The notes under the pieces: model-generated
The model's input: only the letters and a program-made list of their open reading frames with translations
Database searches by the model: none
What the model was told of the DNA's origin: nothing
Shown here: piece after piece, positions 1 through 64,000 of the stretch
How the letters are laid out: the number at the start of each line of letters is the position of its first letter
How positions within the stretch are numbered: position 1 is the stretch's first letter
Assembly: GCA_016932965.1 (NCBI GenBank)
Contig: JAFGBW010000103.1
Span: 1-64,000, forward strand
Source of the DNA: Candidatus Auribacterota bacterium
GTDB lineage: Bacteria; Auribacterota; JAFGBW01
DNA length: 64,000 nucleotides
Reading direction: 5' to 3'
Program-made: the position numbers and the translations under genes

Positions 1-1200
1 CCCAAAGACATTTCTTCAGGACTCTGCACCGCATCTCCATCCGTTGAAATGGATTTGCCTGGCTATCATGTCAGGGAAAAAGGGGATGCGGAATCGATAA
101 TAAAAGCTGTAGAAGCCTTGAATCTTTCGAAAAAACCGCTCCTTTTGATCGGGCACGGCTGTGTGCTTTCAAATGCGCAAAAGGAAGTCCGTGAGCTTGC
201 TGAGAAGATGCACATTCCGGTTGTCAATACCCTTCTTGGAAAAGGCGCTTTTCCGGAAGATCACGACCTTTCTTTAGGCATGCTGGGAATGCATGGAACG
301 GCCTATGCCAATAAAGCAGTGGAGGAATGCGATCTGATTTTTTCTATCGGGTCCCGGTGGGATGACAGGATCTTGGGGAAAGTAGACGCTTTCTGCGCTC
401 AGGCCTTCCGAATTCATCTGGATATCGATCCGTCGGAATTCGGAAAATTGATCAGCCCGGATATCTGCATCACAGGCGACGCCAAAGCCGTTCTCCAGGA
501 ACTGGTCCAGCAGGTTAAAAAACTGCACACGGAGGACTGGATCAAACAAATCCATCACTATAGAAAAAAATACCCCCTGCAGTATAAAAAACACGGAGGC
601 TTGAAAACTCCGTATCTCATAGACCGGATTTATCATCTCACCAAAGGTGAAGCCATAGTCGTGACAGACGTCGGACAGCACCAGATGTGGACTGCTCAAT
701 TTTATAAAGTCCGCCACAACCGGTATTGGGTCTCGTCAGGAGGCGCAGGAACCATGGGTTTCGGCTTCCCCGCTTCCATCGGAGCCCAGTTCGGCAGACC
801 CGATAAAACCGTTATTGCCATTGTGGGAGACGGCGGATTTCAAATGACCATGTCTGAATTGGCTACGGCATGTATCCATAAACTCCCTGTGAAGGTGTTT
901 ATCAGCAACAACCATTATCTGGGGATGGTGCGCCAGTGGCAGGAATTATTTTACGACAATAAATTGTCAGGAGTGAACCTCGAAGGCAATCCGGATTTTG
1001 TGAAACTGGCGGAATCTTACGGAGCCAAAGCATATAAAATCAAACGCAGTGGCGATGTGGACAAAGTCATTAAACAGGCCCTCGAATACAACGACGGCCC
1101 CTGTGTCGTGGATGCGGAAGTTGTTCAGGAAGACAATGTGTTCCCCATGATTCCGGCAGGAGCTCCTTATTCTTCCATGATCATAGAAAAGCCGAAATAA
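1..1200 (+). CDS. ilvB: Acetolactate synthase large subunit, C-terminal part
   Basis: The reading frame is open from base 1, so the gene begins upstream of the window and the ATG at 49 is internal. About 399 residues are visible of the roughly 560 usual for the family. The visible part starts at the PKD stretch after the N-terminal pyrimidine domain, covers the central domain, and contains the ThDP-binding GDGGFQMTMSELATA motif and the following NNHYLGMVRQWQ segment. The enzyme condenses two pyruvates (or pyruvate plus 2-oxobutyrate) in valine, leucine and isoleucine synthesis. ilvN follows 14 bp later, which confirms an anabolic acetohydroxyacid synthase rather than a catabolic one. Confidence 0.96.
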   Translation, partial: PKDISSGLCTASPSVEMDLPGYHVREKGDAESIIKAVEALNLSKKPLLLIGHGCVLSNAQKEVRELAEKMHIPVVNTLLGKGAFPEDHDLSLGMLGMHGTAYANKAVEECDLIFSIGSRWDDRILGKVDAFCAQAFRIHLDIDPSEFGKLISPDICITGDAKAVLQELVQQVKKLHTEDWIKQIHHYRKKYPLQYKKHGGLKTPYLIDRIYHLTKGEAIVVTDVGQHQMWTAQFYKVRHNRYWVSSGGAGTMGFGFPASIGAQFGRPDKTVIAIVGDGGFQMTMSELATACIHKLPVKVFISNNHYLGMVRQWQELFYDNKLSGVNLEGNPDFVKLAESYGAKAYKIKRSGDVDKVIKQALEYNDGPCVVDAEVVQEDNVFPMIPAGAPYSSMIIEKPK

Positions 1201-1214
1201 TCAAAGGAATCATT

Positions 1215-1718
1215 ATGCAAAACCATCATCCAGTCAAACATACCATCAGCCTATTGGTGAATAATAAACCCGGAGTTCTGGTCCGTATTGCCCAGGTCTT
1301 TGCCAGAAGAGGATTCAATATCGATTCATTAGTCGTGAGTCCTACAACGGATGACCGTTTTTCTTCCATGACCATTGTTTCTACAGGATCAGCCTCAACA
1401 CTGGACCAGATCATCAAACAGGTCTGCAAACTGATTGATGTGGTCCATGGCCAGGAACATAATCCAAGCGATTCCATCAGCAGGGAACTGGCTTTGTTTA
1501 AGGTGAAATGTCCCCTGGAAAAACGGACCGAAATTCTGCAAATCGTGGAGCATTTCAGGGCACAAACCATTGATTTTACGGAAGATTCTCTCGTTATTCA
1601 AAGCACCGGAAGCAGTGAAAAACTGGATGCCATGACCCAGCTCCTGAAAAATTATGACCTCATGGAAATGATCCGCACGGGGAAAATCGTCATCACCCGC
1701 GGAGACCAGACGACATAA
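1215..1718 (+). CDS. ilvN: Acetolactate synthase small (regulatory) subunit
   Basis: This 167-residue protein has an N-terminal ACT domain (roughly residues 10-80, with the LLVNNKPGVLVRIAQVFARRGFNI core) and the usual C-terminal half of the small subunit. It binds the branched-chain amino-acid end product and activates the IlvB catalytic subunit. An AAAGGA-type ribosome-binding site precedes the ATG. The tight spacing after ilvB indicates one operon. No ilvC follows; the next genes are unrelated and the transcription unit appears to end in the hairpins just downstream. Confidence 0.95.
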   Translation: MQNHHPVKHTISLLVNNKPGVLVRIAQVFARRGFNIDSLVVSPTTDDRFSSMTIVSTGSASTLDQIIKQVCKLIDVVHGQEHNPSDSISRELALFKVKCPLEKRTEILQIVEHFRAQTIDFTEDSLVIQSTGSSEKLDAMTQLLKNYDLMEMIRTGKIVITRGDQTT

Positions 1719-1727
1719 AAGAATATG

Positions 1728-1770
1728 ACCGGAAAAATTTTTATGAATAAAGGTTTTTCCGGAACCTTTT
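1728..1770 (+). terminator. Probable terminator hairpins after ilvN
   Basis: Two overlapping stems can form 10 bp after the ilvN stop. One pairs CCGGAAAAA (1729-1737) with TTTTTCCGG (1754-1762). The other pairs AAAGGTT (1749-1755) with AACCTTT (1763-1769) and is followed by a short pyrimidine tract. The U-tract is weak, so intrinsic termination is plausible but not certain. Confidence 0.45.
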
Positions 1771-1782
1771 CCAAACACTTTT

Positions 1783-1829
1783 TTCATGCGGATCGATTTT
1801 CTTGTTTCAAGAAAATCGATCCGCATGAA
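1783..1829. repeat. Perfect 22-bp-arm palindrome
   Basis: TTCATGCGGATCGATTTTCT followed by TG forms the left arm. It is exactly complementary to the right arm across a TTT loop, giving 47 nt in total. Neither side has a T-run in the right orientation for a classical intrinsic terminator. A related palindrome with the same GATTTTCTTG core lies at 36224-36264. It could act as a bidirectional terminator, a recombination relic or a mobile-element remnant. Confidence 0.8.
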
Positions 1830-1930
1830 TAGGCTTATAACCTTTATCCCTTATAAAATTAGTCTATTTTGCTATGAGTAAGACTTAGAAGTATCTGTGC
1901 TGAAAGAAGCAGGCGGCTTTTCCCATTTAT

Positions 1931-2786
1931 TTATGCTGCAAACAAAGGCTCGGTTGGATGAAACGGTTCTTTTTCTCTGATAAAAGTTTTGAATTCATCG
2001 AAAATTCTGAACACATCATCAACATGATATAATTGATGCAGGGAGATAAATTCATTTATTTCTTCAAAGAAGATGGAATGAATCAGTAATTTTGTGCAGT
2101 CACCGGCACCTTTCATGGTGTATTCATCACTCATAAAAAACCGGCGGGGATTCATGGTGATTCGATCCGTGTACTTGGGTTTCCCGTCTGTTCTTTTTTT
2201 ATCAGGACGTTGTGTATTTTCCGGTTTGCCATGATGCACTCTGGCAAAAACCAGATGCATCAACTGGCCATATTCAGAATCTCGGTCCCTTCTATATCCT
2301 GCTCTTTTTTCAATGAGTTTTACTTCTTCCACATCCGCATCCAGATAATGATTGAGGCTTTCGTTTATTTTCTGCAGTAATCCGGGATCATTTTCTGCAT
2401 ATTCCTGATAAAGGGTGGTTGAAGGTAAGGATCAGACTCCACCCCGGTCTTCATTTCTTTTAAGAAAAAAAACATTTCCGGCTTCATCAAGAAAAACGAC
2501 TGCCACGGTAAAATGATTGACAGGTAGGTTTTGTTCCCGCACTTTTGGATGCACGACCCTTTCAGGAAGAAAGGTCCATTCAGATGGAAATTCAATCTGA
2601 ATGTTTTTTTTTTGATTGAGAGACAGAGGCAAGAGATGAAAAAACACAATTGAAGTTGTTCTGAATATTTTATTTTGTAGATGCTTGATGGTTTCGGGAA
2701 CGGTGAATAGGAAAGCCGTCCTGAACGGAAATAAAAACACTGAAAAGAAATAGAATGAATAGATTTATTGAACTCTTATTTTTCAT
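1931..2786 (-). pseudogene. Frameshifted gene for a secreted hypothetical protein
   Basis: One protein appears to be spread over several minus-strand frames. From ATG 2786 the frame gives a clean signal peptide (MKNKSSINLFILFLFSVFIS) and ends after 38 codons. The text resumes in a second frame (to about 2440, with FPSEWTFLPERVVHPKV and HFTVAVVFLDEAGNVFFLKR). It passes through a short third frame, then runs from about 2410 as LYQEYAENDPGLLQKINESL into a 133-codon stretch ending in FAA. Each piece reads like ordinary protein and the junctions lie near homopolymers. The gene is therefore either decayed or affected by sequencing indels. I recognise no family. Confidence 0.5.
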
Positions 2787-2869
2787 GATATAAACCAGGC
2801 TGTTTACCGGAAAGGATTTTTCTTTTCTTATTATACAACATAATAGATAAAATGCGAGGCTTTTAAAAA

Positions 2870-3919
2870 ATGAAACTCAATCTCTCCGTTTCAAATTTAC
2901 AACAAATACTGAAAACAGAATCTCCTTACCGCATCAAACAGGCATGGCATGCTTTTTTTTCTCCGCATTTTAAGGGCTGGGATAGTGTTCTTCCTTTTCC
3001 AAAAACCCTCCGTTTGTCCCTGGAAGAAAAATTGAACTCCTCTTCTGTTTCTGAATCTTTTCTTATTAAATCAAAAGACGATACGTCTGTTTGTAAAGCG
3101 TTCCTTACCCTGTATGACCGGCAGAAAATCGAAACCGTTTTGATGATCAATCCAAAAAAACAGTGGACAGTCTGCATTTCAACGCAGGTCGGCTGTCCGA
3201 TCAACTGCGTGTTCTGCGCCACAGGGAAAATGGGATTTTTCCGGAATCTTGACGCTGTGGAAATGATTGAACAGGTGTGTTTCTGGAAAAAATTTTTGTC
3301 ATCTCAGTCACAAGACCAAATTCCTCAAAGAATTTCCAATATAGTACTGATGGGGATGGGCGAACCCTTGCTCAATTATGACCATGTGAAAGAAGCTGTG
3401 AGACTCATGGCTGAATATGCTCTCATTGGCCCCAACCAAATGACTCTCTCTACGGTAGGACTTTTCCCCCAGCTGGATGCACTTCTTATAGATCCGGGCT
3501 GGCCGAAGGTCAAAATAGCCATTTCCCTGCATTCCGCTGACAATGACATCCGAAAAAAGCTGGTACCGTCCCATCATGAGGATTTCTTCGGACATTTAAA
3601 AAAATGGGCGTTTCAATATGAGAAAATGATCGGCTCCAGAACAAGACCTCTCACGTTTGAACTGGTCATGCTCCAGGGTGTGAACGATTCCATCCAGGAA
3701 GCTGAAAAACTCATTGCTTTCTTGAAAGGGCTCCACAGGATTAAAGTCAATCTCATTCCCTGGAATACAGCCCAATCTGTTTCAGAACCATTTAAGCCTT
3801 CCCCGTATCCCAGCATCGTGAAATTCCAGGAGGAATTAAACCATAAAGGAATTGTCGCAACCATCCGAAAAAGTCTTGGACAGGATATCAACGCCGCTTG
3901 CGGCCAGCTAGCCGGTTAA
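2870..3919 (+). CDS. rlmN: RlmN-family 23S rRNA (adenine2503-C2)-methyltransferase
   Basis: This 349-residue radical SAM enzyme has the CX3CX2C cluster at Cys109, Cys113 and Cys116 (GCPINCVFCATGKMGF) and the conserved GMGEPLLNYDHV strand. The C-terminal Cys344 in the AACGQLAG motif is the residue that forms the covalent methyl-transfer intermediate in RlmN/Cfr enzymes. It methylates C2 of A2503 in 23S rRNA and, in some bacteria, A37 of tRNAs. It is distinguished from Cfr only by general resemblance, so Cfr-like activity is not excluded. It is convergent with hydG, with 38 bp between them. Confidence 0.92.
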   Translation: MKLNLSVSNLQQILKTESPYRIKQAWHAFFSPHFKGWDSVLPFPKTLRLSLEEKLNSSSVSESFLIKSKDDTSVCKAFLTLYDRQKIETVLMINPKKQWTVCISTQVGCPINCVFCATGKMGFFRNLDAVEMIEQVCFWKKFLSSQSQDQIPQRISNIVLMGMGEPLLNYDHVKEAVRLMAEYALIGPNQMTLSTVGLFPQLDALLIDPGWPKVKIAISLHSADNDIRKKLVPSHHEDFFGHLKKWAFQYEKMIGSRTRPLTFELVMLQGVNDSIQEAEKLIAFLKGLHRIKVNLIPWNTAQSVSEPFKPSPYPSIVKFQEELNHKGIVATIRKSLGQDINAACGQLAG

Positions 3920-3957
3920 TCTCATAACTCCCATCCAGAATCCGGGAGATCAGACCA

Positions 3958-5493
3958 TTAAAAATATAAATCCCTGTCGCCTTTTTTAATGAGGTCGTAG
4001 TAGGAATCCAGTTTTCTACAGATGGCTTTGGAATAAACGGAAGGACAACGATTTTTTATTTCTTCCATTTCTTTTTGAATCACGGTTTCGCCGGCTTTTT
4101 TAGTTTCTTCGGAGGCAAAATCATCCAGCCATTCCCGGAAGGTCAACACCGCGTTTAACTTGCAGAATTGGCCTTCTCTCCCGCTCCTCAACAGGTCCAT
4201 GATACGCTTTCCAGTCCTTCCGCATCGATACCCTGCAGTGCAGAAAGAGGTGATGTATCCCATCTGCGCCAGCTCCCTGATCACTTCATCCAGGGACCGG
4301 GTGTCCCCGAGAATGAATTGCTGACGATGGGCCTCCTGCTTTTCATAAGGATCGCTGTAAGCACCGACTCCGATACGGGAGGAAGCATCTCGTTGTGTAC
4401 ACATGGGAATCATTTCCCTTATTATTTCCGGAGTCTCTCTGGCAGTGATGATCATTCCGGCATAGGGAATAGAAAGACGAATAACGGTCAATATTTTTTT
4501 ATAATCTTCATCTGAAACACGGTAAGGTGTTTTGTCTATAAAGGGGGTATTGATGGCAGCTTCAAGCCTGGGAAAGGAAACCGTATGAGGGCCGACACCC
4601 ATTTTTTGTTCAAGATCACGGGCATGATACAAAAGTCCCATCAATTCGAAACGCCAGTCATAAAGGCCGAACAATACACCGGTGGCCACATCATCAACCC
4701 CTGCTTCCTGGGCCCGGTGCAGAGAATAGAGCCTCCATGCGTAGTTTCCTTTTACCGTATTAACAGGATGGAGTTTTCGGTACGTTTCATGGTGATACGT
4801 TTCCTGAAAAACCTGGTACGTTCCCAAGCCGGACCCGTTCAGCCGGACGAGATCATCGATACTCAATGGAGCCGCATTGACGTTCACCCTCCTTATGTTG
4901 CCTGTGCCTTTATAGGTTTTGACTTTTACATCATAAATAGTCCTGATGGTTTCTATCATGTAATCAAGACCGGTCTTTGGATGCTCTCCATAGACCACAA
5001 TCAGGCGTTTATGGCCGATTTCTCCGGCCAGGACTTCGGTCTCTCTTCTCACTTCAGCTTGAGTCAGCATCCTCCTTTGCACGGCCTTGTTTTCTGATCT
5101 GAATCCGCAGTAAAGACAATTGTTGATGCAAAGGTTACTGCAATAAAGCGGGGCAAAAGTCACCACCCGGTTATCATAAACCCGTTTTTTCACCTCAATG
5201 GCTGCCCCCCGCATTTCCTGCCATAAATCTTTATCCTTCACATTCAGCAATGCGGCTGTTTCATCAGGATTCAGGGTTTGGATTGTCAATGACTTCTGAA
5301 TGATATCCCTGATCCGCACAGGATCCGGATTTTTCTGTTTATGAATTTTTTCCCAGATCAGATCATCCTGAATGAAATCCCTTCCATGGTCCATATAACG
5401 GTGGATCTGATCAGAGCGGATGATTGCAGAAGCCCTCACGCTGTGTCTGGTAACATGGGGGGCTGACATTTTTTTTTTCATATCTGTATTCAT
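3958..5493 (-). CDS. hydG: HydG-like radical SAM tyrosine lyase ([FeFe]-hydrogenase maturase)
   Basis: This 511-residue protein matches HydG over its full length. The SAM-cluster motif CX3CX2C is at Cys122, Cys126 and Cys129 (NLCINNCLYCGFRSENK). The TIM-barrel strands follow, and the C-terminal extension typical of HydG but not ThiH is present. HydG cleaves tyrosine to supply CO and CN for the hydrogenase H-cluster, using a second C-terminal Fe-S cluster bound by CX2CX22C. Here that motif reads FCTAGYRCGRTG with a distal Cys: Cys418 and Cys444 are at canonical spacing, residue 421 is Gly, and an extra Cys lies at 424. It is co-transcribed with the TM1266-type gene upstream (25 bp gap). No hydE, hydF or hydrogenase is in the window. 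Confidence 0.88.
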   Translation of the reverse strand: MNTDMKKKMSAPHVTRHSVRASAIIRSDQIHRYMDHGRDFIQDDLIWEKIHKQKNPDPVRIRDIIQKSLTIQTLNPDETAALLNVKDKDLWQEMRGAAIEVKKRVYDNRVVTFAPLYCSNLCINNCLYCGFRSENKAVQRRMLTQAEVRRETEVLAGEIGHKRLIVVYGEHPKTGLDYMIETIRTIYDVKVKTYKGTGNIRRVNVNAAPLSIDDLVRLNGSGLGTYQVFQETYHHETYRKLHPVNTVKGNYAWRLYSLHRAQEAGVDDVATGVLFGLYDWRFELMGLLYHARDLEQKMGVGPHTVSFPRLEAAINTPFIDKTPYRVSDEDYKKILTVIRLSIPYAGMIITARETPEIIREMIPMCTQRDASSRIGVGAYSDPYEKQEAHRQQFILGDTRSLDEVIRELAQMGYITSFCTAGYRCGRTGKRIMDLLRSGREGQFCKLNAVLTFREWLDDFASEETKKAGETVIQKEMEEIKNRCPSVYSKAICRKLDSYYDLIKKGDRDLYF

Positions 5494-5518
5494 ATCATGA
5501 TCCGTAAAGCTTGACGCC

Positions 5519-5788
5519 TTATTGAGAACAACAACCTTTTGTTTTATTGACCAAAGTTGACTTCACGAGCACTTCAGGGATGGATCCCAGTTTGCCAGTC
5601 ATGGCTCCGATTTCATCAGTGGTCCCGTCCACAATGATGCTAATGATGTGGGTATTGCGCTGATGATAAGGAATACCCATTCTGCCGATGATCATTTCTC
5701 CGTATTGTGATAAAACCTCATTCACTTTGCGTGAAGCGCTCATTCTATCCTTGATGATGACAGCCACGACTCCGACCTGCTTTTCCAT
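5519..5788 (-). CDS. TM1266-type iron-only hydrogenase system regulator (ACT-like)
   Basis: This 89-residue protein has an ACT/NikR-C-like ferredoxin fold pattern (GVVAVIIKDR, MIIGRMGIPYHQRNTHIISI, GKLGSIPEVLVKS) and ends in CCSQ. Homologues of Thermotoga TM1266 sit next to [FeFe]-hydrogenase maturation genes and are annotated as putative regulators; their ligand is unknown to me. A good AAGGAG ribosome-binding site lies 5 bp before the ATG. It is the first gene of the pair with hydG, and its leader carries a possible attenuator. Confidence 0.85.
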   Translation of the reverse strand: MEKQVGVVAVIIKDRMSASRKVNEVLSQYGEMIIGRMGIPYHQRNTHIISIIVDGTTDEIGAMTGKLGSIPEVLVKSTLVNKTKGCCSQ

Positions 5789-5906
5789 ATTTTCTCCTTA
5801 TTCAAGTTTATGCCCCCTGAAATAAAAAACCCGGCTGAAACAGGCCGGGTAATGCTGCTATTACCCCTCAGTTTCAGTCCAAACCTTAACCTCAGGTCGC
5901 TATTTT
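5789..5906 (-). promoter_or_regulatory. Candidate attenuator/riboswitch leader of the TM1266-hydG operon
   Basis: The transcribed leader is about 118 nt. A GC-rich stem (5829-5835 with 5844-5850) followed by six U residues forms an intrinsic terminator just before the first ribosome-binding site. A perfect 7-bp stem, ATTACCC/GGGTAAT (5847-5853 with 5860-5866, loop of 6), shares bases 5847-5850 with it, so the two are mutually exclusive. A further GTTTCAG in the terminator loop can pair with CTGAAAC upstream. This is the architecture of a regulated transcription terminator. I do not recognise a known riboswitch consensus. Confidence 0.6.
5824..5850 (-). terminator. Intrinsic terminator within the TM1266-hydG leader
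   Basis: On the minus strand ACCCGGC, an 8-nt loop and GCCGGGT are followed directly by TTTTTT. It lies upstream of, not downstream of, the operon it would terminate, which points to conditional read-through. Confidence 0.75.
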
Positions 5907-5912
5907 CGGCAA

Positions 5913-5921
5913 ATTATATCA
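5913..5921 (-). promoter_or_regulatory. Extended -10 promoter for TM1266-hydG
   Basis: The minus strand reads TGATATAAT, a perfect extended -10 (TGnTATAAT). No good -35 is visible at 17 bp, which is typical of extended -10 promoters. The predicted start is near 5906. Confidence 0.6.
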
Positions 5922-6070
5922 AGACTCATGGAAAGATACAGCTTAATTTTTTACAGCAAATAGTCTCAGCGTGTGACAATCCAGACTGAATCCATTTGTC
6001 TTAATAATAGTTTGTTATTTTCTGATTCGGAAAAAGTAGAATATTTTTTCGATATCTTGTATTTAGCATC

Positions 6071-7549
6071 ATGATGTCCGGACAAGATGGAATTGTATCA
6101 AAAGGATCTTTAATAGAAGCAATGAACCGTTTGAAGTCATTATCCTTTCCTTTCATCATTGGCATTTTATTGGGTATCAATGCCTTGTCTGCTTTTTATT
6201 ACAGCATGTATTGTGAACCGCTTACAATGACCATGGATGAGCCGCAATATGCGGAGCTGGCTTTTTCACTTTGTCAAAGAGGGTCCTACTCCACCTTAAC
6301 AGAAAATACTTACTTTGAATCCGGGAAACCAACCGCCTTCAGACCCCCGCTTTATCCTCTTTTTCTGGCTGGAATCATTCAATTATTCGGAAAAGAAAAT
6401 TTCATCATCAAAGTGCGTCTGGTTCAGGCCGTACTCAATCTGGGGATACTTCTGGCCATATTTTATTTCTCCTTTCTCTTATTTTCCAGCCGCGGTATTT
6501 CTTTGATTGCCATGACCCTGGCCAGTGGTTTCATGCCCTTTATTTACATGAGTTCCCATATCATGACGGAAACATTGAGCTGTCTCCTTGTTCTGGCCAC
6601 ATTCATTTCATCGCTCTTGGTTCGTATGGCTTCCAGAGTGAATCAATTCTATTGGCGATCATTTTTCATGGGAATGCTTCTGGGACTATCGGTTTTATGC
6701 CGCCCCAATAACATTGTGCTTCTTTTGTGTACACCTTGTATTTTTTTTAGCCTCATTTTTTCAGCTAGACAAATTTTCACGGCCTTTTTCCTGAGCTTGC
6801 TGATTTTTTTATCGATACTGGGACCCTGGGCCATGAGGAATTATCTCGTGCTGGGCTCTCCTGTTTTTTTAACGACTAGCGGAGGCATCAATCTTTATTA
6901 CGGGAATAATCCTCATCCGGACAGCACCAAGGGAAATCTGGTTCCGCTTCCGGAATTGCCGGCAGATATCGCGAAGGATGAAGTCAAGAAGGACCATTAC
7001 TTGACACAAGCGGCCTTTCAATTTATCAGAAGTAATCCCCAGACATTTTTGAAAAGAATTCCGCTTAAACTGAAATCCGTATTTTCGCCTCATTTGGGAT
7101 CCGAATACAACAGCTATAGCGGCAGATTTTTTATCGTATTTTTCCTTCTGGCCTGTTTGTTTCATTCTTACAAAAGAAGAATCGTCCTTTTTTTCACCTT
7201 TTTGTTCTGGATTCCTTTATTTTCAAGGCATTTTTACAGCATTCCCTCTTTTGTCATTTTTTCATTCCATCAGGTCATGTTCGGATTCCCTCAATTGACC
7301 GTATTTATCTTTGTCGGTTCTCTTCTGCTTGTCATGAATAAAAAAGCCGACGCTCTCAGTCATCTTCCATTTTTATGTTATGTTCTCCTGACAATCCTGT
7401 TGAACATATTATTCCTTCCCAAGATGCGGTTGAGATTTGTTTTGGATCCTTATTTCATCATTCTTTCAGCCTATGCCATGCATTGGATATGGTCCCATAC
7501 CCGAGAATGCGCTGCTTTCCTGAATCTCCGGCTTAACTTGAAGAAATGA
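6071..7549 (+). CDS. GT39-like (GT-C) membrane glycosyltransferase
   Basis: This polytopic protein of 492 residues has about 10-12 hydrophobic segments. The first periplasmic loop carries MDEPQYAELAFSL, the acidic motif seen in dolichyl/undecaprenyl-phosphate-dependent GT39/ArnT-type enzymes, followed by the FRPPLYPLFLAG pattern. Such enzymes transfer a sugar from a polyprenyl-phosphate donor to a lipid, protein or glycan acceptor outside the inner membrane. Donor and acceptor cannot be read from sequence. Start codon 6071 lacks a clear ribosome-binding site; Met18 (6122) is an alternative. It is convergent with the ClC gene, 23 bp apart. Confidence 0.75.
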   Translation: MMSGQDGIVSKGSLIEAMNRLKSLSFPFIIGILLGINALSAFYYSMYCEPLTMTMDEPQYAELAFSLCQRGSYSTLTENTYFESGKPTAFRPPLYPLFLAGIIQLFGKENFIIKVRLVQAVLNLGILLAIFYFSFLLFSSRGISLIAMTLASGFMPFIYMSSHIMTETLSCLLVLATFISSLLVRMASRVNQFYWRSFFMGMLLGLSVLCRPNNIVLLLCTPCIFFSLIFSARQIFTAFFLSLLIFLSILGPWAMRNYLVLGSPVFLTTSGGINLYYGNNPHPDSTKGNLVPLPELPADIAKDEVKKDHYLTQAAFQFIRSNPQTFLKRIPLKLKSVFSPHLGSEYNSYSGRFFIVFFLLACLFHSYKRRIVLFFTFLFWIPLFSRHFYSIPSFVIFSFHQVMFGFPQLTVFIFVGSLLLVMNKKADALSHLPFLCYVLLTILLNILFLPKMRLRFVLDPYFIILSAYAMHWIWSHTRECAAFLNLRLNLKK

Positions 7550-7572
7550 CGAGAATGATCAATTCAGATGGA

Positions 7573-8892
7573 TTATTTGAACCATCTTTTCAGGATTTTC
7601 CCCTCTGAAGGGTGATAGGATGTTTTCACATCATCGATTTCCTGTCCCAGTAAGACATCAATCGATGATGATTTTTTCATTGAAAGGATTTGTGAAGGAA
7701 AGACACTTCTGTGACCTGTGATCAAAAAGCTGATGACAGCCGCAATAGATGCGTAGGGCGCTATGGTCGGGCCGAAAAGTTCAATCGCCATGATGCTGGC
7801 TGCTATGGGTGCATTGGCGCAACCGGCTAAAACGCTCACCATCCCTATGGCTGCTGCTGTGGCAGGATTCATATGAAGCCAGGGAGCAAAAGCGCTTCCG
7901 GCCGTGCTTCCGATGAAAAAAATCGGGGTCACGATTCCGCCGCTTCCTCCAAAATTCAATGTCAAAGCAGTAAAGATGATTTTTAGAGGAAAATCCCAAA
8001 AATCAGCCCTTTTTCCCCTGAGACACTGTTCAATAGGAGTCAGTCCCAGACCGAGGTACTTGGAAGAAAATATCAAGGCTAAAATGACCAAAACCACACC
8101 GGCCAGCATATTCTTATAATAAGAATTGATTTTAAAGCGTTCAGATAATTTTTCACCAAATTTCAATGATTCAATAAGACAGAAAGAGCATAATCCGAAA
8201 AATAAACCGGCAATGATTATTTTAAAAAGATAATTCTCCGTAAAAGGAGGCAATTGCTTTAAAGGATTATAAAAATAAGTGACGCCCAATTTGGAAGCGA
8301 CCTGGTGGGCCGTGATCCCGGCAATAAAAGATGGAAGGAGCACGTCGTAAAGAAGAGTCCCCACAAAAAGGACCTCCACACCGAAGAGGGACCCTGCAAT
8401 CGGGGTCCCGAAAACAGCAGCGAAGCCGGCGCTTATTCCGCAGATAACGAGTTTTTTTCTGTCTTGTCTGTTCAGTTTCAATAAAGAGGCAAACGAAGAA
8501 GCTAAAGCAGCGCCGATCTGCGCACAGGGGCCTTCTTTTCCTGCACTTCCGCCGAAAATCAGGGTCAGAATTGTTGCGATTAGTTTTATCGGAGCTACCA
8601 GTGGGGCAATATATCCGGATTGTTTATGAAGCGCCTCGATGACTTTCTCGGTTCCATGCCCCTTGGCATTGGGTGCAAATTTCTGAACAAACCAGGTTGA
8701 TGCCAGGAGAGCCACCGGAATCAAAAGATAATAATATGTCCATCCCTCATGGATATAAAGCGTAAATTCATTGAGAGTGATAATAAACAGGGCCGTGGAT
8801 AAACCAACCAGTGAGCCAACTATCAGAGACAGGATCACCCATTTCACGATGCTGATAAAAAGTATAGTTTCTTCTTCCAGTTTTTGTTTCAC
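7573..8892 (-). CDS. ClC-family chloride channel or H+/Cl- antiporter
   Basis: This 439-residue membrane protein has the three ClC signatures: the selectivity-filter helix region, GGSAGKEGPCAQIG (containing the gating glutamate, GKEGP) and FGGSGGIVTPIFFIGS. An acidic residue is also present in the FGVEVLFVG segment near the position of the internal proton glutamate, which is compatible with antiport. There is no C-terminal CBS domain. It moves chloride across the inner membrane, possibly for acid or volume homeostasis. No obvious operon partner is present. Confidence 0.92.
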   Translation of the reverse strand: MKQKLEEETILFISIVKWVILSLIVGSLVGLSTALFIITLNEFTLYIHEGWTYYYLLIPVALLASTWFVQKFAPNAKGHGTEKVIEALHKQSGYIAPLVAPIKLIATILTLIFGGSAGKEGPCAQIGAALASSFASLLKLNRQDRKKLVICGISAGFAAVFGTPIAGSLFGVEVLFVGTLLYDVLLPSFIAGITAHQVASKLGVTYFYNPLKQLPPFTENYLFKIIIAGLFFGLCSFCLIESLKFGEKLSERFKINSYYKNMLAGVVLVILALIFSSKYLGLGLTPIEQCLRGKRADFWDFPLKIIFTALTLNFGGSGGIVTPIFFIGSTAGSAFAPWLHMNPATAAAIGMVSVLAGCANAPIAASIMAIELFGPTIAPYASIAAVISFLITGHRSVFPSQILSMKKSSSIDVLLGQEIDDVKTSYHPSEGKILKRWFK

Positions 8893-9269
8893 TTCACCTG
8901 CTTTCCGGATGATTCAATTAATCTTCATGAGCTGCTTATCTTCCTGTTTCAATTTGCATATGTGCAATCTATTAATAACTAATAACCAGATATTTTGAAA
9001 AAATCCACCTTTTTTATTTTATAATATGTCTCATAGCTGTGTCGGGTTTCATTTTTACTCATTATTTGAATTTCCGGTATATTACGGCACAAATGGGAGA
9101 TTTCCATTCTTTCTTGGTGAAGAGGAACTACCGAACATTTCCGATGGCGAGGACCCCATGTCCGAATTTTAATCCGGAATCCCCCATGACAGGAGCCATA
9201 TCAAAGATCTGATTCATCCGGTTCGTATGGTCAGACAATATCCCCATTGGAGATGGTTTGCATAATGCT
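8893..9269. other. Intergenic region, no gene found
   Basis: These 377 bp lie between two minus-strand genes. I see no convincing ORF, RNA or strong hairpin. A stretch near 9071 (ttccggtatattacggca) faintly resembles the left end of the dispersed element described at 20811. Confidence 0.5.
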
Positions 9270-12206
9270 TTATTTTATGAGATTCGAATCCAGTGTCACT
9301 GCATTGCTGGCCAAAGGCAGTGAAGAGTCGTTGATTTTTAAGCATCGTTTGTCCCTGGAGTCAGGAAGCCAGATTCCAAAATTAACGATGAGATCGTTCA
9401 AATTCCTGACATCCGGAGGAACAGGGATGATTCGGATGATCCGCTGATTTTCGTGAAGGAGCCATTCCAGCGCAGTTTTGTTGTCTTCATTTCTGTCAAA
9501 ATCACCTTGAAAGAGGAGTTTTGAATCCCTGTTAAAGTGAAGGAAAAAAGCAGGGGAGTTCGATAAGGGGCCGGTTCTTTCCAGAAGAAAGCAGGCCTGA
9601 ATGAAGTCTCCCTGACGGGTTTTCTTGTTTTTCAGGAAATATCCCTTGAGGAGGATGGAAGATTCAAAGTCGACCCGGCATGGTTTCAAGATTCGCTGAT
9701 TATTTTCAGACCATTTTGTCAGCCGTGAACGGAGATAGGGATCCTGAATCGAAGAGAAGAACTTATCAAGAATGCTGGAGGTCGGAGATAATTCATATAT
9801 AAGATGGAGAAGTTGTTGAAGACGAACACTGGGACGAGTGGTTTGCAGAGCTTGAAGCAGATAGTTCAGATGATCTTCCCGGGGAGATTGAACGGTTAGG
9901 CCCATTTGATTCCAGTAGAAGGAGATGGTTTTCGGCCCTCCGGAGAACTGGTAGAAACAGTCGTGTCCTTCCTGATTTATCCGCTGATAGTGAAATCCAT
10001 AGATATCGAGGAATTGCGACAAATCTCGGCTCATGGAAGGAACCGATAGGATCAAGGAGGATTCCTTTTCAGGAGTGAAATGCCCGTCAACAGGCATGGG
10101 GTACCACAGAGCATCGTTGAAGGGTTGAACTACGACAGTTTTTTTCAGAAGAGATGATTTGATGAGTTTTGCTGAAAGATGTCTTTCAACAAAGACTTTT
10201 TCTATTCCCAGCGTGTTGATCCATTCGGCCAGGGAAGCGACATTTTCTGTTCCCCGAGGAATCAGTGGCAAGGGTTCAAATAAATAGCATTCTGCCATTG
10301 AAAACGGGGAGGAAGAGACAAATTCAACATAAGAGACTCTTTCAGGAGGGAATTCGAATTCATAGCGGGCCTGGATCCAGTTGAAGTAGATTTTATGTGA
10401 AGACGTATAAACGGGCATGATCCGGTTCTGTTTGATTTTCTTTGTCCATGATATTCCATCATCGGAAACATTGATTTGCAGGTCATTTTTTTTGTAAGGA
10501 AGAAAGTCAGGAGGAAAGAAAATGATTTTACCTAGTTGCGTACTCTGTGAGAGTTTGACCAGGATATGATAGCGATTCCGGATTTTCTGAGCCATGGCAC
10601 AGGTGCGATGGTTCCGGTCAAAGAGGCCGCCATGATAGTGGAAGGAATAAGAATGAGTGTGTGAGACAGAGAGGGGTAGGGTGCGGTAACAGTACCGGGG
10701 CTCATAGCGGATATGATTGAGGACCGTGATCTGGTCATTACGGACAGGACAATCGTATTGAACCGGGAGAATATCGGATAGATACCGGTCGTATTCGAAT
10801 CCGGTGGATGTATAGAGCAGGAAAGGGTTTTCTGCTGCGTCTGCATTCAATTCGATGGTTTTATTTTTCTCCTGAAAAATGGCGGCAGAGGCCAGTTGGA
10901 TTTTCCCTTTGGAAAGAAAATCAATTTGAGGGGCTTTCCGGAATTCCGATGTGGGGGTGACGCCTATAGGTTCATTCAGGGTGGATAAAGGAGTCATGAA
11001 TTTATCATCTATCAGATCCGATATCCGCTTGGACTTTTCCAGAATATACCGGCTGCCGGAATAGCCGTGTTCAATTCTGAGAAGGAGAAAAATAACTAAA
11101 AGGGTCAGCGCCGTTTTTTTCCATTTTTCCATGAGCCAGATAAAAGAGGCCGCCATCATGATGGAAATAGGGAAGTAGATGGATAAAACGAACCGCGGAG
11201 AAGTCATTCTTCTAAAACGGTAACAGATAAAAATGACGATGGTGACTGTCACCATGAGAGGGAGTATGAGGGAAAGAAAACGGTTTTCTTTTGCAGGTGA
11301 AAAATGAAATTTTTTGATCACAGGAATGAAATACAGGACCAGCAATAACACTGTGAGCACGAAAATGGTTCCATAGAAGTATAAACGGTAGGGGGGAGGA
11401 TTCAGCATCGGCTCTTTGTAGAGGAGTCCCGGCAGGATGTGGTGGAACATGTTCCAAATCCCCGTCTGAAAAGGAGTGTCCGGCTGATCGTGCAGGAGTT
11501 GTACTGTGATAAACCGGTAATGGATATTCGCAATCCACCAGGGAAGACTGCCGAGCAGAAATGAAGGCAGCGCCCACATATTTTTTTTTGCAAAGAAAAG
11601 TGATGGACGGTAGAACAGGATGAATAACAGGGAAGTCGCCACTGAAAAGATAATCAGACTGTGGTTCCACCAGCCCAATCCAGCAATGAGCCCCCACAGG
11701 AGAATGTCCCCGGTCCGGTTTTTTTTCAGTATTCGTACGGTGATCCACAATAACAGAACGGAAAACAGCGAGGTTACGGCATAAACGACTCTGGGATAAT
11801 AGCTGTACACCAGCGGTTCAAACGAGGGAAACAGGAGGAACAGAAGAGAAAGTCCTGCCACCTTTTCGTTAAAGAGTTCTTTGGCTAACAAATAGGTGGC
11901 TCCCATGGTAAAAAGATACAGAACAACAATGGAGGCATGAAGGGAGGCCTTGGTTTCCCCGAAAAGGAGAATGAAAAACACGGAAAAGAAGGTTTCAAGC
12001 GTCCCGCTGTAACCATGTCCGTAGAAAAAAGGTTCAAAACGGGCCTGTTTCAGCATGTTTCTGGCCATGACTCCCACCATGCCGGAATCGTACGTGAGAT
12101 TGCACGGATAGAGGAGGATGAAAGGCAGTCTGGAGACCAGGGTGACAAGGGCCACGAAGAGAAGATACATTCTGCTGGATAAAAAATTCATTCGGTTTGG
12201 CCCCAT
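9270..12206 (-). CDS. Large GT-C membrane glycosyltransferase with C-terminal discoidin-like domain
   Basis: This 978-residue protein has about 10-12 transmembrane helices in the first 380 residues and a long extracytoplasmic C-terminal part. The N-terminal half resembles GT39/PMT-like enzymes (LTYDSGMVGVMARNML in the first loop supplies an acidic residue). Around residues 500-640, IIFFPPDFLPYKKNDLQI and SDDGISWTKKI look like an F5/8 type C (discoidin) carbohydrate-binding fold. The rest is unrecognised. The inference is a polyprenyl-phosphate sugar transferase with a sugar-binding appendage. An alternative start is Met6 (12191); neither has a strong ribosome-binding site. Confidence 0.65.
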   Translation of the reverse strand: MGPNRMNFLSSRMYLLFVALVTLVSRLPFILLYPCNLTYDSGMVGVMARNMLKQARFEPFFYGHGYSGTLETFFSVFFILLFGETKASLHASIVVLYLFTMGATYLLAKELFNEKVAGLSLLFLLFPSFEPLVYSYYPRVVYAVTSLFSVLLLWITVRILKKNRTGDILLWGLIAGLGWWNHSLIIFSVATSLLFILFYRPSLFFAKKNMWALPSFLLGSLPWWIANIHYRFITVQLLHDQPDTPFQTGIWNMFHHILPGLLYKEPMLNPPPYRLYFYGTIFVLTVLLLVLYFIPVIKKFHFSPAKENRFLSLILPLMVTVTIVIFICYRFRRMTSPRFVLSIYFPISIMMAASFIWLMEKWKKTALTLLVIFLLLRIEHGYSGSRYILEKSKRISDLIDDKFMTPLSTLNEPIGVTPTSEFRKAPQIDFLSKGKIQLASAAIFQEKNKTIELNADAAENPFLLYTSTGFEYDRYLSDILPVQYDCPVRNDQITVLNHIRYEPRYCYRTLPLSVSHTHSYSFHYHGGLFDRNHRTCAMAQKIRNRYHILVKLSQSTQLGKIIFFPPDFLPYKKNDLQINVSDDGISWTKKIKQNRIMPVYTSSHKIYFNWIQARYEFEFPPERVSYVEFVSSSPFSMAECYLFEPLPLIPRGTENVASLAEWINTLGIEKVFVERHLSAKLIKSSLLKKTVVVQPFNDALWYPMPVDGHFTPEKESSLILSVPSMSRDLSQFLDIYGFHYQRINQEGHDCFYQFSGGPKTISFYWNQMGLTVQSPREDHLNYLLQALQTTRPSVRLQQLLHLIYELSPTSSILDKFFSSIQDPYLRSRLTKWSENNQRILKPCRVDFESSILLKGYFLKNKKTRQGDFIQACFLLERTGPLSNSPAFFLHFNRDSKLLFQGDFDRNEDNKTALEWLLHENQRIIRIIPVPPDVRNLNDLIVNFGIWLPDSRDKRCLKINDSSLPLASNAVTLDSNLIK

Positions 12207-12405
12207 GAGTATTTTGTTGAAAATCGGTTATATATCGCAGGTGATTTTATATCAGTTTTATCATTGAAATGCATAGAATACATAAAAAAAGGTAATTGGG
12301 AATCCGGATTTTTCAGCAAACGGAGGGTGAATCTTCTTGCCATATCTCAATCGCAGTGCTTCAATTTACACCGTTATCATTCTATGAGATGAGGTATTTT
12401 CAGGA

Positions 12406-14157
12406 TTGAATTTCACCGTGCGAAAAGTTTTATTTCTTATTCTGCTTTCGTTGTCGCTTCGTTTTATCCATTTGATTGAACTGGATTATTCCGTCCTGGC
12501 GAATCATTTAACCGGGGATGAGATCACGCACAAACAATGGGCCTCTGATGTGCTGCATGGCAGAATAAAGGAACTGGTTCCTTTTTTTCGCGCTCCTCTC
12601 TATGGTTTTTTTCTCGCTTGGATCATCAACATTTCAAACGGAACTTTGTATGCCATCCGTTTTTTTCAACAGGTCATTGGAACAGCAACAGTCGTCATGA
12701 GTTTTCTCATCGGATTGGAATTGTTCTCCCCTCTTGTTGCTCTGACGGCCGGACTGATTCTGGCCTCATATCCTTTGCTGATGTATTTTGAAGGGTTTTT
12801 GTTCCTGGAAAATCTTTATCTTTTTTTTGTCATGGCAGGGATTTTATTTTTCGTTCGTGCCATCAAGTATAAGCAGTTCAAGTGGACAGGAGGATCGGCT
12901 CTTTTTTTAAGTGCTGCCGCCTTGACCAGGCCCAATATATTATTTTTCATTCCTTTTGTTTTTCTGGCCTTCATCAAGGAGTCTCTGCCAAAAAAACAGA
13001 TACTGGGTTTTAGCTTTTTTTTACTCCTCATGATATGTCCGGTGACTCTTGTTAATGACTGGTATGGGAAAGGATTCTGCCTCATTTCCACTCAGGGGGG
13101 GATCAATTTTTATGCGGGGAACAGCCTTGCATCCGATGGAATTATCCCGTGCGTTCCAAATTCGTCACTCTCTGATCAGGAGTTAACAGCCAGATGCTCT
13201 TTTTTGAAAAAGACCGCATGGAATGTGGATAATCTATGGCAGGTCTCACAAATCATCCCCAATATCGGAAATGATAAACAGCTATCGGAAATCGAAGTAT
13301 CAGGATGGTGGTACAAAAAGACGCTTGAAGAAATCCGGTCCGATATTCCGTTGTTTTTAAAAAGGCTTGCCAGAAAATTCCTGTTTTTGGTCGGTTCCTA
13401 TGAACCTCCTAATAATACGGACCCTGGTTATGCCATGGGCCGGTTTTTCCCTTTATTAAGAGGGTTGAGCCGGGTAATTAATTTTTGTATTCTCTGGGTT
13501 TTTTTCCTTCCAGGCTGCTTTCTTGCATGGAAGCTCTATCCCCGTTCGAGATGGTTGTTGCTCTATCTGATATCCATGAGCGCTGTGATTCTGGCTTTTT
13601 TTGTAAACGCAAGATTCCGTGTTCAATTGATCCCTGTGATGGCCTTGTTTTCGGCGGTTTTTATTGAATGGCTGATGAAGAAAAAAGGGCTTTTTTCCAT
13701 TTCAGCCTTGCTGATACCGGTCATGGTGGTCACGGCTGTTGTTTTTTCCCAGCTATTCCGGCTTTATCCGGAAACCAGTCAGATCAGGTCATCCAAAGCC
13801 TTGTTTCATAATTCCCTTTCCCTGGCTTATCTGGATCATCAGCAAAGCGATAAGGCTTTGGATGAGATCAATGCTGCTCTGCGCCTTCATACAGGCGAGG
13901 AATTTATTTTTCTTCATACCCTTTCGGTCATTCAGTCGCGGTATCTCAATAAACCAGATGAAGCGATCCGCTCACTAGAAAAATCGGTTGAATTATGCGA
14001 GCATCCGGTCTCACTTTTTGATCTGGCTTCTCTTTATTATCAGAGAGGCCTAAACGATCCATGCCTGAATGCATTGAATCGGCTGCTGCTTCTGGCACCG
14101 GATCATTCGCGTGCTCGGGAGTTAAAAGAAAAAGTAGTCCGGGAAGATAGGGGGTAG
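12406..14157 (+). CDS. GT39-like membrane glycosyltransferase with C-terminal TPRs
   Basis: This protein of about 583 residues has some 10-11 membrane helices, then roughly 130 residues of tetratricopeptide-like helices (SDKALDEINAALRLH, PDEAIRSLEKSVELCEHP). The first loop has the acidic LTGDEITHKQWASDVLHG followed by FFRAPLYGFFLAW, as in GT39 enzymes. The given start is a TTG because a stop lies just upstream; GTG at 12418 is an alternative. TPR tails on such transferases may dock partner proteins (inference). It is convergent with the next gene, 7 bp apart. Confidence 0.72.
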   Translation: MNFTVRKVLFLILLSLSLRFIHLIELDYSVLANHLTGDEITHKQWASDVLHGRIKELVPFFRAPLYGFFLAWIINISNGTLYAIRFFQQVIGTATVVMSFLIGLELFSPLVALTAGLILASYPLLMYFEGFLFLENLYLFFVMAGILFFVRAIKYKQFKWTGGSALFLSAAALTRPNILFFIPFVFLAFIKESLPKKQILGFSFFLLLMICPVTLVNDWYGKGFCLISTQGGINFYAGNSLASDGIIPCVPNSSLSDQELTARCSFLKKTAWNVDNLWQVSQIIPNIGNDKQLSEIEVSGWWYKKTLEEIRSDIPLFLKRLARKFLFLVGSYEPPNNTDPGYAMGRFFPLLRGLSRVINFCILWVFFLPGCFLAWKLYPRSRWLLLYLISMSAVILAFFVNARFRVQLIPVMALFSAVFIEWLMKKKGLFSISALLIPVMVVTAVVFSQLFRLYPETSQIRSSKALFHNSLSLAYLDHQQSDKALDEINAALRLHTGEEFIFLHTLSVIQSRYLNKPDEAIRSLEKSVELCEHPVSLFDLASLYYQRGLNDPCLNALNRLLLLAPDHSRARELKEKVVREDRG

Positions 14158-14164
14158 AATGGGT

Positions 14165-15763
14165 TCATGCTCTGTCCGGATTTGTATCCCGGCCTGGCTT
14201 GTTTTCTTCCATGTCTTTTATAATCCTTCTGGCAGTCGGAGAAGGGATTTTTTTTACAAAGTCCGCAAAATCCTTCCAGTCTTTTTCGGAAAGGAACCTT
14301 TCTCCGTGGCTCCCCTTATTGGCTTCTTTCAAAGCCTGGTAATAGGACCAGAAATCGTCTTCATTTTTGACCAAACCTGAAACAAGGCAGAGCACATCAT
14401 AATAATAAGGGATATAATTCTCAGTAAGGGTAACAGGCGTCGTTTTGAAGAAATTCAATAAATCCACACTCCTGTTTCCATCCAGAAGGGCGCAGGTCAT
14501 GTTCCATAACGCGGTGGGGTGGTTCGTTTTTTCCCATGTTTTCTGCCACAGAAGCGCCGGATCTTTCCATTCCTGATTCCGGTTGAATCCGGTTAAATAT
14601 ATAACGGAAAGCAGCAGCAAACACAATCGGCGCATGAGAGGGGTTGAAAAAAATATCACAAGGCTTTTTTCCCTGCTGATGATCATGAAGACAGACAGGA
14701 GCCCAATGAGGGAGGGAAAATAAAATAGCCGGTCATTGATAAATGTATTGATGGGAATGAGGTTCACAATCGGCAGGGTTGAAATCAAAAATGCACCCGG
14801 GTAAATCCAGGTTTCGTTTTTCCTGATAAATACCGTGATGGTATAGGCAAGTATCGCGGCAAATAGAGCGAGGCTGATGATCAGTCCCGGCAATCCTTCT
14901 TGAGGCAGATATAAAAGCGACAAGTTCAGCGGAAAAAAGAAATAGAACAGGTAATAAAAAAGTGTCTGCAGGATATAGATGAAATGATCCGGGAGAGAAG
15001 TGATCTCTCTTTGTGCCAGCATGCCGACTGCGGCCTCTCTCTGGATTAAGTAGAGCACGGAAAGCATGAGTAAAGCCAGGGCTTGAAGAGTAGAGAATTT
15101 ATTTCTGAAAAGAATCCATAAAATGACCGGGCATGTGATGAATATTTCCTTGCACAACATCGCAAGATAGCAGGCCAAAAGGATGAAAAACATCCTGCCG
15201 TGATGAATGTTTCCGGAGGTATTTCGGATCTGTCTGAAAGCTAAAAGAAAAAGCAGTGTTCCCATCATGTCGCCGCAGCCGTTGATGGTATTGATGTTTT
15301 CGAGATGAATGGGATGAAATAAGAAAAGAAAAGAAAAAAAGAAAGACAGAAACAGGCCTTGATTCAATGCAACGGCCTGTTTTCTTAATGTCAGCCAGAA
15401 GAAAAAACTCACTGTAAAATGCCAGATGATGTTGAAAAAGTGGAATGTGATTTCGGATTTTCCGAAAAAATACGTCAGAAGAATGAAGTAGATGGTCCGT
15501 AATGGGCGAAAAATATGTTTATCAAATCCCTGTTCAGTGCCGGATGTAATGCCCTGGTCGGTGAAGACGTTGGAAATCTGGCCGCAGTCATTTAAATAAG
15601 GATTGTCTTTGATCAAGTAATAGTCATCCCAGAAATAAGATAAACTAAGAGAAGGGGCAAAAAAGAAGTAAATGGCAGAAGATAAAATAACGATAACACT
15701 AAAAGAGAGAGCCCCTTTTTTTATCCGGTCCGCATGGATTCTTTTCCAATTTTCAATTTTCAA
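14165..15763 (-). CDS. TMTC/GT-C-like membrane protein (putative O-glycosyltransferase)
   Basis: About 532 residues with 10-12 hydrophobic segments. The first loop has YFWDDYYLIKDNPYLND and later HIFRPLRTIYFIL, the WDD...N...RPL pattern of TMTC-type and related GT-C proteins. A sugar transfer role at the membrane is inferred. The start is awkward: TTG at 15763 lies inside three tandem 7-bp units (15747-15767) and a stop lies just upstream in frame, so the true start is uncertain. It probably follows the spermidine-synthase-like gene in one operon (about 54 bp gap). Confidence 0.68.
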   Translation of the reverse strand: MKIENWKRIHADRIKKGALSFSVIVILSSAIYFFFAPSLSLSYFWDDYYLIKDNPYLNDCGQISNVFTDQGITSGTEQGFDKHIFRPLRTIYFILLTYFFGKSEITFHFFNIIWHFTVSFFFWLTLRKQAVALNQGLFLSFFFSFLFLFHPIHLENINTINGCGDMMGTLLFLLAFRQIRNTSGNIHHGRMFFILLACYLAMLCKEIFITCPVILWILFRNKFSTLQALALLMLSVLYLIQREAAVGMLAQREITSLPDHFIYILQTLFYYLFYFFFPLNLSLLYLPQEGLPGLIISLALFAAILAYTITVFIRKNETWIYPGAFLISTLPIVNLIPINTFINDRLFYFPSLIGLLSVFMIISREKSLVIFFSTPLMRRLCLLLLSVIYLTGFNRNQEWKDPALLWQKTWEKTNHPTALWNMTCALLDGNRSVDLLNFFKTTPVTLTENYIPYYYDVLCLVSGLVKNEDDFWSYYQALKEANKGSHGERFLSEKDWKDFADFVKKIPSPTARRIIKDMEENKPGRDTNPDRA

Positions 15764-15769
15764 TTTTCA
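15747..15769. repeat. Three tandem 7-bp units at a gene start
   Basis: CAATTTT is repeated three times (plus-strand reading), overlapping the presumed TTG start of the minus-strand TMTC-like gene. Because 7 is not a multiple of 3, a unit gain or loss would change which TTG is in frame. Confidence 0.75.
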
Positions 15770-15817
15770 GTTCTCGATTAAATTGTTTGCAATCCGGACT
15801 GATCCGCGATTTGCTTG

Positions 15818-18169
15818 TCAGATTTCTTCCAGGAAGCGGTATATTTCCTGTGCTTCGATTTTAAACATGTTTTTTGCGGCTGAAAATTCCAGGACAGGCA
15901 GATCATCGGTGTGAATCGGACCCGGCTGAATTTTGGTTTTGATCCTTTCTCCTGTCTGAATACGAAACCGGTTGAATTCCTCGAATGTTCCTGCCCCGAT
16001 CTGATTCATTTCCTTTTTGTAATATAAATTCTGCATGATCGAATCGTATTTTTCTCTGATGAGAGGGGATTTTTTCTTTTTCCATCCGACCAGAAAAACG
16101 TCTCCGTAATTGAATGAACCCCAGATTTCGAATGTCGGAAACACGGAGGAAAAGGTTCTCAGCGCGGTCTGGAAATCATCCAACGAGAGCTTATAAACAT
16201 GAATCCACTGGACAAGGACTCCCTTTTCAGTGAGAAGATGCTTGCAATCCTGGAAATATTCTCGTGTGAATAAATGCGCCACTCCTGAAACCCAGATGTT
16301 GGAGGGTTCTGCGGATATAAAATCATATTTTTCCTTTTGCATCCGTATGTATCTTCTGGCATCTCCCAGAATCAGATGGATATTTTTAGATTGCAGCGCA
16401 GATAAATTGAAAGGTTCAAAAAAAGGCGATGCCTCCATGACGGCTTTTTCTATTTCGAGGCAGTCGAGATGCTGCACATGCCGGCAGAGAATCCCGGCGG
16501 TCACCCCGCTGCCGTAACCTACCACCAGGCCCCTTTCCATGCGGTTGCTCAGCATCAGAGGTAATAATGCAAGAAAAGACTGGGTGGGCATGTCACTTTC
16601 GAAAAAATCACCAACGGAAGCATCCACTTTTCCGTCAATGACCAAGGCGGTGTTGAGATTGCTTTTAAGCACCGCTACGGAACTGATCAGTCCGTGCTTG
16701 CACCATAATGTTTTGGATGCTGTTTTGCTTTTTTTATTTTTTTTGGCATATTGATAATGAGGATTGTCGCTTAAATATCGGGGATTTTGTTGAACCACGC
16801 CTGAGTATGTGCCGGAATAGAACCCGGTTAAGATATCCTCTTTTTGGGAAAGAGAAAATTGTTTCCATAGAAAGAAAATGCCGAGAATAAAAAGCAGGTG
16901 ATTGGTTGTGAGTTTTTTGCCAAAAGGAACGGGGGCAACCAGAATCATGATGACCCAATGTATGGCCGCAGCGATCCATATGGCCTTAAACGGGCCTGTT
17001 TTCGCCATGAACCAAAAACCAGTCGATAGGGCGCCTGCTATAGCTCCCAGGGTATTCACGCAGTATGCCAATCCCACGCTTTTTTCGTCAGGCTCGCCTT
17101 TTTTCGGAACCAAAGAGCAAAGCAATGGAAAAGAAGCTCCGATGAAAAAGGCAGAAGGAGCCATGATCATAAAAAGAAGGATGAATTCAGCCAAAATGAC
17201 TTTCCAGTAGATGCCGTGCGTATACTCAAAGAGAGCCTGGGTGATGAGGGGAATACGCAATGCAAAAAAAATGAAAATGGAGGCAGCCAGAAAAATTTTT
17301 GTCTGAAGATCGCTTAAGATCATTTTCTGTTCTACGGTATCAGTGCCGGTTTTACGTTTGATCCATGCGGCCCCCAGTCCAAGCCCCAGAAGAAAAGTGA
17401 ACAGGATCAGAGAAAAGGTATAGGTCGAGGAACCGAAAGAAAAATTCAGCGCCCTGCTCCAGGTTATTTCATAAAGCATGGTGCAAAATCCCGCGAGAAA
17501 AAGACCGGCGAGGATTTTTACGTTGACCGCTTGACTATCTGAAGACCGGGAAATGAGACGTTCGGAAGAGGAGGTGTTTTCCCGTATTTTTAGAAAGAGG
17601 AAAAAGAGGAATAAATTGACTGAAACAGCTATACCCAGGGTATGCTGCAGGCCTATGCGACTGATTAAAAAATAACCGGAGACAAGGATGCCTGTCACGG
17701 CGCCAAACGTGTTGATCACGTACAGGTTGGAAAGAATGCGCAAAGGGGGATTTTCTTTCTCATGGAGGAAAGACTTATACAACACAGGGAAAGTGCCTCC
17801 CATGGCAACGGTAGGGGGCAAGATACAGAGAGTGCAGATCAGCAGTTTGAACCCAAAATCCAGAAAGTCGTTTTGAAGACAGAACTGATGAGCAAAAGGG
17901 AGAAAGTAGATGGAAAATAGTCCGAAAAATCCAACCAGACCTTCTAATAATCCATAACAGAACAAGGGCCTTTTGGAGAACGGCATATGGTTTCCAATCC
18001 ATATTGATCCTGCTGCCAATCCTCCCATAAACAGTCCCAGAACAATGCTTTGGGCATATACCGTGGCCCCGAAAATGAGTGCAAGCATTCTGGACCAGAC
18101 GACTTCATAGATGAGAGCTGCGAATCCGGAAAGGAAAAATGCTGTGAAAATGAGAGGAACACGTTTCAT
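15818..18169 (-). CDS. Polytopic membrane protein fused to spermidine-synthase-like domain
   Basis: Chosen from ATG 18169, preceded by AAGG, giving 783 residues; the frame is open a little further to a TTG. The first 480 residues are transporter-like with 12-14 helices and an internal repeat (AALIYEVVWSRMLAL and CTMLYEITWSRALNF begin the two halves). The C-terminal 250 residues form a Rossmann fold like spermidine synthase (LVVGYGSGVTAG, ILGDARRYI, FISAEPSNIWVSGVA). The aminopropyltransferase catalytic Asp is replaced by the AEPSN motif, so true spermidine synthesis is unlikely. Proteins of this fused type are common but functionally undefined to my knowledge. Confidence 0.82.
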   Translation of the reverse strand: MKRVPLIFTAFFLSGFAALIYEVVWSRMLALIFGATVYAQSIVLGLFMGGLAAGSIWIGNHMPFSKRPLFCYGLLEGLVGFFGLFSIYFLPFAHQFCLQNDFLDFGFKLLICTLCILPPTVAMGGTFPVLYKSFLHEKENPPLRILSNLYVINTFGAVTGILVSGYFLISRIGLQHTLGIAVSVNLFLFFLFLKIRENTSSSERLISRSSDSQAVNVKILAGLFLAGFCTMLYEITWSRALNFSFGSSTYTFSLILFTFLLGLGLGAAWIKRKTGTDTVEQKMILSDLQTKIFLAASIFIFFALRIPLITQALFEYTHGIYWKVILAEFILLFMIMAPSAFFIGASFPLLCSLVPKKGEPDEKSVGLAYCVNTLGAIAGALSTGFWFMAKTGPFKAIWIAAAIHWVIMILVAPVPFGKKLTTNHLLFILGIFFLWKQFSLSQKEDILTGFYSGTYSGVVQQNPRYLSDNPHYQYAKKNKKSKTASKTLWCKHGLISSVAVLKSNLNTALVIDGKVDASVGDFFESDMPTQSFLALLPLMLSNRMERGLVVGYGSGVTAGILCRHVQHLDCLEIEKAVMEASPFFEPFNLSALQSKNIHLILGDARRYIRMQKEKYDFISAEPSNIWVSGVAHLFTREYFQDCKHLLTEKGVLVQWIHVYKLSLDDFQTALRTFSSVFPTFEIWGSFNYGDVFLVGWKKKKSPLIREKYDSIMQNLYYKKEMNQIGAGTFEEFNRFRIQTGERIKTKIQPGPIHTDDLPVLEFSAAKNMFKIEAQEIYRFLEEI

Positions 18170-18598
18170 AGTGTCAAACCTTATCAATTGAGATCATTTC
18201 AAACAAGCATGAAGGAGTTAAAATCACTCGTGTCCGGTTTATTCTTTATCTGGAGATGACATTCATCATCAATGGCTTTAATTCATTTAATGTGTTTTTG
18301 AATTCAGGATCGAGAATCGAGAATTGTTCCGGCCCTCGGCCTCCATCCCTAACGGGAGTCCGAACGATAAGGGTGAAGCGTGAAGCAATCTTATGTCCGG
18401 CTTTGTTTTATTTTTAATCAGGCCCTATATTTTATAGTTTTTCATGCTATTTCTTTTATTTTAAACCGGACATTGATGAGTTAAAATATAATTATCGTGT
18501 CTTTTGTTCTCCAAATCAGCTAAAGTCAGTTTTGGACTATTGGCTCATCATACAAAAACCTGCTGACATGCTGGCGGAACGATTTTGTTGCAGTAGAA
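18170..18598. other. Intergenic region with inverted 11-mers and 7-bp-periodic tracts
   Basis: About 430 bp without a convincing gene. TGTCCGGTTTA (18231-18241) recurs in inverted form as TAAACCGGACA (18462-18472). Two short 7-bp-periodic tracts lie inside: ATCGAGA twice at 18309-18322, and GGGTGAAGCGTGAAGC at about 18371. The interval could be a small decayed mobile element. Confidence 0.4.
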
Positions 18599-20083
18599 AT
18601 GAAAAGAATATCAACATGGATTATCTGGATCGTATGCCTGGGATTGGCATGGAGCATTTTTTCTCCATCCAAACACTCTGTTCATTTGCCGAGCCAGACT
18701 AACCGATACCTGATAGGGGCCTACTATTATCTCTGGTATCCGAAAAATTTTACCAAATACGGTTATCTCAGGAAAATGCTGGATCCTCCCCAGACTCCGC
18801 TGTTAGGTGTTTACGATTCATCAAAAATCGAGGTGGCGGAACAGCATATTGCATGGTGTTCCCAGTATGGAATTGATTTTTTAGCATTGAACTGGTGGCC
18901 AACTCGCCCCGAACAAAATCGATGCATTGAGGACAGTTTTTTAAAAGCCAAAAACATTAAGGACATCCGATTCTGTATTTTTTATGAAGCCTGGAATTTA
19001 AATTGGGATCCCAAAACAGCCACCACTGTTTTTACGGACCAGACCATAGAGAAATTGATTCGTGATTTTTCAGACATGGCTGATTCATATTTCTATCATC
19101 CGTCTTATTTGAGGATCCAGGGTAGGCCGGTTGTGATACTGTATCTCACAAGGACGTTTACAGGGAGATACCATCAAGCCATTGCTCGTCTCAGATCCGA
19201 AATAAATAAAAAAGGATGGAATCTTTTTCTCATAGGAGACGAAGTTTTTTGGGATGCCATTTCGGAGAGGATTTTTCGCCCGCCTTGTCTTTCGGTCAAA
19301 CCGCAAAGTAACCGGGTGAGACTTTTTGATGCTGTGACGGCGTACAATATGTATGAACATGGTAAAAAAGAATATGCCGGGTATGGTTCCCAAACGAGGT
19401 TTTTAAAGGATGTGGCGGAAAAATATCGAGAATATTTTTCTTTATTCAGGAATAAAGTCGGTTTCGTTCCCAACGTGATTCCGGGCTACAACGACCGGGG
19501 GGTCAGAAGGGTCAGCGATCATTTTGTTATTCCGAGACAATATGATTTGGGAGGGAAAGAGGCGTCTTTTCTCCTGGAGAATATCGTTCAGACGGTTCTC
19601 CCTTACGTGGATCCTCGTTTGAACATGGTTTTAATCACGTCATGGAATGAATGGAATGAGGACACGGCCATCGAGCCCCTTCTTTTAAGCGGGACGACTT
19701 CGAAGGATCAAAGTCCAAGCGGGACTCTTTTTACCCAGGGTTTTTCTTACAGCGGCCACGGCACCGTTTATCTTGAGATGGTTCGGGACCAGTTTGTGGC
19801 TGTCTATGGCCGCGTGATGGATATCCACGGACAGCCGGTTCCCGGAATTTCGGTCGTTGCCTTCAAGAATCGACGGATCATGGCCAGGGACAGGTCTGAT
19901 TCAAACGGATATTACAGGCTTTCAAGGCTTCATCTACACGAGGGGAACTATCGTGTCTGCCCTGAAAGGTATCCAAAAAAAGACAAACAGGTCGTCATTG
20001 TTCCTGAGAAGGCGGTTTGTCAGGATTTCACTTTAGATTATCAATCTATCCTCTTGAGGGATGCATCCCTGGTGTCAGGCTGA
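18599..20083 (+). CDS. GH99-like glycosidase with carboxypeptidase-regulatory-like tail
   Basis: This 494-residue protein has an N-terminal signal anchor (ISTWIIWIVCLGLAWSIF). The GH99/WbsX-like domain (residues about 35-400) shows AYYYLWYP near the start, GVYDSSKIEVAEQHIAWC, and the catalytic-region motif TSWNEWNEDTAIEP, in which Glu351 and Glu354 match the ExxE pair of GH99 endo-alpha-mannosidases (usually NEWHE). A C-terminal beta-sandwich (YGRVMDIHGQPVPGISVVAF, about residues 406-480) resembles CarboxypepD_reg domains. It probably cleaves or rearranges a mannose-type polysaccharide outside the cytoplasm. Its placement after four GT-C genes fits glycan processing. Confidence 0.8.
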   Translation: MKRISTWIIWIVCLGLAWSIFSPSKHSVHLPSQTNRYLIGAYYYLWYPKNFTKYGYLRKMLDPPQTPLLGVYDSSKIEVAEQHIAWCSQYGIDFLALNWWPTRPEQNRCIEDSFLKAKNIKDIRFCIFYEAWNLNWDPKTATTVFTDQTIEKLIRDFSDMADSYFYHPSYLRIQGRPVVILYLTRTFTGRYHQAIARLRSEINKKGWNLFLIGDEVFWDAISERIFRPPCLSVKPQSNRVRLFDAVTAYNMYEHGKKEYAGYGSQTRFLKDVAEKYREYFSLFRNKVGFVPNVIPGYNDRGVRRVSDHFVIPRQYDLGGKEASFLLENIVQTVLPYVDPRLNMVLITSWNEWNEDTAIEPLLLSGTTSKDQSPSGTLFTQGFSYSGHGTVYLEMVRDQFVAVYGRVMDIHGQPVPGISVVAFKNRRIMARDRSDSNGYYRLSRLHLHEGNYRVCPERYPKKDKQVVIVPEKAVCQDFTLDYQSILLRDASLVSG

Positions 20084-20275
20084 CAAATCCGTCATTTTTA
20101 TATTTTGCTGTACATCTTTGAACAGTATTTTTCCCATGGGGGAATGACTTGGATTCCGAGTTATCCCTTTATCATTCAAGATGATACGGATTCATTTCAA
20201 TGAAATAATCAGTTGGCATCTGTTGTGCGTTTCTTTCCCTTCACTAATGAATCAATTCACCAGGAGGAAAAAGAA

Positions 20276-20635
20276 ATGCCGGATAAATTATCGAAAAAAA
20301 TCGAATTGGAAATCGAACACGAACCCCGTATCATTGATCTCATCAGGTTGTATCATCAGATCAAAGAACAGTTTGAACTTCCTTTGATCACCTTGGAATC
20401 GATTTTTTACATTCTATTCGTAGAAAAGTATTCTTTGATACAGAAAATGATAGAAATCGCAAAATTACTGATCGTCTCCAAGGAAGAAGAAATGAATTTG
20501 AAGCTGGTCAACAAAACACAGCAAACGATTTGTGAAATTGTGAGTCATACCAATCTGCACAGATTGAATTGTATCCGCGTGCTCCATTATTTTTCCGATC
20601 ATACTCACGGTTTGACTCAGATGATTTTTGTCTAA
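20276..20635 (+). CDS. Hypothetical small alpha-helical protein
   Basis: ATG 20276 is chosen because AGGAGG lies 8 bp upstream; the frame extends further but without such a signal. The 119-residue product begins MPDKLSKKIELEIEHEPRI, is charged and helical, has no signal peptide or membrane segment, and has a Cys/His-containing C-terminal part. I recognise no family. It stands alone between the GH99-like gene and a repeat-rich region. Confidence 0.6.
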   Translation: MPDKLSKKIELEIEHEPRIIDLIRLYHQIKEQFELPLITLESIFYILFVEKYSLIQKMIEIAKLLIVSKEEEMNLKLVNKTQQTICEIVSHTNLHRLNCIRVLHYFSDHTHGLTQMIFV

Positions 20636-20642
20636 TCCTGAA

Positions 20643-20691
20643 TGGTGAAGGGTTGATGGTTGCTAGTGGGTGGCTGTTAGTGAATAGTGAG
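20643..20691. repeat. Degenerate 7-bp-periodic tract, seven units
   Basis: Read in sevens from 20643 the units are TGGTGAA, GGGTTGA, TGGTTGC, TAGTGGG, TGGCTGT, TAGTGAA and TAGTGAG. The third base is always G and the fourth nearly always T. The units differ but the period is strict. It lies just after a stop codon. Confidence 0.7.
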
Positions 20692-20810
20692 GGGAATATA
20701 TCTTGATTTATTAACGCCTTAGAAAGAATTTAATACGGCTCCGGCAAATGAATACATGCATTTTAAAGGTCATTAGCCTGCGGGTATAACTGGAGCATAT
20801 TTAAATATTT

Positions 20811-21146
20811 AATTAATCCGGTATATCACCGCCACAGGATTTGGACTAGCAAAGTTTGACAATTCCGTGAATGCTAAGAGGAATAATATCACCACAGAGA
20901 GGACACGGAGAGCACGGAGAAATCATCATTGTGAGTTTTGAGGGTTTAGTTATGAATTGAATTGATCGAATTTCATTTGAATTTTGAAATTCAACACCTA
21001 TAACTTTTTTTACCCTCCGTGCTCTCCGTGTCCTCTGTGGCAGAAAAAAAATGGAAATATTTTATACAGTATATTTCATTAAAATTGATCGCTTTGAGAG
21101 GTTCACATTTCAAGCCACCGGCTCTGCCGGTGGTAGTTGACTGCCC
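20811..21146 (+). mobile_element. Dispersed about 330-bp element, copy A
   Basis: The left end is AATTAATCCGGTATATCACC followed by TTTGGACTAG and TTTGACAATTCCG. An inner left arm CACCACAGAGAGGACACGGA (from 20889) is complementary to the right arm TCCGTGTCCTCTGTGG (to 21040), with a 7-bp-periodic core between. The right end has GCTTTGAG, a hairpin CCACCGGCTCTGCCGGTGG and TAGTTGACTG. Ends and arms recur in copies B to E. It has no ORF, so it would be non-autonomous: MITE-like, or IS200/IS605-derived judging by the hairpin. Confidence 0.7.
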
Positions 21147-21466
21147 CAGTAATAATTTATCCTGTCTAAAAAATTTATATTCCCATTCCTCTGCGCCTCA
21201 GCGTCTCTGCGGGAGTCCTTCTTTATCTTGCGGGCGTATGCGACCAGTTCCTTTCTCCGTGTTCTGTCGTGAAAAATAGATATAAATCCAATGAGTCAGT
21301 AGAAATGTTTGCTCTTTATTATGATCTCATGAAATGCTTAGATGAGGAGGGGGGTAATTTTATTTTTGCGTTACGGGAAAAATTTTGCTTTTTATATCAG
21401 CAAATGGATTCATTTTTAGTGATAGGTTAATAAATTCAAGAGACATTAACCCGGAAGGATCAGAAC
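21147..21466. other. Intergenic tail with a second repeat remnant
   Basis: About 320 bp before the arginine decarboxylase gene. CTCTGCGCCTCAGCGTCTCT (from 21189) and CTCCGTGTTCTGTCGTGAAA (from 21256) look like degraded arms of a related element. No gene is visible. A ribosome-binding site for the next gene is at about 21451. Confidence 0.5.
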
Positions 21467-22009
21467 ATGGTACCTAAAAAAATTTTTTTGACCAAAGGAG
21501 TTGGAGCACATAAGCATAAACTTCGGAGTTTCGAGCAGGCATTGAGGATGGCAGGTATTCAAGCGTGCAATTTAGTGCAGGTGTCCAGTATTTTTCCCCC
21601 GAAATGTAAACTCATCACCAGAAAAGTAGGATTAACCTGTCTCAAAGCTGGTGCTATCCAGCATGTGGTCATGGCCAGAAACGAAACCAATGAAGCCAAC
21701 CGCATGATTGCGGCATCGGTGGGGCTGTCCAAGCCCATTAAAAATAATGCGTACGGATATCTGAGCGAATACCATTCATTTGGGGAAAATGCCAAGATTG
21801 CAGGAGATTATGCTGAGGATCTGGCTGCAAGCATGCTGGCTGAAACATTGGGGCTTACCGGTTTTGACGCGGATATTGCCTGGGATTCCCGTAAGGAATT
21901 ATATAAAACCACAAAGGGATTTTTTACTTCCCGTAATGTCACGCAAACGGCGCGGGGTATCACAGGAAAATGGATTACGGTCATTGCGGCAGCGGTGCTG
22001 GTTATCTGA
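21467..22009 (+). CDS. pdaD: Pyruvoyl-dependent arginine decarboxylase
   Basis: This 180-residue proenzyme self-cleaves at the Ser-Ser pair (Ser40-Ser41 in NLVQVSSIFPPKC), producing a beta chain and a pyruvoyl-capped alpha chain. The flanking GVGAHKHKLRSFEQALRMAG and the later YLSEYHSFGENAKIAGDYAE are characteristic. The enzyme converts arginine to agmatine, either for polyamine synthesis or as part of acid or energy metabolism. A GGAAGG ribosome-binding site precedes the ATG. No agmatinase, agmatine deiminase or bona fide spermidine synthase is in view. Confidence 0.93.
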   Translation: MVPKKIFLTKGVGAHKHKLRSFEQALRMAGIQACNLVQVSSIFPPKCKLITRKVGLTCLKAGAIQHVVMARNETNEANRMIAASVGLSKPIKNNAYGYLSEYHSFGENAKIAGDYAEDLAASMLAETLGLTGFDADIAWDSRKELYKTTKGFFTSRNVTQTARGITGKWITVIAAAVLVI

Positions 22010-22054
22010 TTTGATAGAGTCAGGAAAAAGAACTGCCTCATTGGGGATGATGAA

Positions 22055-22128
22055 CACGCCCGACAGGATTTGAACCTGTGACCCACGGATTAGAAATCCG
22101 TTGCTCTATCCAACTGAGCTACGGGCGC
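22055..22128 (-). tRNA. tRNA-Arg (anticodon TCT)
   Basis: This 74-nt cloverleaf on the minus strand starts GCGCCCGTAGCTCAGTTGGA. The anticodon stem ACGGA/TCCGT encloses loop TTTCTAA, with anticodon TCT. The T arm contains GGTTCAAATCC and the acceptor closes with CGGGCGT plus discriminator G. CCA is not encoded. It stands alone, antisense to its neighbours. Confidence 0.95.
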
Positions 22129-22193
22129 AAGAGCTACATATACTGGCTGTATATTGAAATTGATGCAAGAATTTTTTTAATAAAGGAGAGAGT

Positions 22194-23522
22194 ATGTTCG
22201 GATGTCATCTGGGAAGAGTATTTCAATTAACGGTTGGCGGCGGATCTTATCAGGAGGGATTGACATCGGTGGTCATGGGATGCCCTCCCGGCATCATCTT
22301 GACAGAACAGGAAATCTATGGAGACTTGTTATTGAGGAAACCGGGTGCGGATGAGCTGTCTTCTCCAAGAAAAGAGCCGGATTTACCCGTGATTTATACA
22401 GGTTTGAATGCTGCTGACACCATCGAACATGCTGGAAATAAGCACCATACCAACGGAACGCCTGTTACCATTCTGATCCCGAATCTGGACCGTCATTTTA
22501 TTCACATCAAACAATATCAGGACACCAATCGGACACCTAGGCCTGGACATGCCTCTTATGCTTCTTTTATGAAGTACGGGCCAGATGATGACGCGGTGGG
22601 TGCCGGTATTTTCAGCGGGCGATACACCTCCACGATCGTTGCAGGGGGGTATGTGGCGAAAAAAATACTTGAGAAATGCGGCATCAGGGTTTTTGCCTAT
22701 ATAAAAGAAGCAGCCGGTGTCAAGGCAGATGATCTGGACATGGAAATGTCGTGGAAAAGGAACGCCGCGTATAAAGAGATGCGCCGTGATTTTGACCCGT
22801 TTTACCAGGAGATTTATGTTAAAACAAGGATCCATCCGGACATGCATTTCCTTGAGAAGATGAAGGTCTTTGCTGAAATAGAAAAGGAAATTGATGATAT
22901 CCGGGCTAAAACACCGCTGTTTGATCCTAAAAAAGTGGAAGAACAATATGGGATCAATCCGCTTCTGAACTGTCCTGATCTGGCTGCTGCAAAGGAAATG
23001 GTCAAAGCCATCAATAAAATCACGCATACCGGGGATTCAAGCGGAGGGGTCGTGGAAGTCATTGCTTTGGGAGTGCCGCCGGGTCTTGGCGAACCTGTTT
23101 TTGATAAATTGGATGCGGAATTAGGCAGGATGCTGGGTATTGGCGCTGTTAAAGCCGTAGAAGTGGGTGCCGGCCTTTCAGTCAAAGACTTGACCGGGAT
23201 TCAAAGTAATGATCAGATGCGTTCTGAAAAGGGGAAAGTCCTGTTTGATTCGAATAATGCCGGCGGAATCACAGGCGGTCTTGCCACAGGACAACCGATT
23301 TTAGTGCGTTTGGCAGTCAAACCGACTCCGACCATTGCCAAAAAACAGCACACCATTGATAAATATACCCTGGAAAACGTCGAATTGGCCGCTATCACAC
23401 GCCGGGACCCCACCATTGTTGCCCGTATCTGGCCAGTGGCGGAAAATTATACGGCACTGGTGCTTTTAGATCATCTGATGCTTCATTTTGGTTTCCAGAA
23501 AATCAAAGAAATGATCCGGTAG
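22194..23522 (+). CDS. Divergent chorismate synthase homologue
   Basis: This 442-residue protein is collinear with chorismate synthase (AroC). It keeps [11 protein letters not shown] with the His119 equivalent of the catalytic histidine, [36 protein letters not shown] and AVKPTPTI. However, the N-terminal GESHG motif is GGSYQ (Tyr19 for His). The RSSARET motif is IFSGRYT (Arg, Ser and Glu lost) and GRHDP is TRRDP (residues 402-406). AroC needs these residues for reduced FMN and EPSP chemistry, so this may be a paralogue with another reaction. An AAAGGAGAG ribosome-binding site precedes it and sufB starts 4 bp after it. Confidence 0.8.
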
Positions 23523-23526
23523 AAGA

Positions 23527-24957
23527 ATGTCCCCTCTTCATTCCATCAGCCAGGAAAAATACGGTTTTATTACTGACGTGGAATCCGATGAAGCTCCAAA
23601 AGGGTTGAATGAAGATATCATCCGTCTGATTTCTGTGAAAAAGAACGAGCCTCAATTCATGCTGGATTTCAGGCTCGATGCATTTCAAAAGTGGCTGTCC
23701 CTGCCGCTTCCCCAGTGGGCTAAAGTGAGCCATCCTGAAATAGATTTTCAATCTATCAAGTATTATTCAGCTCCCAGACAAAAAAACCAAAATCCTAAAG
23801 ATTTGACCGAAGTGGATAAGGAGATCCTTGAAACATTCGAGAAACTGGGGATCCCCTTGAGAGAACAGAAAAGACTTGCCGGAGTGGCAGTGGATGCAGT
23901 CTTTGACAGTATTTCTGTGGGGACAACCCATCAGGAAATGCTGGCAGAATATGGCATTATTTTTTGTTCCATCTCGGAAGCAGTCCATAAATATCCGGAC
24001 CTCATTAAAAAATATCTCGGCTCTGTTGTTCCGGTTACGGATAATTTTTACGCGGCATTGAACAGCGCCGTGTTCAGTGACGGATCGTTTTGCTATATCC
24101 CCAAAGGGGTTCGCTGCCCTGTGGATTTATCGACGTATTTCCGTATCAATGCATCGGAAACAGGACAATTTGAGAGAACGCTCATCATTGCCGAGGAAGG
24201 AAGCTACGTGAATTATCTGGAGGGGTGTACGGCTCCTATCCGGCATGAAAACCAGCTCCATGCGGCTGTTGTGGAACTCATCGCCATGGACCATGCGGAA
24301 ATCAAGTATTCCACGGTACAGAACTGGTATGCGGGCGATAAAAACGGTGTAGGAGGGATCTATAATTTTGTCACTAAGCGCGGTAAATGCGCAGGCAACT
24401 ATTCTAAAATTTCCTGGACCCAGGTGGAAGCCGGATCGGCCATTACCTGGAAATATCCGGGCTGCATCCTTTTGGGGGATCATTCGGTCGGTGCCTTTTA
24501 TTCGGTTGCTCTGACCAACAACCGGATGCAGGCTGATACAGGAACCAAGATGATCCATATCGGGAAGAACACCAAAAGCACCATCATTTCCAAGGGGATT
24601 TCAGCGGATGAATCATCAAACACCTATCGGGGCCTGATCAAGGTGCTTCCTTCTGCCGAAGGCGCCAGAGCTTATTCACAGTGCGATTCTCTGCTTGTGG
24701 GAGACCGATGCAGAGCCAATACATTTCCCTGCCTGGAAGTGGAAAATGATACGGGTGTGGTGGAGCATGAAGCCACGACCAGCCGCATGAATGAAGAGCA
24801 GATTTTTTATCTGCGGTCACGGGGAATTGATTCAGAAGGAGCGATTTCCCTTTTGGTGAACGGGTTTTGCAAGGAGGTGTTCCAGGAACTGCCTCTGGAA
24901 TTTTCCGTGGAAGCAGTGCGTCTTCTGGAAATGAAGCTGGAAGGCAGTATCGGGTGA
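23527..24957 (+). CDS. sufB: Fe-S cluster assembly scaffold SufB
   Basis: This 476-residue protein matches SufB over its length (E. coli SufB is 495). It contains [37 protein letters not shown], the [10 protein letters not shown] segment with the conserved cysteine and [20 protein letters not shown] with the conserved His. With SufC and SufD it forms the SufBC2D scaffold that assembles [4Fe-4S] clusters in the cytosol. It begins 4 bp after the chorismate-synthase-like gene, suggesting co-transcription. A dispersed element separates it from sufC. Confidence 0.96.
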
Positions 24958-24963
24958 AGTTTT

Positions 24964-25270
24964 AATTAATCCGGTAAACCACCACCATTGGTTTTGGACT
25001 AGTCAAGTTTGACAGATGAGTAAGTATTTTTAAAAAATTTTCACCACGAAGGGTAAAAAGAGTTATTGGTGTTGAGTTTACATTTTATTTATTAACTCAT
25101 GACTCAAAATTTTTCTCATTTTTTCGTGCTCTTCGTGTCCTTAGTGGTAAAATAAAAATATTTAACTAGAGAATAATATGAATGTTATGCCATATTCAGT
25201 GGCTTAATATGAGGAGGCTTTGAGCCGGGAATATTTTCAAGTCTTCACCTCTGGTGGAGATAACTGACTC
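24964..25270 (+). mobile_element. Dispersed element, copy B (between sufB and sufC)
   Basis: The left end AATTAATCCGGTAAACCACC followed by TTTTGGACTAGTCAAGTTTG is near identical to copy A. The arms TTTTCACCACGAAGG and CGTGCTCTTCGTGTCC are partly degraded. The right end has GCCATATTCAGTGGC, GGCTTTGAGCC, CACCTCTGGTGG and AACTGACTCAAAG. It begins 6 bp after the sufB stop codon. Confidence 0.7.
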
Positions 25271-25336
25271 AAAGCATAGGCCAGTACTTTCGGTAGGGCA
25301 TCCGAGGAGAGGAATTCGATAAGAAGGATCATCAAT

Positions 25337-26104
25337 ATGCTTGTCATAAATAATTTGAAAGTGAGTGTGAATGAAAAGCCGATTCTGGATTCCATCCGTC
25401 TTTCTGTCGGGAAAGGGGAGATTCACGCGATCATGGGCCCGAATGGTTCCGGCAAGAGCACACTGGCCAAGGTCATTGTGGGGCATCCGTTATGCAAGGT
25501 GACGGAAGGAAGCATGGAATATAACATCAATGGGCAAAGGATCAATTTATTGCCCCTGTCTCCGGAGGAAAGGGCGAGAGAAGGTATATTTCTGGCATTT
25601 CAGTATCCAATGGAAATACCGGGTGTGAGCAATGCCGTTTTCTTAAGGGCGGCGTATAATGAGATTCTCAAAAAAACAGGCCGTGAGGAAATGGATCCCA
25701 TGGATTTCAATATTTTCATAAAACAAAAAATGAAGGAATTGGATCTGGATGAATCTTTTATCAACCGTTTTGTGAATGTGGATTTTTCAGGGGGAGAAAA
25801 GAAGAGAAATGAGATACTTCAGATGGCGGTTCTTTCCCCCAGGCTTGTTTTTCTGGATGAAGTCGATTCCGGATTGGATGTGGATTCACTCAGGACAGTG
25901 GCTGACCGGATCAACCGTTTGAAAACCAAAGACAATGCATTAGTTCTGGTCACCCATTATCAACGGATACTCAATTACGTGGTTCCGGATTATGTTCATG
26001 TTCTCTCCAACGGCAGAATCATTAAAACGGGCGGAAAAGACCTGGCTTTATATATTGAGGAAAATGGATACGATACCATCAAAGAGGAGAAGAAAAGGGT
26101 ATGA
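25337..26104 (+). CDS. sufC: SUF system ATPase SufC
   Basis: This 255-residue soluble ABC ATPase has Walker A GPNGSGKST, a Q-loop region LAFQYPMEIPGVSN, signature FSGGEKKRNEI and Walker B LVFLDEVDSGLDVDSL (Val in place of the usual Thr). The H-loop is LVTHYQRIL. It powers rearrangement of the SufBC2D complex. An AAGAAGG ribosome-binding site precedes the ATG. The stop overlaps the next start by 4 bp (ATGA). Confidence 0.97.
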   Translation: MLVINNLKVSVNEKPILDSIRLSVGKGEIHAIMGPNGSGKSTLAKVIVGHPLCKVTEGSMEYNINGQRINLLPLSPEERAREGIFLAFQYPMEIPGVSNAVFLRAAYNEILKKTGREEMDPMDFNIFIKQKMKELDLDESFINRFVNVDFSGGEKKRNEILQMAVLSPRLVFLDEVDSGLDVDSLRTVADRINRLKTKDNALVLVTHYQRILNYVVPDYVHVLSNGRIIKTGGKDLALYIEENGYDTIKEEKKRV

Positions 26105-26616
26105 AAAAAACGGTATTATTTATTTTAACTGTTTTGATTGGATCGGCTGTCTCCACTTTTTCTTATTCAGAGGAGACGGTCGCCCAGTTGAAAGAAAAAA
26201 TCATTGATATCCAGAATGCGGGAGAACTGGGATTTCGCAATTTCACTCTCTGCACCAATATCATCGGATACGGCCAGTATGTGGCCGCTCCTGATAACAA
26301 GGTCAAAGCAGGATCGGAGATTTATTTTTACTACGAGCCGGTGAATTTGTTTACCAACCGCCTGAATCAATCCTATCAGATTTGGTATACACAGGATATG
26401 ATCATCCTTTCCCAGGACGGCAAGGAATTGTACCGGGCTTCCGATGCTTTGAATTTTAATTATCAGAGTCTGGCTCCTGTCATGGATATATATGCTTCGA
26501 ATACATTGAATCTGAAGGAAGTGCCTCCTGGAATATATCAGTTCCAGGCAGTCATTCATGATAAATTGAAAAAAAGGGATGCCACGTATTCTTTTGTTTT
26601 TGAAGTGGTTCCATGA
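26101..26616 (+). CDS. Secreted hypothetical protein inside the suf operon
   Basis: The 171-residue product begins with a signal peptide (MKKTVLFILTVLIGSAVSTF, probable cleavage after SYS). The mature part is predominantly beta (EIYFYYEPVNLFTNRLNQ, IPPGIYQFQAVIHD-like pattern, ending SFVFEVVP). I recognise no family, though the pattern suggests an immunoglobulin-like or lipocalin-like sandwich. It overlaps sufC by 4 bp and ends 13 bp before the chosen sufD start, so it is translationally embedded in the suf operon. A cytosolic Fe-S role is not expected for an exported protein. Confidence 0.75.
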   Translation: MKKTVLFILTVLIGSAVSTFSYSEETVAQLKEKIIDIQNAGELGFRNFTLCTNIIGYGQYVAAPDNKVKAGSEIYFYYEPVNLFTNRLNQSYQIWYTQDMIILSQDGKELYRASDALNFNYQSLAPVMDIYASNTLNLKEVPPGIYQFQAVIHDKLKKRDATYSFVFEVVP

Positions 26617-26629
26617 TGTTTCAGTGCCG

Positions 26630-27970
26630 ATGAATAAACAGGCTCATTCTTTGGGGATACCGGATGACTTTATCCGGTCTTATGAGGCAACCTGGCAGGA
26701 AGTTCTGGTTCCTGAATGGGTTCGTTCCTGCCGCTCTGAATCCCTGGAGCGTTTGAAAATGATGGGATTCCCTTCCAAGAAGTCTGAGGACTGGAAGTAT
26801 ACGGACCTGACCCCAATCGTGAACGGGGCCTTTCATTTTTCAAAAGAGCACAGTCTGCCTCAGAATTGCTGTTATAACAGGTTTCACGGTCTATCAGGCC
26901 AGGAAATCGAGCTGGTATTCATCAATGGTGTTTTTTCAAAAGAGATTTCCACCACGGCGAGATCTTTTCCCGGGATAAGAATACGAACGCTCAGGCAAGC
27001 AATGCTGGAAAACGACGGCATGCTGAAACAGTGTCTTGAAAGAATAAACCAGACCGGCGATTCTTTCAGCCTCCTCAATCAGGCTTTTTTTCAGGACGGG
27101 ATTTTCTTGGAAGTTGAAGCGGATTGCCGGTTTCAACCCTGGATTCATCTGGTCTTTTTTTCGACATCCAGTGATAATTTTTTTGCTTCTTTTCCTGCCA
27201 ATTTCCTCGTTGTCGGCCAGGGTGCATCAGTCAGGATTTTTGAAAGCTATGTTTCTTTTTCTCAGAATCAGTATTTCACGAACAGCATGACCTCCGTTTT
27301 TCTTGAGGAAGGCGCCTCATTGATGCTAGGCATTATTCAGGCGGAAAGTTTCCATTCCTTTCATATCTGTTCCACCAGAGTGATCCAGGAAAAACGATCC
27401 CGTTTTGATTCATTTTCTTTTCTGTTTGGAGGGGATATTGTCAGGCATAATCTGGATATCCTTCAGCAGGGCGAGCAAGCCCAGAGCTATTTAAACGGAC
27501 TTTACGCCCTGAAAGGACGGCAGCATTTTGATACGAAAGTCGTGATTGATCACCAGCGCACAGGCGGCATCAGCAGGCAGTTGTATAAAGGTATCCTGGG
27601 AGAAACGGCGCGGTCCGTTTTTAACGGACAAATTCATGTGCGTAAATCAGCCCAGAAAACGGATGCTTTTCAGTTGAATAAAAATTTGCTTTTGAACACC
27701 CGATGCCGTGTGGATACTAAGCCGCAGCTTGAAATTGAAACGGACGATGTCAAATGCAGCCATGGTGCTGCCGTCGGCCAATTAAATGAGGAAGAGTTGT
27801 TTTATTTGTTGAGCCGCGGAATATCCAGGTCTCAGGCAGTGGAGATCCTTCTTCATGGATTCGCCGACGAGGTTATCAGCAGACTTGAAAATGAGACCCA
27901 GCGTGAGATGATCCGAAATTTGCTGTCCGGGAATATTTTTTCAAAAATCAAAGTGGATTTGTTAAACTGA
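26630..27970 (+). CDS. sufD: Fe-S cluster assembly protein SufD
   Basis: From ATG 26630 the protein has 446 residues; the frame is open further upstream, but that would overlap the preceding gene and adds atypical sequence. It has the N-terminal FPSKKSEDWKYTDLTPI motif of SufD and the C-terminal beta-helix segment with KCSHGAAVGQLNEEELFYLL. It is the paralogous partner of SufB in the SufBC2D scaffold, needed for iron entry. The ribosome-binding site is weak, so translational coupling to the preceding gene is likely. Confidence 0.95.
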   Translation: MNKQAHSLGIPDDFIRSYEATWQEVLVPEWVRSCRSESLERLKMMGFPSKKSEDWKYTDLTPIVNGAFHFSKEHSLPQNCCYNRFHGLSGQEIELVFINGVFSKEISTTARSFPGIRIRTLRQAMLENDGMLKQCLERINQTGDSFSLLNQAFFQDGIFLEVEADCRFQPWIHLVFFSTSSDNFFASFPANFLVVGQGASVRIFESYVSFSQNQYFTNSMTSVFLEEGASLMLGIIQAESFHSFHICSTRVIQEKRSRFDSFSFLFGGDIVRHNLDILQQGEQAQSYLNGLYALKGRQHFDTKVVIDHQRTGGISRQLYKGILGETARSVFNGQIHVRKSAQKTDAFQLNKNLLLNTRCRVDTKPQLEIETDDVKCSHGAAVGQLNEEELFYLLSRGISRSQAVEILLHGFADEVISRLENETQREMIRNLLSGNIFSKIKVDLLN

Positions 27971-28043
27971 ATCGGGCATCATTTTTTGATTTATATTATG
28001 GACCCATTTAGAACAAGAATAGCTGCGATAGGATAGAGATCTC

Positions 28044-29261
28044 ATGCTGGATATCAATAAAATCAAAAATGACTTTCCTATTTTGAAAAGAGAGATTCAC
28101 GGGAAACCTCTTGTTTATCTGGATAATGCGGCGACCACTTTAAAACCCGTATCCGTTGTCGAAAGGATCCGTCAGTATTATCTCATGGAAACTTCCAATA
28201 TCCATAGAGGGGTCTATTATCTGAGTGAACAGGGCACGCTTGCCTTCGAAGCAGTCAGGAAAAAAATCAAGGATTTCATCGGAGCTGGAGATACCAGCGA
28301 GATTATTTTCACCAAAAGCGCCACGGAATCCATTAATCTGGTCGCACACAGCTTCGGCAGGACTTATATCAAAGAAGGAGACGAAATTCTTATTACTGAA
28401 ATGGAGCATCATTCCAATATCGTTCCCTGGCAGATGCTTTGTCAGGAAATAGGCTGTTTGATAAAAGTGATCCCGATTGATGATGAGGGCTCTATTCGTT
28501 TTGATCAATATGAGGAAATGTTAAATCCGAAAGTCAAATTAGTTTCACTCCTGCATGTGTCCAATGCACTCGGCTCGATCAATCCTGTTAAGAAGATCAT
28601 TGACTCCGCGCATAGACTGAATATTCCCGTTCTGATTGACGGCACTCAGGCTGTCAGTAATACTCATGTCAATGTCAGGGAACTGGATTGCGATTTTTAT
28701 GTTTTTTCAGGTCATAAGATCTTTGGCCCGACAGGGATTGGCGTTTTGTACGGAAAAGCATCCTGGCTGGAAGCCATGCCGCCCTTTTTAGGCGGCGGAG
28801 ACATGATCCTATCCGTCACTTTTGAAAAAACCATTTACAATCATATTCCTTATAAGTTCGAGGCTGGTACTCCTCCGATCGCGGAAGTGATTGGATTGGG
28901 ATCAGCCATTGATTATATCCTTTCTATCGGCTTACCTTTGATCACGTCACATGCTGAGGAATTGGCCCTTTATGGAACACAGGCATTACAAACGGTCCCG
29001 GGAATCCGGCTCATTGGAACTGCTGCGAACAAAAGGCCGATATTTTCGTTTGTTTTTGAGGAGATCCATCCTCATGATATCGGGACGCTTTTGGACCGGC
29101 AAGGTATTGCCGTGAGGACCGGACATCATTGCACTCAGCCTGTCATGCATCGTTATCAAGTGCCGGCCACGACTCGTGCCTCTTTTTCCATTTATAACTC
29201 TAAAGAGGATATGGACAAGCTGATACAAGTCCTTATGAGTGTGAAGGATAGATTCAAATGA
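28044..29261 (+). CDS. sufS: Cysteine desulfurase SufS (group II)
   Basis: This 405-residue PLP enzyme has the Schiff-base Lys225 in FSGHKIFGPTG and the active-site Cys363 in the RTGHHCTQP loop, which marks the SufS/CsdA type rather than IscS. It removes sulfur from cysteine to give alanine and an enzyme persulfide, passed to SufU. It follows sufD by 73 bp and overlaps sufU by 4 bp. Confidence 0.97.
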   Translation: MLDINKIKNDFPILKREIHGKPLVYLDNAATTLKPVSVVERIRQYYLMETSNIHRGVYYLSEQGTLAFEAVRKKIKDFIGAGDTSEIIFTKSATESINLVAHSFGRTYIKEGDEILITEMEHHSNIVPWQMLCQEIGCLIKVIPIDDEGSIRFDQYEEMLNPKVKLVSLLHVSNALGSINPVKKIIDSAHRLNIPVLIDGTQAVSNTHVNVRELDCDFYVFSGHKIFGPTGIGVLYGKASWLEAMPPFLGGGDMILSVTFEKTIYNHIPYKFEAGTPPIAEVIGLGSAIDYILSIGLPLITSHAEELALYGTQALQTVPGIRLIGTAANKRPIFSFVFEEIHPHDIGTLLDRQGIAVRTGHHCTQPVMHRYQVPATTRASFSIYNSKEDMDKLIQVLMSVKDRFK

Positions 29262-29719
29262 ATGCATCTGAAAGAGACGAGCTGTATCAGGAACTGATCC
29301 TGGAACACAATAAGAAGCCGAGAAATTACAGAAAAATCGACAATCCGAGTCATGCTGTTGAAGGGTACAATCCCATTTGCGGTGATCATATCTACCTGTA
29401 TCTTAAAATGGATGAAAATAAAATCATCGAGGACATTGCCTTTGAAGGTTCCGGATGCGCCATTTCGAAATCTTCTGCATCGCTGTTGACCATGACATTG
29501 AAAGGGAAGACAGAACAGGAGGCCAGACAGTTATTTGCTGAATTCCATGATCTTTTGACCGGAAAAATGGACCTTCAGAAGAGCGGACATCATTTGGGGA
29601 AATTGGCGGTCTTTTCCGGCATATGGCAGTATCCTTCCCGTATTAAATGCGCTAGTTTAGCCTGGCATGCACTTGAAAGCGCTTTGAAGGACGGGAAGAA
29701 ACAAGTTTCGACAGAATAA
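29258..29719 (+). CDS. sufU: SufU-type sulfur acceptor/scaffold
   Basis: This 153-residue protein has the three conserved cysteines Cys41 (NPICGD, with Asp43), Cys67 (EGSGCAIS) and Cys131 (RIKCASLAW). The spacing between the second and third is that of SufU rather than IscU. In Gram-positive and related systems SufU takes the persulfide from SufS with a zinc site. It is the last gene of the suf operon and is followed at once by a strong terminator. Confidence 0.95.
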   Translation: MNASERDELYQELILEHNKKPRNYRKIDNPSHAVEGYNPICGDHIYLYLKMDENKIIEDIAFEGSGCAISKSSASLLTMTLKGKTEQEARQLFAEFHDLLTGKMDLQKSGHHLGKLAVFSGIWQYPSRIKCASLAWHALESALKDGKKQVSTE

Positions 29720-29748
29720 AAAAACCCGATCAATGATCGGGTTTTTTT
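29717..29748. terminator. Bidirectional intrinsic terminator
   Basis: ACCCGATC-AAT-GATCGGGT is flanked by seven A on the left and seven T on the right. It terminates the suf operon on the plus strand and the convergent coiled-coil gene on the minus strand. Confidence 0.93.
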
Positions 29749-29787
29749 ATTCAAACGGATTAAATCTGTCCGGGATGGGACAATAAA

Positions 29788-30447
29788 TTATATTTTTGCC
29801 AGCTCTTTTTGTTTTGCGTCGATGCTCTTACGGATTTCATCCCGGCTTTGTTTCAGGTCTGTCACTTTAGAGCTTGCTTTTTCCAGGTCGCCCTTTTTAT
29901 TCTGGACCTTTTTTGTAAGGCTGGCATTCTTGGATTGAAGTGCATTTAAGCTTTTCTTATCCGCGTCTAATTCATTTTGGACTTTTTTCAATTCAGTGGT
30001 TTTTTCAGAAATCAATTTTTCCAGGGAGGCTTTTTCCGCCATCTTGGCATTGATACTGTCACTCAAGGGCTTTTGGCCTTCACTCTCCTTGGCCAATTCT
30101 TTTTCAAGCTCATTGTACTCGTTTTCGTTTCCTTTTTCTACCTCTTCCGCATCCTTGATTTGCTTATTGAGACTTTCTTCCTGAATTTTCAGATCGTCAA
30201 TTTGTTTCTGGAGTTCATTCTGTTTTTCAAGTCGTTCCTGAGCCTGTTTTTTCTTCTGTTGAGCCTGCATGAGCAGGGCCTGTAATTGGGCTTCTTCCTT
30301 TGCAGCCTGATCAAAGGTCGTCTGCGGGGTGACGCCTTGACCCGGTTTTGCACTTTTCTCTTTTTGAGGGGCAGTTTCTTCTGCAGCCATCACCTGCATA
30401 CTTGTGCCCAGAAATAGAACCAATAATAGAGTCATCATGTATCTCAT
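29788..30447 (-). CDS. Secreted coiled-coil protein
   Basis: This 219-residue protein has a signal peptide (TLLLVLFLGTSMQVMA, cleavage probably after MAA). A nearly continuous coiled coil follows from about residue 45 to the end, rich in Lys, Glu, Gln and Leu (KKKQAQERLEKQNELQKQI). It has no membrane segment after the signal and no recognisable enzymatic domain. It could be a periplasmic spacer or scaffold, similar in style to the coiled-coil half of EnvC-like proteins but lacking LytM. An AGAAAGG ribosome-binding site is present. Confidence 0.8.
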   Translation of the reverse strand: MRYMMTLLLVLFLGTSMQVMAAEETAPQKEKSAKPGQGVTPQTTFDQAAKEEAQLQALLMQAQQKKKQAQERLEKQNELQKQIDDLKIQEESLNKQIKDAEEVEKGNENEYNELEKELAKESEGQKPLSDSINAKMAEKASLEKLISEKTTELKKVQNELDADKKSLNALQSKNASLTKKVQNKKGDLEKASSKVTDLKQSRDEIRKSIDAKQKELAKI

Positions 30448-30587
30448 GGTTCAAACCTTTCTTGATATTTTAAAGTTCCCGATTGTTTCATTTTGTGATC
30501 TATACTTTATCTAATAAAAAATTATTCTTTTGTCCAAATAAAAAAAAGTTATTTATTATTATCTTAACACAAGGAGAACAGGTCATC

Positions 30588-31721
30588 ATGAAGATACTCA
30601 TAGATGCGCAATCGATTGTTGAGAACAGAACAGGTGTCGGCCGCTATACTCTGAATCTTCTGCTTGCCATGGCGCAGCTTAAGAATCCGCATGAATATAT
30701 CCCGGTATATTTCAATTTCAGACGCCGTTTTAAGGAACAGTTTTTATGGGAAAAATATTCCAGCATCAGACCTTGTGAAATCAGGTGTGTCCCGGGCTTT
30801 GTCATGCACCGTCTTTGGAGGTATTTTTCCTTTTTGCCGCTGGATTATTTTTCAGGCAGAGCGGACGTCGTTTTGTTTCCTAATTATACGATTGAACCCC
30901 TATCCTCAGGGAAGACGGTCATGACAGTACATGACCTGTGTTTCCTGCGTTTTCCTGACACACTGATGCCTAAAAATTTAAGGAGATTGAAACGAGCCTT
31001 TGAAAAAAGTCTCAGTTCTTCGGATGCGGTTCTGACGGTGTCCGAGTTTTCAAGGAGCGAATTTTTTCATTATTATCCCAGTTATCAAAAGCCGGTTGTG
31101 GTGACTCCCAACGGAATAGATGAATTTCTTGGTTTCATTCCGGATGAGGAGCAGCAGAAGAGGGTGAAACTCACTCATTCTCTTCCGGAAGATTTCCTTC
31201 TTTACGTGGGAGCCGTTGAACCCAGAAAAAATCTCATTCTTTTATTGAAGGCCTTTTCCATTTTGAGAAAAAAATATCCTGATCTCAAACTGGTGATGGC
31301 CGGAACCAAAGGATGGCTGAGCGGGGAATTTCATGAGACAGTGCATCAACTGGATCTGAAAGAATGGATCCTGTTTCCTGGTTTTATATCCGACGAGGAC
31401 CTGAAGCTGATCTATTCGCTGGCTAAATTATTCGTCTTTCCCAGTATTTATGAAGGATTTGGACTGCCTCCCCTGGAAGCCATGGCCTGCGGAGCGCCGG
31501 TTCTGGCTTCCTCCATCCCGGTACACCGGGAAATATTGGGGAACGCCGCCTGTTTCTGTTCTCCTGACGCATCCCCCCATGAATGGGCAGAGACGATCAG
31601 CCGTATCATCAGTTCGACTGAAACGGTTTCGGACATGGTGCAGAAAGGCAGAACAACAGCCGCCGCTTTCACCTGGAAGAAAACGGCAGAACTCACCTTG
31701 AATTTATTTGAAAAATTATGA
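30588..31721 (+). CDS. GT4-family (group 1) glycosyltransferase
   Basis: The ATG at 30588 follows an AAGGAG site and gives 377 residues; the frame is open 35 codons further upstream without such a signal. The N-terminal MKILIDAQSIVENRTGVGRY, central GAVEPRKNLILLLKAF and C-terminal EGFGLPPLEAMACGAPVLAS with the nucleotide-sugar-binding glutamates identify a GT-B retaining transferase of the RfaB/mannosyltransferase type. It probably builds envelope polysaccharide in the cytoplasm. It is divergent from the coiled-coil gene. Confidence 0.93.
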   Translation: MKILIDAQSIVENRTGVGRYTLNLLLAMAQLKNPHEYIPVYFNFRRRFKEQFLWEKYSSIRPCEIRCVPGFVMHRLWRYFSFLPLDYFSGRADVVLFPNYTIEPLSSGKTVMTVHDLCFLRFPDTLMPKNLRRLKRAFEKSLSSSDAVLTVSEFSRSEFFHYYPSYQKPVVVTPNGIDEFLGFIPDEEQQKRVKLTHSLPEDFLLYVGAVEPRKNLILLLKAFSILRKKYPDLKLVMAGTKGWLSGEFHETVHQLDLKEWILFPGFISDEDLKLIYSLAKLFVFPSIYEGFGLPPLEAMACGAPVLASSIPVHREILGNAACFCSPDASPHEWAETISRIISSTETVSDMVQKGRTTAAAFTWKKTAELTLNLFEKL

Positions 31722-31740
31722 ATCTGGAAGAATCAATAAA

Positions 31741-31759
31741 ATTAAGAATTAAGAATTGG
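31741..31759. repeat. 7-bp-periodic tract
   Basis: Two units of ATTAAGA and an ATTGGGG-type unit follow the glycosyltransferase stop by about 20 bp. They belong to the same AATTNRG heptad class as 50983-51018. Confidence 0.5.
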
Positions 31760-31869
31760 GGAAGAAAAGGGATGCTTGGAAAACAGATGCCTTTCTATCT
31801 TTACTATCCATTGACCCTGATACTCCGAATATACATATTTGTTGATTCTCAATGCTTTATTTACCTCAT

Positions 31870-32493
31870 TCAGTGCCGGACCAGGGCTTGAATTAGAAAG
31901 GAAAGCCATTCCAGACTCTTGAAATAGAGCCAGTCAATGAAACGGGTTTGAAGCAGCAGAATAATCAGGATAAAACCCACGCCGGCAAGTCTGTTGTAGC
32001 GTTCTGCCACCTCGCGGGGTAGCAGCCCTGAAACAATCCTGGATCCGTCAAGGGGAGGAATCGGGAGAAGATTGAAAATGGCCAGCAGCCAGTTTAGATT
32101 GAAGATATGCATGAACACGATTTCCCATTGGTCAGCCGGATGGAAAAAAACAAGGAACAGGACAGACAGAAAAGCCAATCCAAGGTTGGATAAGGGGCCG
32201 GCGGACGAGACGACAGCCAGACCGATTTTTTGACGGCGGAAGCGATGGTGGTTGACCGGTACGGGTTTGGCATAACCGAAAACAGGAACATGACCCCCTG
32301 ACAGATAAGAAACTGCAAGGAGCAATAACGGCAGGAGGATGGTTCCGAATGGATCAATGTGTTTAAGAGGATTCAAAGTGAGTCTTCCCTGTTCTTTGGC
32401 CGTGGGGTCTCCCATCATCAAAGCGCTCCAGCCATGAGCAAATTCATGGACAGAAAGAGAAAACAGAACGATCAGGAATATAAGGATTATCAT
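31870..32493 (-). CDS. Site-2-protease-family (M50) membrane metalloprotease
   Basis: This 207-residue protein has about six membrane helices. The zinc motif HEFAH is at residues 16-20 and the second motif NLLPIPPLDGSRI supplies the third zinc ligand Asp. It belongs to the short M50 group without a PDZ domain (YwhC/rhomboid-like SpoIVFB relatives). It would cleave substrates within the inner membrane. The substrate is unknown and the gene stands alone on the minus strand. Confidence 0.93.
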   Translation of the reverse strand: MIILIFLIVLFSLSVHEFAHGWSALMMGDPTAKEQGRLTLNPLKHIDPFGTILLPLLLLAVSYLSGGHVPVFGYAKPVPVNHHRFRRQKIGLAVVSSAGPLSNLGLAFLSVLFLVFFHPADQWEIVFMHIFNLNWLLAIFNLLPIPPLDGSRIVSGLLPREVAERYNRLAGVGFILIILLLQTRFIDWLYFKSLEWLSFLIQALVRH

Positions 32494-32629
32494 AACGGGA
32501 GATTCCGGTTCATTGTCTTAATGGACGTTTGTCTGATGTAGATATAATTCATTTCTTTTTTTCTGGCTACGAGTTCTTTTATTTTGTAAGTTTTTTTCTT
32601 AAAAATACAACATTTTAGGGAAAAATCTT

Positions 32630-33874
32630 ATGAAAAACCTGTTTATTTATCTAAAGAATATTTTATTGATATCAGTGGTTTTATGTCTTTCCTTGTATGC
32701 GGAGGAGCCAGGAGACGAAACCATGGGACCCGAACCTGTTCGGTATAAAAATTCATTTGAAATCAATCCCACCAGTGAGAGTTGTTATCTGGGATACGAA
32801 AGACTGATGACCCTGGGCGATCATGCCATATTGATTTTTGATATAAAAAACACATGCAAACAGGGGGATGATTTCGGTTTGTCAGGGTTCACCTGGCGTT
32901 TGAGTATGAATGACAAGTCTCTTTTTTCAGCCAGAGTGCAGACATCCTGGATGGATGGGCTTCATAATATCGGTTTAAGACTGGGTTATGACAACCGATT
33001 TTTCGGCTGTGTTCTGACAGGAGTGAAAAGCTTGAGTGATCCTGAGACGATTCACGCAGAGGAATCCATTCTGGATGAGGCATCTACTTATGACGATACT
33101 TTTGTCGAAACACGGGGACAAAATGATGTGTATGACCGTGCGATAACCACGACCAGAGATGTTCTCATTTCCGAGACGCGTCTTGCCACTCCTGACGGTC
33201 TGTTACTGGACATGAATGTCAATTGTTTTAATCGGTTCAATTTTAATTTTGGCGGTTCTTACTGGGAGGCAGAAGACTGGGATGAAACCGGATTCCACGG
33301 CAGTTGTTCCTGGCAACTTACAGGCGCGGATGTGCTTGGCGGTCATTATGCAAAGGTGGGTGATAACGAGGAGGGCGGGATTTTTTATAAAAAGCGGTTT
33401 AATTCGCTCAAAGATATCTTTAAAAAGGGTCCCAAATTCACTCCCGGAGAAGATATCCCTCTTTTGCACCGGTTTTCATCCATCCCCTTTTCTTTGCCGC
33501 CTATTAGGATTTTAGCTGCCCAGACTTACAGGAAAGAAATAAGAGAAACCCGGACCGAAGTCAATCATGAAGAAGTTTTGATCCGGAGAGAGGAGCCGAC
33601 TAACAATCCTCCTGTGATCACGGCGTTCACCTGTGCCCCTGAAACAGCCGGGCAGTTTCGTGTCACTGCAGCCTCTGCCACAGATTCCGATGGGACCATT
33701 GTTTCGTGGATAATAACCAGCGATATTGACGGAGACTTAGACGACGGGATTTGGCCCATCACCATTCCCTCTATCATCTCGACTCCTACCACTGATATTC
33801 ATACGATCACCCTAACTGTCACGGATGACAAGGGCGCCACCGCCACTGCATCAACGACAGTGAGCACCATGTAA
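32630..33874 (+). CDS. Secreted beta-rich protein with C-terminal PKD/Ig-like domain
   Basis: This 414-residue protein has a signal peptide (IYLKNILLISVVLCLSLYA). The central 250 residues alternate hydrophobic and polar in the manner of outer-membrane beta strands (FTWRLSMNDKSLFSARVQTS, GLRLGYDNRFFGCVLTGVKS). The last 90 residues form a PKD/Ig-like fold (NNPPVITAFTCAPETAG, ASATDSDGTIVSWIITSDID, ITLTVTDDKGATATA). It is probably at the outer membrane or cell surface. No specific family is recognised for the central part. Confidence 0.72.
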   Translation: MKNLFIYLKNILLISVVLCLSLYAEEPGDETMGPEPVRYKNSFEINPTSESCYLGYERLMTLGDHAILIFDIKNTCKQGDDFGLSGFTWRLSMNDKSLFSARVQTSWMDGLHNIGLRLGYDNRFFGCVLTGVKSLSDPETIHAEESILDEASTYDDTFVETRGQNDVYDRAITTTRDVLISETRLATPDGLLLDMNVNCFNRFNFNFGGSYWEAEDWDETGFHGSCSWQLTGADVLGGHYAKVGDNEEGGIFYKKRFNSLKDIFKKGPKFTPGEDIPLLHRFSSIPFSLPPIRILAAQTYRKEIRETRTEVNHEEVLIRREEPTNNPPVITAFTCAPETAGQFRVTAASATDSDGTIVSWIITSDIDGDLDDGIWPITIPSIISTPTTDIHTITLTVTDDKGATATASTTVSTM

Positions 33875-33945
33875 AATTGAGTGTAGATGGTTATATAATT
33901 AAAAAGTCGAGACTCTACCGACATTAATGAACCTGATGGGATTTC

Positions 33946-35079
33946 ATGATGAATCCTTTTTTTCCGATCCTGCGGGCATCCCTGATCACATTTGTCTTGT
34001 TGTTATTTGTTTTTTTCTTCCAGGGATGCGGCAAGAAAATAGACTATGGATCTGAAATCAATGCCATTTTATCTGAATTGAACCGTTCTCCCCAGTCCGA
34101 AGAGTGGACCAAAAAAGCCGTCAATAAATTCATTGAATACAAATATCATGAGGAGGCCCGGGACCAGATTCGTCGTTTGCGTTCCCTGGCTTATGCGAAT
34201 TTTGAGAATTATGTATATATTGGTGAATCCTATGAAAAAATACACGATTTCACCTCTGCAAAGAGCCATTATGAGAGTTATATCTCATCCAAGGAATTTG
34301 CTCCTGTGCGGAATTTTTTTATCGCTCAGCTTCACTACCGATCCGGTGAGCTTGATCAGGCCTTGACATTCATCCAATACTCATTGAATGAAAGTAAAGA
34401 TTCTTTTTTTCTAAAGATCGAAGCCCTCAATCTGGAAGCCCGGATACACCAACTGCGGAGAGAGGATGAAGCGTGTATTGAGACCTGTAATGCGATTTTA
34501 ACTCTGGATGATAAAAATGATGAGGCGCTCATACGGCTTGGAAACATGGCTTACCGGAAATCCGATTTCTCTTCAGCCATGATTCATTATAACCGGATTC
34601 TTGAAAAAGACCCCCTGCATTACGAGGCCAATTATAAAATGGGCCTGATCCATTATTTTAAAAACGATATTCCCCAGGCTCAGGTTTATCTTGGCAAAGC
34701 GGCTTCACAGGATTCGTCGCTCATGAATTTGATGAAGCTGCTGGAGGTAAAAAAATTTTATGATACCCATGATGCAGTGAATACAGCGCTGGTCAAAGTG
34801 AGTGAAACCTATTGGTGGCAAAATGAAAATGCTTTGTCCTGTTTCACGGTTGCTGAATCCATGGGGCTTCAAAAGGCGACCGATGTCAGGATTTACATCC
34901 AGACTTATGCTGAAGACGGAAAGATGACAGACCAGATCGTTGAGAAATCATCCCCGGCTAACCTTTTTCCCGGCCAAACCTATCATTTCAGAAGGGAACT
35001 GCCGATTTCCCAGCCTGTTAAGGATGTCAGTGTCACCGTTTCCTGGAATAGAGGGAATGCTTCTTTATCTTATGAATAA
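33946..35079 (+). CDS. TPR lipoprotein
   Basis: This 377-residue protein has a lipoprotein signal with lipobox FFQGC (ITFVLLLFVFFFQGCGKK). About five to six TPR-like helical pairs follow (NFENYVYIGESYEKIHDFTS, NDEALIRLGNMAYRKSDFSS, NYKMGLIHYFKNDIPQAQ). It ends with a short beta segment. It is likely a periplasmic or outer-membrane-anchored scaffold. It lies 71 bp after the PKD-domain protein in the same direction, so the two may act together. Confidence 0.85.
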   Translation: MMNPFFPILRASLITFVLLLFVFFFQGCGKKIDYGSEINAILSELNRSPQSEEWTKKAVNKFIEYKYHEEARDQIRRLRSLAYANFENYVYIGESYEKIHDFTSAKSHYESYISSKEFAPVRNFFIAQLHYRSGELDQALTFIQYSLNESKDSFFLKIEALNLEARIHQLRREDEACIETCNAILTLDDKNDEALIRLGNMAYRKSDFSSAMIHYNRILEKDPLHYEANYKMGLIHYFKNDIPQAQVYLGKAASQDSSLMNLMKLLEVKKFYDTHDAVNTALVKVSETYWWQNENALSCFTVAESMGLQKATDVRIYIQTYAEDGKMTDQIVEKSSPANLFPGQTYHFRRELPISQPVKDVSVTVSWNRGNASLSYE

Positions 35080-35448
35080 GGTGTATCACTCCTGTCCGGT
35101 CTTCATTCATAACTCGATTCTTGCTTCTTACTCAGCAGTTGTGATTTTTTAACGCGTCATGTTTAACTCATGATTCAATCCTGGAAGCAGTAATTGTATA
35201 AACGCATATTTGACATTAACTTAATCATGGGGGTAAATAATTCGTATGTGAAATGATTCATGAATGCAGATGAAATATTAAAGATGAAATAATTCCACAA
35301 ATTTTTTTTACTCCCTGTTGTAGTTCTTATTTTATCCGTTAAGATAGTAGGCGGTTCAGAAACTTTTGTCCCTTCTCTTAGCGGCCTGCTTTTCCTTGCC
35401 CCGCATTCTGCAGTCGAGGATTTAAGTTATGATTTCCTGTTTAAGCAT

Positions 35449-36189
35449 GTGACCAGGAAATTATTTATCCCGGGAGATAAGAATCCGGTGAAAAACAGTT
35501 TTTTTTGCCATTTGCTTCATGTTTTTTATGACTTAGTTGCATCAAGATTCAGAGATCCGGTTGTTTATTATTTTGGAATAGGCGGGGGAAAGGCTGTGTC
35601 TGCTGAAGGATATCAGCCTATTGATATTTTATCGCCGCTCATCGCCTCGGATTTCAGTTTGCTGATAGGCAGTGATATTTCCAAAGGGAATTTCCGGGCA
35701 TTCGTATCCCTGGTTAAAAGAGAATTAGGACAGCTCCCTGGGATCGAGATGGGAGATGTCTCCTTCAGTGAGCTTACGAAGGATGCAGAGTTTCAAGTTG
35801 ATTTCATGTTCATGGGAAAATCAAGAACCATCAGGATATATTATAACGTGGATTCGACAAAAGAGGGGCCTTCAGCTCTTAACAAATCATTGAGGAAGGG
35901 TTTTCAGGTATTATTTTCAAGAGGGATTCCAGGCATCATTCCGGACATGGTCAGGGGAAAGACCATGGAGAAACTGCTGGGAAATCTTTCTGATGGTGGT
36001 TTGTTGTTTCTTGAGATGCCGGAAAATTTCACTCTGCCCGGCCCTGGTTTGAGACAAGAGGAACATACGGTTGTTTCTGATTTTTCTATATTCAAACGGA
36101 TTCGTTTATATTCGCTGGAACAGCCATCCAGGATGTGGCCGTTGTTAATACTAGGAAAGATTTTTTCAACTTTTCGGAGAGCAGCTTAG
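35449..36189 (+). CDS. Hypothetical protein, possibly methyltransferase-like; 5' end damaged
   Basis: The open frame actually extends from 35293, where the translation reads like a signal or membrane segment (KFFLLPVVVLILSVKIVGG). No ATG, GTG or TTG lies there; instead ATG-AAA-TAA (35284-35292) sits directly in frame. The GTG at 35449 is only the first standard start after that. The body has a Rossmann-like pattern (VVYYFGIGGGKAVSAEGYQP, FSLLIGSDISKGNFRAF, LSDGGLLFLEMPENFTLPG) reminiscent of SAM-dependent methyltransferases without clear SAM motifs. It may be a recent pseudogene. Function unknown. Confidence 0.55.
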   Translation: MTRKLFIPGDKNPVKNSFFCHLLHVFYDLVASRFRDPVVYYFGIGGGKAVSAEGYQPIDILSPLIASDFSLLIGSDISKGNFRAFVSLVKRELGQLPGIEMGDVSFSELTKDAEFQVDFMFMGKSRTIRIYYNVDSTKEGPSALNKSLRKGFQVLFSRGIPGIIPDMVRGKTMEKLLGNLSDGGLLFLEMPENFTLPGPGLRQEEHTVVSDFSIFKRIRLYSLEQPSRMWPLLILGKIFSTFRRAA

Positions 36190-36223
36190 TCTATCCGGAG
36201 TTGAGAATCTTATGGATACTTTT

Positions 36224-36273
36224 TAATCTCTTGATTTTCTTGAAACAGGAAAATCAAGGGATTACGTTGTTTT
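36224..36273 (+). terminator. Long hairpin with T-tract
   Basis: TAATCTCTTGATTTTCTTG pairs with CAGGAAAATCAAGGGATTA across an AAA loop (19-bp stem with G-U pairs, 36224-36264), followed by CGTTGTTTTTTT. It is a plausible terminator for the upstream gene and is convergent with the CotH gene. The core matches the palindrome at 1783. Confidence 0.75.
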
Positions 36274-36338
36274 TTTGAAAGGAAGCGAAAAGTATTCCTC
36301 CGCATTTTCTCTTCTGTCCTTCGGACGGATGGTCTCCT

Positions 36339-39221
36339 TTATTTTTCACTGAAATTTTTTTCAATGAAATCATCCAGAAACACGAGCCGGTTGCGGATCC
36401 ATTCCTTGGTTTGACTCATGACTTCGTCGTGAAGAGGGCCTTCTTTGACCGGCCATGTTCTGAAATTGCGGATGCAGGCCTGTCTCATCTGTGCATCCAG
36501 ATGGTCGATGTTTTTTAGAAGCGTTTCTTCGGACAACTGGTTTGATCTGAGTTCCTTCCATCTTGTTTTGAACAGGGAATTGTAACCCGGATAATCCGCG
36601 CTCATGCGCCGGAACAGGTGGTTGTTCAGCCAGCCGGTGTGTTCCAGTCCCAGACTTTTATCATAATCCCAGGGGACAATGAAGAAGGGGGCATCCGGGT
36701 GTTTGTTTCTGGCCAGGAAGAGGTTATGGCGGTTTCCGTCCTTGTTGTAAGTGACATTAAGAAAAATTTCAAAATCAATGACATTGCCGATATCGATATT
36801 CATTGAAACATTCCTGATGAATTCCTCCCTGGGAGATGATCCCAGAAAACGGATGAGTGATTCATAGGGCTCCCAGTATTCAAGAACCTCAGGAGGAGGC
36901 TCTGTCTGCAGGTAAGCCCCGCGTGCGGATACCTGGAAATTAGCCTGGGTGTCTTCAGCCTTGTAAATCACGCTGTGGGCCGGATCTTTTTCCGAATAAG
37001 GGGCAAAACCCAGTGTGGCGGCGTTGATTTTTTCTGATAAGGAATAAACCCCCTGATATTCGTGGTTGAGAATCACTTCGACCAGACGGATTTTAGGGGT
37101 GATTCTCGGGGCTGCTTCCTTTGAAAAATTTCTGAACAGGTCATAGTTGATCACATTTTTCATGAGTGTCCGGTCAGGATAGTTCCCCATCAGGGCGAAA
37201 CGGCTGTTGCAGTTGAAATCAAAAAAACTCCGGCTGTTTTTCAGACTCAGGGCATATGATTTTTTCGGATAGAGCAGGCAGGTATTGCCCCTGTATTTGA
37301 TTTGGCCTTCCATCCAGCCGCTGTTTTTATCCGGCTCGTATAGTTTCACCAGGCAGGGGGTTTTATTTTCCTTTCGGACCGGGTTCGGAATTTGAAGCTG
37401 TAAAACACAAATGGGATTACAAAGGGGCATGACCGTAATCAAATATTTTCTTTCCACACTCCGGAAAGTGTCTGAAATGACCGCTGTCAGCGTCACGAAT
37501 GCGGGCTCCTCTCCTTTTGGCCGTGTGATCTTACCGTCTTTTGTGAGGACTGTTTCATCCGAACTTTTCCATGAAAGGGAAGCTCCGGAGCATCCGGGCA
37601 GTTTTAAATCCCCCGTCACGCAATCCAGTGAAGGATTTTCATTCAGGATGAGTATATCACCGAGACATCTTCTTATTTTATTGAGCTTTTGAAGGCGGGG
37701 AGAGTCCCGCATTCTTTCCATTTCTTTTCTGAGCAATTCCTCCTCTTTTTTGAAGAAATATTTTATGGCCCGGACATTCAACTGCAGACTCCGGTCATTT
37801 TTAAACAGGGGGATCCATTTTTTGACCAATTCCCGGTATTGTGACAGCACTTCCTCTTCTGAGAAAGGAAACCATTTCAATACATTTAAAATGGAACTGT
37901 GATCCGAATAACTGCGGTATCCGTTCAATTTGAATTCTTCAAAGTAATACAAGCCCTGGTTGATGCCATTGATCCTGACAAGGCAAATGCCGTTTGGAGT
38001 ATAGGGCAGGTGATGGCTCCGGCATAATTCTTTCAAAAGTAACGGACGGAGATAGCCTTTGATATGAAGCGGAAGCAGAACCATTTTTTTCATCCCCATG
38101 AAGGATTTGTTTTCTAGATCCAGATAATAGGCTTTCTTGGGCATGGGCCAATATTCGGAAGAAGGACCATACAGCCCCATTCTTACCTTGAAAAACCGGT
38201 TTGGGCCGGCAGTCATGTCCACCCGTCTTTTTTTATAGGCCTTTTTCAAGGCACAGCCGTGTTGAAGACAGAGATTCTGGTTTTGGTTGAAAAAACGGAG
38301 ATCTTTTTTAGACAGGGCGAAATCAAGTATGCAGATATCCTCCTGTTGATAGAGATGACTTTCATGATAAAACAGATTGAAATAATCCTCGAAGTCGAGA
38401 AGCGACCGGATCGTTTTGTTCAGGTTTTCCCAGAATTTGATTTTTAGATAAAATTTGGAAGAAACCTGGTAGGGCAGAGCGGTTTTCCCGCGGTATATTT
38501 CCCTCACTTCCCTTCTGGAGAGAGAACGGTTATAGAGGATCACTTCATCGAGAATGCCGTTTAATGGGTAGAGCACATGATATTCCCGGTATTTCCCGAA
38601 TTCAATATTTGCACATATTGGGTGGACGGCGGATATCGGAACAGAACCTTTTAGTTCGCCGTTTTCATAAAGACTGGCCTTTTGACCGGCCAGATCCACT
38701 ACGCCGGTGAGATTCACAAATTCGTCATACTTGTTAAAAATGTAACCTGCCTTCTGGATTTCCTTGTCGTTCGGAACGAAGAATTTCATTTCTCCGTTTT
38801 CTAAAACCAGTCCCGAATAGAGCCGGCCTGAATTTCTGGCCACAATCGTCTGGTTTTTTGAATGGCGGCTCAATTTAACCCGGCAGGAAATCGTGTATTG
38901 GAATCCCAGCTCGCTCCACGGGAGGCCCGTTTCAATATGATTGTTTTTCCTTCCGTTGAATAATCGGCCCTGCCCAAACCGGGCCTGGCTTAAAACCGTT
39001 TGATAATTCACGGTGTCCCATCTGTCGAAGTATTCTTTAGGGTCGATCTCATCCATGGACCAGTAAGCCAGAACCCCTTTTTTTGTCATGCGTCTTGCTA
39101 ATTTTTTTTTTGCAGTACAAACAGCTCTGTCAGGCAGTTCAAAGACAATGTGATCAGAGAAATAGGACAGAAAAAAAAGGATTGCTATGAAGCTGAATAA
39201 AATCCGCTGTTTTCTTTTCAT
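36339..39221 (-). CDS. CotH-kinase protein with LamG and atrophied Ig domains
   Basis: From ATG 39221 the product has 960 residues (a GTG lies 6 codons upstream). A signal anchor (ILFSFIAILFFLSYFS) is followed by a LamG/concanavalin-like domain (VLAYWSMDEIDP, RLFNGRKNNHIETGLPW). A weak CotH-like region comes next (MGMKKMVLLPLHIKGYLRPL, RINGINQGLYYFEEF), then an atrophied bacterial Ig-like domain (SLSWKSSDETVLTKDGKIT). A clear CotH kinase domain ends the protein (QIKYRGNTCLLYPKKSYALS, LNHEYQGVYSLSEKIN, NKDGNRHNLFLARN, IVPWDYDKSLG). CotH proteins are atypical kinases of secreted proteins; the target here is unknown. Two CotH-like units in one chain suggest an internal duplication. Confidence 0.82.
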   Translation of the reverse strand: MKRKQRILFSFIAILFFLSYFSDHIVFELPDRAVCTAKKKLARRMTKKGVLAYWSMDEIDPKEYFDRWDTVNYQTVLSQARFGQGRLFNGRKNNHIETGLPWSELGFQYTISCRVKLSRHSKNQTIVARNSGRLYSGLVLENGEMKFFVPNDKEIQKAGYIFNKYDEFVNLTGVVDLAGQKASLYENGELKGSVPISAVHPICANIEFGKYREYHVLYPLNGILDEVILYNRSLSRREVREIYRGKTALPYQVSSKFYLKIKFWENLNKTIRSLLDFEDYFNLFYHESHLYQQEDICILDFALSKKDLRFFNQNQNLCLQHGCALKKAYKKRRVDMTAGPNRFFKVRMGLYGPSSEYWPMPKKAYYLDLENKSFMGMKKMVLLPLHIKGYLRPLLLKELCRSHHLPYTPNGICLVRINGINQGLYYFEEFKLNGYRSYSDHSSILNVLKWFPFSEEEVLSQYRELVKKWIPLFKNDRSLQLNVRAIKYFFKKEEELLRKEMERMRDSPRLQKLNKIRRCLGDILILNENPSLDCVTGDLKLPGCSGASLSWKSSDETVLTKDGKITRPKGEEPAFVTLTAVISDTFRSVERKYLITVMPLCNPICVLQLQIPNPVRKENKTPCLVKLYEPDKNSGWMEGQIKYRGNTCLLYPKKSYALSLKNSRSFFDFNCNSRFALMGNYPDRTLMKNVINYDLFRNFSKEAAPRITPKIRLVEVILNHEYQGVYSLSEKINAATLGFAPYSEKDPAHSVIYKAEDTQANFQVSARGAYLQTEPPPEVLEYWEPYESLIRFLGSSPREEFIRNVSMNIDIGNVIDFEIFLNVTYNKDGNRHNLFLARNKHPDAPFFIVPWDYDKSLGLEHTGWLNNHLFRRMSADYPGYNSLFKTRWKELRSNQLSEETLLKNIDHLDAQMRQACIRNFRTWPVKEGPLHDEVMSQTKEWIRNRLVFLDDFIEKNFSEK

Positions 39222-39536
39222 GAATCGGTCTGATTGCACTTTCTATCCGGATGATTCCTGGTTTGAGCATGATCCGACGCCGGGGCGGGATTGAATCCTA
39301 CTATAATTGTAGCTGTGGAAGCGAAGGAAATATTTCTAAAAAAAATGGCCATCCAAGCTTGAAATACACGGAACGGCCTTCTCTTTCAGAAGACTTGTTT
39401 CTGGAAAACAAACATTTTATAAAAAAAATGTAAAGTATTTTTCTTTTTCATTTTCCTGTTTATTTATGATAAGATGACATATAATTTCAATTCACCTGTT
39501 TACTATTAATCCATTTTTATCGGGAACCGAAATCGA

Positions 39537-42125
39537 ATGAAACAAATGGTGTTATTCATTCTGCTTTTGTCTTTTCCTTGTTTAGCACAAGAAGAATTCA
39601 GGTTGAATCCCCATTTGTCTGTTTATGAACTTAAAAACGGCCTGAAAGTCATCCTATCGCCGCGGAATCAGGGTGAATTGATTGCAGTAAGGCTTTTTGT
39701 CAAGGCAGGTTCCATGACGGAGAATCCCTATTTAGGAAGCGGAATCTCGCATTTTGTGGAACACCTGTGTTTTAAAGGGAGCGAAAGGGGACGGACCACT
39801 TCGCTTACGCAGGAGGTCAGAAAAAAAGGCGGGACCGTCAATGCCCACACCTCTTTTTTGAATACGGTCTATGAAGTGACTTTTCCCTCAATTTATCTTG
39901 AAGACGCACTGAAGATCGTTTCAGATCTCGTGCTCCACCTTCGTTTCAGCCAAGAGGACTTCGATAAGGAGAAATCGGTGATCGAAAGGGAGATGGACAT
40001 GATCGAAGATGATCATGACCGCTACTTGTCCGAAACATTCTGGCATCTGGCGTATTGCTATTCACCGGTCCGGTACCGGGTGATCGGTGAACGCTCCTTA
40101 TTTAGAAAACTCACTCCTGATCATGTCAGAGAATATTACGAAGCCCATTATGTGCCCGGTAATATGATTTTATCGGTTACTGGAAATTTTTTCCCAACTT
40201 CGGTGAAGCCTCTTATCGAAAAATACTATCAATTCGAGTCCAGACAATTTTATCCCGCTGCAGGGGTCTGGAATGAGCCCCCTCCCTCTGCTGAAAAGTA
40301 CCTGGAAGTCGAACGCGAGCGTCTTCCTTTATACAAGGCCATCATTGGCTGGCAGACTACGGATATTCACAGCATTGACGTGGCAACATTGGATGTCCTT
40401 TCCATGATTCTGGGCGAAATGAAATCCTCGCTTCTTCCTTATTATCTGATTCCCACAGGAGAAATTTTAGGAATCTCCAGTTGGTCCTTTACGCCTGAAT
40501 TTCCCGGTTTTCTAGGGATAGGTTTTTCCTGGCAGGACGGGTCTCCTGAGGATAAATCAGTCCTGGTTGAAAAAGTGATTGACAAGGTCAAAGCGGGAGA
40601 TTTCAGCAATGCTTTGTTGAAAACCGCTCTCCAGCAGGTCCGGCTCGGCCTTTTTTTGAAAATGGAAAGCGTAGAGGGAGAGGCTGAAATATTAGGGAGT
40701 AATCTGCAGACCACAGGCAATGTGCGTTACATTGAAACCTGGTTGAAAGATCTGGAACGTATCACGAAGGCCGATATTCAGGAAGCTGCGAAAAAATATC
40801 TTATTCCTGTCAGGAAAACCACCCTTGTTCTCACGCCGGCTTCCAAACGGCCTTCACCCCCTCCCAAGAAACTGGAAAAAATCATTCTTCGTCCGGTTTT
40901 ATTGAAACTGCCTTCCGGTTTAAGAGTGATTTTATTGAATGACGACCGGCTTCCCTTGACTTACGTTCAATGGGTTGGTCTGGGCGGCACCATGGCGGAA
41001 CCAGATCACAAAGAAGGAGTGGGAGCCTTGCTTGGTAATATACTCGGAACAGCCAGCCGTAAACTGGACCGCTTCAGCCTCGACAGGAAAATGGATTCTC
41101 TTGGCAGTGAAGTGAGAGGATTCTCAGGAAGAAACAGTTTTGGACTTTCCGGTACCGTTGTATCTGAAAACCTGCCTGCCATTCTGCCTGATTTTTTTAA
41201 TCTTCTATTGACGCCGCGGTGGATAAAAAGTGACGTGGAAAGGGAAAAGAAGATTTTGAAAGTGGAAATGAATACCTCCATGGAGGACCCGTTTGACCGC
41301 GCCGCCATTGAAATGCGCAAGGCGCTATACGGTAGTCACCCTTATGGGCGCATGATCAAGGGGACTGTAGAATCTATTTCACAAATGACGACGGAGGATA
41401 TTGAATCTTTCTACAGACAGATTTTTTGTCTTGAGAGAGGCGTGCTTTCTATCATGGGAAAATTCGATCTCCCCTGGGTCATGGACTGGCTCCATAAGAT
41501 GGACAGAAAAAAAACACCGCAAATACCCCCATGGAAAAGCACACTTTTGCCGGTTTTTCAGCCTTGTGAAAAACTGATCCCTCTTGAGAACGTGGAACAG
41601 ACCATTCTCATGCTGGGTTATCCTACTGTTTCCATGCATCATGAGGACGCGCTGGCTCTGGATTTTCTTTCTGCGCATCTTTCGGAACAAAATTCTCCGC
41701 TTTTTAAAAGAATCAGGGAGGAAAAGGGGTGGGCTTATATTACCGGGGCTGAGAGTTCCTGTAACTTGGCAGGAGGCCATTTTATTGTTTATGCCGCCTT
41801 CAAGGAAGATGTGATGGAAGAGATAGACGGGATCATCCAGGATATTTTTTTCAATCTGGCAAAAGAGGACATGCCCCTGGATATATTTGAAGAAACCAGA
41901 TCATTTCTTCTTGGGCAGGATTTAAGAAGGATGGCTAATACCAGTGATCTTGGCCTGCGAAGCGCCCTTGAAGAGCTTTATGGCCTGGGTTATGATCATT
42001 ATTCGAAAAGGGCGGAGAAGATTAAAACCTTGACTCCGATTCAGGTCCGTGAAACAGTCAAAAAATATTTCCATAACAAATCCCATGTCAAACTCGTTGT
42101 AGGAAAGCGCGCCGTGTGCAAATGA
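39537..42125 (+). CDS. Secreted M16-family zinc metalloprotease (two-repeat)
   Basis: This 862-residue protein has a signal peptide (VLFILLLSFPCLAQ). The N-terminal M16 unit carries the inverted zinc motif HFVEH (residues 72-76) with the downstream glutamate in VIEREMDMIEDD. The second half (from about residue 440) repeats the fold without HxxEH, as in two-domain M16B proteins. It probably degrades peptides in the periplasm. It overlaps the kinase gene by 4 bp (ATGA). Confidence 0.93.
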   Translation: MKQMVLFILLLSFPCLAQEEFRLNPHLSVYELKNGLKVILSPRNQGELIAVRLFVKAGSMTENPYLGSGISHFVEHLCFKGSERGRTTSLTQEVRKKGGTVNAHTSFLNTVYEVTFPSIYLEDALKIVSDLVLHLRFSQEDFDKEKSVIEREMDMIEDDHDRYLSETFWHLAYCYSPVRYRVIGERSLFRKLTPDHVREYYEAHYVPGNMILSVTGNFFPTSVKPLIEKYYQFESRQFYPAAGVWNEPPPSAEKYLEVERERLPLYKAIIGWQTTDIHSIDVATLDVLSMILGEMKSSLLPYYLIPTGEILGISSWSFTPEFPGFLGIGFSWQDGSPEDKSVLVEKVIDKVKAGDFSNALLKTALQQVRLGLFLKMESVEGEAEILGSNLQTTGNVRYIETWLKDLERITKADIQEAAKKYLIPVRKTTLVLTPASKRPSPPPKKLEKIILRPVLLKLPSGLRVILLNDDRLPLTYVQWVGLGGTMAEPDHKEGVGALLGNILGTASRKLDRFSLDRKMDSLGSEVRGFSGRNSFGLSGTVVSENLPAILPDFFNLLLTPRWIKSDVEREKKILKVEMNTSMEDPFDRAAIEMRKALYGSHPYGRMIKGTVESISQMTTEDIESFYRQIFCLERGVLSIMGKFDLPWVMDWLHKMDRKKTPQIPPWKSTLLPVFQPCEKLIPLENVEQTILMLGYPTVSMHHEDALALDFLSAHLSEQNSPLFKRIREEKGWAYITGAESSCNLAGGHFIVYAAFKEDVMEEIDGIIQDIFFNLAKEDMPLDIFEETRSFLLGQDLRRMANTSDLGLRSALEELYGLGYDHYSKRAEKIKTLTPIQVRETVKKYFHNKSHVKLVVGKRAVCK

Positions 42126-44605
42126 ACATGAATGAAAACGATAGTGCTTTATCCATGGAAGACACGACCGTTCAGGAGGGAACAGAAGAAGTTTTTTTTT
42201 CAAAAAAGAATCATCTCAGATTCAATGATTTGAAGCAGGATCTGGAAATGTATGATGTGCTTTCTGAAATCGGAGAGGGGGCCACGGGTATTGTATATGA
42301 AGCCGTTCATAAAAAATTAGGACGGCCCGTAGCCATCAAAATGCTGCGTCCCGAATACTTTAAAGATCATGATATCTTAAAAAATTTTCGCAGGGAGGCT
42401 CAAATCATCTCCCGCATCAAGCACGAGAATATCGCCTCTGTTTATGATTTCATCGAAGCCAATAAACACTATTACATCATCATGGAAAAAGTGTATGGAA
42501 AGAGCCTGTCTGATATCATCAAGACGAAACGGATGACGGAGGAGGAAATTCTCCATGTCATGCTGGGGCTTTTGGAAGGGGTGCGCTATTCCCATAATAA
42601 AAAGATCCTGCACCTGGATATCAAGCCATCCAATATCTTAATAAACGAGTATGGTGAACCTGTGATCGTTGACTTCGGAATTTCCCGGTTTCAATTCTCT
42701 AACACTGAAAAGAACAGGATCGTGGGTACGCCGCACTACATGGCTCCTGAACAGTATTCCCGGTCCCAGTCCTGTCTGGATGTGCGTACTGACATTTATG
42801 CCCTCGGCATTTTATTTTATCAGCTTGTAAGCGGTCAGCTGCCTTTTAACGGGAATTCTTTCTCCGAGATCAGGGAAAAAGTGATGAATCATGATCCCTT
42901 GAGGTTATCTTCCATCTGCCCTGATATTTCCCCCGGCCTGGAAGCCATTATTTTAAAAATGATCCGTCAGTCTCCTTCTGAGAGATATCCCGATGCCCAA
43001 TTGGTCATTGATGACATCAAAAGATATTTGAATAATGAACCGGTCAAGGCTTATCAATATAAGCGGCTTTCTCTTGTGTGGAATTGGATGATCAGAAATA
43101 TGGCTGTGACCGTATTATCTCTTTTGACTCTGGCCGTGACGTTTGCCTTTATCGTATATTTTCACAATAAGGTCATCGAACAAACCCCCCAATGGAAACA
43201 GGCCTTTTCCGAAGATTTTAACCAGGATTTTTTGGGTAAGTGGGAAGGGTATTCCGGATTCGTCAACGGGTGTCTTACTCCTGTCAAAGCTGAAGATTTT
43301 ATGAAGATTTTCAGCCGGAAAATCAAGGTATGCGGTTTTAAAAAAGAATACGATTCTTTACTGCTTTCTAACCAGTCGTTTAATGAAAACGTTAAATTGC
43401 TTTTTGAATGCACGGTCAATCCCAATCCTTTGAAAGGTTCGCATTTCGGTTTTTTTGTCAATGGATCTCCTTCAGAGAATGAGTGGGGATATTTGATTGA
43501 TTGCCAGGATAGTAAAATGTCCCTCATCCGGGACAATATTAACAGCACTCCGTTATGGACCGGTGACTATGTGTTTAAATCGGATCAGATTTATCAGATT
43601 GCTCTTGAAGTCATCAATGGACATATTCATCTCTTCATCAATAACAAACTCATTTTTGATTTTCAGGATATCGTGACCTGGTTTTCGAAAAACGATAACC
43701 GGATTGGTTTTTACGCAACCAATGTGGATATGGAGGTGGATAATGTGGTTCTTTTCCAGCAGAATACAGCCCTCCTGATCACTCCTTTGGATATCGGACA
43801 CCGTTTTTTCCAGTTGGGACGATTCGACGAAGCCATTCATGAATACGCGAGTGTCATTGAAAAATATCCCGCACATAAAATGACTTTAGATGCTTATTAT
43901 TTCAAGGGTCTGGCTCTCATTAAAAACAATCATCCTGTGAAAGCACTGCGTGATTTCGATCGGCTCATTTCGCTCACCAAGGAAGACAGCGTCAAAGGGA
44001 AATGTTACTATCAAAAGGGAGTTTGTCTTTTAGAATTGAACGAATTGCCTAATGCCTGCAAGTCCTTTGACTATGCTCTCAGCGTTTATGATATTGCCTC
44101 CCTGCGGTCCAATGTAATCAATGTTGTTGTTGATACGGCCTTGAAAAAAGTAGCTGAAGCGACGATGGGGAGTGTTTCTGACGCTGAATATCTGTTTCAA
44201 TATCTGATTAAGCTGAATTCCCCCTGGAAACTGTCTTATGTGGAGGTCCCTAAAAAGATCATCTTATATTATTTTGACCGCGGATATTATGAGAAATGCC
44301 TGCAAAGCCTGGATCTCCTCATAAGGCATTATACTCCCAAAAAAGATTTACTGGCTTTTGCCACGTGGAAAAAAGCAAGGGCCTATTCAGAGATGGCCAG
44401 ACTGCAGAAAGAGGAAGCGGCTACTCGTTCTTATAATGAAAAGGCGATTGATTGCTATAATACTATTTTGACTCGATATCCTGAAATTGAGATATATTGT
44501 TCTTTTGCGCATGAAGAACTCGCTAAGATTTACCGTTCCATGGGAGAGTTTGTTTTGGCCAATACCCATGAGAAGCAGGTGAAAAGAGAATGGATGGAGA
44601 ATTAA
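42122..44605 (+). CDS. Transmembrane Ser/Thr protein kinase with LamG-like and TPR sensor region
   Basis: ATG 42122 is chosen for its 4-bp overlap with the protease stop, giving 827 residues. The kinase domain (about 43-310) has GEGATGIVYE, Lys73 of AIKML, catalytic HLDIKPSN (Asp166) and DFG (Asp184). A single membrane helix follows at about 325-345. The outer part starts with a LamG/DUF1080-like beta sandwich (residues about 360-550) and continues with TPR-type repeats. It would sense something outside the membrane and phosphorylate cytoplasmic targets. Coupling to the secreted protease suggests the two share a pathway. Confidence 0.93.
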   Translation: MNMNENDSALSMEDTTVQEGTEEVFFSKKNHLRFNDLKQDLEMYDVLSEIGEGATGIVYEAVHKKLGRPVAIKMLRPEYFKDHDILKNFRREAQIISRIKHENIASVYDFIEANKHYYIIMEKVYGKSLSDIIKTKRMTEEEILHVMLGLLEGVRYSHNKKILHLDIKPSNILINEYGEPVIVDFGISRFQFSNTEKNRIVGTPHYMAPEQYSRSQSCLDVRTDIYALGILFYQLVSGQLPFNGNSFSEIREKVMNHDPLRLSSICPDISPGLEAIILKMIRQSPSERYPDAQLVIDDIKRYLNNEPVKAYQYKRLSLVWNWMIRNMAVTVLSLLTLAVTFAFIVYFHNKVIEQTPQWKQAFSEDFNQDFLGKWEGYSGFVNGCLTPVKAEDFMKIFSRKIKVCGFKKEYDSLLLSNQSFNENVKLLFECTVNPNPLKGSHFGFFVNGSPSENEWGYLIDCQDSKMSLIRDNINSTPLWTGDYVFKSDQIYQIALEVINGHIHLFINNKLIFDFQDIVTWFSKNDNRIGFYATNVDMEVDNVVLFQQNTALLITPLDIGHRFFQLGRFDEAIHEYASVIEKYPAHKMTLDAYYFKGLALIKNNHPVKALRDFDRLISLTKEDSVKGKCYYQKGVCLLELNELPNACKSFDYALSVYDIASLRSNVINVVVDTALKKVAEATMGSVSDAEYLFQYLIKLNSPWKLSYVEVPKKIILYYFDRGYYEKCLQSLDLLIRHYTPKKDLLAFATWKKARAYSEMARLQKEEAATRSYNEKAIDCYNTILTRYPEIEIYCSFAHEELAKIYRSMGEFVLANTHEKQVKREWMEN

Positions 44606-44749
44606 GGGCGGATCATTCATCAAATCGAGAATGGTGCCCCGAAATCCTATTTGTATAAAAAAAGGAACCAATCCCTTTTGAGGGGGATATAAAATCCAAG
44701 CCTCGCTATATGTGTGGCACCGGGCTAAACTTCAGATGGTTAGACACAT

Positions 44750-45517
44750 ATGTCGTATTTTTCCGTGATGCTTTTAGGTTTATTGCAGGGTCTGTTTGAA
44801 TTCCTTCCTGTGAGCAGTTCTGGTCATCTGGTCATGGCTAGATCGCTTTTGGGGATCAGGGATAACGGAATGGCCATTGATATTGCCCTGCATGCAGGAA
44901 CTCTGTTTTCCATTCTTTATTATTATAGAAAAGACCTGATAAAAATATGGAAGACCAAAACAGAACCACAGACAGCCAATTTTTTGGTTTTGATAGTCTT
45001 GGGGATATTGCCGGCTGCTGTAACCGGTTTATTTTTAGCGGATTTGTTCGATTCCTGGTTCATGGATCCGAGGAGAGTCCTCGTCACATTTCCTGTCACA
45101 GGATTGATCCTTTTTTCAACCCGATATGTCCATCCTGAGTCGCTGTTACCGATCAATCTTAAGAGGGCTTTTCTGATAGGGTTATGCCAGATAGGAGCGC
45201 TGTTCCCGGGTATCTCAAGATCAGGAGTCACGATTTCAGCCGGCATTCATCTGAAAATTTCAAGGAAGGAGGCGGCGGATTTTTCTTTTCTGATGTTCAT
45301 CCCTCTTCTTATCGGAGCTTTGGTTCTTCATGTAAGGGATTTTACCGCCCTTTCTTTCAATGATTTGACTATCCTCATGACAGGCGTGCTGACGGCATTT
45401 TTATCAGGATTGGCGGCGATCCATCTGGTTCATATTTTGTTGATTAAGGAAAAGTTTCATTTTTTCGCCTGGTATTTATGGCTGGTGACGCTGGCTGGAT
45501 GGTTTGTTTTCCGTTGA
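44750..45517 (+). CDS. uppP: Undecaprenyl-diphosphatase UppP/BacA
   Basis: This 255-residue membrane protein has the N-terminal motif QGLFEFLPVSSSGHLVM and the second motif PGISRSGVTIS, both essential in BacA/UppP. It recycles undecaprenyl diphosphate to the monophosphate carrier used for peptidoglycan and surface glycans, and confers bacitracin resistance. It lies upstream of the polyprenyl synthase gene, which makes metabolic sense. Confidence 0.95.
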   Translation: MSYFSVMLLGLLQGLFEFLPVSSSGHLVMARSLLGIRDNGMAIDIALHAGTLFSILYYYRKDLIKIWKTKTEPQTANFLVLIVLGILPAAVTGLFLADLFDSWFMDPRRVLVTFPVTGLILFSTRYVHPESLLPINLKRAFLIGLCQIGALFPGISRSGVTISAGIHLKISRKEAADFSFLMFIPLLIGALVLHVRDFTALSFNDLTILMTGVLTAFLSGLAAIHLVHILLIKEKFHFFAWYLWLVTLAGWFVFR

Positions 45518-45653
45518 TCCGTGAAACCTTCCTGATCTGGAGAAACTGCTCCATAAACGTGCGGATGATCAGCCAGTCACTTGCGTGATGCAGAGGATGA
45601 GAGTGATATTTTTTCTTTTTTGAAATGATATTTCGTGCCATATTCAGATCCAT

Positions 45654-46550
45654 ATGGAAATAAAAATGCAAAAGTTTAAAACGCTGCTTTTTCAAAAAAA
45701 AGAGCTGGTGGAGAAGGAACTGAAAAAGATGATGATCTCCTTTTCTTCCTCCCCCCCTGTGTTAAGGGAGGCTGTTGCCTATTCCCTTTTGGCTTCTGCA
45801 AAACGGATTCGTCCTGTGTTATGCCTTATGACGGCGGAATTATTCGGTCCTGTTTCCCCTGCTGTTCTCCGGTGTTCAACAGCACTGGAATTGCTTCATA
45901 CCTACACCCTCATCCATGATGATCTTCCCTGCATGGATGACGATGATTTAAGACGGGGAAGACCGACGCTTCATCGGGTTTATCCGGAGGGGATCGCTTT
46001 GTTAGCCGGGGATGCCCTTTTAACTCATGCTTTTTTGATTTTGGCTGAAAATGCACCTGATGCTGAAAAGGGTGTCCGCGTGATTGCTGATTTTGCCCAA
46101 TTGACAGGAGGCGCAGGAACCATTGGTGGTCAGGTCCTGGATCTCATTTCAGAGGATCAGGATCTTTCCTTGAACCAATTGCAGCAGATTCATTTATGTA
46201 AAACAGGAAAATTGATCATGGCTTCGGTACGGATTGGCTGTATTCTGGGAGGGGGTGATGAGGATGACCTGAAAGCATTGACTCAATACGGGAAAAACAT
46301 CGGGCTGGCGTTTCAGATTGCAGATGACCTTCTGGATGAAACCGGAGACATCGTTCAGATGGGTAAGAGGACCCGTAAGGACGCCGGCAGAAAAAAAGCA
46401 ACTTATCCCAGGCTTCTTGGACTGGAAAAATCAAGGGGAATCCTTGAAAAGACCCTTCATTCGGCCGTGGGGAATTTGAAATGTTTTTCAGAAGAAAAAG
46501 CATTTTCATTACGCCAGATGGCTTTTTATATCGGCAACCGTGAAAAGTAA
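45654..46550 (+). CDS. ispA: Short-chain polyprenyl diphosphate synthase (farnesyl/geranylgeranyl type)
   Basis: This 298-residue trans-prenyltransferase has the first Asp-rich motif HDDLPCMDDDDLRRGRPT and the second FQIADDLLDETGD. The GGAGTIGGQVLDL segment is typical of IspA-type farnesyl diphosphate synthases. It condenses IPP with allylic diphosphates in the cytoplasm. Met5 is an alternative start. It overlaps the DUF2752 gene by 11 bp. Exact chain length cannot be read with certainty. Confidence 0.93.
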   Translation: MEIKMQKFKTLLFQKKELVEKELKKMMISFSSSPPVLREAVAYSLLASAKRIRPVLCLMTAELFGPVSPAVLRCSTALELLHTYTLIHDDLPCMDDDDLRRGRPTLHRVYPEGIALLAGDALLTHAFLILAENAPDAEKGVRVIADFAQLTGGAGTIGGQVLDLISEDQDLSLNQLQQIHLCKTGKLIMASVRIGCILGGGDEDDLKALTQYGKNIGLAFQIADDLLDETGDIVQMGKRTRKDAGRKKATYPRLLGLEKSRGILEKTLHSAVGNLKCFSEEKAFSLRQMAFYIGNREK

Positions 46551-46962
46551 CCCGCTTAAGGATAACCTTTTTTTTTTGATATCAGGAGTGGTTATTTTTT
46601 TTCTTGCCAGGTTTTGGTGGCCGTTTTCCGAATGGATCAACGGCTGGATACCCGGTTTGTTGAAATGCCGGTTTTATGAAATGACCGGTTTTCCCTGTAT
46701 CACCTGCGGTGGTGTCCGCTCAGCCTATCATTTTGTCCGCGGATCCTGGCTGGATTCGTTCAATCAAAATGCCGGAGTTTTTTTTACGCTTTTCATGGTG
46801 TTCTTTGTCATGATCCAGTCCATTTACGGCCTGATCAGAAAAGTACCTGTTAGAACAGGGTTATTTTTAAATAATACCCTTTTATTTTGTCTGGCCTGTG
46901 TTTTTTTGATTCATTGGATAATTAAAATCGTTCAGTCTATTTTTTTTAGTCTTTCGGGTTAA
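46540..46962 (+). CDS. DUF2752 membrane protein
   Basis: This 140-residue protein starts with GTG inside the end of the prenyl synthase gene. It has three hydrophobic segments and the family motif MTGFPCITCGGVRSAYHFVR, with CxxCGxxR, followed by SWLDSFNQNAG. DUF2752 proteins are small inner-membrane proteins of unknown function. The overlap with ispA indicates translational coupling. Confidence 0.88.
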   Translation: MKSNPLKDNLFFLISGVVIFFLARFWWPFSEWINGWIPGLLKCRFYEMTGFPCITCGGVRSAYHFVRGSWLDSFNQNAGVFFTLFMVFFVMIQSIYGLIRKVPVRTGLFLNNTLLFCLACVFLIHWIIKIVQSIFFSLSG

Positions 46963-46983
46963 TTTTCACCACGAAGGATAGGG

Positions 46984-47685
46984 ATGAGTGTCATGCAGGC
47001 AAACAGAATTTATTTTTACCCTTATGAAACGCAAGAATTGAATTTCAACATGGCTCTGGATGAAGTTCTTCTGGATGAATCCATTGAAAAAGGCACGGCT
47101 TTTTTCCGTTGTTACGGTTTTTCTTTTCGGTCCTGTTCCATCGGGTATTTTCAGGCTCATTCATTCCTTGATCCTCATGATGAAAGCTGGACGAGAAGAC
47201 TCACAGGCGGAGGCAGAGTGGATCATGGCGAGGACATGGTCATTTCCCTGAGTTTTCACCGGCTTTCAGGCAATAGAAGCATTTTAGTTTTATATCGTGA
47301 CATTCATGCTGCCATCAGGGCCGTGCTGATAAAAGCAGGTATTCCGGCTGAAGTGTTTAAAGAGAGATCCCAGCCTTTGGTTTCCAGGAATTATAGGTGT
47401 TTCGATGCTCCTGTTGAACAGGATCTGGGCATAGAGGGAAGAAAAATAGCGGGAGGTGCGCTTTATCGCAGAAAGGATTGGTTTTTATATCAGGGGTCCA
47501 TTCAGACGGATCATGACATGATTTCTGTATTGTCCGGCAATGAAATGAAGAGACAATTTGTAGACAAGATAGGGGGCTTGTCAGACAGGCTTTCAGAAGA
47601 AGTTTTGATTCCTGAAAAACTGAAAGACAGGGCCCGGATTTTAGCAGGAGAAAAATACAAATCCATCCACTGGAAAATAAAATAA
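46984..47685 (+). CDS. Lipoate-protein ligase / octanoyltransferase family (LplA/LipM-like)
   Basis: This 233-residue BPL/LplA-fold protein has the TRRLTGGGRVDHGEDMVI signature and the lysine motif GRKIAGGALYRRKD. It lacks the LplA C-terminal domain, and Cys in NYRCFDAPVEQD aligns by eye with the nucleophilic Cys of LipM-type octanoyl transferases. It may therefore transfer octanoate from ACP rather than activate free lipoate. Its ribosome-binding site GAAGGA lies in a fragment (46961-46980) matching an arm of the dispersed element. Copy C of that element follows it. Confidence 0.85.
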   Translation: MSVMQANRIYFYPYETQELNFNMALDEVLLDESIEKGTAFFRCYGFSFRSCSIGYFQAHSFLDPHDESWTRRLTGGGRVDHGEDMVISLSFHRLSGNRSILVLYRDIHAAIRAVLIKAGIPAEVFKERSQPLVSRNYRCFDAPVEQDLGIEGRKIAGGALYRRKDWFLYQGSIQTDHDMISVLSGNEMKRQFVDKIGGLSDRLSEEVLIPEKLKDRARILAGEKYKSIHWKIK

Positions 47686-47694
47686 AACGGGATT

Positions 47695-48031
47695 TAATCC
47701 ATTAAAATACCGGCATAGCTTTTGGACTGGTGAAGTATGACAGTGGGAGGAAATTGTTAAAAAAATTGTTCACCACGGACACGGAAAGCACGGAGGATGA
47801 GAGTAAATTTTGGGTTGTGAGTTTTATGTTATGAGTTGAAATGATGAAATCATATTTTCTCTCATGATTTAATACTGAACACTTATCAGTCTTATTCTCC
47901 GTGCTTTCCGTGGTGAAAAAATAAATGATCAAATATGCACAACAATCATGCCACTTTAAGTGGCTTTATATAAGGCTTTGAGCCGAAACCGGTTAAACTT
48001 TTCACCTTTGATAGGGTGATTGTCCAACTTT
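47695..48031 (+). mobile_element. Dispersed element, copy C
   Basis: The left end TTTTGGACTGGTGAAGTATG is a variant of that in copies A and B. The arms TTCACCACGGACACGGAAAG (from 47769) and CTCCGTGCTTTCCGTGGTGA (to about 47917) are long and well matched. The core keeps TTGTGAG, TTTTATG, TTATGAG and TTGAAAT in a 7-bp period. The right end shows GCCACTTTAAGTGGC, GGCTTTGAGCC and TTCACC...GGGTGATTGTCC. Confidence 0.7.
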
Positions 48032-48117
48032 AGTGAATCTCAGGATTTGCTGGTTTCTGTTGCGAAGATGCAGATGAATCCTTAATATTCTTTTCAAGGA
48101 GTGATAAATACTCAATC

Positions 48118-50973
48118 ATGCGCAGATGGATTTATATTGTACTGCTTTTATTCTGTCTGTCCGGAGTCGCTTTTTTTTATCCTTCACTTGAAAAAGCCTG
48201 GTTCTATGTCCGGCTGGAATATCTGGATACTCCTCCGGAATGGTTCAAGGGAAAAGGGGATGGCGCGGTCAGCCTTGCTGAAGACTTTCTGAGTTCTTCC
48301 GAGAATGTTCAGAACATCAAGGGACTTGAATTATCGGTCCATCTTTCTTCCCCCCGGCTGGCTCCCCTGGTGATTCCTCTCATTAAGTCCGAAGACCGGG
48401 CGGTTTCAGAACTGGCTTTGACATCCTTAGGGAACATGGCATCGGCGGACCTTATCCCTCCTTTGTCCGCGATGGCTAAAACAACGGATATCCGGACCCG
48501 TCTGGGTGTATTACAGGCTTTGTCCCAAATCAAAACAGGAAAAGACCTCTCCGCGGTTCTGGCTGCATTTATGAATGACCATAGCTGGATTGTCCGCCTG
48601 GTTCTGTCTGATGAAATATTCTTTCATAAGGGAAAGGATACAGTCAGGGTGTTGAGGAGCCTGGTTTCCGATGATTATTTCGAAGTGGCTTTCAATGCGG
48701 CTTTAAATCTGGCTGAGATGGGTGAAGATAAGATTTTTTCCGATATTTTTTCCCATCTCAAAACTGATCAAAGCTGGATCGACCAGTTTAAAGCCATCCG
48801 GCTGATCACCCTTTTTCCGGAAAAACTGGTGAGTTACCTTGTGGCCCGTTATGTCGGAAACACCTATCCTTTTTTGGCCGTGGCAGCTCTTGAATGGATG
48901 ATGGTCAAAGGGGATGAAAGGGATTTTGCCCTGATTGTCAGGGAAACCAATGATAAACCGGAAGGGGTCGTCAAATCGGTTTCCCTGAAAGCATTGGCAC
49001 GACTGGCCCCCCTCACGACTAAAAAGGACCAGGTGATACTGACGCTCATGAAATTTTTACGTGTCAAGAATCAGGAAACCGTTGCAGCCGCATTGGAGGG
49101 CCTGAGGATATTGAAAGCCTCCATTGCCGGAACTGAAATATTGCCTTTCACGGAGAATGATTTTTTGGAATTGAGCGCTGAGGCCATTTTGACTCTGGGC
49201 TCTTTTGCAGATCCGAAATACCTTCCTGTTTTGATCAAGCAGATATTTAGCGAGCATTCGGTTCGCAGAAAGGCCGCCTATCTGGGATTATTGTATTATA
49301 ACGAATTGCCTTCTTCCCTGGACCTGAAGCAAATAAAAAACTGCGCCAATTGTGATGAGGTTGAATCGCTTGGACTGTTTTTATTGTTTCATGCCCCTTT
49401 AAAAGGAGGCGAGATTTTATTGAGCCAATACCGCTCTGCTGAAAATCAGGAAGTGAAAATAACAATTCTGGAACTCTTGTCCGTATTCAATGACAAGGTT
49501 ACCAATCTGGATCTGTTGAAATTGCTTTCCGCTCCTGAGATAACGAGCTGGGAAAAAGCCAAAAATATCATGGACCGTTCCCTCTTTAAACTGGATACTT
49601 CCGCTGTCATCGAGGGATTTTCCTTCTACCGAGGCCGTCAGGTTAAAGACGTTCAGTATTCGGTCTTTTCCTTTCAATCCGCTTCCGAATCCATCTGGAA
49701 TCAGAAGGATGTTCTCTATTTGAAAGGAGCTCAGGGGTCACAAGGGAAGGTGGAAGGTGTTCTATTGCATGAAGATGCGGGCTCTTACTACGTTTCAACT
49801 ACGATTGAAGAAGTGATCCAACTGGAAAAAAATCTTGTTTCGTCAACGCGTTTTTCCCTTTTATACGAATTATGGAAACTGAAGAAGAAACTGATTTTTT
49901 ATCAGGAATGGTTTGACGAGGCTTTGGAAAGAAAATTTTTTGATGCAGCGGGCTATCTTCTGCAGAAGGCGCTGGTCCGGATTGAAATATTGAACGCGGA
50001 AACTGCTCATCATCCTGTGACACGGGAGGCTTTGACTGAGATGCAGGAAGTCTGGAAAACCAATGCCCTCCGGTTCGAACAGCTTTTAAAGGAAACCAAT
50101 CAGGTCAGGTTTGCCGGCCGATATCTCACGCAAAATGAGGCGGTTGCCAGGGAACTAGAGGAGAAATTCAAAGGAGAGGCTGAAAAGAGGAAAAAACAGG
50201 CGGAAGAAATTTTCAGCCGGGGCCAGACACTCATGGAGTCGCAGGAATGGGAAAAAGCCATATCGAAATATAAACAAACGCTGGAGATATGGCCTTTTCA
50301 TTCTGAAGCCATGAAACAGATCGGAATCGCTTACGCCACTCTTGGGGAATATGACAAGGCGCTTTCATTTTATATGGAAATGAAAAAGAAATTTCCCAGT
50401 GATGTGAACGTCATGAACAGCATGTCACTTGTGTATCGTCTCAAGGAAGACAATGAAAACGCGTTGAAGTGTCTGACGCAGGAAATCGAGATTGACCCGT
50501 CTCTTTACCGGGGATATGAAGATGCATCAGATGTCCTGGTTAAAATGGACCGTCTTGACGATGCGGAAGAGCTTCTGGAAGCTGGGGTGAAAACCGTGAA
50601 GGATTCCCATTCCCTGTATTTCAAACTGGCTAAACTGGTTTTTAAGCAAAAGGAAATCGATAAGGCCTTGGAGTATCTTCAGATATGCCTGAAATTCAAA
50701 CCGGATTGGGTCGAAGCACTGACTTATCAGGGATATGTCTATTTTGCTGCCGGAAAAAATGAGGCGGCTGTTTCCATACTTAAAAAAGCCATAGCGTATG
50801 ATCTGGCCAATATCCCGGCACGTCTCACTCTCGCAGATGTTTATCAGAGCCTGGGTAAGACAAGGGAAGCTACGATGGAGTTAACCAAAGTGCTGGCAAT
50901 AGATCCCAATAATGAAGAGGCAAAAAGTATTCTCGATTCGATCTCGAACGAAGACAAGAGGAAAGGAAGATAG
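48118..50973 (+). CDS. Large HEAT-repeat/TPR protein, membrane anchored
   Basis: This 951-residue protein has an N-terminal signal anchor (WIYIVLLLFCLSGVAFFYPS). HEAT-like repeats span about residues 50-430 (VIPLIKSEDRAVSELALTSL, VLRSLVSDDYFEVAFNAALN). A linker and coiled-coil region follow at about 500-690, then six or so TPRs to the C-terminus (EWEKAISKYKQTLEIWPFHS, NEAAVSILKKAIAYDLANIP). No enzymatic domain is seen. It is probably a protein-interaction scaffold outside the inner membrane. An AAGGAG site lies about 15 bp before the start. Confidence 0.82.
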   Translation: MRRWIYIVLLLFCLSGVAFFYPSLEKAWFYVRLEYLDTPPEWFKGKGDGAVSLAEDFLSSSENVQNIKGLELSVHLSSPRLAPLVIPLIKSEDRAVSELALTSLGNMASADLIPPLSAMAKTTDIRTRLGVLQALSQIKTGKDLSAVLAAFMNDHSWIVRLVLSDEIFFHKGKDTVRVLRSLVSDDYFEVAFNAALNLAEMGEDKIFSDIFSHLKTDQSWIDQFKAIRLITLFPEKLVSYLVARYVGNTYPFLAVAALEWMMVKGDERDFALIVRETNDKPEGVVKSVSLKALARLAPLTTKKDQVILTLMKFLRVKNQETVAAALEGLRILKASIAGTEILPFTENDFLELSAEAILTLGSFADPKYLPVLIKQIFSEHSVRRKAAYLGLLYYNELPSSLDLKQIKNCANCDEVESLGLFLLFHAPLKGGEILLSQYRSAENQEVKITILELLSVFNDKVTNLDLLKLLSAPEITSWEKAKNIMDRSLFKLDTSAVIEGFSFYRGRQVKDVQYSVFSFQSASESIWNQKDVLYLKGAQGSQGKVEGVLLHEDAGSYYVSTTIEEVIQLEKNLVSSTRFSLLYELWKLKKKLIFYQEWFDEALERKFFDAAGYLLQKALVRIEILNAETAHHPVTREALTEMQEVWKTNALRFEQLLKETNQVRFAGRYLTQNEAVARELEEKFKGEAEKRKKQAEEIFSRGQTLMESQEWEKAISKYKQTLEIWPFHSEAMKQIGIAYATLGEYDKALSFYMEMKKKFPSDVNVMNSMSLVYRLKEDNENALKCLTQEIEIDPSLYRGYEDASDVLVKMDRLDDAEELLEAGVKTVKDSHSLYFKLAKLVFKQKEIDKALEYLQICLKFKPDWVEALTYQGYVYFAAGKNEAAVSILKKAIAYDLANIPARLTLADVYQSLGKTREATMELTKVLAIDPNNEEAKSILDSISNEDKRKGR

Positions 50974-50982
50974 GGGGATAAC

Positions 50983-51018
50983 AATTGAGAATTAAGAATT
51001 TAGAATTATGAATTGAGA
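50983..51018. repeat. AATTNRG heptad tract, five units
   Basis: Units AATTGAG, AATTAAG, AATTTAG, AATTATG and AATTGAG lie directly after the HEAT-TPR gene and before the next ribosome-binding site. The period is exact while positions 5 and 6 vary. Confidence 0.8.
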
Positions 51019-51039
51019 GCGGGGGAGGTATGTTCTTTC

Positions 51040-51945
51040 ATGAAACTATTTGACGGAGCCGTATTTAATAGCAATGGCATGAAGAGATTTTTTTATTTTT
51101 TTTTATTCTATTTGTTCAGTTTTATTGTGACAGCGGATGAGGCTGTTTGTGTTTTTGTCAGTATTTTGCCGCAGAAATATTTCGTGGAAAAAATCGGTCA
51201 AAAAAGGGTCAAAGTTTCCGTTCTGGTTCAACCGGGTTATGAGCCGCATTCATATGAGCCAAAGCCAAGGCAGATGATGGAACTGGCTGCTGCCAGGATC
51301 TATTTTGCTATTGGTTTTCCTTTCGAGCAGACCTGGCTGTCCAAGTTTCGGTCAGTCAATCCTTCCATGCTCATTGTACAAACAGATGAAGGGATCCGGA
51401 AAGTCCCTTCTGTCCATCACGAACAAGCAGGCGAAAAGGGGGAAAATGAAGTGTTGGATCCCCATATCTGGCTTTCTCCGGTTTTGGTCCGGAAACAGGC
51501 CTTAACGATCAAAAATGCGCTGATCAGAGCCGATCCTATGCATCAGGATCAATATGAATCCAATTTCAGACAATTTGACAATGAATTGAGCGGTTTACAC
51601 CAGGAATTCAAAAGGATTTTCAGCGAGGGTACATTAAAGAACAGGGCTTTTCTGGTCTATCATCCGTCATGGGGATATTTTGCCAGGGATTATCATTTGG
51701 ATCAGATCCCCATTGAACAGGAAGGCAAAGAGCCCAAGCCTCAATATCTGGAACAGCTGATCATCCGTTCCAGAACGCTCGGAATCAAGGTTGTTTTGAT
51801 CCAGCCTGAATATTCCGTGAAGATGGCGCAGACCATTGCTTCCGCGACCGGGGCGAAAGTGATTACAGCAGATGTCATGAGCGAAAATTGGGGTGAAAAT
51901 CTGAAAAAAGTGTCCCGGGAGTTACAAGCTGCTATGCAGGAATAA
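51040..51945 (+). CDS. ZnuA/TroA-type metal-binding receptor (cluster A-I)
   Basis: The given start follows a GGGGGAGG site and gives 301 residues; Met at 51079 would give a more standard signal peptide (FYFFLFYLFSFIVTA). Metal-ligand motifs of the family are visible: GYEPHSYEPKPRQM, LDPHIWLSP, VYHPSWGYFARDY and an acidic ligand in ITADVMSENWG. A short His/Glu loop (VHHEQAGEKGE) precedes the second ligand. It should bind zinc or manganese outside the membrane for an ABC importer. No permease or ATPase genes are adjacent. Confidence 0.9.
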   Translation: MKLFDGAVFNSNGMKRFFYFFLFYLFSFIVTADEAVCVFVSILPQKYFVEKIGQKRVKVSVLVQPGYEPHSYEPKPRQMMELAAARIYFAIGFPFEQTWLSKFRSVNPSMLIVQTDEGIRKVPSVHHEQAGEKGENEVLDPHIWLSPVLVRKQALTIKNALIRADPMHQDQYESNFRQFDNELSGLHQEFKRIFSEGTLKNRAFLVYHPSWGYFARDYHLDQIPIEQEGKEPKPQYLEQLIIRSRTLGIKVVLIQPEYSVKMAQTIASATGAKVITADVMSENWGENLKKVSRELQAAMQE

Positions 51946-51979
51946 GCTCCCGCTGATGAATCCAAGGACTAGGGAATGA

Positions 51980-52015
51980 GGGATGAACTCGCCGGCTTCA
52001 TCCCCCTTTGTTTGC
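51980..52015 (+). terminator. Intrinsic terminator after the metal-binding receptor
   Basis: GGGATGAA (51980-51987) pairs with TTCATCCC (51997-52004) across a 9-nt loop, followed by CCTTTGTTTG. The U-tract is interrupted. Confidence 0.65.
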
Positions 52016-52090
52016 AGCGGCGGAAGGGCTGAAAAAACAGTCCGGATGCATCTCAATTTTTATTGGTTTGTACACCCCGCCACGGATTTT

Positions 52091-52735
52091 TCATCCTGGA
52101 CCGCCTCGTGAGATACGCAGCAGATGGTTTTTCCATGAAATCCGTTTTTCCTTAGTCAGGCGATGGAGAAGCCGCGATAAGGTTTCAGGATTGGTGCCGA
52201 TGGCAGAGGACAGGTCTTTCTTGGAAATGGGAATGGAGTACAGGTCTTTCTTCCCGTATTGTTCCTCCAGGAAGCTGAAAAATCTGCCTTCCACGTCCCG
52301 GGCAGTCAGGTAAAGGATCCGTCTTGTCAGATAACGCTGTTTTTCCATAAGCATCCGGATGAATTCATTCCGGAATTTTTCCTGGTTCAACAGATGCCGG
52401 AATTTCATTTTAGGCAGGAAAAAGACAAAGCTTTCCTTCAGACATACAGCACTCACCGGATAATTTTCCTTTTCAAACAAGGTCACTTCGGCAAAGATTT
52501 CTCCGGGCTGGATCATCTTGATAACAGCCTCTTTTCCATCGGGTGTAGTTTTGTAAAGGCGGATGCTTCCTGAGGCCAGAAGAAACGCCCCGTTTCCTGA
52601 ATCCTCCTCCAGGAAAAGATGTCCGTTTTTTCTGAATTTTTTACCCATGCAGATGGAACTGAGCAATTGTTTGCTTTGTTCAGAAAGCCCGTCGAATAAC
52701 TCGACTTTTTTTAATATTTCATAGGCATTCATCAA
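52091..52735 (-). CDS. Crp/Fnr-family transcription regulator
   Basis: This 214-residue protein has an N-terminal cNMP-binding-type beta roll (GNGAFLLASGSIRLYKTTPD, MIQPGEIFAEVTLFE), a dimerisation helix and a C-terminal winged helix (SIPISKKDLSSAIGTNPETL, RLLHRLTKEKRIS). There is no N-terminal cysteine cluster like Fnr, so the signal could be haem-bound NO, redox or a nucleotide, as in HcpR/DNR-type members (inference). It is divergent from the ferredoxin-type gene, and an Fnr-like palindrome lies between them. Confidence 0.92.
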   Translation of the reverse strand: MMNAYEILKKVELFDGLSEQSKQLLSSICMGKKFRKNGHLFLEEDSGNGAFLLASGSIRLYKTTPDGKEAVIKMIQPGEIFAEVTLFEKENYPVSAVCLKESFVFFLPKMKFRHLLNQEKFRNEFIRMLMEKQRYLTRRILYLTARDVEGRFFSFLEEQYGKKDLYSIPISKKDLSSAIGTNPETLSRLLHRLTKEKRISWKNHLLRISRGGPG

Positions 52736-52746
52736 TCTTCGCTTTC

Positions 52747-52760
52747 TTGACCTGCATCAA
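52747..52760. promoter_or_regulatory. Fnr/Crp-type operator
   Basis: TTGACCTGCATCAA is a TTGA-N6-TCAA palindrome of the Crp/Fnr superfamily. Its centre (52753.5) lies about 41 bp before the transcription start predicted from the -10 at 52782, the classical class II activator position. Confidence 0.65.
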
Positions 52761-52781
52761 GGTTTATTCAATACCCGTTGT

Positions 52782-52787
52782 TATTAT
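52782..52787 (+). promoter_or_regulatory. -10 element for the ferredoxin-type gene
   Basis: TATTAT lies 27 bp before the ATG, with no good -35, as expected for an activator-dependent promoter. It sits at suitable distance from the upstream Fnr-like site. Confidence 0.45.
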
Positions 52788-52813
52788 ATAGAAATAGAAT
52801 GAGGAGAGAAATC

Positions 52814-53662
52814 ATGAAAAGAAAAATTATCCACATCGATGAAAACAAATGCACCGGATGCGGCGAATGTATTCCGGCTTGTCCTGAAGGAGCCATTCAG
52901 ATTATTGACGGTAAGGCCATTTTGGTCAGCGACCTTTTTTGCGACGGACTGGGTTCGTGCCTGGGCCATTGTCCTGAAGGAGCGATTCATGTTGAAGAAC
53001 GGGAGGCGGAAGCTTATGACGAGGAAAAAACCATGTCCAATATCGTCAAACAGGGAAAATCAGTCGTTCATGCCCATATCCAACATCTTAAAGAGCATGG
53101 TGATGAGGTCCATTTCCAGGAAGCGCTGAATTTTCTTAAACAGAATAAAATGGAGATTCCCCATGAGGAAAACATCCAGTTACAATCCCATTCGCATTCA
53201 GGCTGCCCCGGTTCCATGATGAAGGATTATTCCCAAAAGAAGGATGAAAGGCTCAAGGAAGATGGAAAACGAGGATCTCATTTGCTGCAATGGCCGGTTC
53301 AGATGCATCTGATCTCTCCTGCAGCGCCGTATTTTAAAAGGAAAGACCTCTTACTCGCCGCGGATTGTACCGCTTTTACCGTGGGTGATTTTCATAAGGA
53401 TTGCCTTCAGGGAAAGAGCCTCTGTATTGCCTGTCCTAAACTGGATTCCGGCCGGGAAATCTATATTGGAAAAATCCGGGAACTCATTGATGAGGCACAA
53501 ATCAATACCCTGACCGTCATGATCATGGAGGTTCCCTGCTGCGGAGGACTTCTTCAACTGGCCTTGGAAGCGGTCTCCAAGGCAAAAAGAAAGATTCCCA
53601 TTAAAGAAATCGTGGTTGGAATTCAGGGGGACATTCTGTCTGAAGACTGGGTGGGTACATGA
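52814..53662 (+). CDS. 2x[4Fe-4S] ferredoxin-type protein, Crp/Fnr-associated family
   Basis: ATG 52814 follows a GAGGAGA site and gives 282 residues; a longer open frame upstream lacks this signal. The N-terminal half binds two [4Fe-4S] clusters (CTGCGECIPACPEGA and CDGLGSCLGHCPEGA). A His-rich linker (HEENIQLQSHSHSGCPGS) follows. The C-terminal domain carries LLLAADCTAFTVGDFH, CIACPKLDS and MEVPCCGG, a conserved pattern in anaerobes next to Crp/Fnr-type regulators. It probably acts in electron transfer or nitrosative/oxidative defence; the reaction is not known to me. Confidence 0.85.
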   Translation: MKRKIIHIDENKCTGCGECIPACPEGAIQIIDGKAILVSDLFCDGLGSCLGHCPEGAIHVEEREAEAYDEEKTMSNIVKQGKSVVHAHIQHLKEHGDEVHFQEALNFLKQNKMEIPHEENIQLQSHSHSGCPGSMMKDYSQKKDERLKEDGKRGSHLLQWPVQMHLISPAAPYFKRKDLLLAADCTAFTVGDFHKDCLQGKSLCIACPKLDSGREIYIGKIRELIDEAQINTLTVMIMEVPCCGGLLQLALEAVSKAKRKIPIKEIVVGIQGDILSEDWVGT

Positions 53663-53670
53663 AAACAATG

Positions 53671-53776
53671 AATTAATCCGGTAAACCACCCCAAGAGGAT
53701 TTGAACCAGCCAAGTTGTTTGACAATTCCGGAAATTTTAAAAAAGAAATAATTTCATCACAGAGAACACAGAGATT
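53671..53776 (+). mobile_element. Dispersed element, partial copy D (left half)
   Basis: AATTAATCCGGTAAACCACC, GGATTTGAACCAGCCAAGTT and TTTGACAATTCCGG match the left end of copies A and B. A first arm ATCACAGAGAACACAGAG follows and then homology stops. The rest of the roughly 325-bp gap to the next gene contains no gene I can see. Confidence 0.6.
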
Positions 53777-53987
53777 TATAAAACAAATCTTCTGATTCCT
53801 TTAATTGCCTTCAGTATATTTACTTCTTATCCGTTTGAGGCTTTCATTTATCATGGCGGTATTTTATTCTCATGGCCCCATTTTTTCTCAATAAAGAACA
53901 GCTTCTTTTGATCTGGAATGAAATTGTGCTTGAATCTTTCTTCTGCGCAGGTTAAATTCTCTTTAAATCATGAATCTTGGAAGAAGC

Positions 53988-54401
53988 ATGAAACAAAAAA
54001 TTTTAATCCTGGAAGAGGATCCGTCGCTTCGCTATCTGTTGAAGATGCATCTGGAAGCCGCTGAATATGAAGTCACGGTTGCGTCTCATTTGTCTGAATG
54101 CCTGAATGTATGCAAAAGTATCAAACCCGTGCTGATATTAATGGAACTGCGGAGTACGGATAAATCTTTTTCAGCTTTTTTCCCCGAAATCAAAAACAAT
54201 CCTTCCATCTATGGAATCCCTGTTATCGTGGGTATTACCACGAATGAGGAAAGTGAGTTCATCGCCTCTTATTTGAAGGTAAAAGGAGAAATTGATTCCG
54301 TATTTAGAAAACCTTTTGAGTTTGAAGATCTGAACCGGGAGGTAACAAAGCTTCTTACAGGTGTCAGGGGTAGGACACAAACGGGCACAGGTAAAAAATA
54401 G
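53988..54401 (+). CDS. Receiver-domain protein with Glu at the phosphorylation site
   Basis: The ATG at 53988 follows GGAAG and gives 137 residues consisting of one CheY-like receiver. The acidic pocket (LEEDPS), the switch Thr (GITTN) and the lysine of FRKPF are present. The acceptor strand reads PVLILMEL, with Glu53 where phospho-Asp is expected. Such a domain cannot be phosphorylated normally and may mimic the active state. No histidine kinase is nearby. It is followed 68 bp later by a CheX-like gene. Confidence 0.82.
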   Translation: MKQKILILEEDPSLRYLLKMHLEAAEYEVTVASHLSECLNVCKSIKPVLILMELRSTDKSFSAFFPEIKNNPSIYGIPVIVGITTNEESEFIASYLKVKGEIDSVFRKPFEFEDLNREVTKLLTGVRGRTQTGTGKK

Positions 54402-54469
54402 TCAGATAGCTTAACCGGAAAAGATATATTCTCCACATAACGATACGCCGGATAAGGGGTCAGGAAGAC

Positions 54470-55321
54470 ATGGATATTAAATTTTTCGGCCAGTATTTAT
54501 TGGAAAAAAACATCATTACTAAAGTCCAGCTTCTGGAGGCAATCACACTCCAGACCAATACCAATATTTCTTTGCCCATTCTCGCTGTCAAATTGGGTTA
54601 TATCGACAAGTCCGCTCATGATAAGATCCAGCAATATCAGATCAGAAATAATCTGAGCTTCATCGAGGCAGCCAAACAACTGCAACTTATCTCTTCTGAA
54701 AAACTCGAACATCTCATTGCGAGACAAGTTTCCAATAATATCCTTCTGGGAGAAGCCCTTGTCAGAAAAAATATTCTTTCCCAGGAACAGGTTGACGAGC
54801 ATTTCCGCCGTTTCAGGACAGAACAGTCTGCACTGGAACTGGAAATATTGAGTTCCATCTCATCCCACCACTATGGAGATATCATCGGTGCGTCGCTGCA
54901 GTCTTCCGTGAATCTGTTCCGTTACGCCATGGATGTTCAGCCCAGGATCGGGGCTTTTTATACCCATACTAGCAGCAGCTCTGATCAATACCCCTGGGTT
55001 GCTTTTCAGTCTCTGCAGGGAGATTATAATTTCACCTTTCATCTTTATGTGACTGAACCGCTTATATGTCAGATAGCTTCCTCACTGGTTCAAAGAAGGG
55101 TGGATGATATCAATGAATTGTCTCTGGATGCCATGAAGGAATTTGTCAATACCATTGTCGGATATATCTGCACCACGCTTTCCATTAAAAATATAAAGGA
55201 AGAACCGACGCTGCCTGAAATCGAACGAACGGAAAAAATGATCAAAACGAATGAAATGGTAAAATTGGTGCTGCGTTTTCCTGAAGAAGTCGTTGAAATA
55301 GGGATCATCTTTCACGAGTAA
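54470..55321 (+). CDS. MshEN-like plus CheX/CheC-like phosphatase-domain protein
   Basis: This 283-residue protein starts with GspE-N/MshEN-type repeats (FGQYLLEKNIITKVQLLEAI, LGEALVRKNILSQEQVDEHF), a fold that in some ATPases binds c-di-GMP. The C-terminal 150 residues resemble CheX/CheC/FliY phosphatases, with the ExxN catalytic pair at Glu224 and Asn227 (KEFVNTIVGYICTTLS). CheX-type proteins dephosphorylate receivers. Its placement next to a receiver protein supports a signalling pair, although that receiver lacks its Asp. Confidence 0.7.
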   Translation: MDIKFFGQYLLEKNIITKVQLLEAITLQTNTNISLPILAVKLGYIDKSAHDKIQQYQIRNNLSFIEAAKQLQLISSEKLEHLIARQVSNNILLGEALVRKNILSQEQVDEHFRRFRTEQSALELEILSSISSHHYGDIIGASLQSSVNLFRYAMDVQPRIGAFYTHTSSSSDQYPWVAFQSLQGDYNFTFHLYVTEPLICQIASSLVQRRVDDINELSLDAMKEFVNTIVGYICTTLSIKNIKEEPTLPEIERTEKMIKTNEMVKLVLRFPEEVVEIGIIFHE

Positions 55322-55325
55322 TTGA

Positions 55326-55555
55326 GTGTCAAATAAAAAAGTTTATCACGGAGGACACGAAGGAATTTAAGTTATGAGTTGGAATGATGAGATTTTAACT
55401 CACAACTGACACTCAAAACTCTTTTTATCCTCTGTGGTAAAAAATTTTATCAACAGAATTTATCATTGATCATGCCACTTTGAGTGGTGTTATCCATGTG
55501 GTTTGAGCTGATAACTATTTTCAATCCTCTGGCTCTGGCGGAAGTAACTGACTTG
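55326..55555 (+). mobile_element. Dispersed element, copy E (arms and right end)
   Basis: It starts at the first arm (TATCACGGAGGACACGAAGG), has the core GTTATGAGTTGGAATGATGA and second arm TCCTCTGTGGTAAAA. The right end shows GCCACTTTGAGTGG, GGTTTGAGCTG, CCTCTGGCTCTGGCGG and AACTGACTTGAG. The left end is missing. It reaches to within about 12 bp of the next gene's TTG start. Confidence 0.65.
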
Positions 55556-55566
55556 AGATCTGTAAG

Positions 55567-56538
55567 TTGATATTTGAAGATTATTATAGCAATCTCCTTC
55601 ATCATTGCGCTCTTTGTCCCAGGCAGTGCCACGCTGATCGGTTTTCTTCAAAATTGGGTTATTGCAACACGGGGGCGGTCTTTCCTGTTTCCTCGATCTG
55701 CCTTCATCATGGTGAAGAACCGGTCATTTCCGGAAAAAGAGGCATCTGTAATATTTTTTTCAGTCATTGCAATCTCCAGTGCCGTTATTGCCAGAATTAT
55801 CAGATCAGCAGCAATGTCATTGGGGTTGGCCCAATAGTGTTGGAATTGGAGGAAATCATTACGCAACTGGAGGTGCATTTAAAAAATAAGATTACCCGAA
55901 TCGGGTTTGTTTCGCCGTCCCATGTTCTGCCTCAGGTGGAAATCATCATGAAGAGGCTGCGTGAAAGGAATTGGAATCCCGTTTTTGTCTATAATACGAA
56001 CGGCTATGACAGGAGTGAACAGATACGGTCCCTGGAAGGGCGGATCCAGGTTTATCTGCCTGACCTCAAATATACGGATGGATCTGTCTCCAAAGCCTAT
56101 TCGGATGCAGCCGATTATCCTTTTTATGCGAAAGAGGCCATTAAAGAGATGTTTCGTCAAAAAGGGAGTGAAATCATTCTGGATGAACAAGGAGAAATTT
56201 TATCAGGCTTGATCATTCGCCATCTGGTTATTCCCGGGCAGGTTGAAAACAGTATAGCCTGCCTTCGTTTCATTGCAGAGGAACTTTCCCCTGATGTGTC
56301 AGTTTCCCTCATGTCCCAGTATCATCCGGTGCCGGCCACGATCAAACACAGATGTCTTGGAAGGACTCTCAACAAAGAAGAATATGCCCAAGTCAGGCAT
56401 GAGCTTGAAAAACTGGGAATGCAAAACGGCTGGATCCAGGAATTGGAAAGTTCCGCCTATTATTTTCCTGATTTCAACCGGCCCCATCCGTTTGAAGAAA
56501 AAAATCACCACGGAGGACGCGGAGAGCACGGAGAATAA
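55567..56538 (+). CDS. PflA-like radical SAM protein (COG1313 type)
   Basis: This 323-residue protein has an N-terminal CALCPRQC motif and the radical SAM CX3CX2C in SHCNLQCRYCQNYQ. Barrel motifs follow (VFVYNTNGYDR, VYLPDLKYTDG). It belongs to the group annotated as putative pyruvate formate-lyase 1-activating enzyme homologues, some of which accompany AMMECR1/Memo proteins. No such partner is adjacent. The start is TTG, close to the end of copy E. The last codons (EKNHHGGRGEHGE) are encoded by a fragment of the element's arm, so both termini appear altered by repeats. Confidence 0.85.
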   Translation: MIFEDYYSNLLHHCALCPRQCHADRFSSKLGYCNTGAVFPVSSICLHHGEEPVISGKRGICNIFFSHCNLQCRYCQNYQISSNVIGVGPIVLELEEIITQLEVHLKNKITRIGFVSPSHVLPQVEIIMKRLRERNWNPVFVYNTNGYDRSEQIRSLEGRIQVYLPDLKYTDGSVSKAYSDAADYPFYAKEAIKEMFRQKGSEIILDEQGEILSGLIIRHLVIPGQVENSIACLRFIAEELSPDVSVSLMSQYHPVPATIKHRCLGRTLNKEEYAQVRHELEKLGMQNGWIQELESSAYYFPDFNRPHPFEEKNHHGGRGEHGE

Positions 56539-56541
56539 GAG
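56502..56541 (+). repeat. Element arm fragment forming the 3' end of a gene
   Basis: AATCACCACGGAGGACGCGG followed by AGAGCACGGAGAATAAGAG matches the left arm of the dispersed element. It is read in frame as the C-terminus of the radical SAM protein and reaches the stop codon. Confidence 0.65.
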
Positions 56542-58194
56542 TTATTCCTCGAATTCATCTGATATTTTTGTGATATAATCAACGATGAATCTTCCGGCAA
56601 GATCATGGGGGGAAACGACGGCATCGGCTCCGGCATGGATGAGTATTTCTTCCTGTTCCTCTCCGTCTCCCGTGGCGATCACTCTTGCCTTTGGATTCAG
56701 GGTTTTACAATTCCTGACTAGGCTGTAATTATTCGTGCCTTTGAGCAGAACATCCGGGATGGATGAAATGATGATTTGCGCATTGGCTATGTCCGCATGC
56801 TGGAGTGTATCGGTATGGCTGATATCCCCGAATACGGCTTCGATATGACGGGTTTTGAGCTCGCGGATCAATTCCATGTTGAAATCAATCACTCGGATTT
56901 TTTTCAGAAGCTCAGGACAGGTGTCCTCCAGGATATTGATAATAGCCCTGCCGCCCCGGTGCATACCCAGTAACAGAATCGGACAGGATTCTTTTTGGGG
57001 TTTGATATGATGTTCCTCCAGAAACTTGATCCATTTGTTTTTTTTCAAGAAGGATTCAACCCATCCGTAAATCGTATAATTATATTTGATGAAATAGGAG
57101 GAAAGAATCGAACTGGCCGCCATGGTATAGATGAGAATGTCCAGGATTTTCTGATCGATATGCTTCAATTGGATACCGATGAGCGCAATGACGAGTGAAA
57201 ATTCGCTGATCTGGGAAAGATTAAGCGATGTGATGAAGGCCGTTCTGGGTCCTGAACCTTGCATCATCATGATGGGAATGAGACTTATAAAACGGGTAGT
57301 CATGATGAAAAGCGTCAGGAGGAGACTGTAATAGATGATGGTTTCATCAGGACGGGTGATTTTCATGCCTAGTGAGACAAAGAAAAGAACCAGGAAAAAG
57401 TCCCTCAATGGCTGGGTTTTGGCCGTGATGTGAATGCTGTAGGGGAAGGAGGAAATGGAGATGCCAGCGATCAAGGCTCCCATCTCAATAGAGAGCCCTA
57501 AAAGGCCCGCAAGCCAGGAGACCAGTGCGCACCAGCCGATGGAAATGGACAAAACCATTTCCGGCGAATGGTGAACGGAAGCGCAGATTTTTTTCAGTAC
57601 GTATTTGCTGAAAAAAAAGGCAAAGGTCACGAGCAGGGTGCTCTTGATGACAGCGAGTCCAATGATCCGGAAGTCGAAATGGTTGAAATTGGGCTGGAAG
57701 GCTAATATCAGGATGGCCCATAAGTCCTGAATGATCAGGATGCCAACAGAAAATTGCCCGTGGAGCGTATCCAGCTCAAACTTGTCGTTTAAAGCCTTGA
57801 CCACAATGGCAGTGCTGCTGAGGGCGCATAAAAGGGAAAGATACAGAATATTCATCGTGTTATTTTTCCCGAACAGGACAAGGAAAAAAGGAATCCCGAG
57901 TAGCACACACAGGACAAACTGACCGATTCCCGCTGTCAGCAGTCGTTTCCCGGCACGAATGAGAGAGGCGATATGAAGTTCCAATCCTGTGATGAAAAGA
58001 AGCAGAATAAGGCCGATTTCAGAAATGATTTCAATGTTGACCTGATTTTCTATCAATTTGCATCCGATCGGGCCGACAATGACTCCGGTGATCAGGTAAC
58101 CGAGGAGGATAGGCTGTTTGAACCGGAAACTGATGAGGCCGACTGCAGCAGCGATGATGATGATGGTTCCGATGTCTTCGATAATGTGGTGCAT
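56542..58194 (-). CDS. KefB/CPA2-type cation:proton antiporter with RCK/TrkA-N domain
   Basis: This 550-residue protein has about 12-13 membrane helices (GYLITGVIVGPIGC, LILLLFITGLELHI), characteristic of the monovalent cation:proton antiporter-2 family. A C-terminal nucleotide-binding TrkA-N domain follows from about residue 400 (PILLLGMHRGGRAIINILED, AVFGDISHTDTL). It would exchange K+ or Na+ for protons under nucleotide control. It is convergent with the radical SAM gene, with 3 bp between stops. Confidence 0.92.
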   Translation of the reverse strand: MHHIIEDIGTIIIIAAAVGLISFRFKQPILLGYLITGVIVGPIGCKLIENQVNIEIISEIGLILLLFITGLELHIASLIRAGKRLLTAGIGQFVLCVLLGIPFFLVLFGKNNTMNILYLSLLCALSSTAIVVKALNDKFELDTLHGQFSVGILIIQDLWAILILAFQPNFNHFDFRIIGLAVIKSTLLVTFAFFFSKYVLKKICASVHHSPEMVLSISIGWCALVSWLAGLLGLSIEMGALIAGISISSFPYSIHITAKTQPLRDFFLVLFFVSLGMKITRPDETIIYYSLLLTLFIMTTRFISLIPIMMMQGSGPRTAFITSLNLSQISEFSLVIALIGIQLKHIDQKILDILIYTMAASSILSSYFIKYNYTIYGWVESFLKKNKWIKFLEEHHIKPQKESCPILLLGMHRGGRAIINILEDTCPELLKKIRVIDFNMELIRELKTRHIEAVFGDISHTDTLQHADIANAQIIISSIPDVLLKGTNNYSLVRNCKTLNPKARVIATGDGEEQEEILIHAGADAVVSPHDLAGRFIVDYITKISDEFEE

Positions 58195-58260
58195 GTGATC
58201 GGGTCTTCTGTTGGTTTAGTGGGAGCAGGAAAAATGATTAACTAGCATTCCTTTACCGGG

Positions 58261-59526
58261 TTATGGCCTGAATTCATCCAGTTTTTTAAAATCGAGCGTC
58301 CTAAAATAATCCTGGACGTTTTCGGCCCGGCGTATGGGGATGACCTGGCCGTTTTTCCTGAGTAGTAATTCCGCGGAACGGAGTTTGCCGTTGTAATTGA
58401 ATCCCATGGCATGACCGTGCGCTCCTGTGTCATGGATCACGATGATATCGCCTATTTTGATCTTTGGCAGTTTCCGGTCAATCGCAAATTTGTCGTTGTT
58501 TTCGCACAGTGAACCTGTGACATCCACGGTTTCTTCAGGAGTATTTCGCTTTTTATTCAAAACCGTGATATGATGATAAGCTTTATACAAGGCCGGCCGC
58601 ATGAGGTTCGCCATGCAGGCATCCAGACCGATGTATTTTTTATAGATATCTTTGATATGCAGAACCCGGGACACAAGGTATCCATAAGGCCCTGTGATCA
58701 TGCGTCCGCATTCCATGAATATTTTTAGCGGTGCCAGGCCTGCTGTTGCGATTTTTTTCCTGTAAAGACGCTCGATTCCTTTGCCGATGCAAACGAGATC
58801 CACGGGTTTATCTTCAGGACGGTAAGGGATCCCGATTCCTCCGCTTAAATTGACGAATTCCAGTTTTATTCCGAGCGTATTTTGTAATTCGATGGCCAGA
58901 TCAAAGAGCATATTCGCCGTATCAATGAAATATTGGGCGTGCAGTTCATTGGATGCAACAAAGGTATGCAACCCGAAACGCTTAGCCCCTTTCTGACGGA
59001 CCATTTTGAAACCTTCAAAGAGCTGGGCCTTGGTGAAACCGTATTTGGATTCTTCGGGGTGTCCGATGATGAAATTGCCTTTCCGCAGCTTGCCGGGATT
59101 ATAACGGAAGGAAATCACTTTTGGAATGCCGGTGATTTTTTCCAGAAAGGGGATGTGGCTGATGTCATCCAGGTTGATGATGGCACCCAATTCCGCGGCT
59201 TTTTTATATTCCGCTGCCGGGGTGTCATTGGAGGTGAACATGATCTCTTCACCGGTGATGCCCGCTTTTTCCGACAGCATCAGTTCAGGCAGGGAACTGC
59301 AGTCCGTTCCGAATCCTTCCTTGTGCAGAAGTTTCAGGATATATGGATTGGGAGTGGCCTTGACGGCAAAGTATTCCTTAAAACCCTTGTTCCAGGAAAA
59401 AGCCTTTTTAAAATTCCGGACATTTTCAAGCATGGATTTTTCATCATAAATATGAAAAGGGGTCGGATATCGTTCAATGATTTTTAATAATTGTTCATAA
59501 GTAAATGGGATGGTTTTATTAACCAT
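58261..59526 (-). CDS. Fold-III PLP decarboxylase, diaminopimelate-decarboxylase-like
   Basis: This 421-residue protein has the PLP lysine in EYFAVKATPNP, a glycine-rich phosphate loop (NLSGGIGIPY) and the catalytic cysteine motif GSLCENNDKFA. The C-terminal TGAHGHAMGFNYNG is close to the GAYg...NYN motif of LysA. LysA converts meso-diaminopimelate to lysine. The HTFVASN segment differs from the usual HIGS(Q/N), so the substrate could be another diamino acid or a carboxyspermidine-type polyamine. I favour LysA-like. Confidence 0.82.
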   Translation of the reverse strand: MVNKTIPFTYEQLLKIIERYPTPFHIYDEKSMLENVRNFKKAFSWNKGFKEYFAVKATPNPYILKLLHKEGFGTDCSSLPELMLSEKAGITGEEIMFTSNDTPAAEYKKAAELGAIINLDDISHIPFLEKITGIPKVISFRYNPGKLRKGNFIIGHPEESKYGFTKAQLFEGFKMVRQKGAKRFGLHTFVASNELHAQYFIDTANMLFDLAIELQNTLGIKLEFVNLSGGIGIPYRPEDKPVDLVCIGKGIERLYRKKIATAGLAPLKIFMECGRMITGPYGYLVSRVLHIKDIYKKYIGLDACMANLMRPALYKAYHHITVLNKKRNTPEETVDVTGSLCENNDKFAIDRKLPKIKIGDIIVIHDTGAHGHAMGFNYNGKLRSAELLLRKNGQVIPIRRAENVQDYFRTLDFKKLDEFRP

Positions 59527-59910
59527 GTGGGCTCCTCAATAATCTGCTTGTGATGTAATGGGTTCTGGTTTCCCTGCAGTTTCTTCTGCTGTCTGCAAAA
59601 ATAATGATGAAAAATAATAAAGCCTTTCAGGAGATTCAAGATAAATCCTTTAACTAACCTGCATCTTTCTTAACATCATGCTATTACAGCCTGCAATTTC
59701 TTGCTGCAAGCCTCGTTTCTCGAAATTATTTAGGCATAATATGTCCAATATTGCTTCCTCGTGAAATCGTTTCAGCTTAAGCTTTCACGGCGGATTGAGA
59801 TGCTTCATTACGAAGATATCATGTGATGTGTGGATTACATACCTCAGATTCCGGGACAGTATGGATATAAATGGCAATCGCCAGTCGGGTTTTCTTATCC
59901 TTTTATTGTT
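59527..59910. other. Intergenic region, no gene found
   Basis: About 384 bp of AT-rich sequence between minus-strand genes. I see no ORF of note, no tRNA and no strong terminator. It should hold the promoter of the LysA-like gene near 59540-59640. Confidence 0.5.
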
Positions 59911-60540
59911 TTACCATTGACTGGGACGAATATTGATAAGAATAAAAAAGAATAAATAGGAAAGGAGTTCGTAGAGTTCAGTATAATAATAGGCAACATA
60001 GCTTTTTTCATACAGAATAAGAGAGAGACAGTTTCCGAGATTAATTCCAAAAAATATGCAGATTTTAACCATGTCAAGAGGGGGAATCCCTGCTATTCTC
60101 AACATGTTGCGATCATACAGGTTAAATAATGCGTAGAGTATAAATACTGCTATCATTATTCTTTCAAGCTGTTTTTTTACTATGTTGTGAATATTTATTT
60201 CGTGATAGACATTATATTTAATAAAGAATGCCGGACTTTGAATGTGAAATATGCTTTGTCCATAATTTATTTCTTCGAGGAAAATGAAGACAAATCCAAT
60301 ACCTGCACCGAGGAAGAAGAGACGATACTGTCTCCAGCCGATTTGTCGGCTTCTTATAAAACAGGAAAGGGCAGTCAGCAGCAATAATACTGCCTGCAGG
60401 TTTTCTACAAGATGATGTTCTCGAAAGCAATCCGGATTGAAAAAATACAGGACGTGCAGAAGTAAAAAACCGGACCCCAGTATAACTCCCAGAGAAATGT
60501 TCTTTTTTTTTAAGGCGTTTTGCGCCATTTCAGTTTTCAT
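59911..60540 (-). CDS. Polytopic membrane protein of unknown function
   Basis: This 209-residue protein has about six hydrophobic segments. It carries FIFLEEINYGQSIFHIQSPA and YHEINIHN, resembling a family of uncharacterised inner-membrane proteins with GEEISWGQ and NxQxExNxHN motifs. Conserved Glu, Gln and His in a membrane loop could be catalytic or metal-binding, but no function is known to me. A decayed fragment of a close paralogue lies just upstream. Met5 is an alternative start. Confidence 0.7.
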   Translation of the reverse strand: MKTEMAQNALKKKNISLGVILGSGFLLLHVLYFFNPDCFREHHLVENLQAVLLLLTALSCFIRSRQIGWRQYRLFFLGAGIGFVFIFLEEINYGQSIFHIQSPAFFIKYNVYHEINIHNIVKKQLERIMIAVFILYALFNLYDRNMLRIAGIPPLDMVKICIFFGINLGNCLSLILYEKSYVAYYYTELYELLSYLFFFILINIRPSQW

Positions 60541-60603
60541 GAGGTCTAATTTGGTAAATGGTTTTGATTTTCCTTTATACAGGGAATGAATTCAGCGGTT
60601 TTT

Positions 60604-60762
60604 TCACCCTTGTCTGGGTGGGGTGTTGATAAGGATCACCAAGAATAAATAATAAAGAAATCCTGTGATTTCAAAATAAAAATCTCCGACTACATTCATA
60701 CTATATGCCAAAGCACAGATAGTATCATGATAAATGTTGTTTCCGATTAGATTAATGAGGTC
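60604..60762 (-). pseudogene. C-terminal fragment of a tandem paralogue
   Basis: In frame from 60762 the sequence reads DLINLIGNNIYHDTICALAY and continues to ITGFLYYLFLVILINTPPRQ, then a stop. It aligns by eye with the last 45-50 residues of the neighbouring membrane protein (GINLGNCLSLILYEKSYVAY to LSYLFFFILINIRPSQW). A TGA immediately precedes it and no start exists, so it is a relic of duplication. Confidence 0.7.
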
Positions 60763-60847
60763 TCAGGAAATATGACAGAGAATTTATAAACATCTAAAAA
60801 TGATGGTTGGTGCGTGATTCAACCGTTTTCTCAGTATCTGTTTCCAT

Positions 60848-62299
60848 TTATCGGCATGCTTCCGGCTTTTTAATATACAGGTCATAAAGATTTTTCAGTA
60901 TCAGAAGAAAACCATTCCAGTATTCCCTTGGACGAATATTTCTGATTGTAAAAAGATGCCGATAAATCATGATGGGTCTGAAATAAAATTGTAAAAAAGC
61001 TTTTTTTTGGGAACGGATGAGTTTCTGCGGAGTCATTCCATCCGGAGTGAAGACCACTTTCTCCGCTGAAGGAGGATAGGATGAAAAACAGATCCAGGGT
61101 AGTCCATTTGTTTTTTTTCTGATTTTTTGATCTTCATACGCTGCCGTTCCAGGAAAGGGAACAAACAAATTGAATTTGGCATAATCCAATCCCATTTTTT
61201 TTGACGCCTCTATCGTTGCCATGATTTCTTCTTCTGTTTCTGTCGGGTTTCCGATGATAAAAAGACCATATAAAAAGATTCCGCATTTTTTTACCATGTC
61301 CGCGGCCTTGATTGAATCCTGAACGGTAAATCGTTTGTTTAAAATTTTTAATATCCTGTCTGAACCGGACTCAAAACCGATCTGGATTTTGGTGCATCCA
61401 GCTTTTTTCATGAGTTCAAGAAGCTCTTCATCCAAGAGATCAGGTCTGGTTTCTGTTGTCCAGACGATTTTAGACGGAACATCTAAGCGGATGAGTTCGT
61501 TACAGAATTCAATGGCCTGGTCCCTGTATACGGGGAAATTAGCATCTGAGAAGACAAAACCATCCACTCCGAACCGGTCGTGACACCATAACATTTCAGA
61601 AATAACGTTTTCAACAGAACGTCTTCTCACCTGATTGCCCAATTCCTGATTGCAGAAAATACAATGGAAAGGGCAGCCCCGGTTGAACAAAAGAGGAAGA
61701 TTCAGCCGGCCTCCTGGGGTCACTTCAGGCCGGGGTTTGTATTTTTCCAGGGGCAGAATATCCCATGCGGGAAAAGGAATGGAATCCAGATCCTGAATCA
61801 GGGGCCTTTCCGGATTTCGAATGGGGTTGCCTTTATCCTGATAAGTAATCCCTTTCACATCATCAAGGCTTTGTTTGTTTTCAAAATGGCATACCAGATC
61901 CAGCAGGGTTTTCTCCCCTTCCCCGTGTACAATCACATCCGCAATGCCCTTAGAAATAAAATCCTTTGCAAAATAATCCGCGTGTCTATGCCCCAGGACG
62001 ATTTTTATTTCAGGAAAATGTTTCCGGATTTCTTTTGTTAGAAAAACAGTCTGATCCGCCAAAGGTGTCAGACACGATATTCCGATCATTTCCGGAGAAT
62101 AACTGCGGATGTTTTCCATGATTCCCTTTAAGCCGAGTTTTTCGACGTAATCATCAATGATTTTGACTTCATGTCCGTATTTTTTCAGGTAGGAAGCAAG
62201 ATAAGCAAGGCCGATGACAGGAACCGGGGCAAAAAATTTTTCATAATAGGTAAATTCGGATATGGAATAGTAAAAATGATTGATGAGGAGTATTTTCAT
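60848..62299 (-). CDS. B12-binding-domain radical SAM protein
   Basis: This 483-residue protein has an N-terminal cobalamin-binding-like Rossmann domain (residues 1-150, GLAYLASYLKKYGHEVKIID, VLGHRHADYFAKDF, VIVHGEGEKTLLDL). The radical SAM cluster is in FNRGCPFHCIFCNQE and the TIM barrel has KIQIGFESGSDRILK. This class includes cobalamin-dependent methylases and non-methylating enzymes such as those of hopanoid, bacteriochlorophyll and lipid modification. Specific chemistry is not inferable. It is divergent from the second enzyme of the same type. Confidence 0.9.
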   Translation of the reverse strand: MKILLINHFYYSISEFTYYEKFFAPVPVIGLAYLASYLKKYGHEVKIIDDYVEKLGLKGIMENIRSYSPEMIGISCLTPLADQTVFLTKEIRKHFPEIKIVLGHRHADYFAKDFISKGIADVIVHGEGEKTLLDLVCHFENKQSLDDVKGITYQDKGNPIRNPERPLIQDLDSIPFPAWDILPLEKYKPRPEVTPGGRLNLPLLFNRGCPFHCIFCNQELGNQVRRRSVENVISEMLWCHDRFGVDGFVFSDANFPVYRDQAIEFCNELIRLDVPSKIVWTTETRPDLLDEELLELMKKAGCTKIQIGFESGSDRILKILNKRFTVQDSIKAADMVKKCGIFLYGLFIIGNPTETEEEIMATIEASKKMGLDYAKFNLFVPFPGTAAYEDQKIRKKTNGLPWICFSSYPPSAEKVVFTPDGMTPQKLIRSQKKAFLQFYFRPIMIYRHLFTIRNIRPREYWNGFLLILKNLYDLYIKKPEACR

Positions 62300-62394
62300 G
62301 GTCTCAATATCATTGTTTTGATTTCATTTTTTTCTATTAAAGGATAAAATTACATCATGTTAATTCAATTTCAGGTTATTTTCAACAGCCAACC

Positions 62395-63831
62395 ATGAAA
62401 AAAATGTCAACTGTTCTCATGATGGCGCCCTGCAGACGCATGCGATACAACATAAGCGATTTGTATCCTCTGCCGCGTCTGGGAATCGGATCTATCTCGG
62501 CTTTTTTAAAAGAGGCGGGATACAATCAGACAAAGATCTGGGATATCATCGCGGAAAAAAAGTGGATACCGGAAATATTAGAAGCTTTTAAAAACGGGGT
62601 ATGTCCGGATCTGTTGGGAATCAGTGCGACGCTTTTAAGCATGAAGGAGGCTTTTGAAATTGCTGAATCAGTCAAAAATCAATTTCCTCATATCCATATT
62701 GTGTTAGGCGGGCCCGGAGTCAGTTTTCCCGCTGAAGTTTTATTTGAATACGGCAAAGGTGTGGATTTTTATATCCGGGGGGAAGGCGAAGAATCGTTTG
62801 TGCAATTAATCCGATGCCTGGATACCATGGCGTCGGATTTATCCTCAGTCCCCGGGCTTATCTGGAAAAATCAGCAGGGGAAAATCATAGAAAATCCATC
62901 AGGTAAATTCAGGGATCTTGATGACGGAATCATGAGCGATTATTCATCCATGCCCATGCAGAAATATCAGCTTCATCCCCCTATGGGGATATATCCTCCT
63001 GCAGTCATATTGGAAACAGCCCGGGGGTGTTCTTATTCATGCACATTCTGCTGTATTCCCAGGAAGGTTCGTTTTAAGAATCCTGTACTGGTGGAAAAAG
63101 AAATCATCCGGCTGAAGAAACAATTTGGAATCAATGAAATACATTTTGTGGATCCCACGTTTACTCTTGATTCTGCAAGGACTGAAGAGATGACCGGAAG
63201 AATACAGAAGTTAGACATCAAATGGTCATGCAAGACCCGGGTGGATTTGACGGATTTCTCTCTTTTAAAAAAAATGGCTGATTCAGGCTGTTATCTTATT
63301 TCCTTTGGCGTGGAATCAGCCGCTGAATCCATTCTGAATGATCTGGATAAGAAAATCATGATCAGCCAGACAAATGAGACATTCATGAATTGCCGTTCAT
63401 TGAGAATACGCACCGCGGCCTATCTGATGATTGGAAATCCGGGCGAGACGGATGATACGGTTAAATTGAATATTCAATTCGTCAGACAACTTCAGCCGGA
63501 CTATGTCTTATATGGAATCCTTCAACCTGATCCGGCCAGTCAATTGACCCATGACATGATCAGAAAAGGATTTTTTTCAGAAAAGGATTTATACCGGTAT
63601 TATTTATCGGACGAAGACAATTATTTCCAGGATCACACGGTTTGCGGGCTTCCGCTCAAGACGGTTCAGGATTGGATCAGGAAGGCAAGCAGGGGTTTTT
63701 ATCTTCGTCCGGGATATGTTGTTAGGAGGCTTACTGATTTGAGAAGTATTCAGGACCTTATAAATCTGGGAGCAGGCGGTCTGACATTCATGAAAGATTT
63801 TATGGGATTGGGACGCCTTTGGAAACAATGA
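62395..63831 (+). CDS. B12-binding-domain radical SAM protein
   Basis: This 478-residue protein has the same domain order as the divergent gene: an N-terminal B12-binding fold (LPRLGIGSISAFLKEAGYNQ, IVLGGPGVSFPAEVLFEY) and radical SAM motif ARGCSYSCTFCCIPRK. SFGVESAAESILND lies in the barrel. The stop overlaps the ATG of a third such gene by 4 bp, so the two are translationally coupled. Substrate unknown; natural-product or lipid modification are possibilities. Confidence 0.9.
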   Translation: MKKMSTVLMMAPCRRMRYNISDLYPLPRLGIGSISAFLKEAGYNQTKIWDIIAEKKWIPEILEAFKNGVCPDLLGISATLLSMKEAFEIAESVKNQFPHIHIVLGGPGVSFPAEVLFEYGKGVDFYIRGEGEESFVQLIRCLDTMASDLSSVPGLIWKNQQGKIIENPSGKFRDLDDGIMSDYSSMPMQKYQLHPPMGIYPPAVILETARGCSYSCTFCCIPRKVRFKNPVLVEKEIIRLKKQFGINEIHFVDPTFTLDSARTEEMTGRIQKLDIKWSCKTRVDLTDFSLLKKMADSGCYLISFGVESAAESILNDLDKKIMISQTNETFMNCRSLRIRTAAYLMIGNPGETDDTVKLNIQFVRQLQPDYVLYGILQPDPASQLTHDMIRKGFFSEKDLYRYYLSDEDNYFQDHTVCGLPLKTVQDWIRKASRGFYLRPGYVVRRLTDLRSIQDLINLGAGGLTFMKDFMGLGRLWKQ

Positions 63832-64000
63832 ATTCAAAACCGAAAATTCTTCTGCTTCATCCTCCTGCCTCAAAAAAGAGGCGATATCAGCTGGACGGGT
63901 ACTGCAGCCAGCCGCAAAAAGGCCCTTTCCGATGGCATCCGCTTGACTTCTGCGCCTTTGCTTCTAAGTTATCCCGGGAAGCGGACCTGGAAATCCTGGA
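63828..64000 (+). CDS. Start of a third B12-binding radical SAM-type protein (partial)
   Basis: The reading frame starts at the ATGA overlap and runs off the window after about 57 codons. MNSKPKILLLHPPASKKRRY followed by WHPLDFCAFASKLSREADLE is typical of the first beta-alpha unit of cobalamin-binding radical SAM proteins. The catalytic part is beyond the window, so the assignment is by context and N-terminal pattern. Confidence 0.65.
   Translation, partial: MNSKPKILLLHPPASKKRRYQLDGYCSQPQKGPFRWHPLDFCAFASKLSREADLEIL

Follow-up and report, generated by a model that had tools for sequence, protein, structure and literature searches.

What are the short hairpin elements that recur between the protein genes of this stretch of DNA, and what spreads them? 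In the window, as we call the whole analysed stretch of 64,000 nucleotides, the original prediction had placed three copies (A, B and C), two half copies (D and E) and several arm remnants of a dispersed, non-autonomous family, built in the order left end, arm, core, inverse arm and right end. All of these lie where they had been described, to within a few bases, and the family is borne out as one of many intergenic copies without an ORF: copy B alone retrieved 63 matches across the genome, far beyond chance. HMMs of the two ends located the left end at 54 places on 40 contigs and the right end at 42 places on 32 contigs of this genome, nearly all intergenic. Thirty-three left and right ends are paired in the expected order, mostly at intervals of 80-215 nt, and 41 of 44 elements are free of any ORF overlap longer than 60 nt. 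Aligned copies start with TTTTAATTAATCCGG and finish in GGTATTTGACT/AACTGACT; TTTGGACTAGTCAAG, formerly proposed as the left terminus, sits about 25 nt inside the left end.

Copy A, on the forward strand like every feature given here unless stated otherwise, displays the complete anatomy. Its left end (20808..20889), a genome-specific module assigned by HMM and BLAST, precedes a 5' arm of iteron-like units with a 9-bp period (20890..20919; CACCACAGAGAGGACACGGAGAGCACGGAG), which is 96% complementary to the 3' (inverse) arm (21015..21040). The core between the arms (20920..21014) contains an inner inverted tract with a weak rhythm, its best period being 7 bp (score 0.50), and a right end with small hairpins (21041..21146; CCACCGGCTCTGCCGGTGG) closes the element. 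In copy B the left end (24961..25041) is followed by a shortened 5' arm of the CGAAG type (25042..25051), a matching 3' arm of the CTTCG type (25123..25147; arm types GA/GA) and the right end (25148..25274). Copy C consists of a left end (47693..47770), 5' and 3' arms recognised by their complementarity and hairpin fold (47771..47795 and 47897..47915) and a right end (47916..48031). The ends of these three copies, as well as the left end of half copy D, were assigned by their membership of the left-end and right-end families. Half copy D (53670..53773) joins a left end to a CAGAG-type 5' arm with no inverse arm, and half copy E (55345..55555) comprises an arm, a core with an inner palindromic tract, an inverse arm and a right end, as judged from sequence and arm complementarity. 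Inspection of the sequence further identified an arm remnant (46967..46977; CACCACGAAGG) and a lone 5' arm (56506..56533; CACCACGGAGGACGCGGAGAGCACGGAG). In the remnant proposed at 21189-21280, the reverse-strand portion at 21189..21212 proved to be half an arm with a different unit, CGCAGAG, the type also present in the arms of L230, an intact GxxExxY gene elsewhere in this genome.

The window arms are made of inverted CACGGAG-type units, three per arm and one every 9 bp, and inverted arms in this style were found in ten or more bacterial groups. All 13 outer arms of this genome that were scored have their period peak at 9, and the paired arms of individual copies vary together, being concordant in 43 of 46 cases against 17.5 expected; within this genome arm types agree in 28 of 38 copies. 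These outer arms are members of a class of arrays, inverted and iteron-like, with about three units of 6-7 bp, one per 9-10 bp, and arms of this class bracket GxxExxY genes in this genome, in its phylum and in Bacteroidota. Our literature search with the arm string and its cousins returned no relevant match. The original prediction had regarded homology restricted to the arms as a mark against the family; this holds in part, in that such a restriction is found between genomes, the outer left and right ends being confined to this one. It is informative nonetheless, because it sets apart the arms, as the module shared across phyla, from the ends, which were added locally. Tract periods at loci of this genome peak at 7 (87 tracts) and 9 (63 tracts), with one each in shuffled sequence. 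In single window cores the 7-bp signal is weak, and local alignment recovered no inner arms there, period statistics being used instead.

The partner gene was missed in the original prediction because none lies within the window, where we found neither GxxExxY or IVP genes nor their remnants, and no match above the curated GxxExxY cut-off. GxxExxY (PF13366/TIGR04256), a PD-(D/E)XK nuclease, has invariant or nearly invariant catalytic residues in a D..ExK..QxxxY layout that it shares with Cas4/RecB-type nucleases. It matches the Cas4 profile weakly, a sequence search against solved structures gave nothing significant, and an AlphaFold model built from a two-sequence input was too poor for use (pLDDT 52). 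Cas4 is a gene of CRISPR loci, whereas GxxExxY sits alone between iteron-like arms. A narrow query found no GxxExxY in phage records. The family owes its name to a motif alone. The literature on GxxExxY (PF13366) is sparse and, in the excerpts retrieved, mentions the family in passing; an excerpt of one report notes a GxxExxY assignment that a different tool had given as cas4 (PMC8934634).

The association of the arms with GxxExxY genes is strong. Inverted arms bracket 50 of the 56 GxxExxY genes examined and none of 105 control ORFs from the same loci. Genes for the four-helix S23/IVP protein are bracketed likewise in 32 of 40 cases, by 7-bp units, the modal arm period being 9 for GxxExxY and 7 for IVP. 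S23/IVP has been without known function since it was first seen in 23S rRNA insertions, and in Coxiella such an intervening sequence (IVS) carries tandem heptamers (GACAGAT) before its ORF (PMC4990558), to be compared with the 7-bp arms of the IVP cassettes described here. The IVS resembles these cassettes in being a small element with inverted ends and a four-helix protein gene, but it lies in 23S rRNA, whereas the IVP cassettes lie between ordinary genes; it also carries the S23p ORF, whereas the window elements carry none, and the only known RNA family matched in the window was one tRNA, with no rRNA. In the genome under study all five GxxExxY matches adjoin arm-like repeats, one of them (L233) being a remnant directly after CACCACGAAGAGCACGAAGGACACGAAG. 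In this genome (assembly about 93% complete) we found no intact GxxExxY gene that combines exact CACGGAG arms with the left and right ends of the window elements; the nearest to such a cassette are L230 and decayed copies. The window copies share with the GxxExxY cassette the inverted arms of about three units, the 8-11 bp period and the matched unit type, and differ from it in being gene-less, the gene residing elsewhere in the genome.

The type of arm unit goes with the lineage of the GxxExxY protein, not with the host. On the protein tree the unit requires 7 changes versus 17.7 after shuffling (8 versus 23.8 once Bacteroides is added), while on host family 36 changes are needed versus 39, and unit and lineage correlate in a Mantel test (r 0.41, p<=0.001). 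Independently of the window genome, Bacteroides nordii shows the same design, a single GxxExxY gene alongside dozens of arm matches, of which many share a non-genic core. Among the Bacteroides genomes, all six that carry a G-type gene are arm-rich, as against 10 of the 54 others (p=1.6e-4), and three strongly arm-rich ones (G065, G087 and G088) have no GxxExxY match. Arm-only copies in other genomes are dispersed and their presence differs between relatives; for one of them in Bacteroides a sister species has the empty site, at which no target duplication was seen (a single site, with flank identity of 91-93%).

Taken together, the window repeats are probably gene-less, nested derivatives of two orphan-gene cassettes, whose arms the GxxExxY nuclease would recognise and spread in trans. 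They look like nested derivatives of both the GxxExxY and the S23/IVP cassettes because their cores hint at a 7-bp rhythm, and core tracts with this rhythm likely originated as arms of S23/IVP cassettes, in which a 7-bp period is the rule. Copies appear to spread without the gene, because B. nordii has dozens of arms and one gene and the window family has been amplified as a gene-less composite. From these patterns we infer that GxxExxY mobilises the arms. As an intact RecB/Cas4-type PD-(D/E)XK nuclease it may bind the arm units as arrays and cut at or near paired arms, after which host repair or replication would copy the arm-bounded segment into intergenic sites. To our knowledge a nuclease by itself is not a known transposase. 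Gene-less copies would be served in trans, as has been proposed for REPINs and RAYT, and lineage-specific flanks, here the left and right ends, could have been picked up and then amplified along with the arms.

The arms might instead be moved by a transposase of an ordinary kind (DDE or another) that escaped recognition, with GxxExxY and IVP as chance passengers between them. Such an enzyme would suit the anatomy of the elements, which like MITEs are short, gene-less, intergenic, dispersed in many copies and furnished with inverted arms, and it would suit the single gene among the many arm copies of B. nordii. We nevertheless consider it unlikely, since the small gene is the only one enclosed by the arms, which mostly lie no more than about 130 nt away, and since the arm unit follows the GxxExxY lineage across hosts, which is not expected of passengers; the apparent partner of the window elements, unlike that of MITEs, is a nuclease. 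The Y1 family (PF01797), the one searched for, has no match in this genome, and the same search did detect it in 5 of 14 control genomes. An IS200/IS605 or RAYT partner was accordingly rejected, and the IS200/IS605 ends of the original prediction give way to GxxExxY/IVP cassettes as relatives: the likeness lies in small hairpins near one end, whereas IS200/IS605 elements are not characterised by long inverted arms built from iteron units. REPIN/RAYT systems, in which the flanks of a single-copy gene carry the repeat (PMC3116915), are similar in their paired inverted short repeats, intergenic and many per genome, and in that repeat type goes with the protein, but RAYT is a Y1/HUH transposase, whereas here we find a PD-(D/E)XK nuclease and iteron-like arrays of 9-10 bp.

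Less probable still is that the elements are RNA hairpins recruited by the host as 3' UTR stabilisers, terminators or processing sites, in which case the covariation of the arms would reflect selection on RNA stems and their spread would be incidental. The stems are strong (folding z against shuffles of -9.4 for the arm-core-arm hairpin of copy A and -8.7 for that of copy C) and the left end often lies just behind a gene, the neighbour pointing into the element in 30 of 44 cases (p=0.02). This bias is weak, though, with 14 of the 44 opposite, a terminator scan of a stretch including copies A and B detected no terminator-like sites at either, and this reading accounts neither for arm units shared across phyla, nor for their period, nor for their tie to the GxxExxY lineage. 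The decayed genes between or beside arms and the resemblance of the iteron-like arrays to regulator sites would fit autoregulatory operators of GxxExxY/IVP, with the dispersed copies as relics of decayed cassettes and no mobilisation in trans, but this is equally improbable given that the arms are mirrored on both sides of the gene, that B. nordii pairs one gene with dozens of arms, many with a common non-genic core, and that the window family was amplified as a gene-less composite.

Mobilisation by GxxExxY remains the preferred reading, and with it the window arms point to a class of small selfish DNA, apparently undescribed, whose reach extends across phyla. It is tempting to go further, at somewhat less than even confidence, and to unite the GxxExxY and S23/IVP cassettes as the two branches of a single, undescribed class of minimal mobile elements that spans phyla. 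Each element would consist of one small gene between inverted iteron-like arrays, with a spacing that depends on the gene family, at about 9-10 bp in nuclease cassettes and 7 bp in those of the four-helix protein, and the cassettes would give rise to gene-less hairpin families and become nested within one another. If this is true, two very common orphan gene families would gain a role and a large share of the intergenic repeats of environmental bacteria would be explained. With mirrored arrays of a protein's own unit on either side of its gene, the period constant and the unit changing with the protein, it becomes a concrete and cheap question whether GxxExxY binds and cuts its arms. Were GxxExxY to bind and cut its own arms, widespread intergenic hairpins would gain an origin, and this nuclease would join the Y1 transposases as a driver of bacterial miniature repeats.

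The five copies and the remnants claimed in the original prediction are present in the sequence as described, and copy B, one of the full elements, has 63 matches across the genome, whose assembly comprises 3.14 Mb in 300 contigs at about 93% completeness, the window being part of contig 169. HMMs of the left and right ends identified 54 places on 40 contigs and 42 places on 32 contigs, respectively, and the predicted modular order was recovered at 33 left ends accompanied by a right end, mostly 80-215 nt apart. Among the 44 elements with readable neighbours, 41 have no ORF overlap longer than 60 nt, and the next gene, located at a median of 35 nt from the left end, points into the element in 30 cases (p=0.02). 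The hairpins of copies A and C are far more stable than their shuffled versions, and no Rfam family matched the window elements.

The left-end query aligned to 38 other genomes of the phylum only along its arm portion plus the few bases next to it. Homology restricted to the arms, the outcome that the original prediction had set against an element family, is what is seen between genomes; within its own genome the ends are also repeated. The arm pattern CACCACRRAGGACACRRAGAGCACRRAG occurs in at least 118 stretches across many bacterial groups, going by record titles: Chloroflexota, Planctomycetota, Desulfobacterota, Verrucomicrobiota, Beta-, Gamma- and Zetaproteobacteria, Acidobacteriota, Bacteroidota, Spirochaetota, Sumerlaeota and Lentisphaerota. 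The two variable letters of the 5' arm are identical in all three units at 71 of the 80 loci read, the inverse arm, where found, is of the same type in 43/46 (17.5 expected from the margins) and arm types agree in 28/38 copies of the window's genome, which shows that the two arms of a pair evolve in step. Just behind copy A (21189-21212) lies a single half-arm built of CGCAGAG units, its unit type being that of the cassette around L230, the intact GxxExxY gene of this genome.

GxxExxY (TIGR04256/PF13366) is encoded between the arms at loci L121 and L162 (374 and 431 nt inter-arm, respectively), and its reading frame begins right behind the arm at L115 and L140. In the window's genome, PF13366 matches one intact gene and four decayed ones, all five adjoining arm-like repeats; the remnant at L233 comes immediately after CACCACGAAGAGCACGAAGGACACGAAG. 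With a score of at least 30 within 220 nt of the gene as threshold, an inverted arm pair surrounds 50/56 GxxExxY genes of the phylum vs 0/105 of the remaining ORFs at those loci (median scores 41 and 18). Units vary among loci (CACAGAG, CGCAAAG, CGCGGAT, CACAGAT, ACAGGAT, CGCCAAG and others), both arms of a locus matching. The active site is intact across 90 proteins: E27, D67 and K79 (L230 numbering) are conserved in 90/90 and E77 in 85/90, with D in 4, Q91 and Y95 completing the layout typical of RecB/Cas4-type nucleases; Cas4 profiles match GxxExxY weakly.

In a phylogeny built from 55 GxxExxY proteins, with hosts in 12 families and 39 rows labelled by arm class (assigned by a simple rule, unclassed rows being omitted), arm class required 7 changes vs 17.7 when shuffled (shuffled minimum 12), and host family 36 vs 39. 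With Bacteroides added, which brought the labelled rows to 58, arm class required 8 changes vs 23.8 when shuffled, and a label-free Mantel test related arms to protein for both GxxExxY (r=0.41) and IVP (r=0.24; both p<=0.001). Since arm class follows the protein tree and host family does not, the gene moves between hosts carrying its arm type along.

Genes for the four-helix S23/IVP protein (PF05635), familiar from 23S rRNA insertions, are bracketed by arms like GxxExxY (32/40), with a period of 7 bp in 46/60 arms, the mode for GxxExxY arms being 9 (8-11). Periodic tracts in the element loci of the window's genome peak at 7 (87 vs 1 shuffled) and 9 (63 vs 1), counts that are not independent because the loci partly overlap; the outer arms of these copies have period 9 in 13/13. 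The window elements are likely nested, with IVP-type inner arms inside GxxExxY-type arms, a reading short of proven because individual cores of window copies give only a weak 7-bp signal. Nesting of cassette arms seems common, since CACGGAG arms at L093, L095, L096 and L101 in other genomes contain or adjoin further inverted motifs that are periodic (CGCGGATT.., CACGGATT..). In Coxiella, tandem heptamers are reported ahead of the S23p ORF of the IVS (PMC4990558), which exemplifies the 7-bp rule independently. At L003, L004, L021 and L024 the usual core is replaced by an alternative type, GAATTGAGAATTGAGAATGGGAA..GGCGGACGCCTG..ATTTGAGATTTGAAATTTGTCATTTGAGATTCATCATGCCTTAAGGCATGATGA, which has a 7-bp rhythm and contains small palindromes of its own. 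The window's genome also has a third repeated module, about 80 nt long: GACTCGAAGCC..GGCGAAGAGGGACG..TTGAGTCGCC..GCAAGGGCAAGGGCA..GATGCCCGCAGTCC. It is inserted in several element cores and in a decayed GxxExxY gene (L005, L012, L014, L018, L030, L231).

Bacteroides nordii carries a single GxxExxY gene, which neighbours radA just as its counterpart in B. finegoldii does (L338). Beyond this locus, the genome has more than 40 arm matches. Many of these copies, when read, lack the gene, contain an inner inverted pair of a different unit type and share local flanks; they show the window's design in another phylum, an independent parallel. Among 60 Bacteroides genomes, each of the 6 carrying a G-type GxxExxY gene is arm-rich vs 10/54 others (p=1.6e-4, kinship ignored), arm-rich meaning at least 4 matches, a cut-off chosen post hoc on counts that are lower bounds; the gene is absent from three strongly arm-rich genomes of this set. 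The arm-only copy L154:6476-6563 is missing in Bacteroides G058, in which the two flanking genes lie next to each other. Another (L428) occupies about 94 nt between aligned flanks in G088, in place of about 13 nt in G065 (flanks 91-93% identical); this site, at which no target duplication is visible, fits a gain of the arm pair, and loss is also possible. At L399 in G058, the left arm of a GxxExxY gene mixes CACAGAG with CACAGAT units, as though one arm type could turn into another a unit at a time.

Among known systems, REPIN/RAYT works alike, yet no Y1 gene was found in the window's genome, which places the elements outside that group. They look similar to MITEs, but the apparent autonomous partner differs, being no known transposase. 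Through its IVP branch, the system is linked to the 23S rRNA IVS. No publication describing arms around GxxExxY was found in a search of the open-access literature.

The data show that the two arms match, that their period depends on the gene family and that their unit goes with the lineage of the nuclease; gene-less copies are dispersed and are present in some relatives but absent from others. We propose that the GxxExxY nuclease would recognise the arm arrays and cut at them, and that host-cell repair would copy the DNA bounded by the arms into other intergenic sites. The protein serving the window family may now be decayed, lie in the unassembled part of the genome or be L230, and the family itself would have been amplified locally, its arms, inner arms and local ends moving as one.
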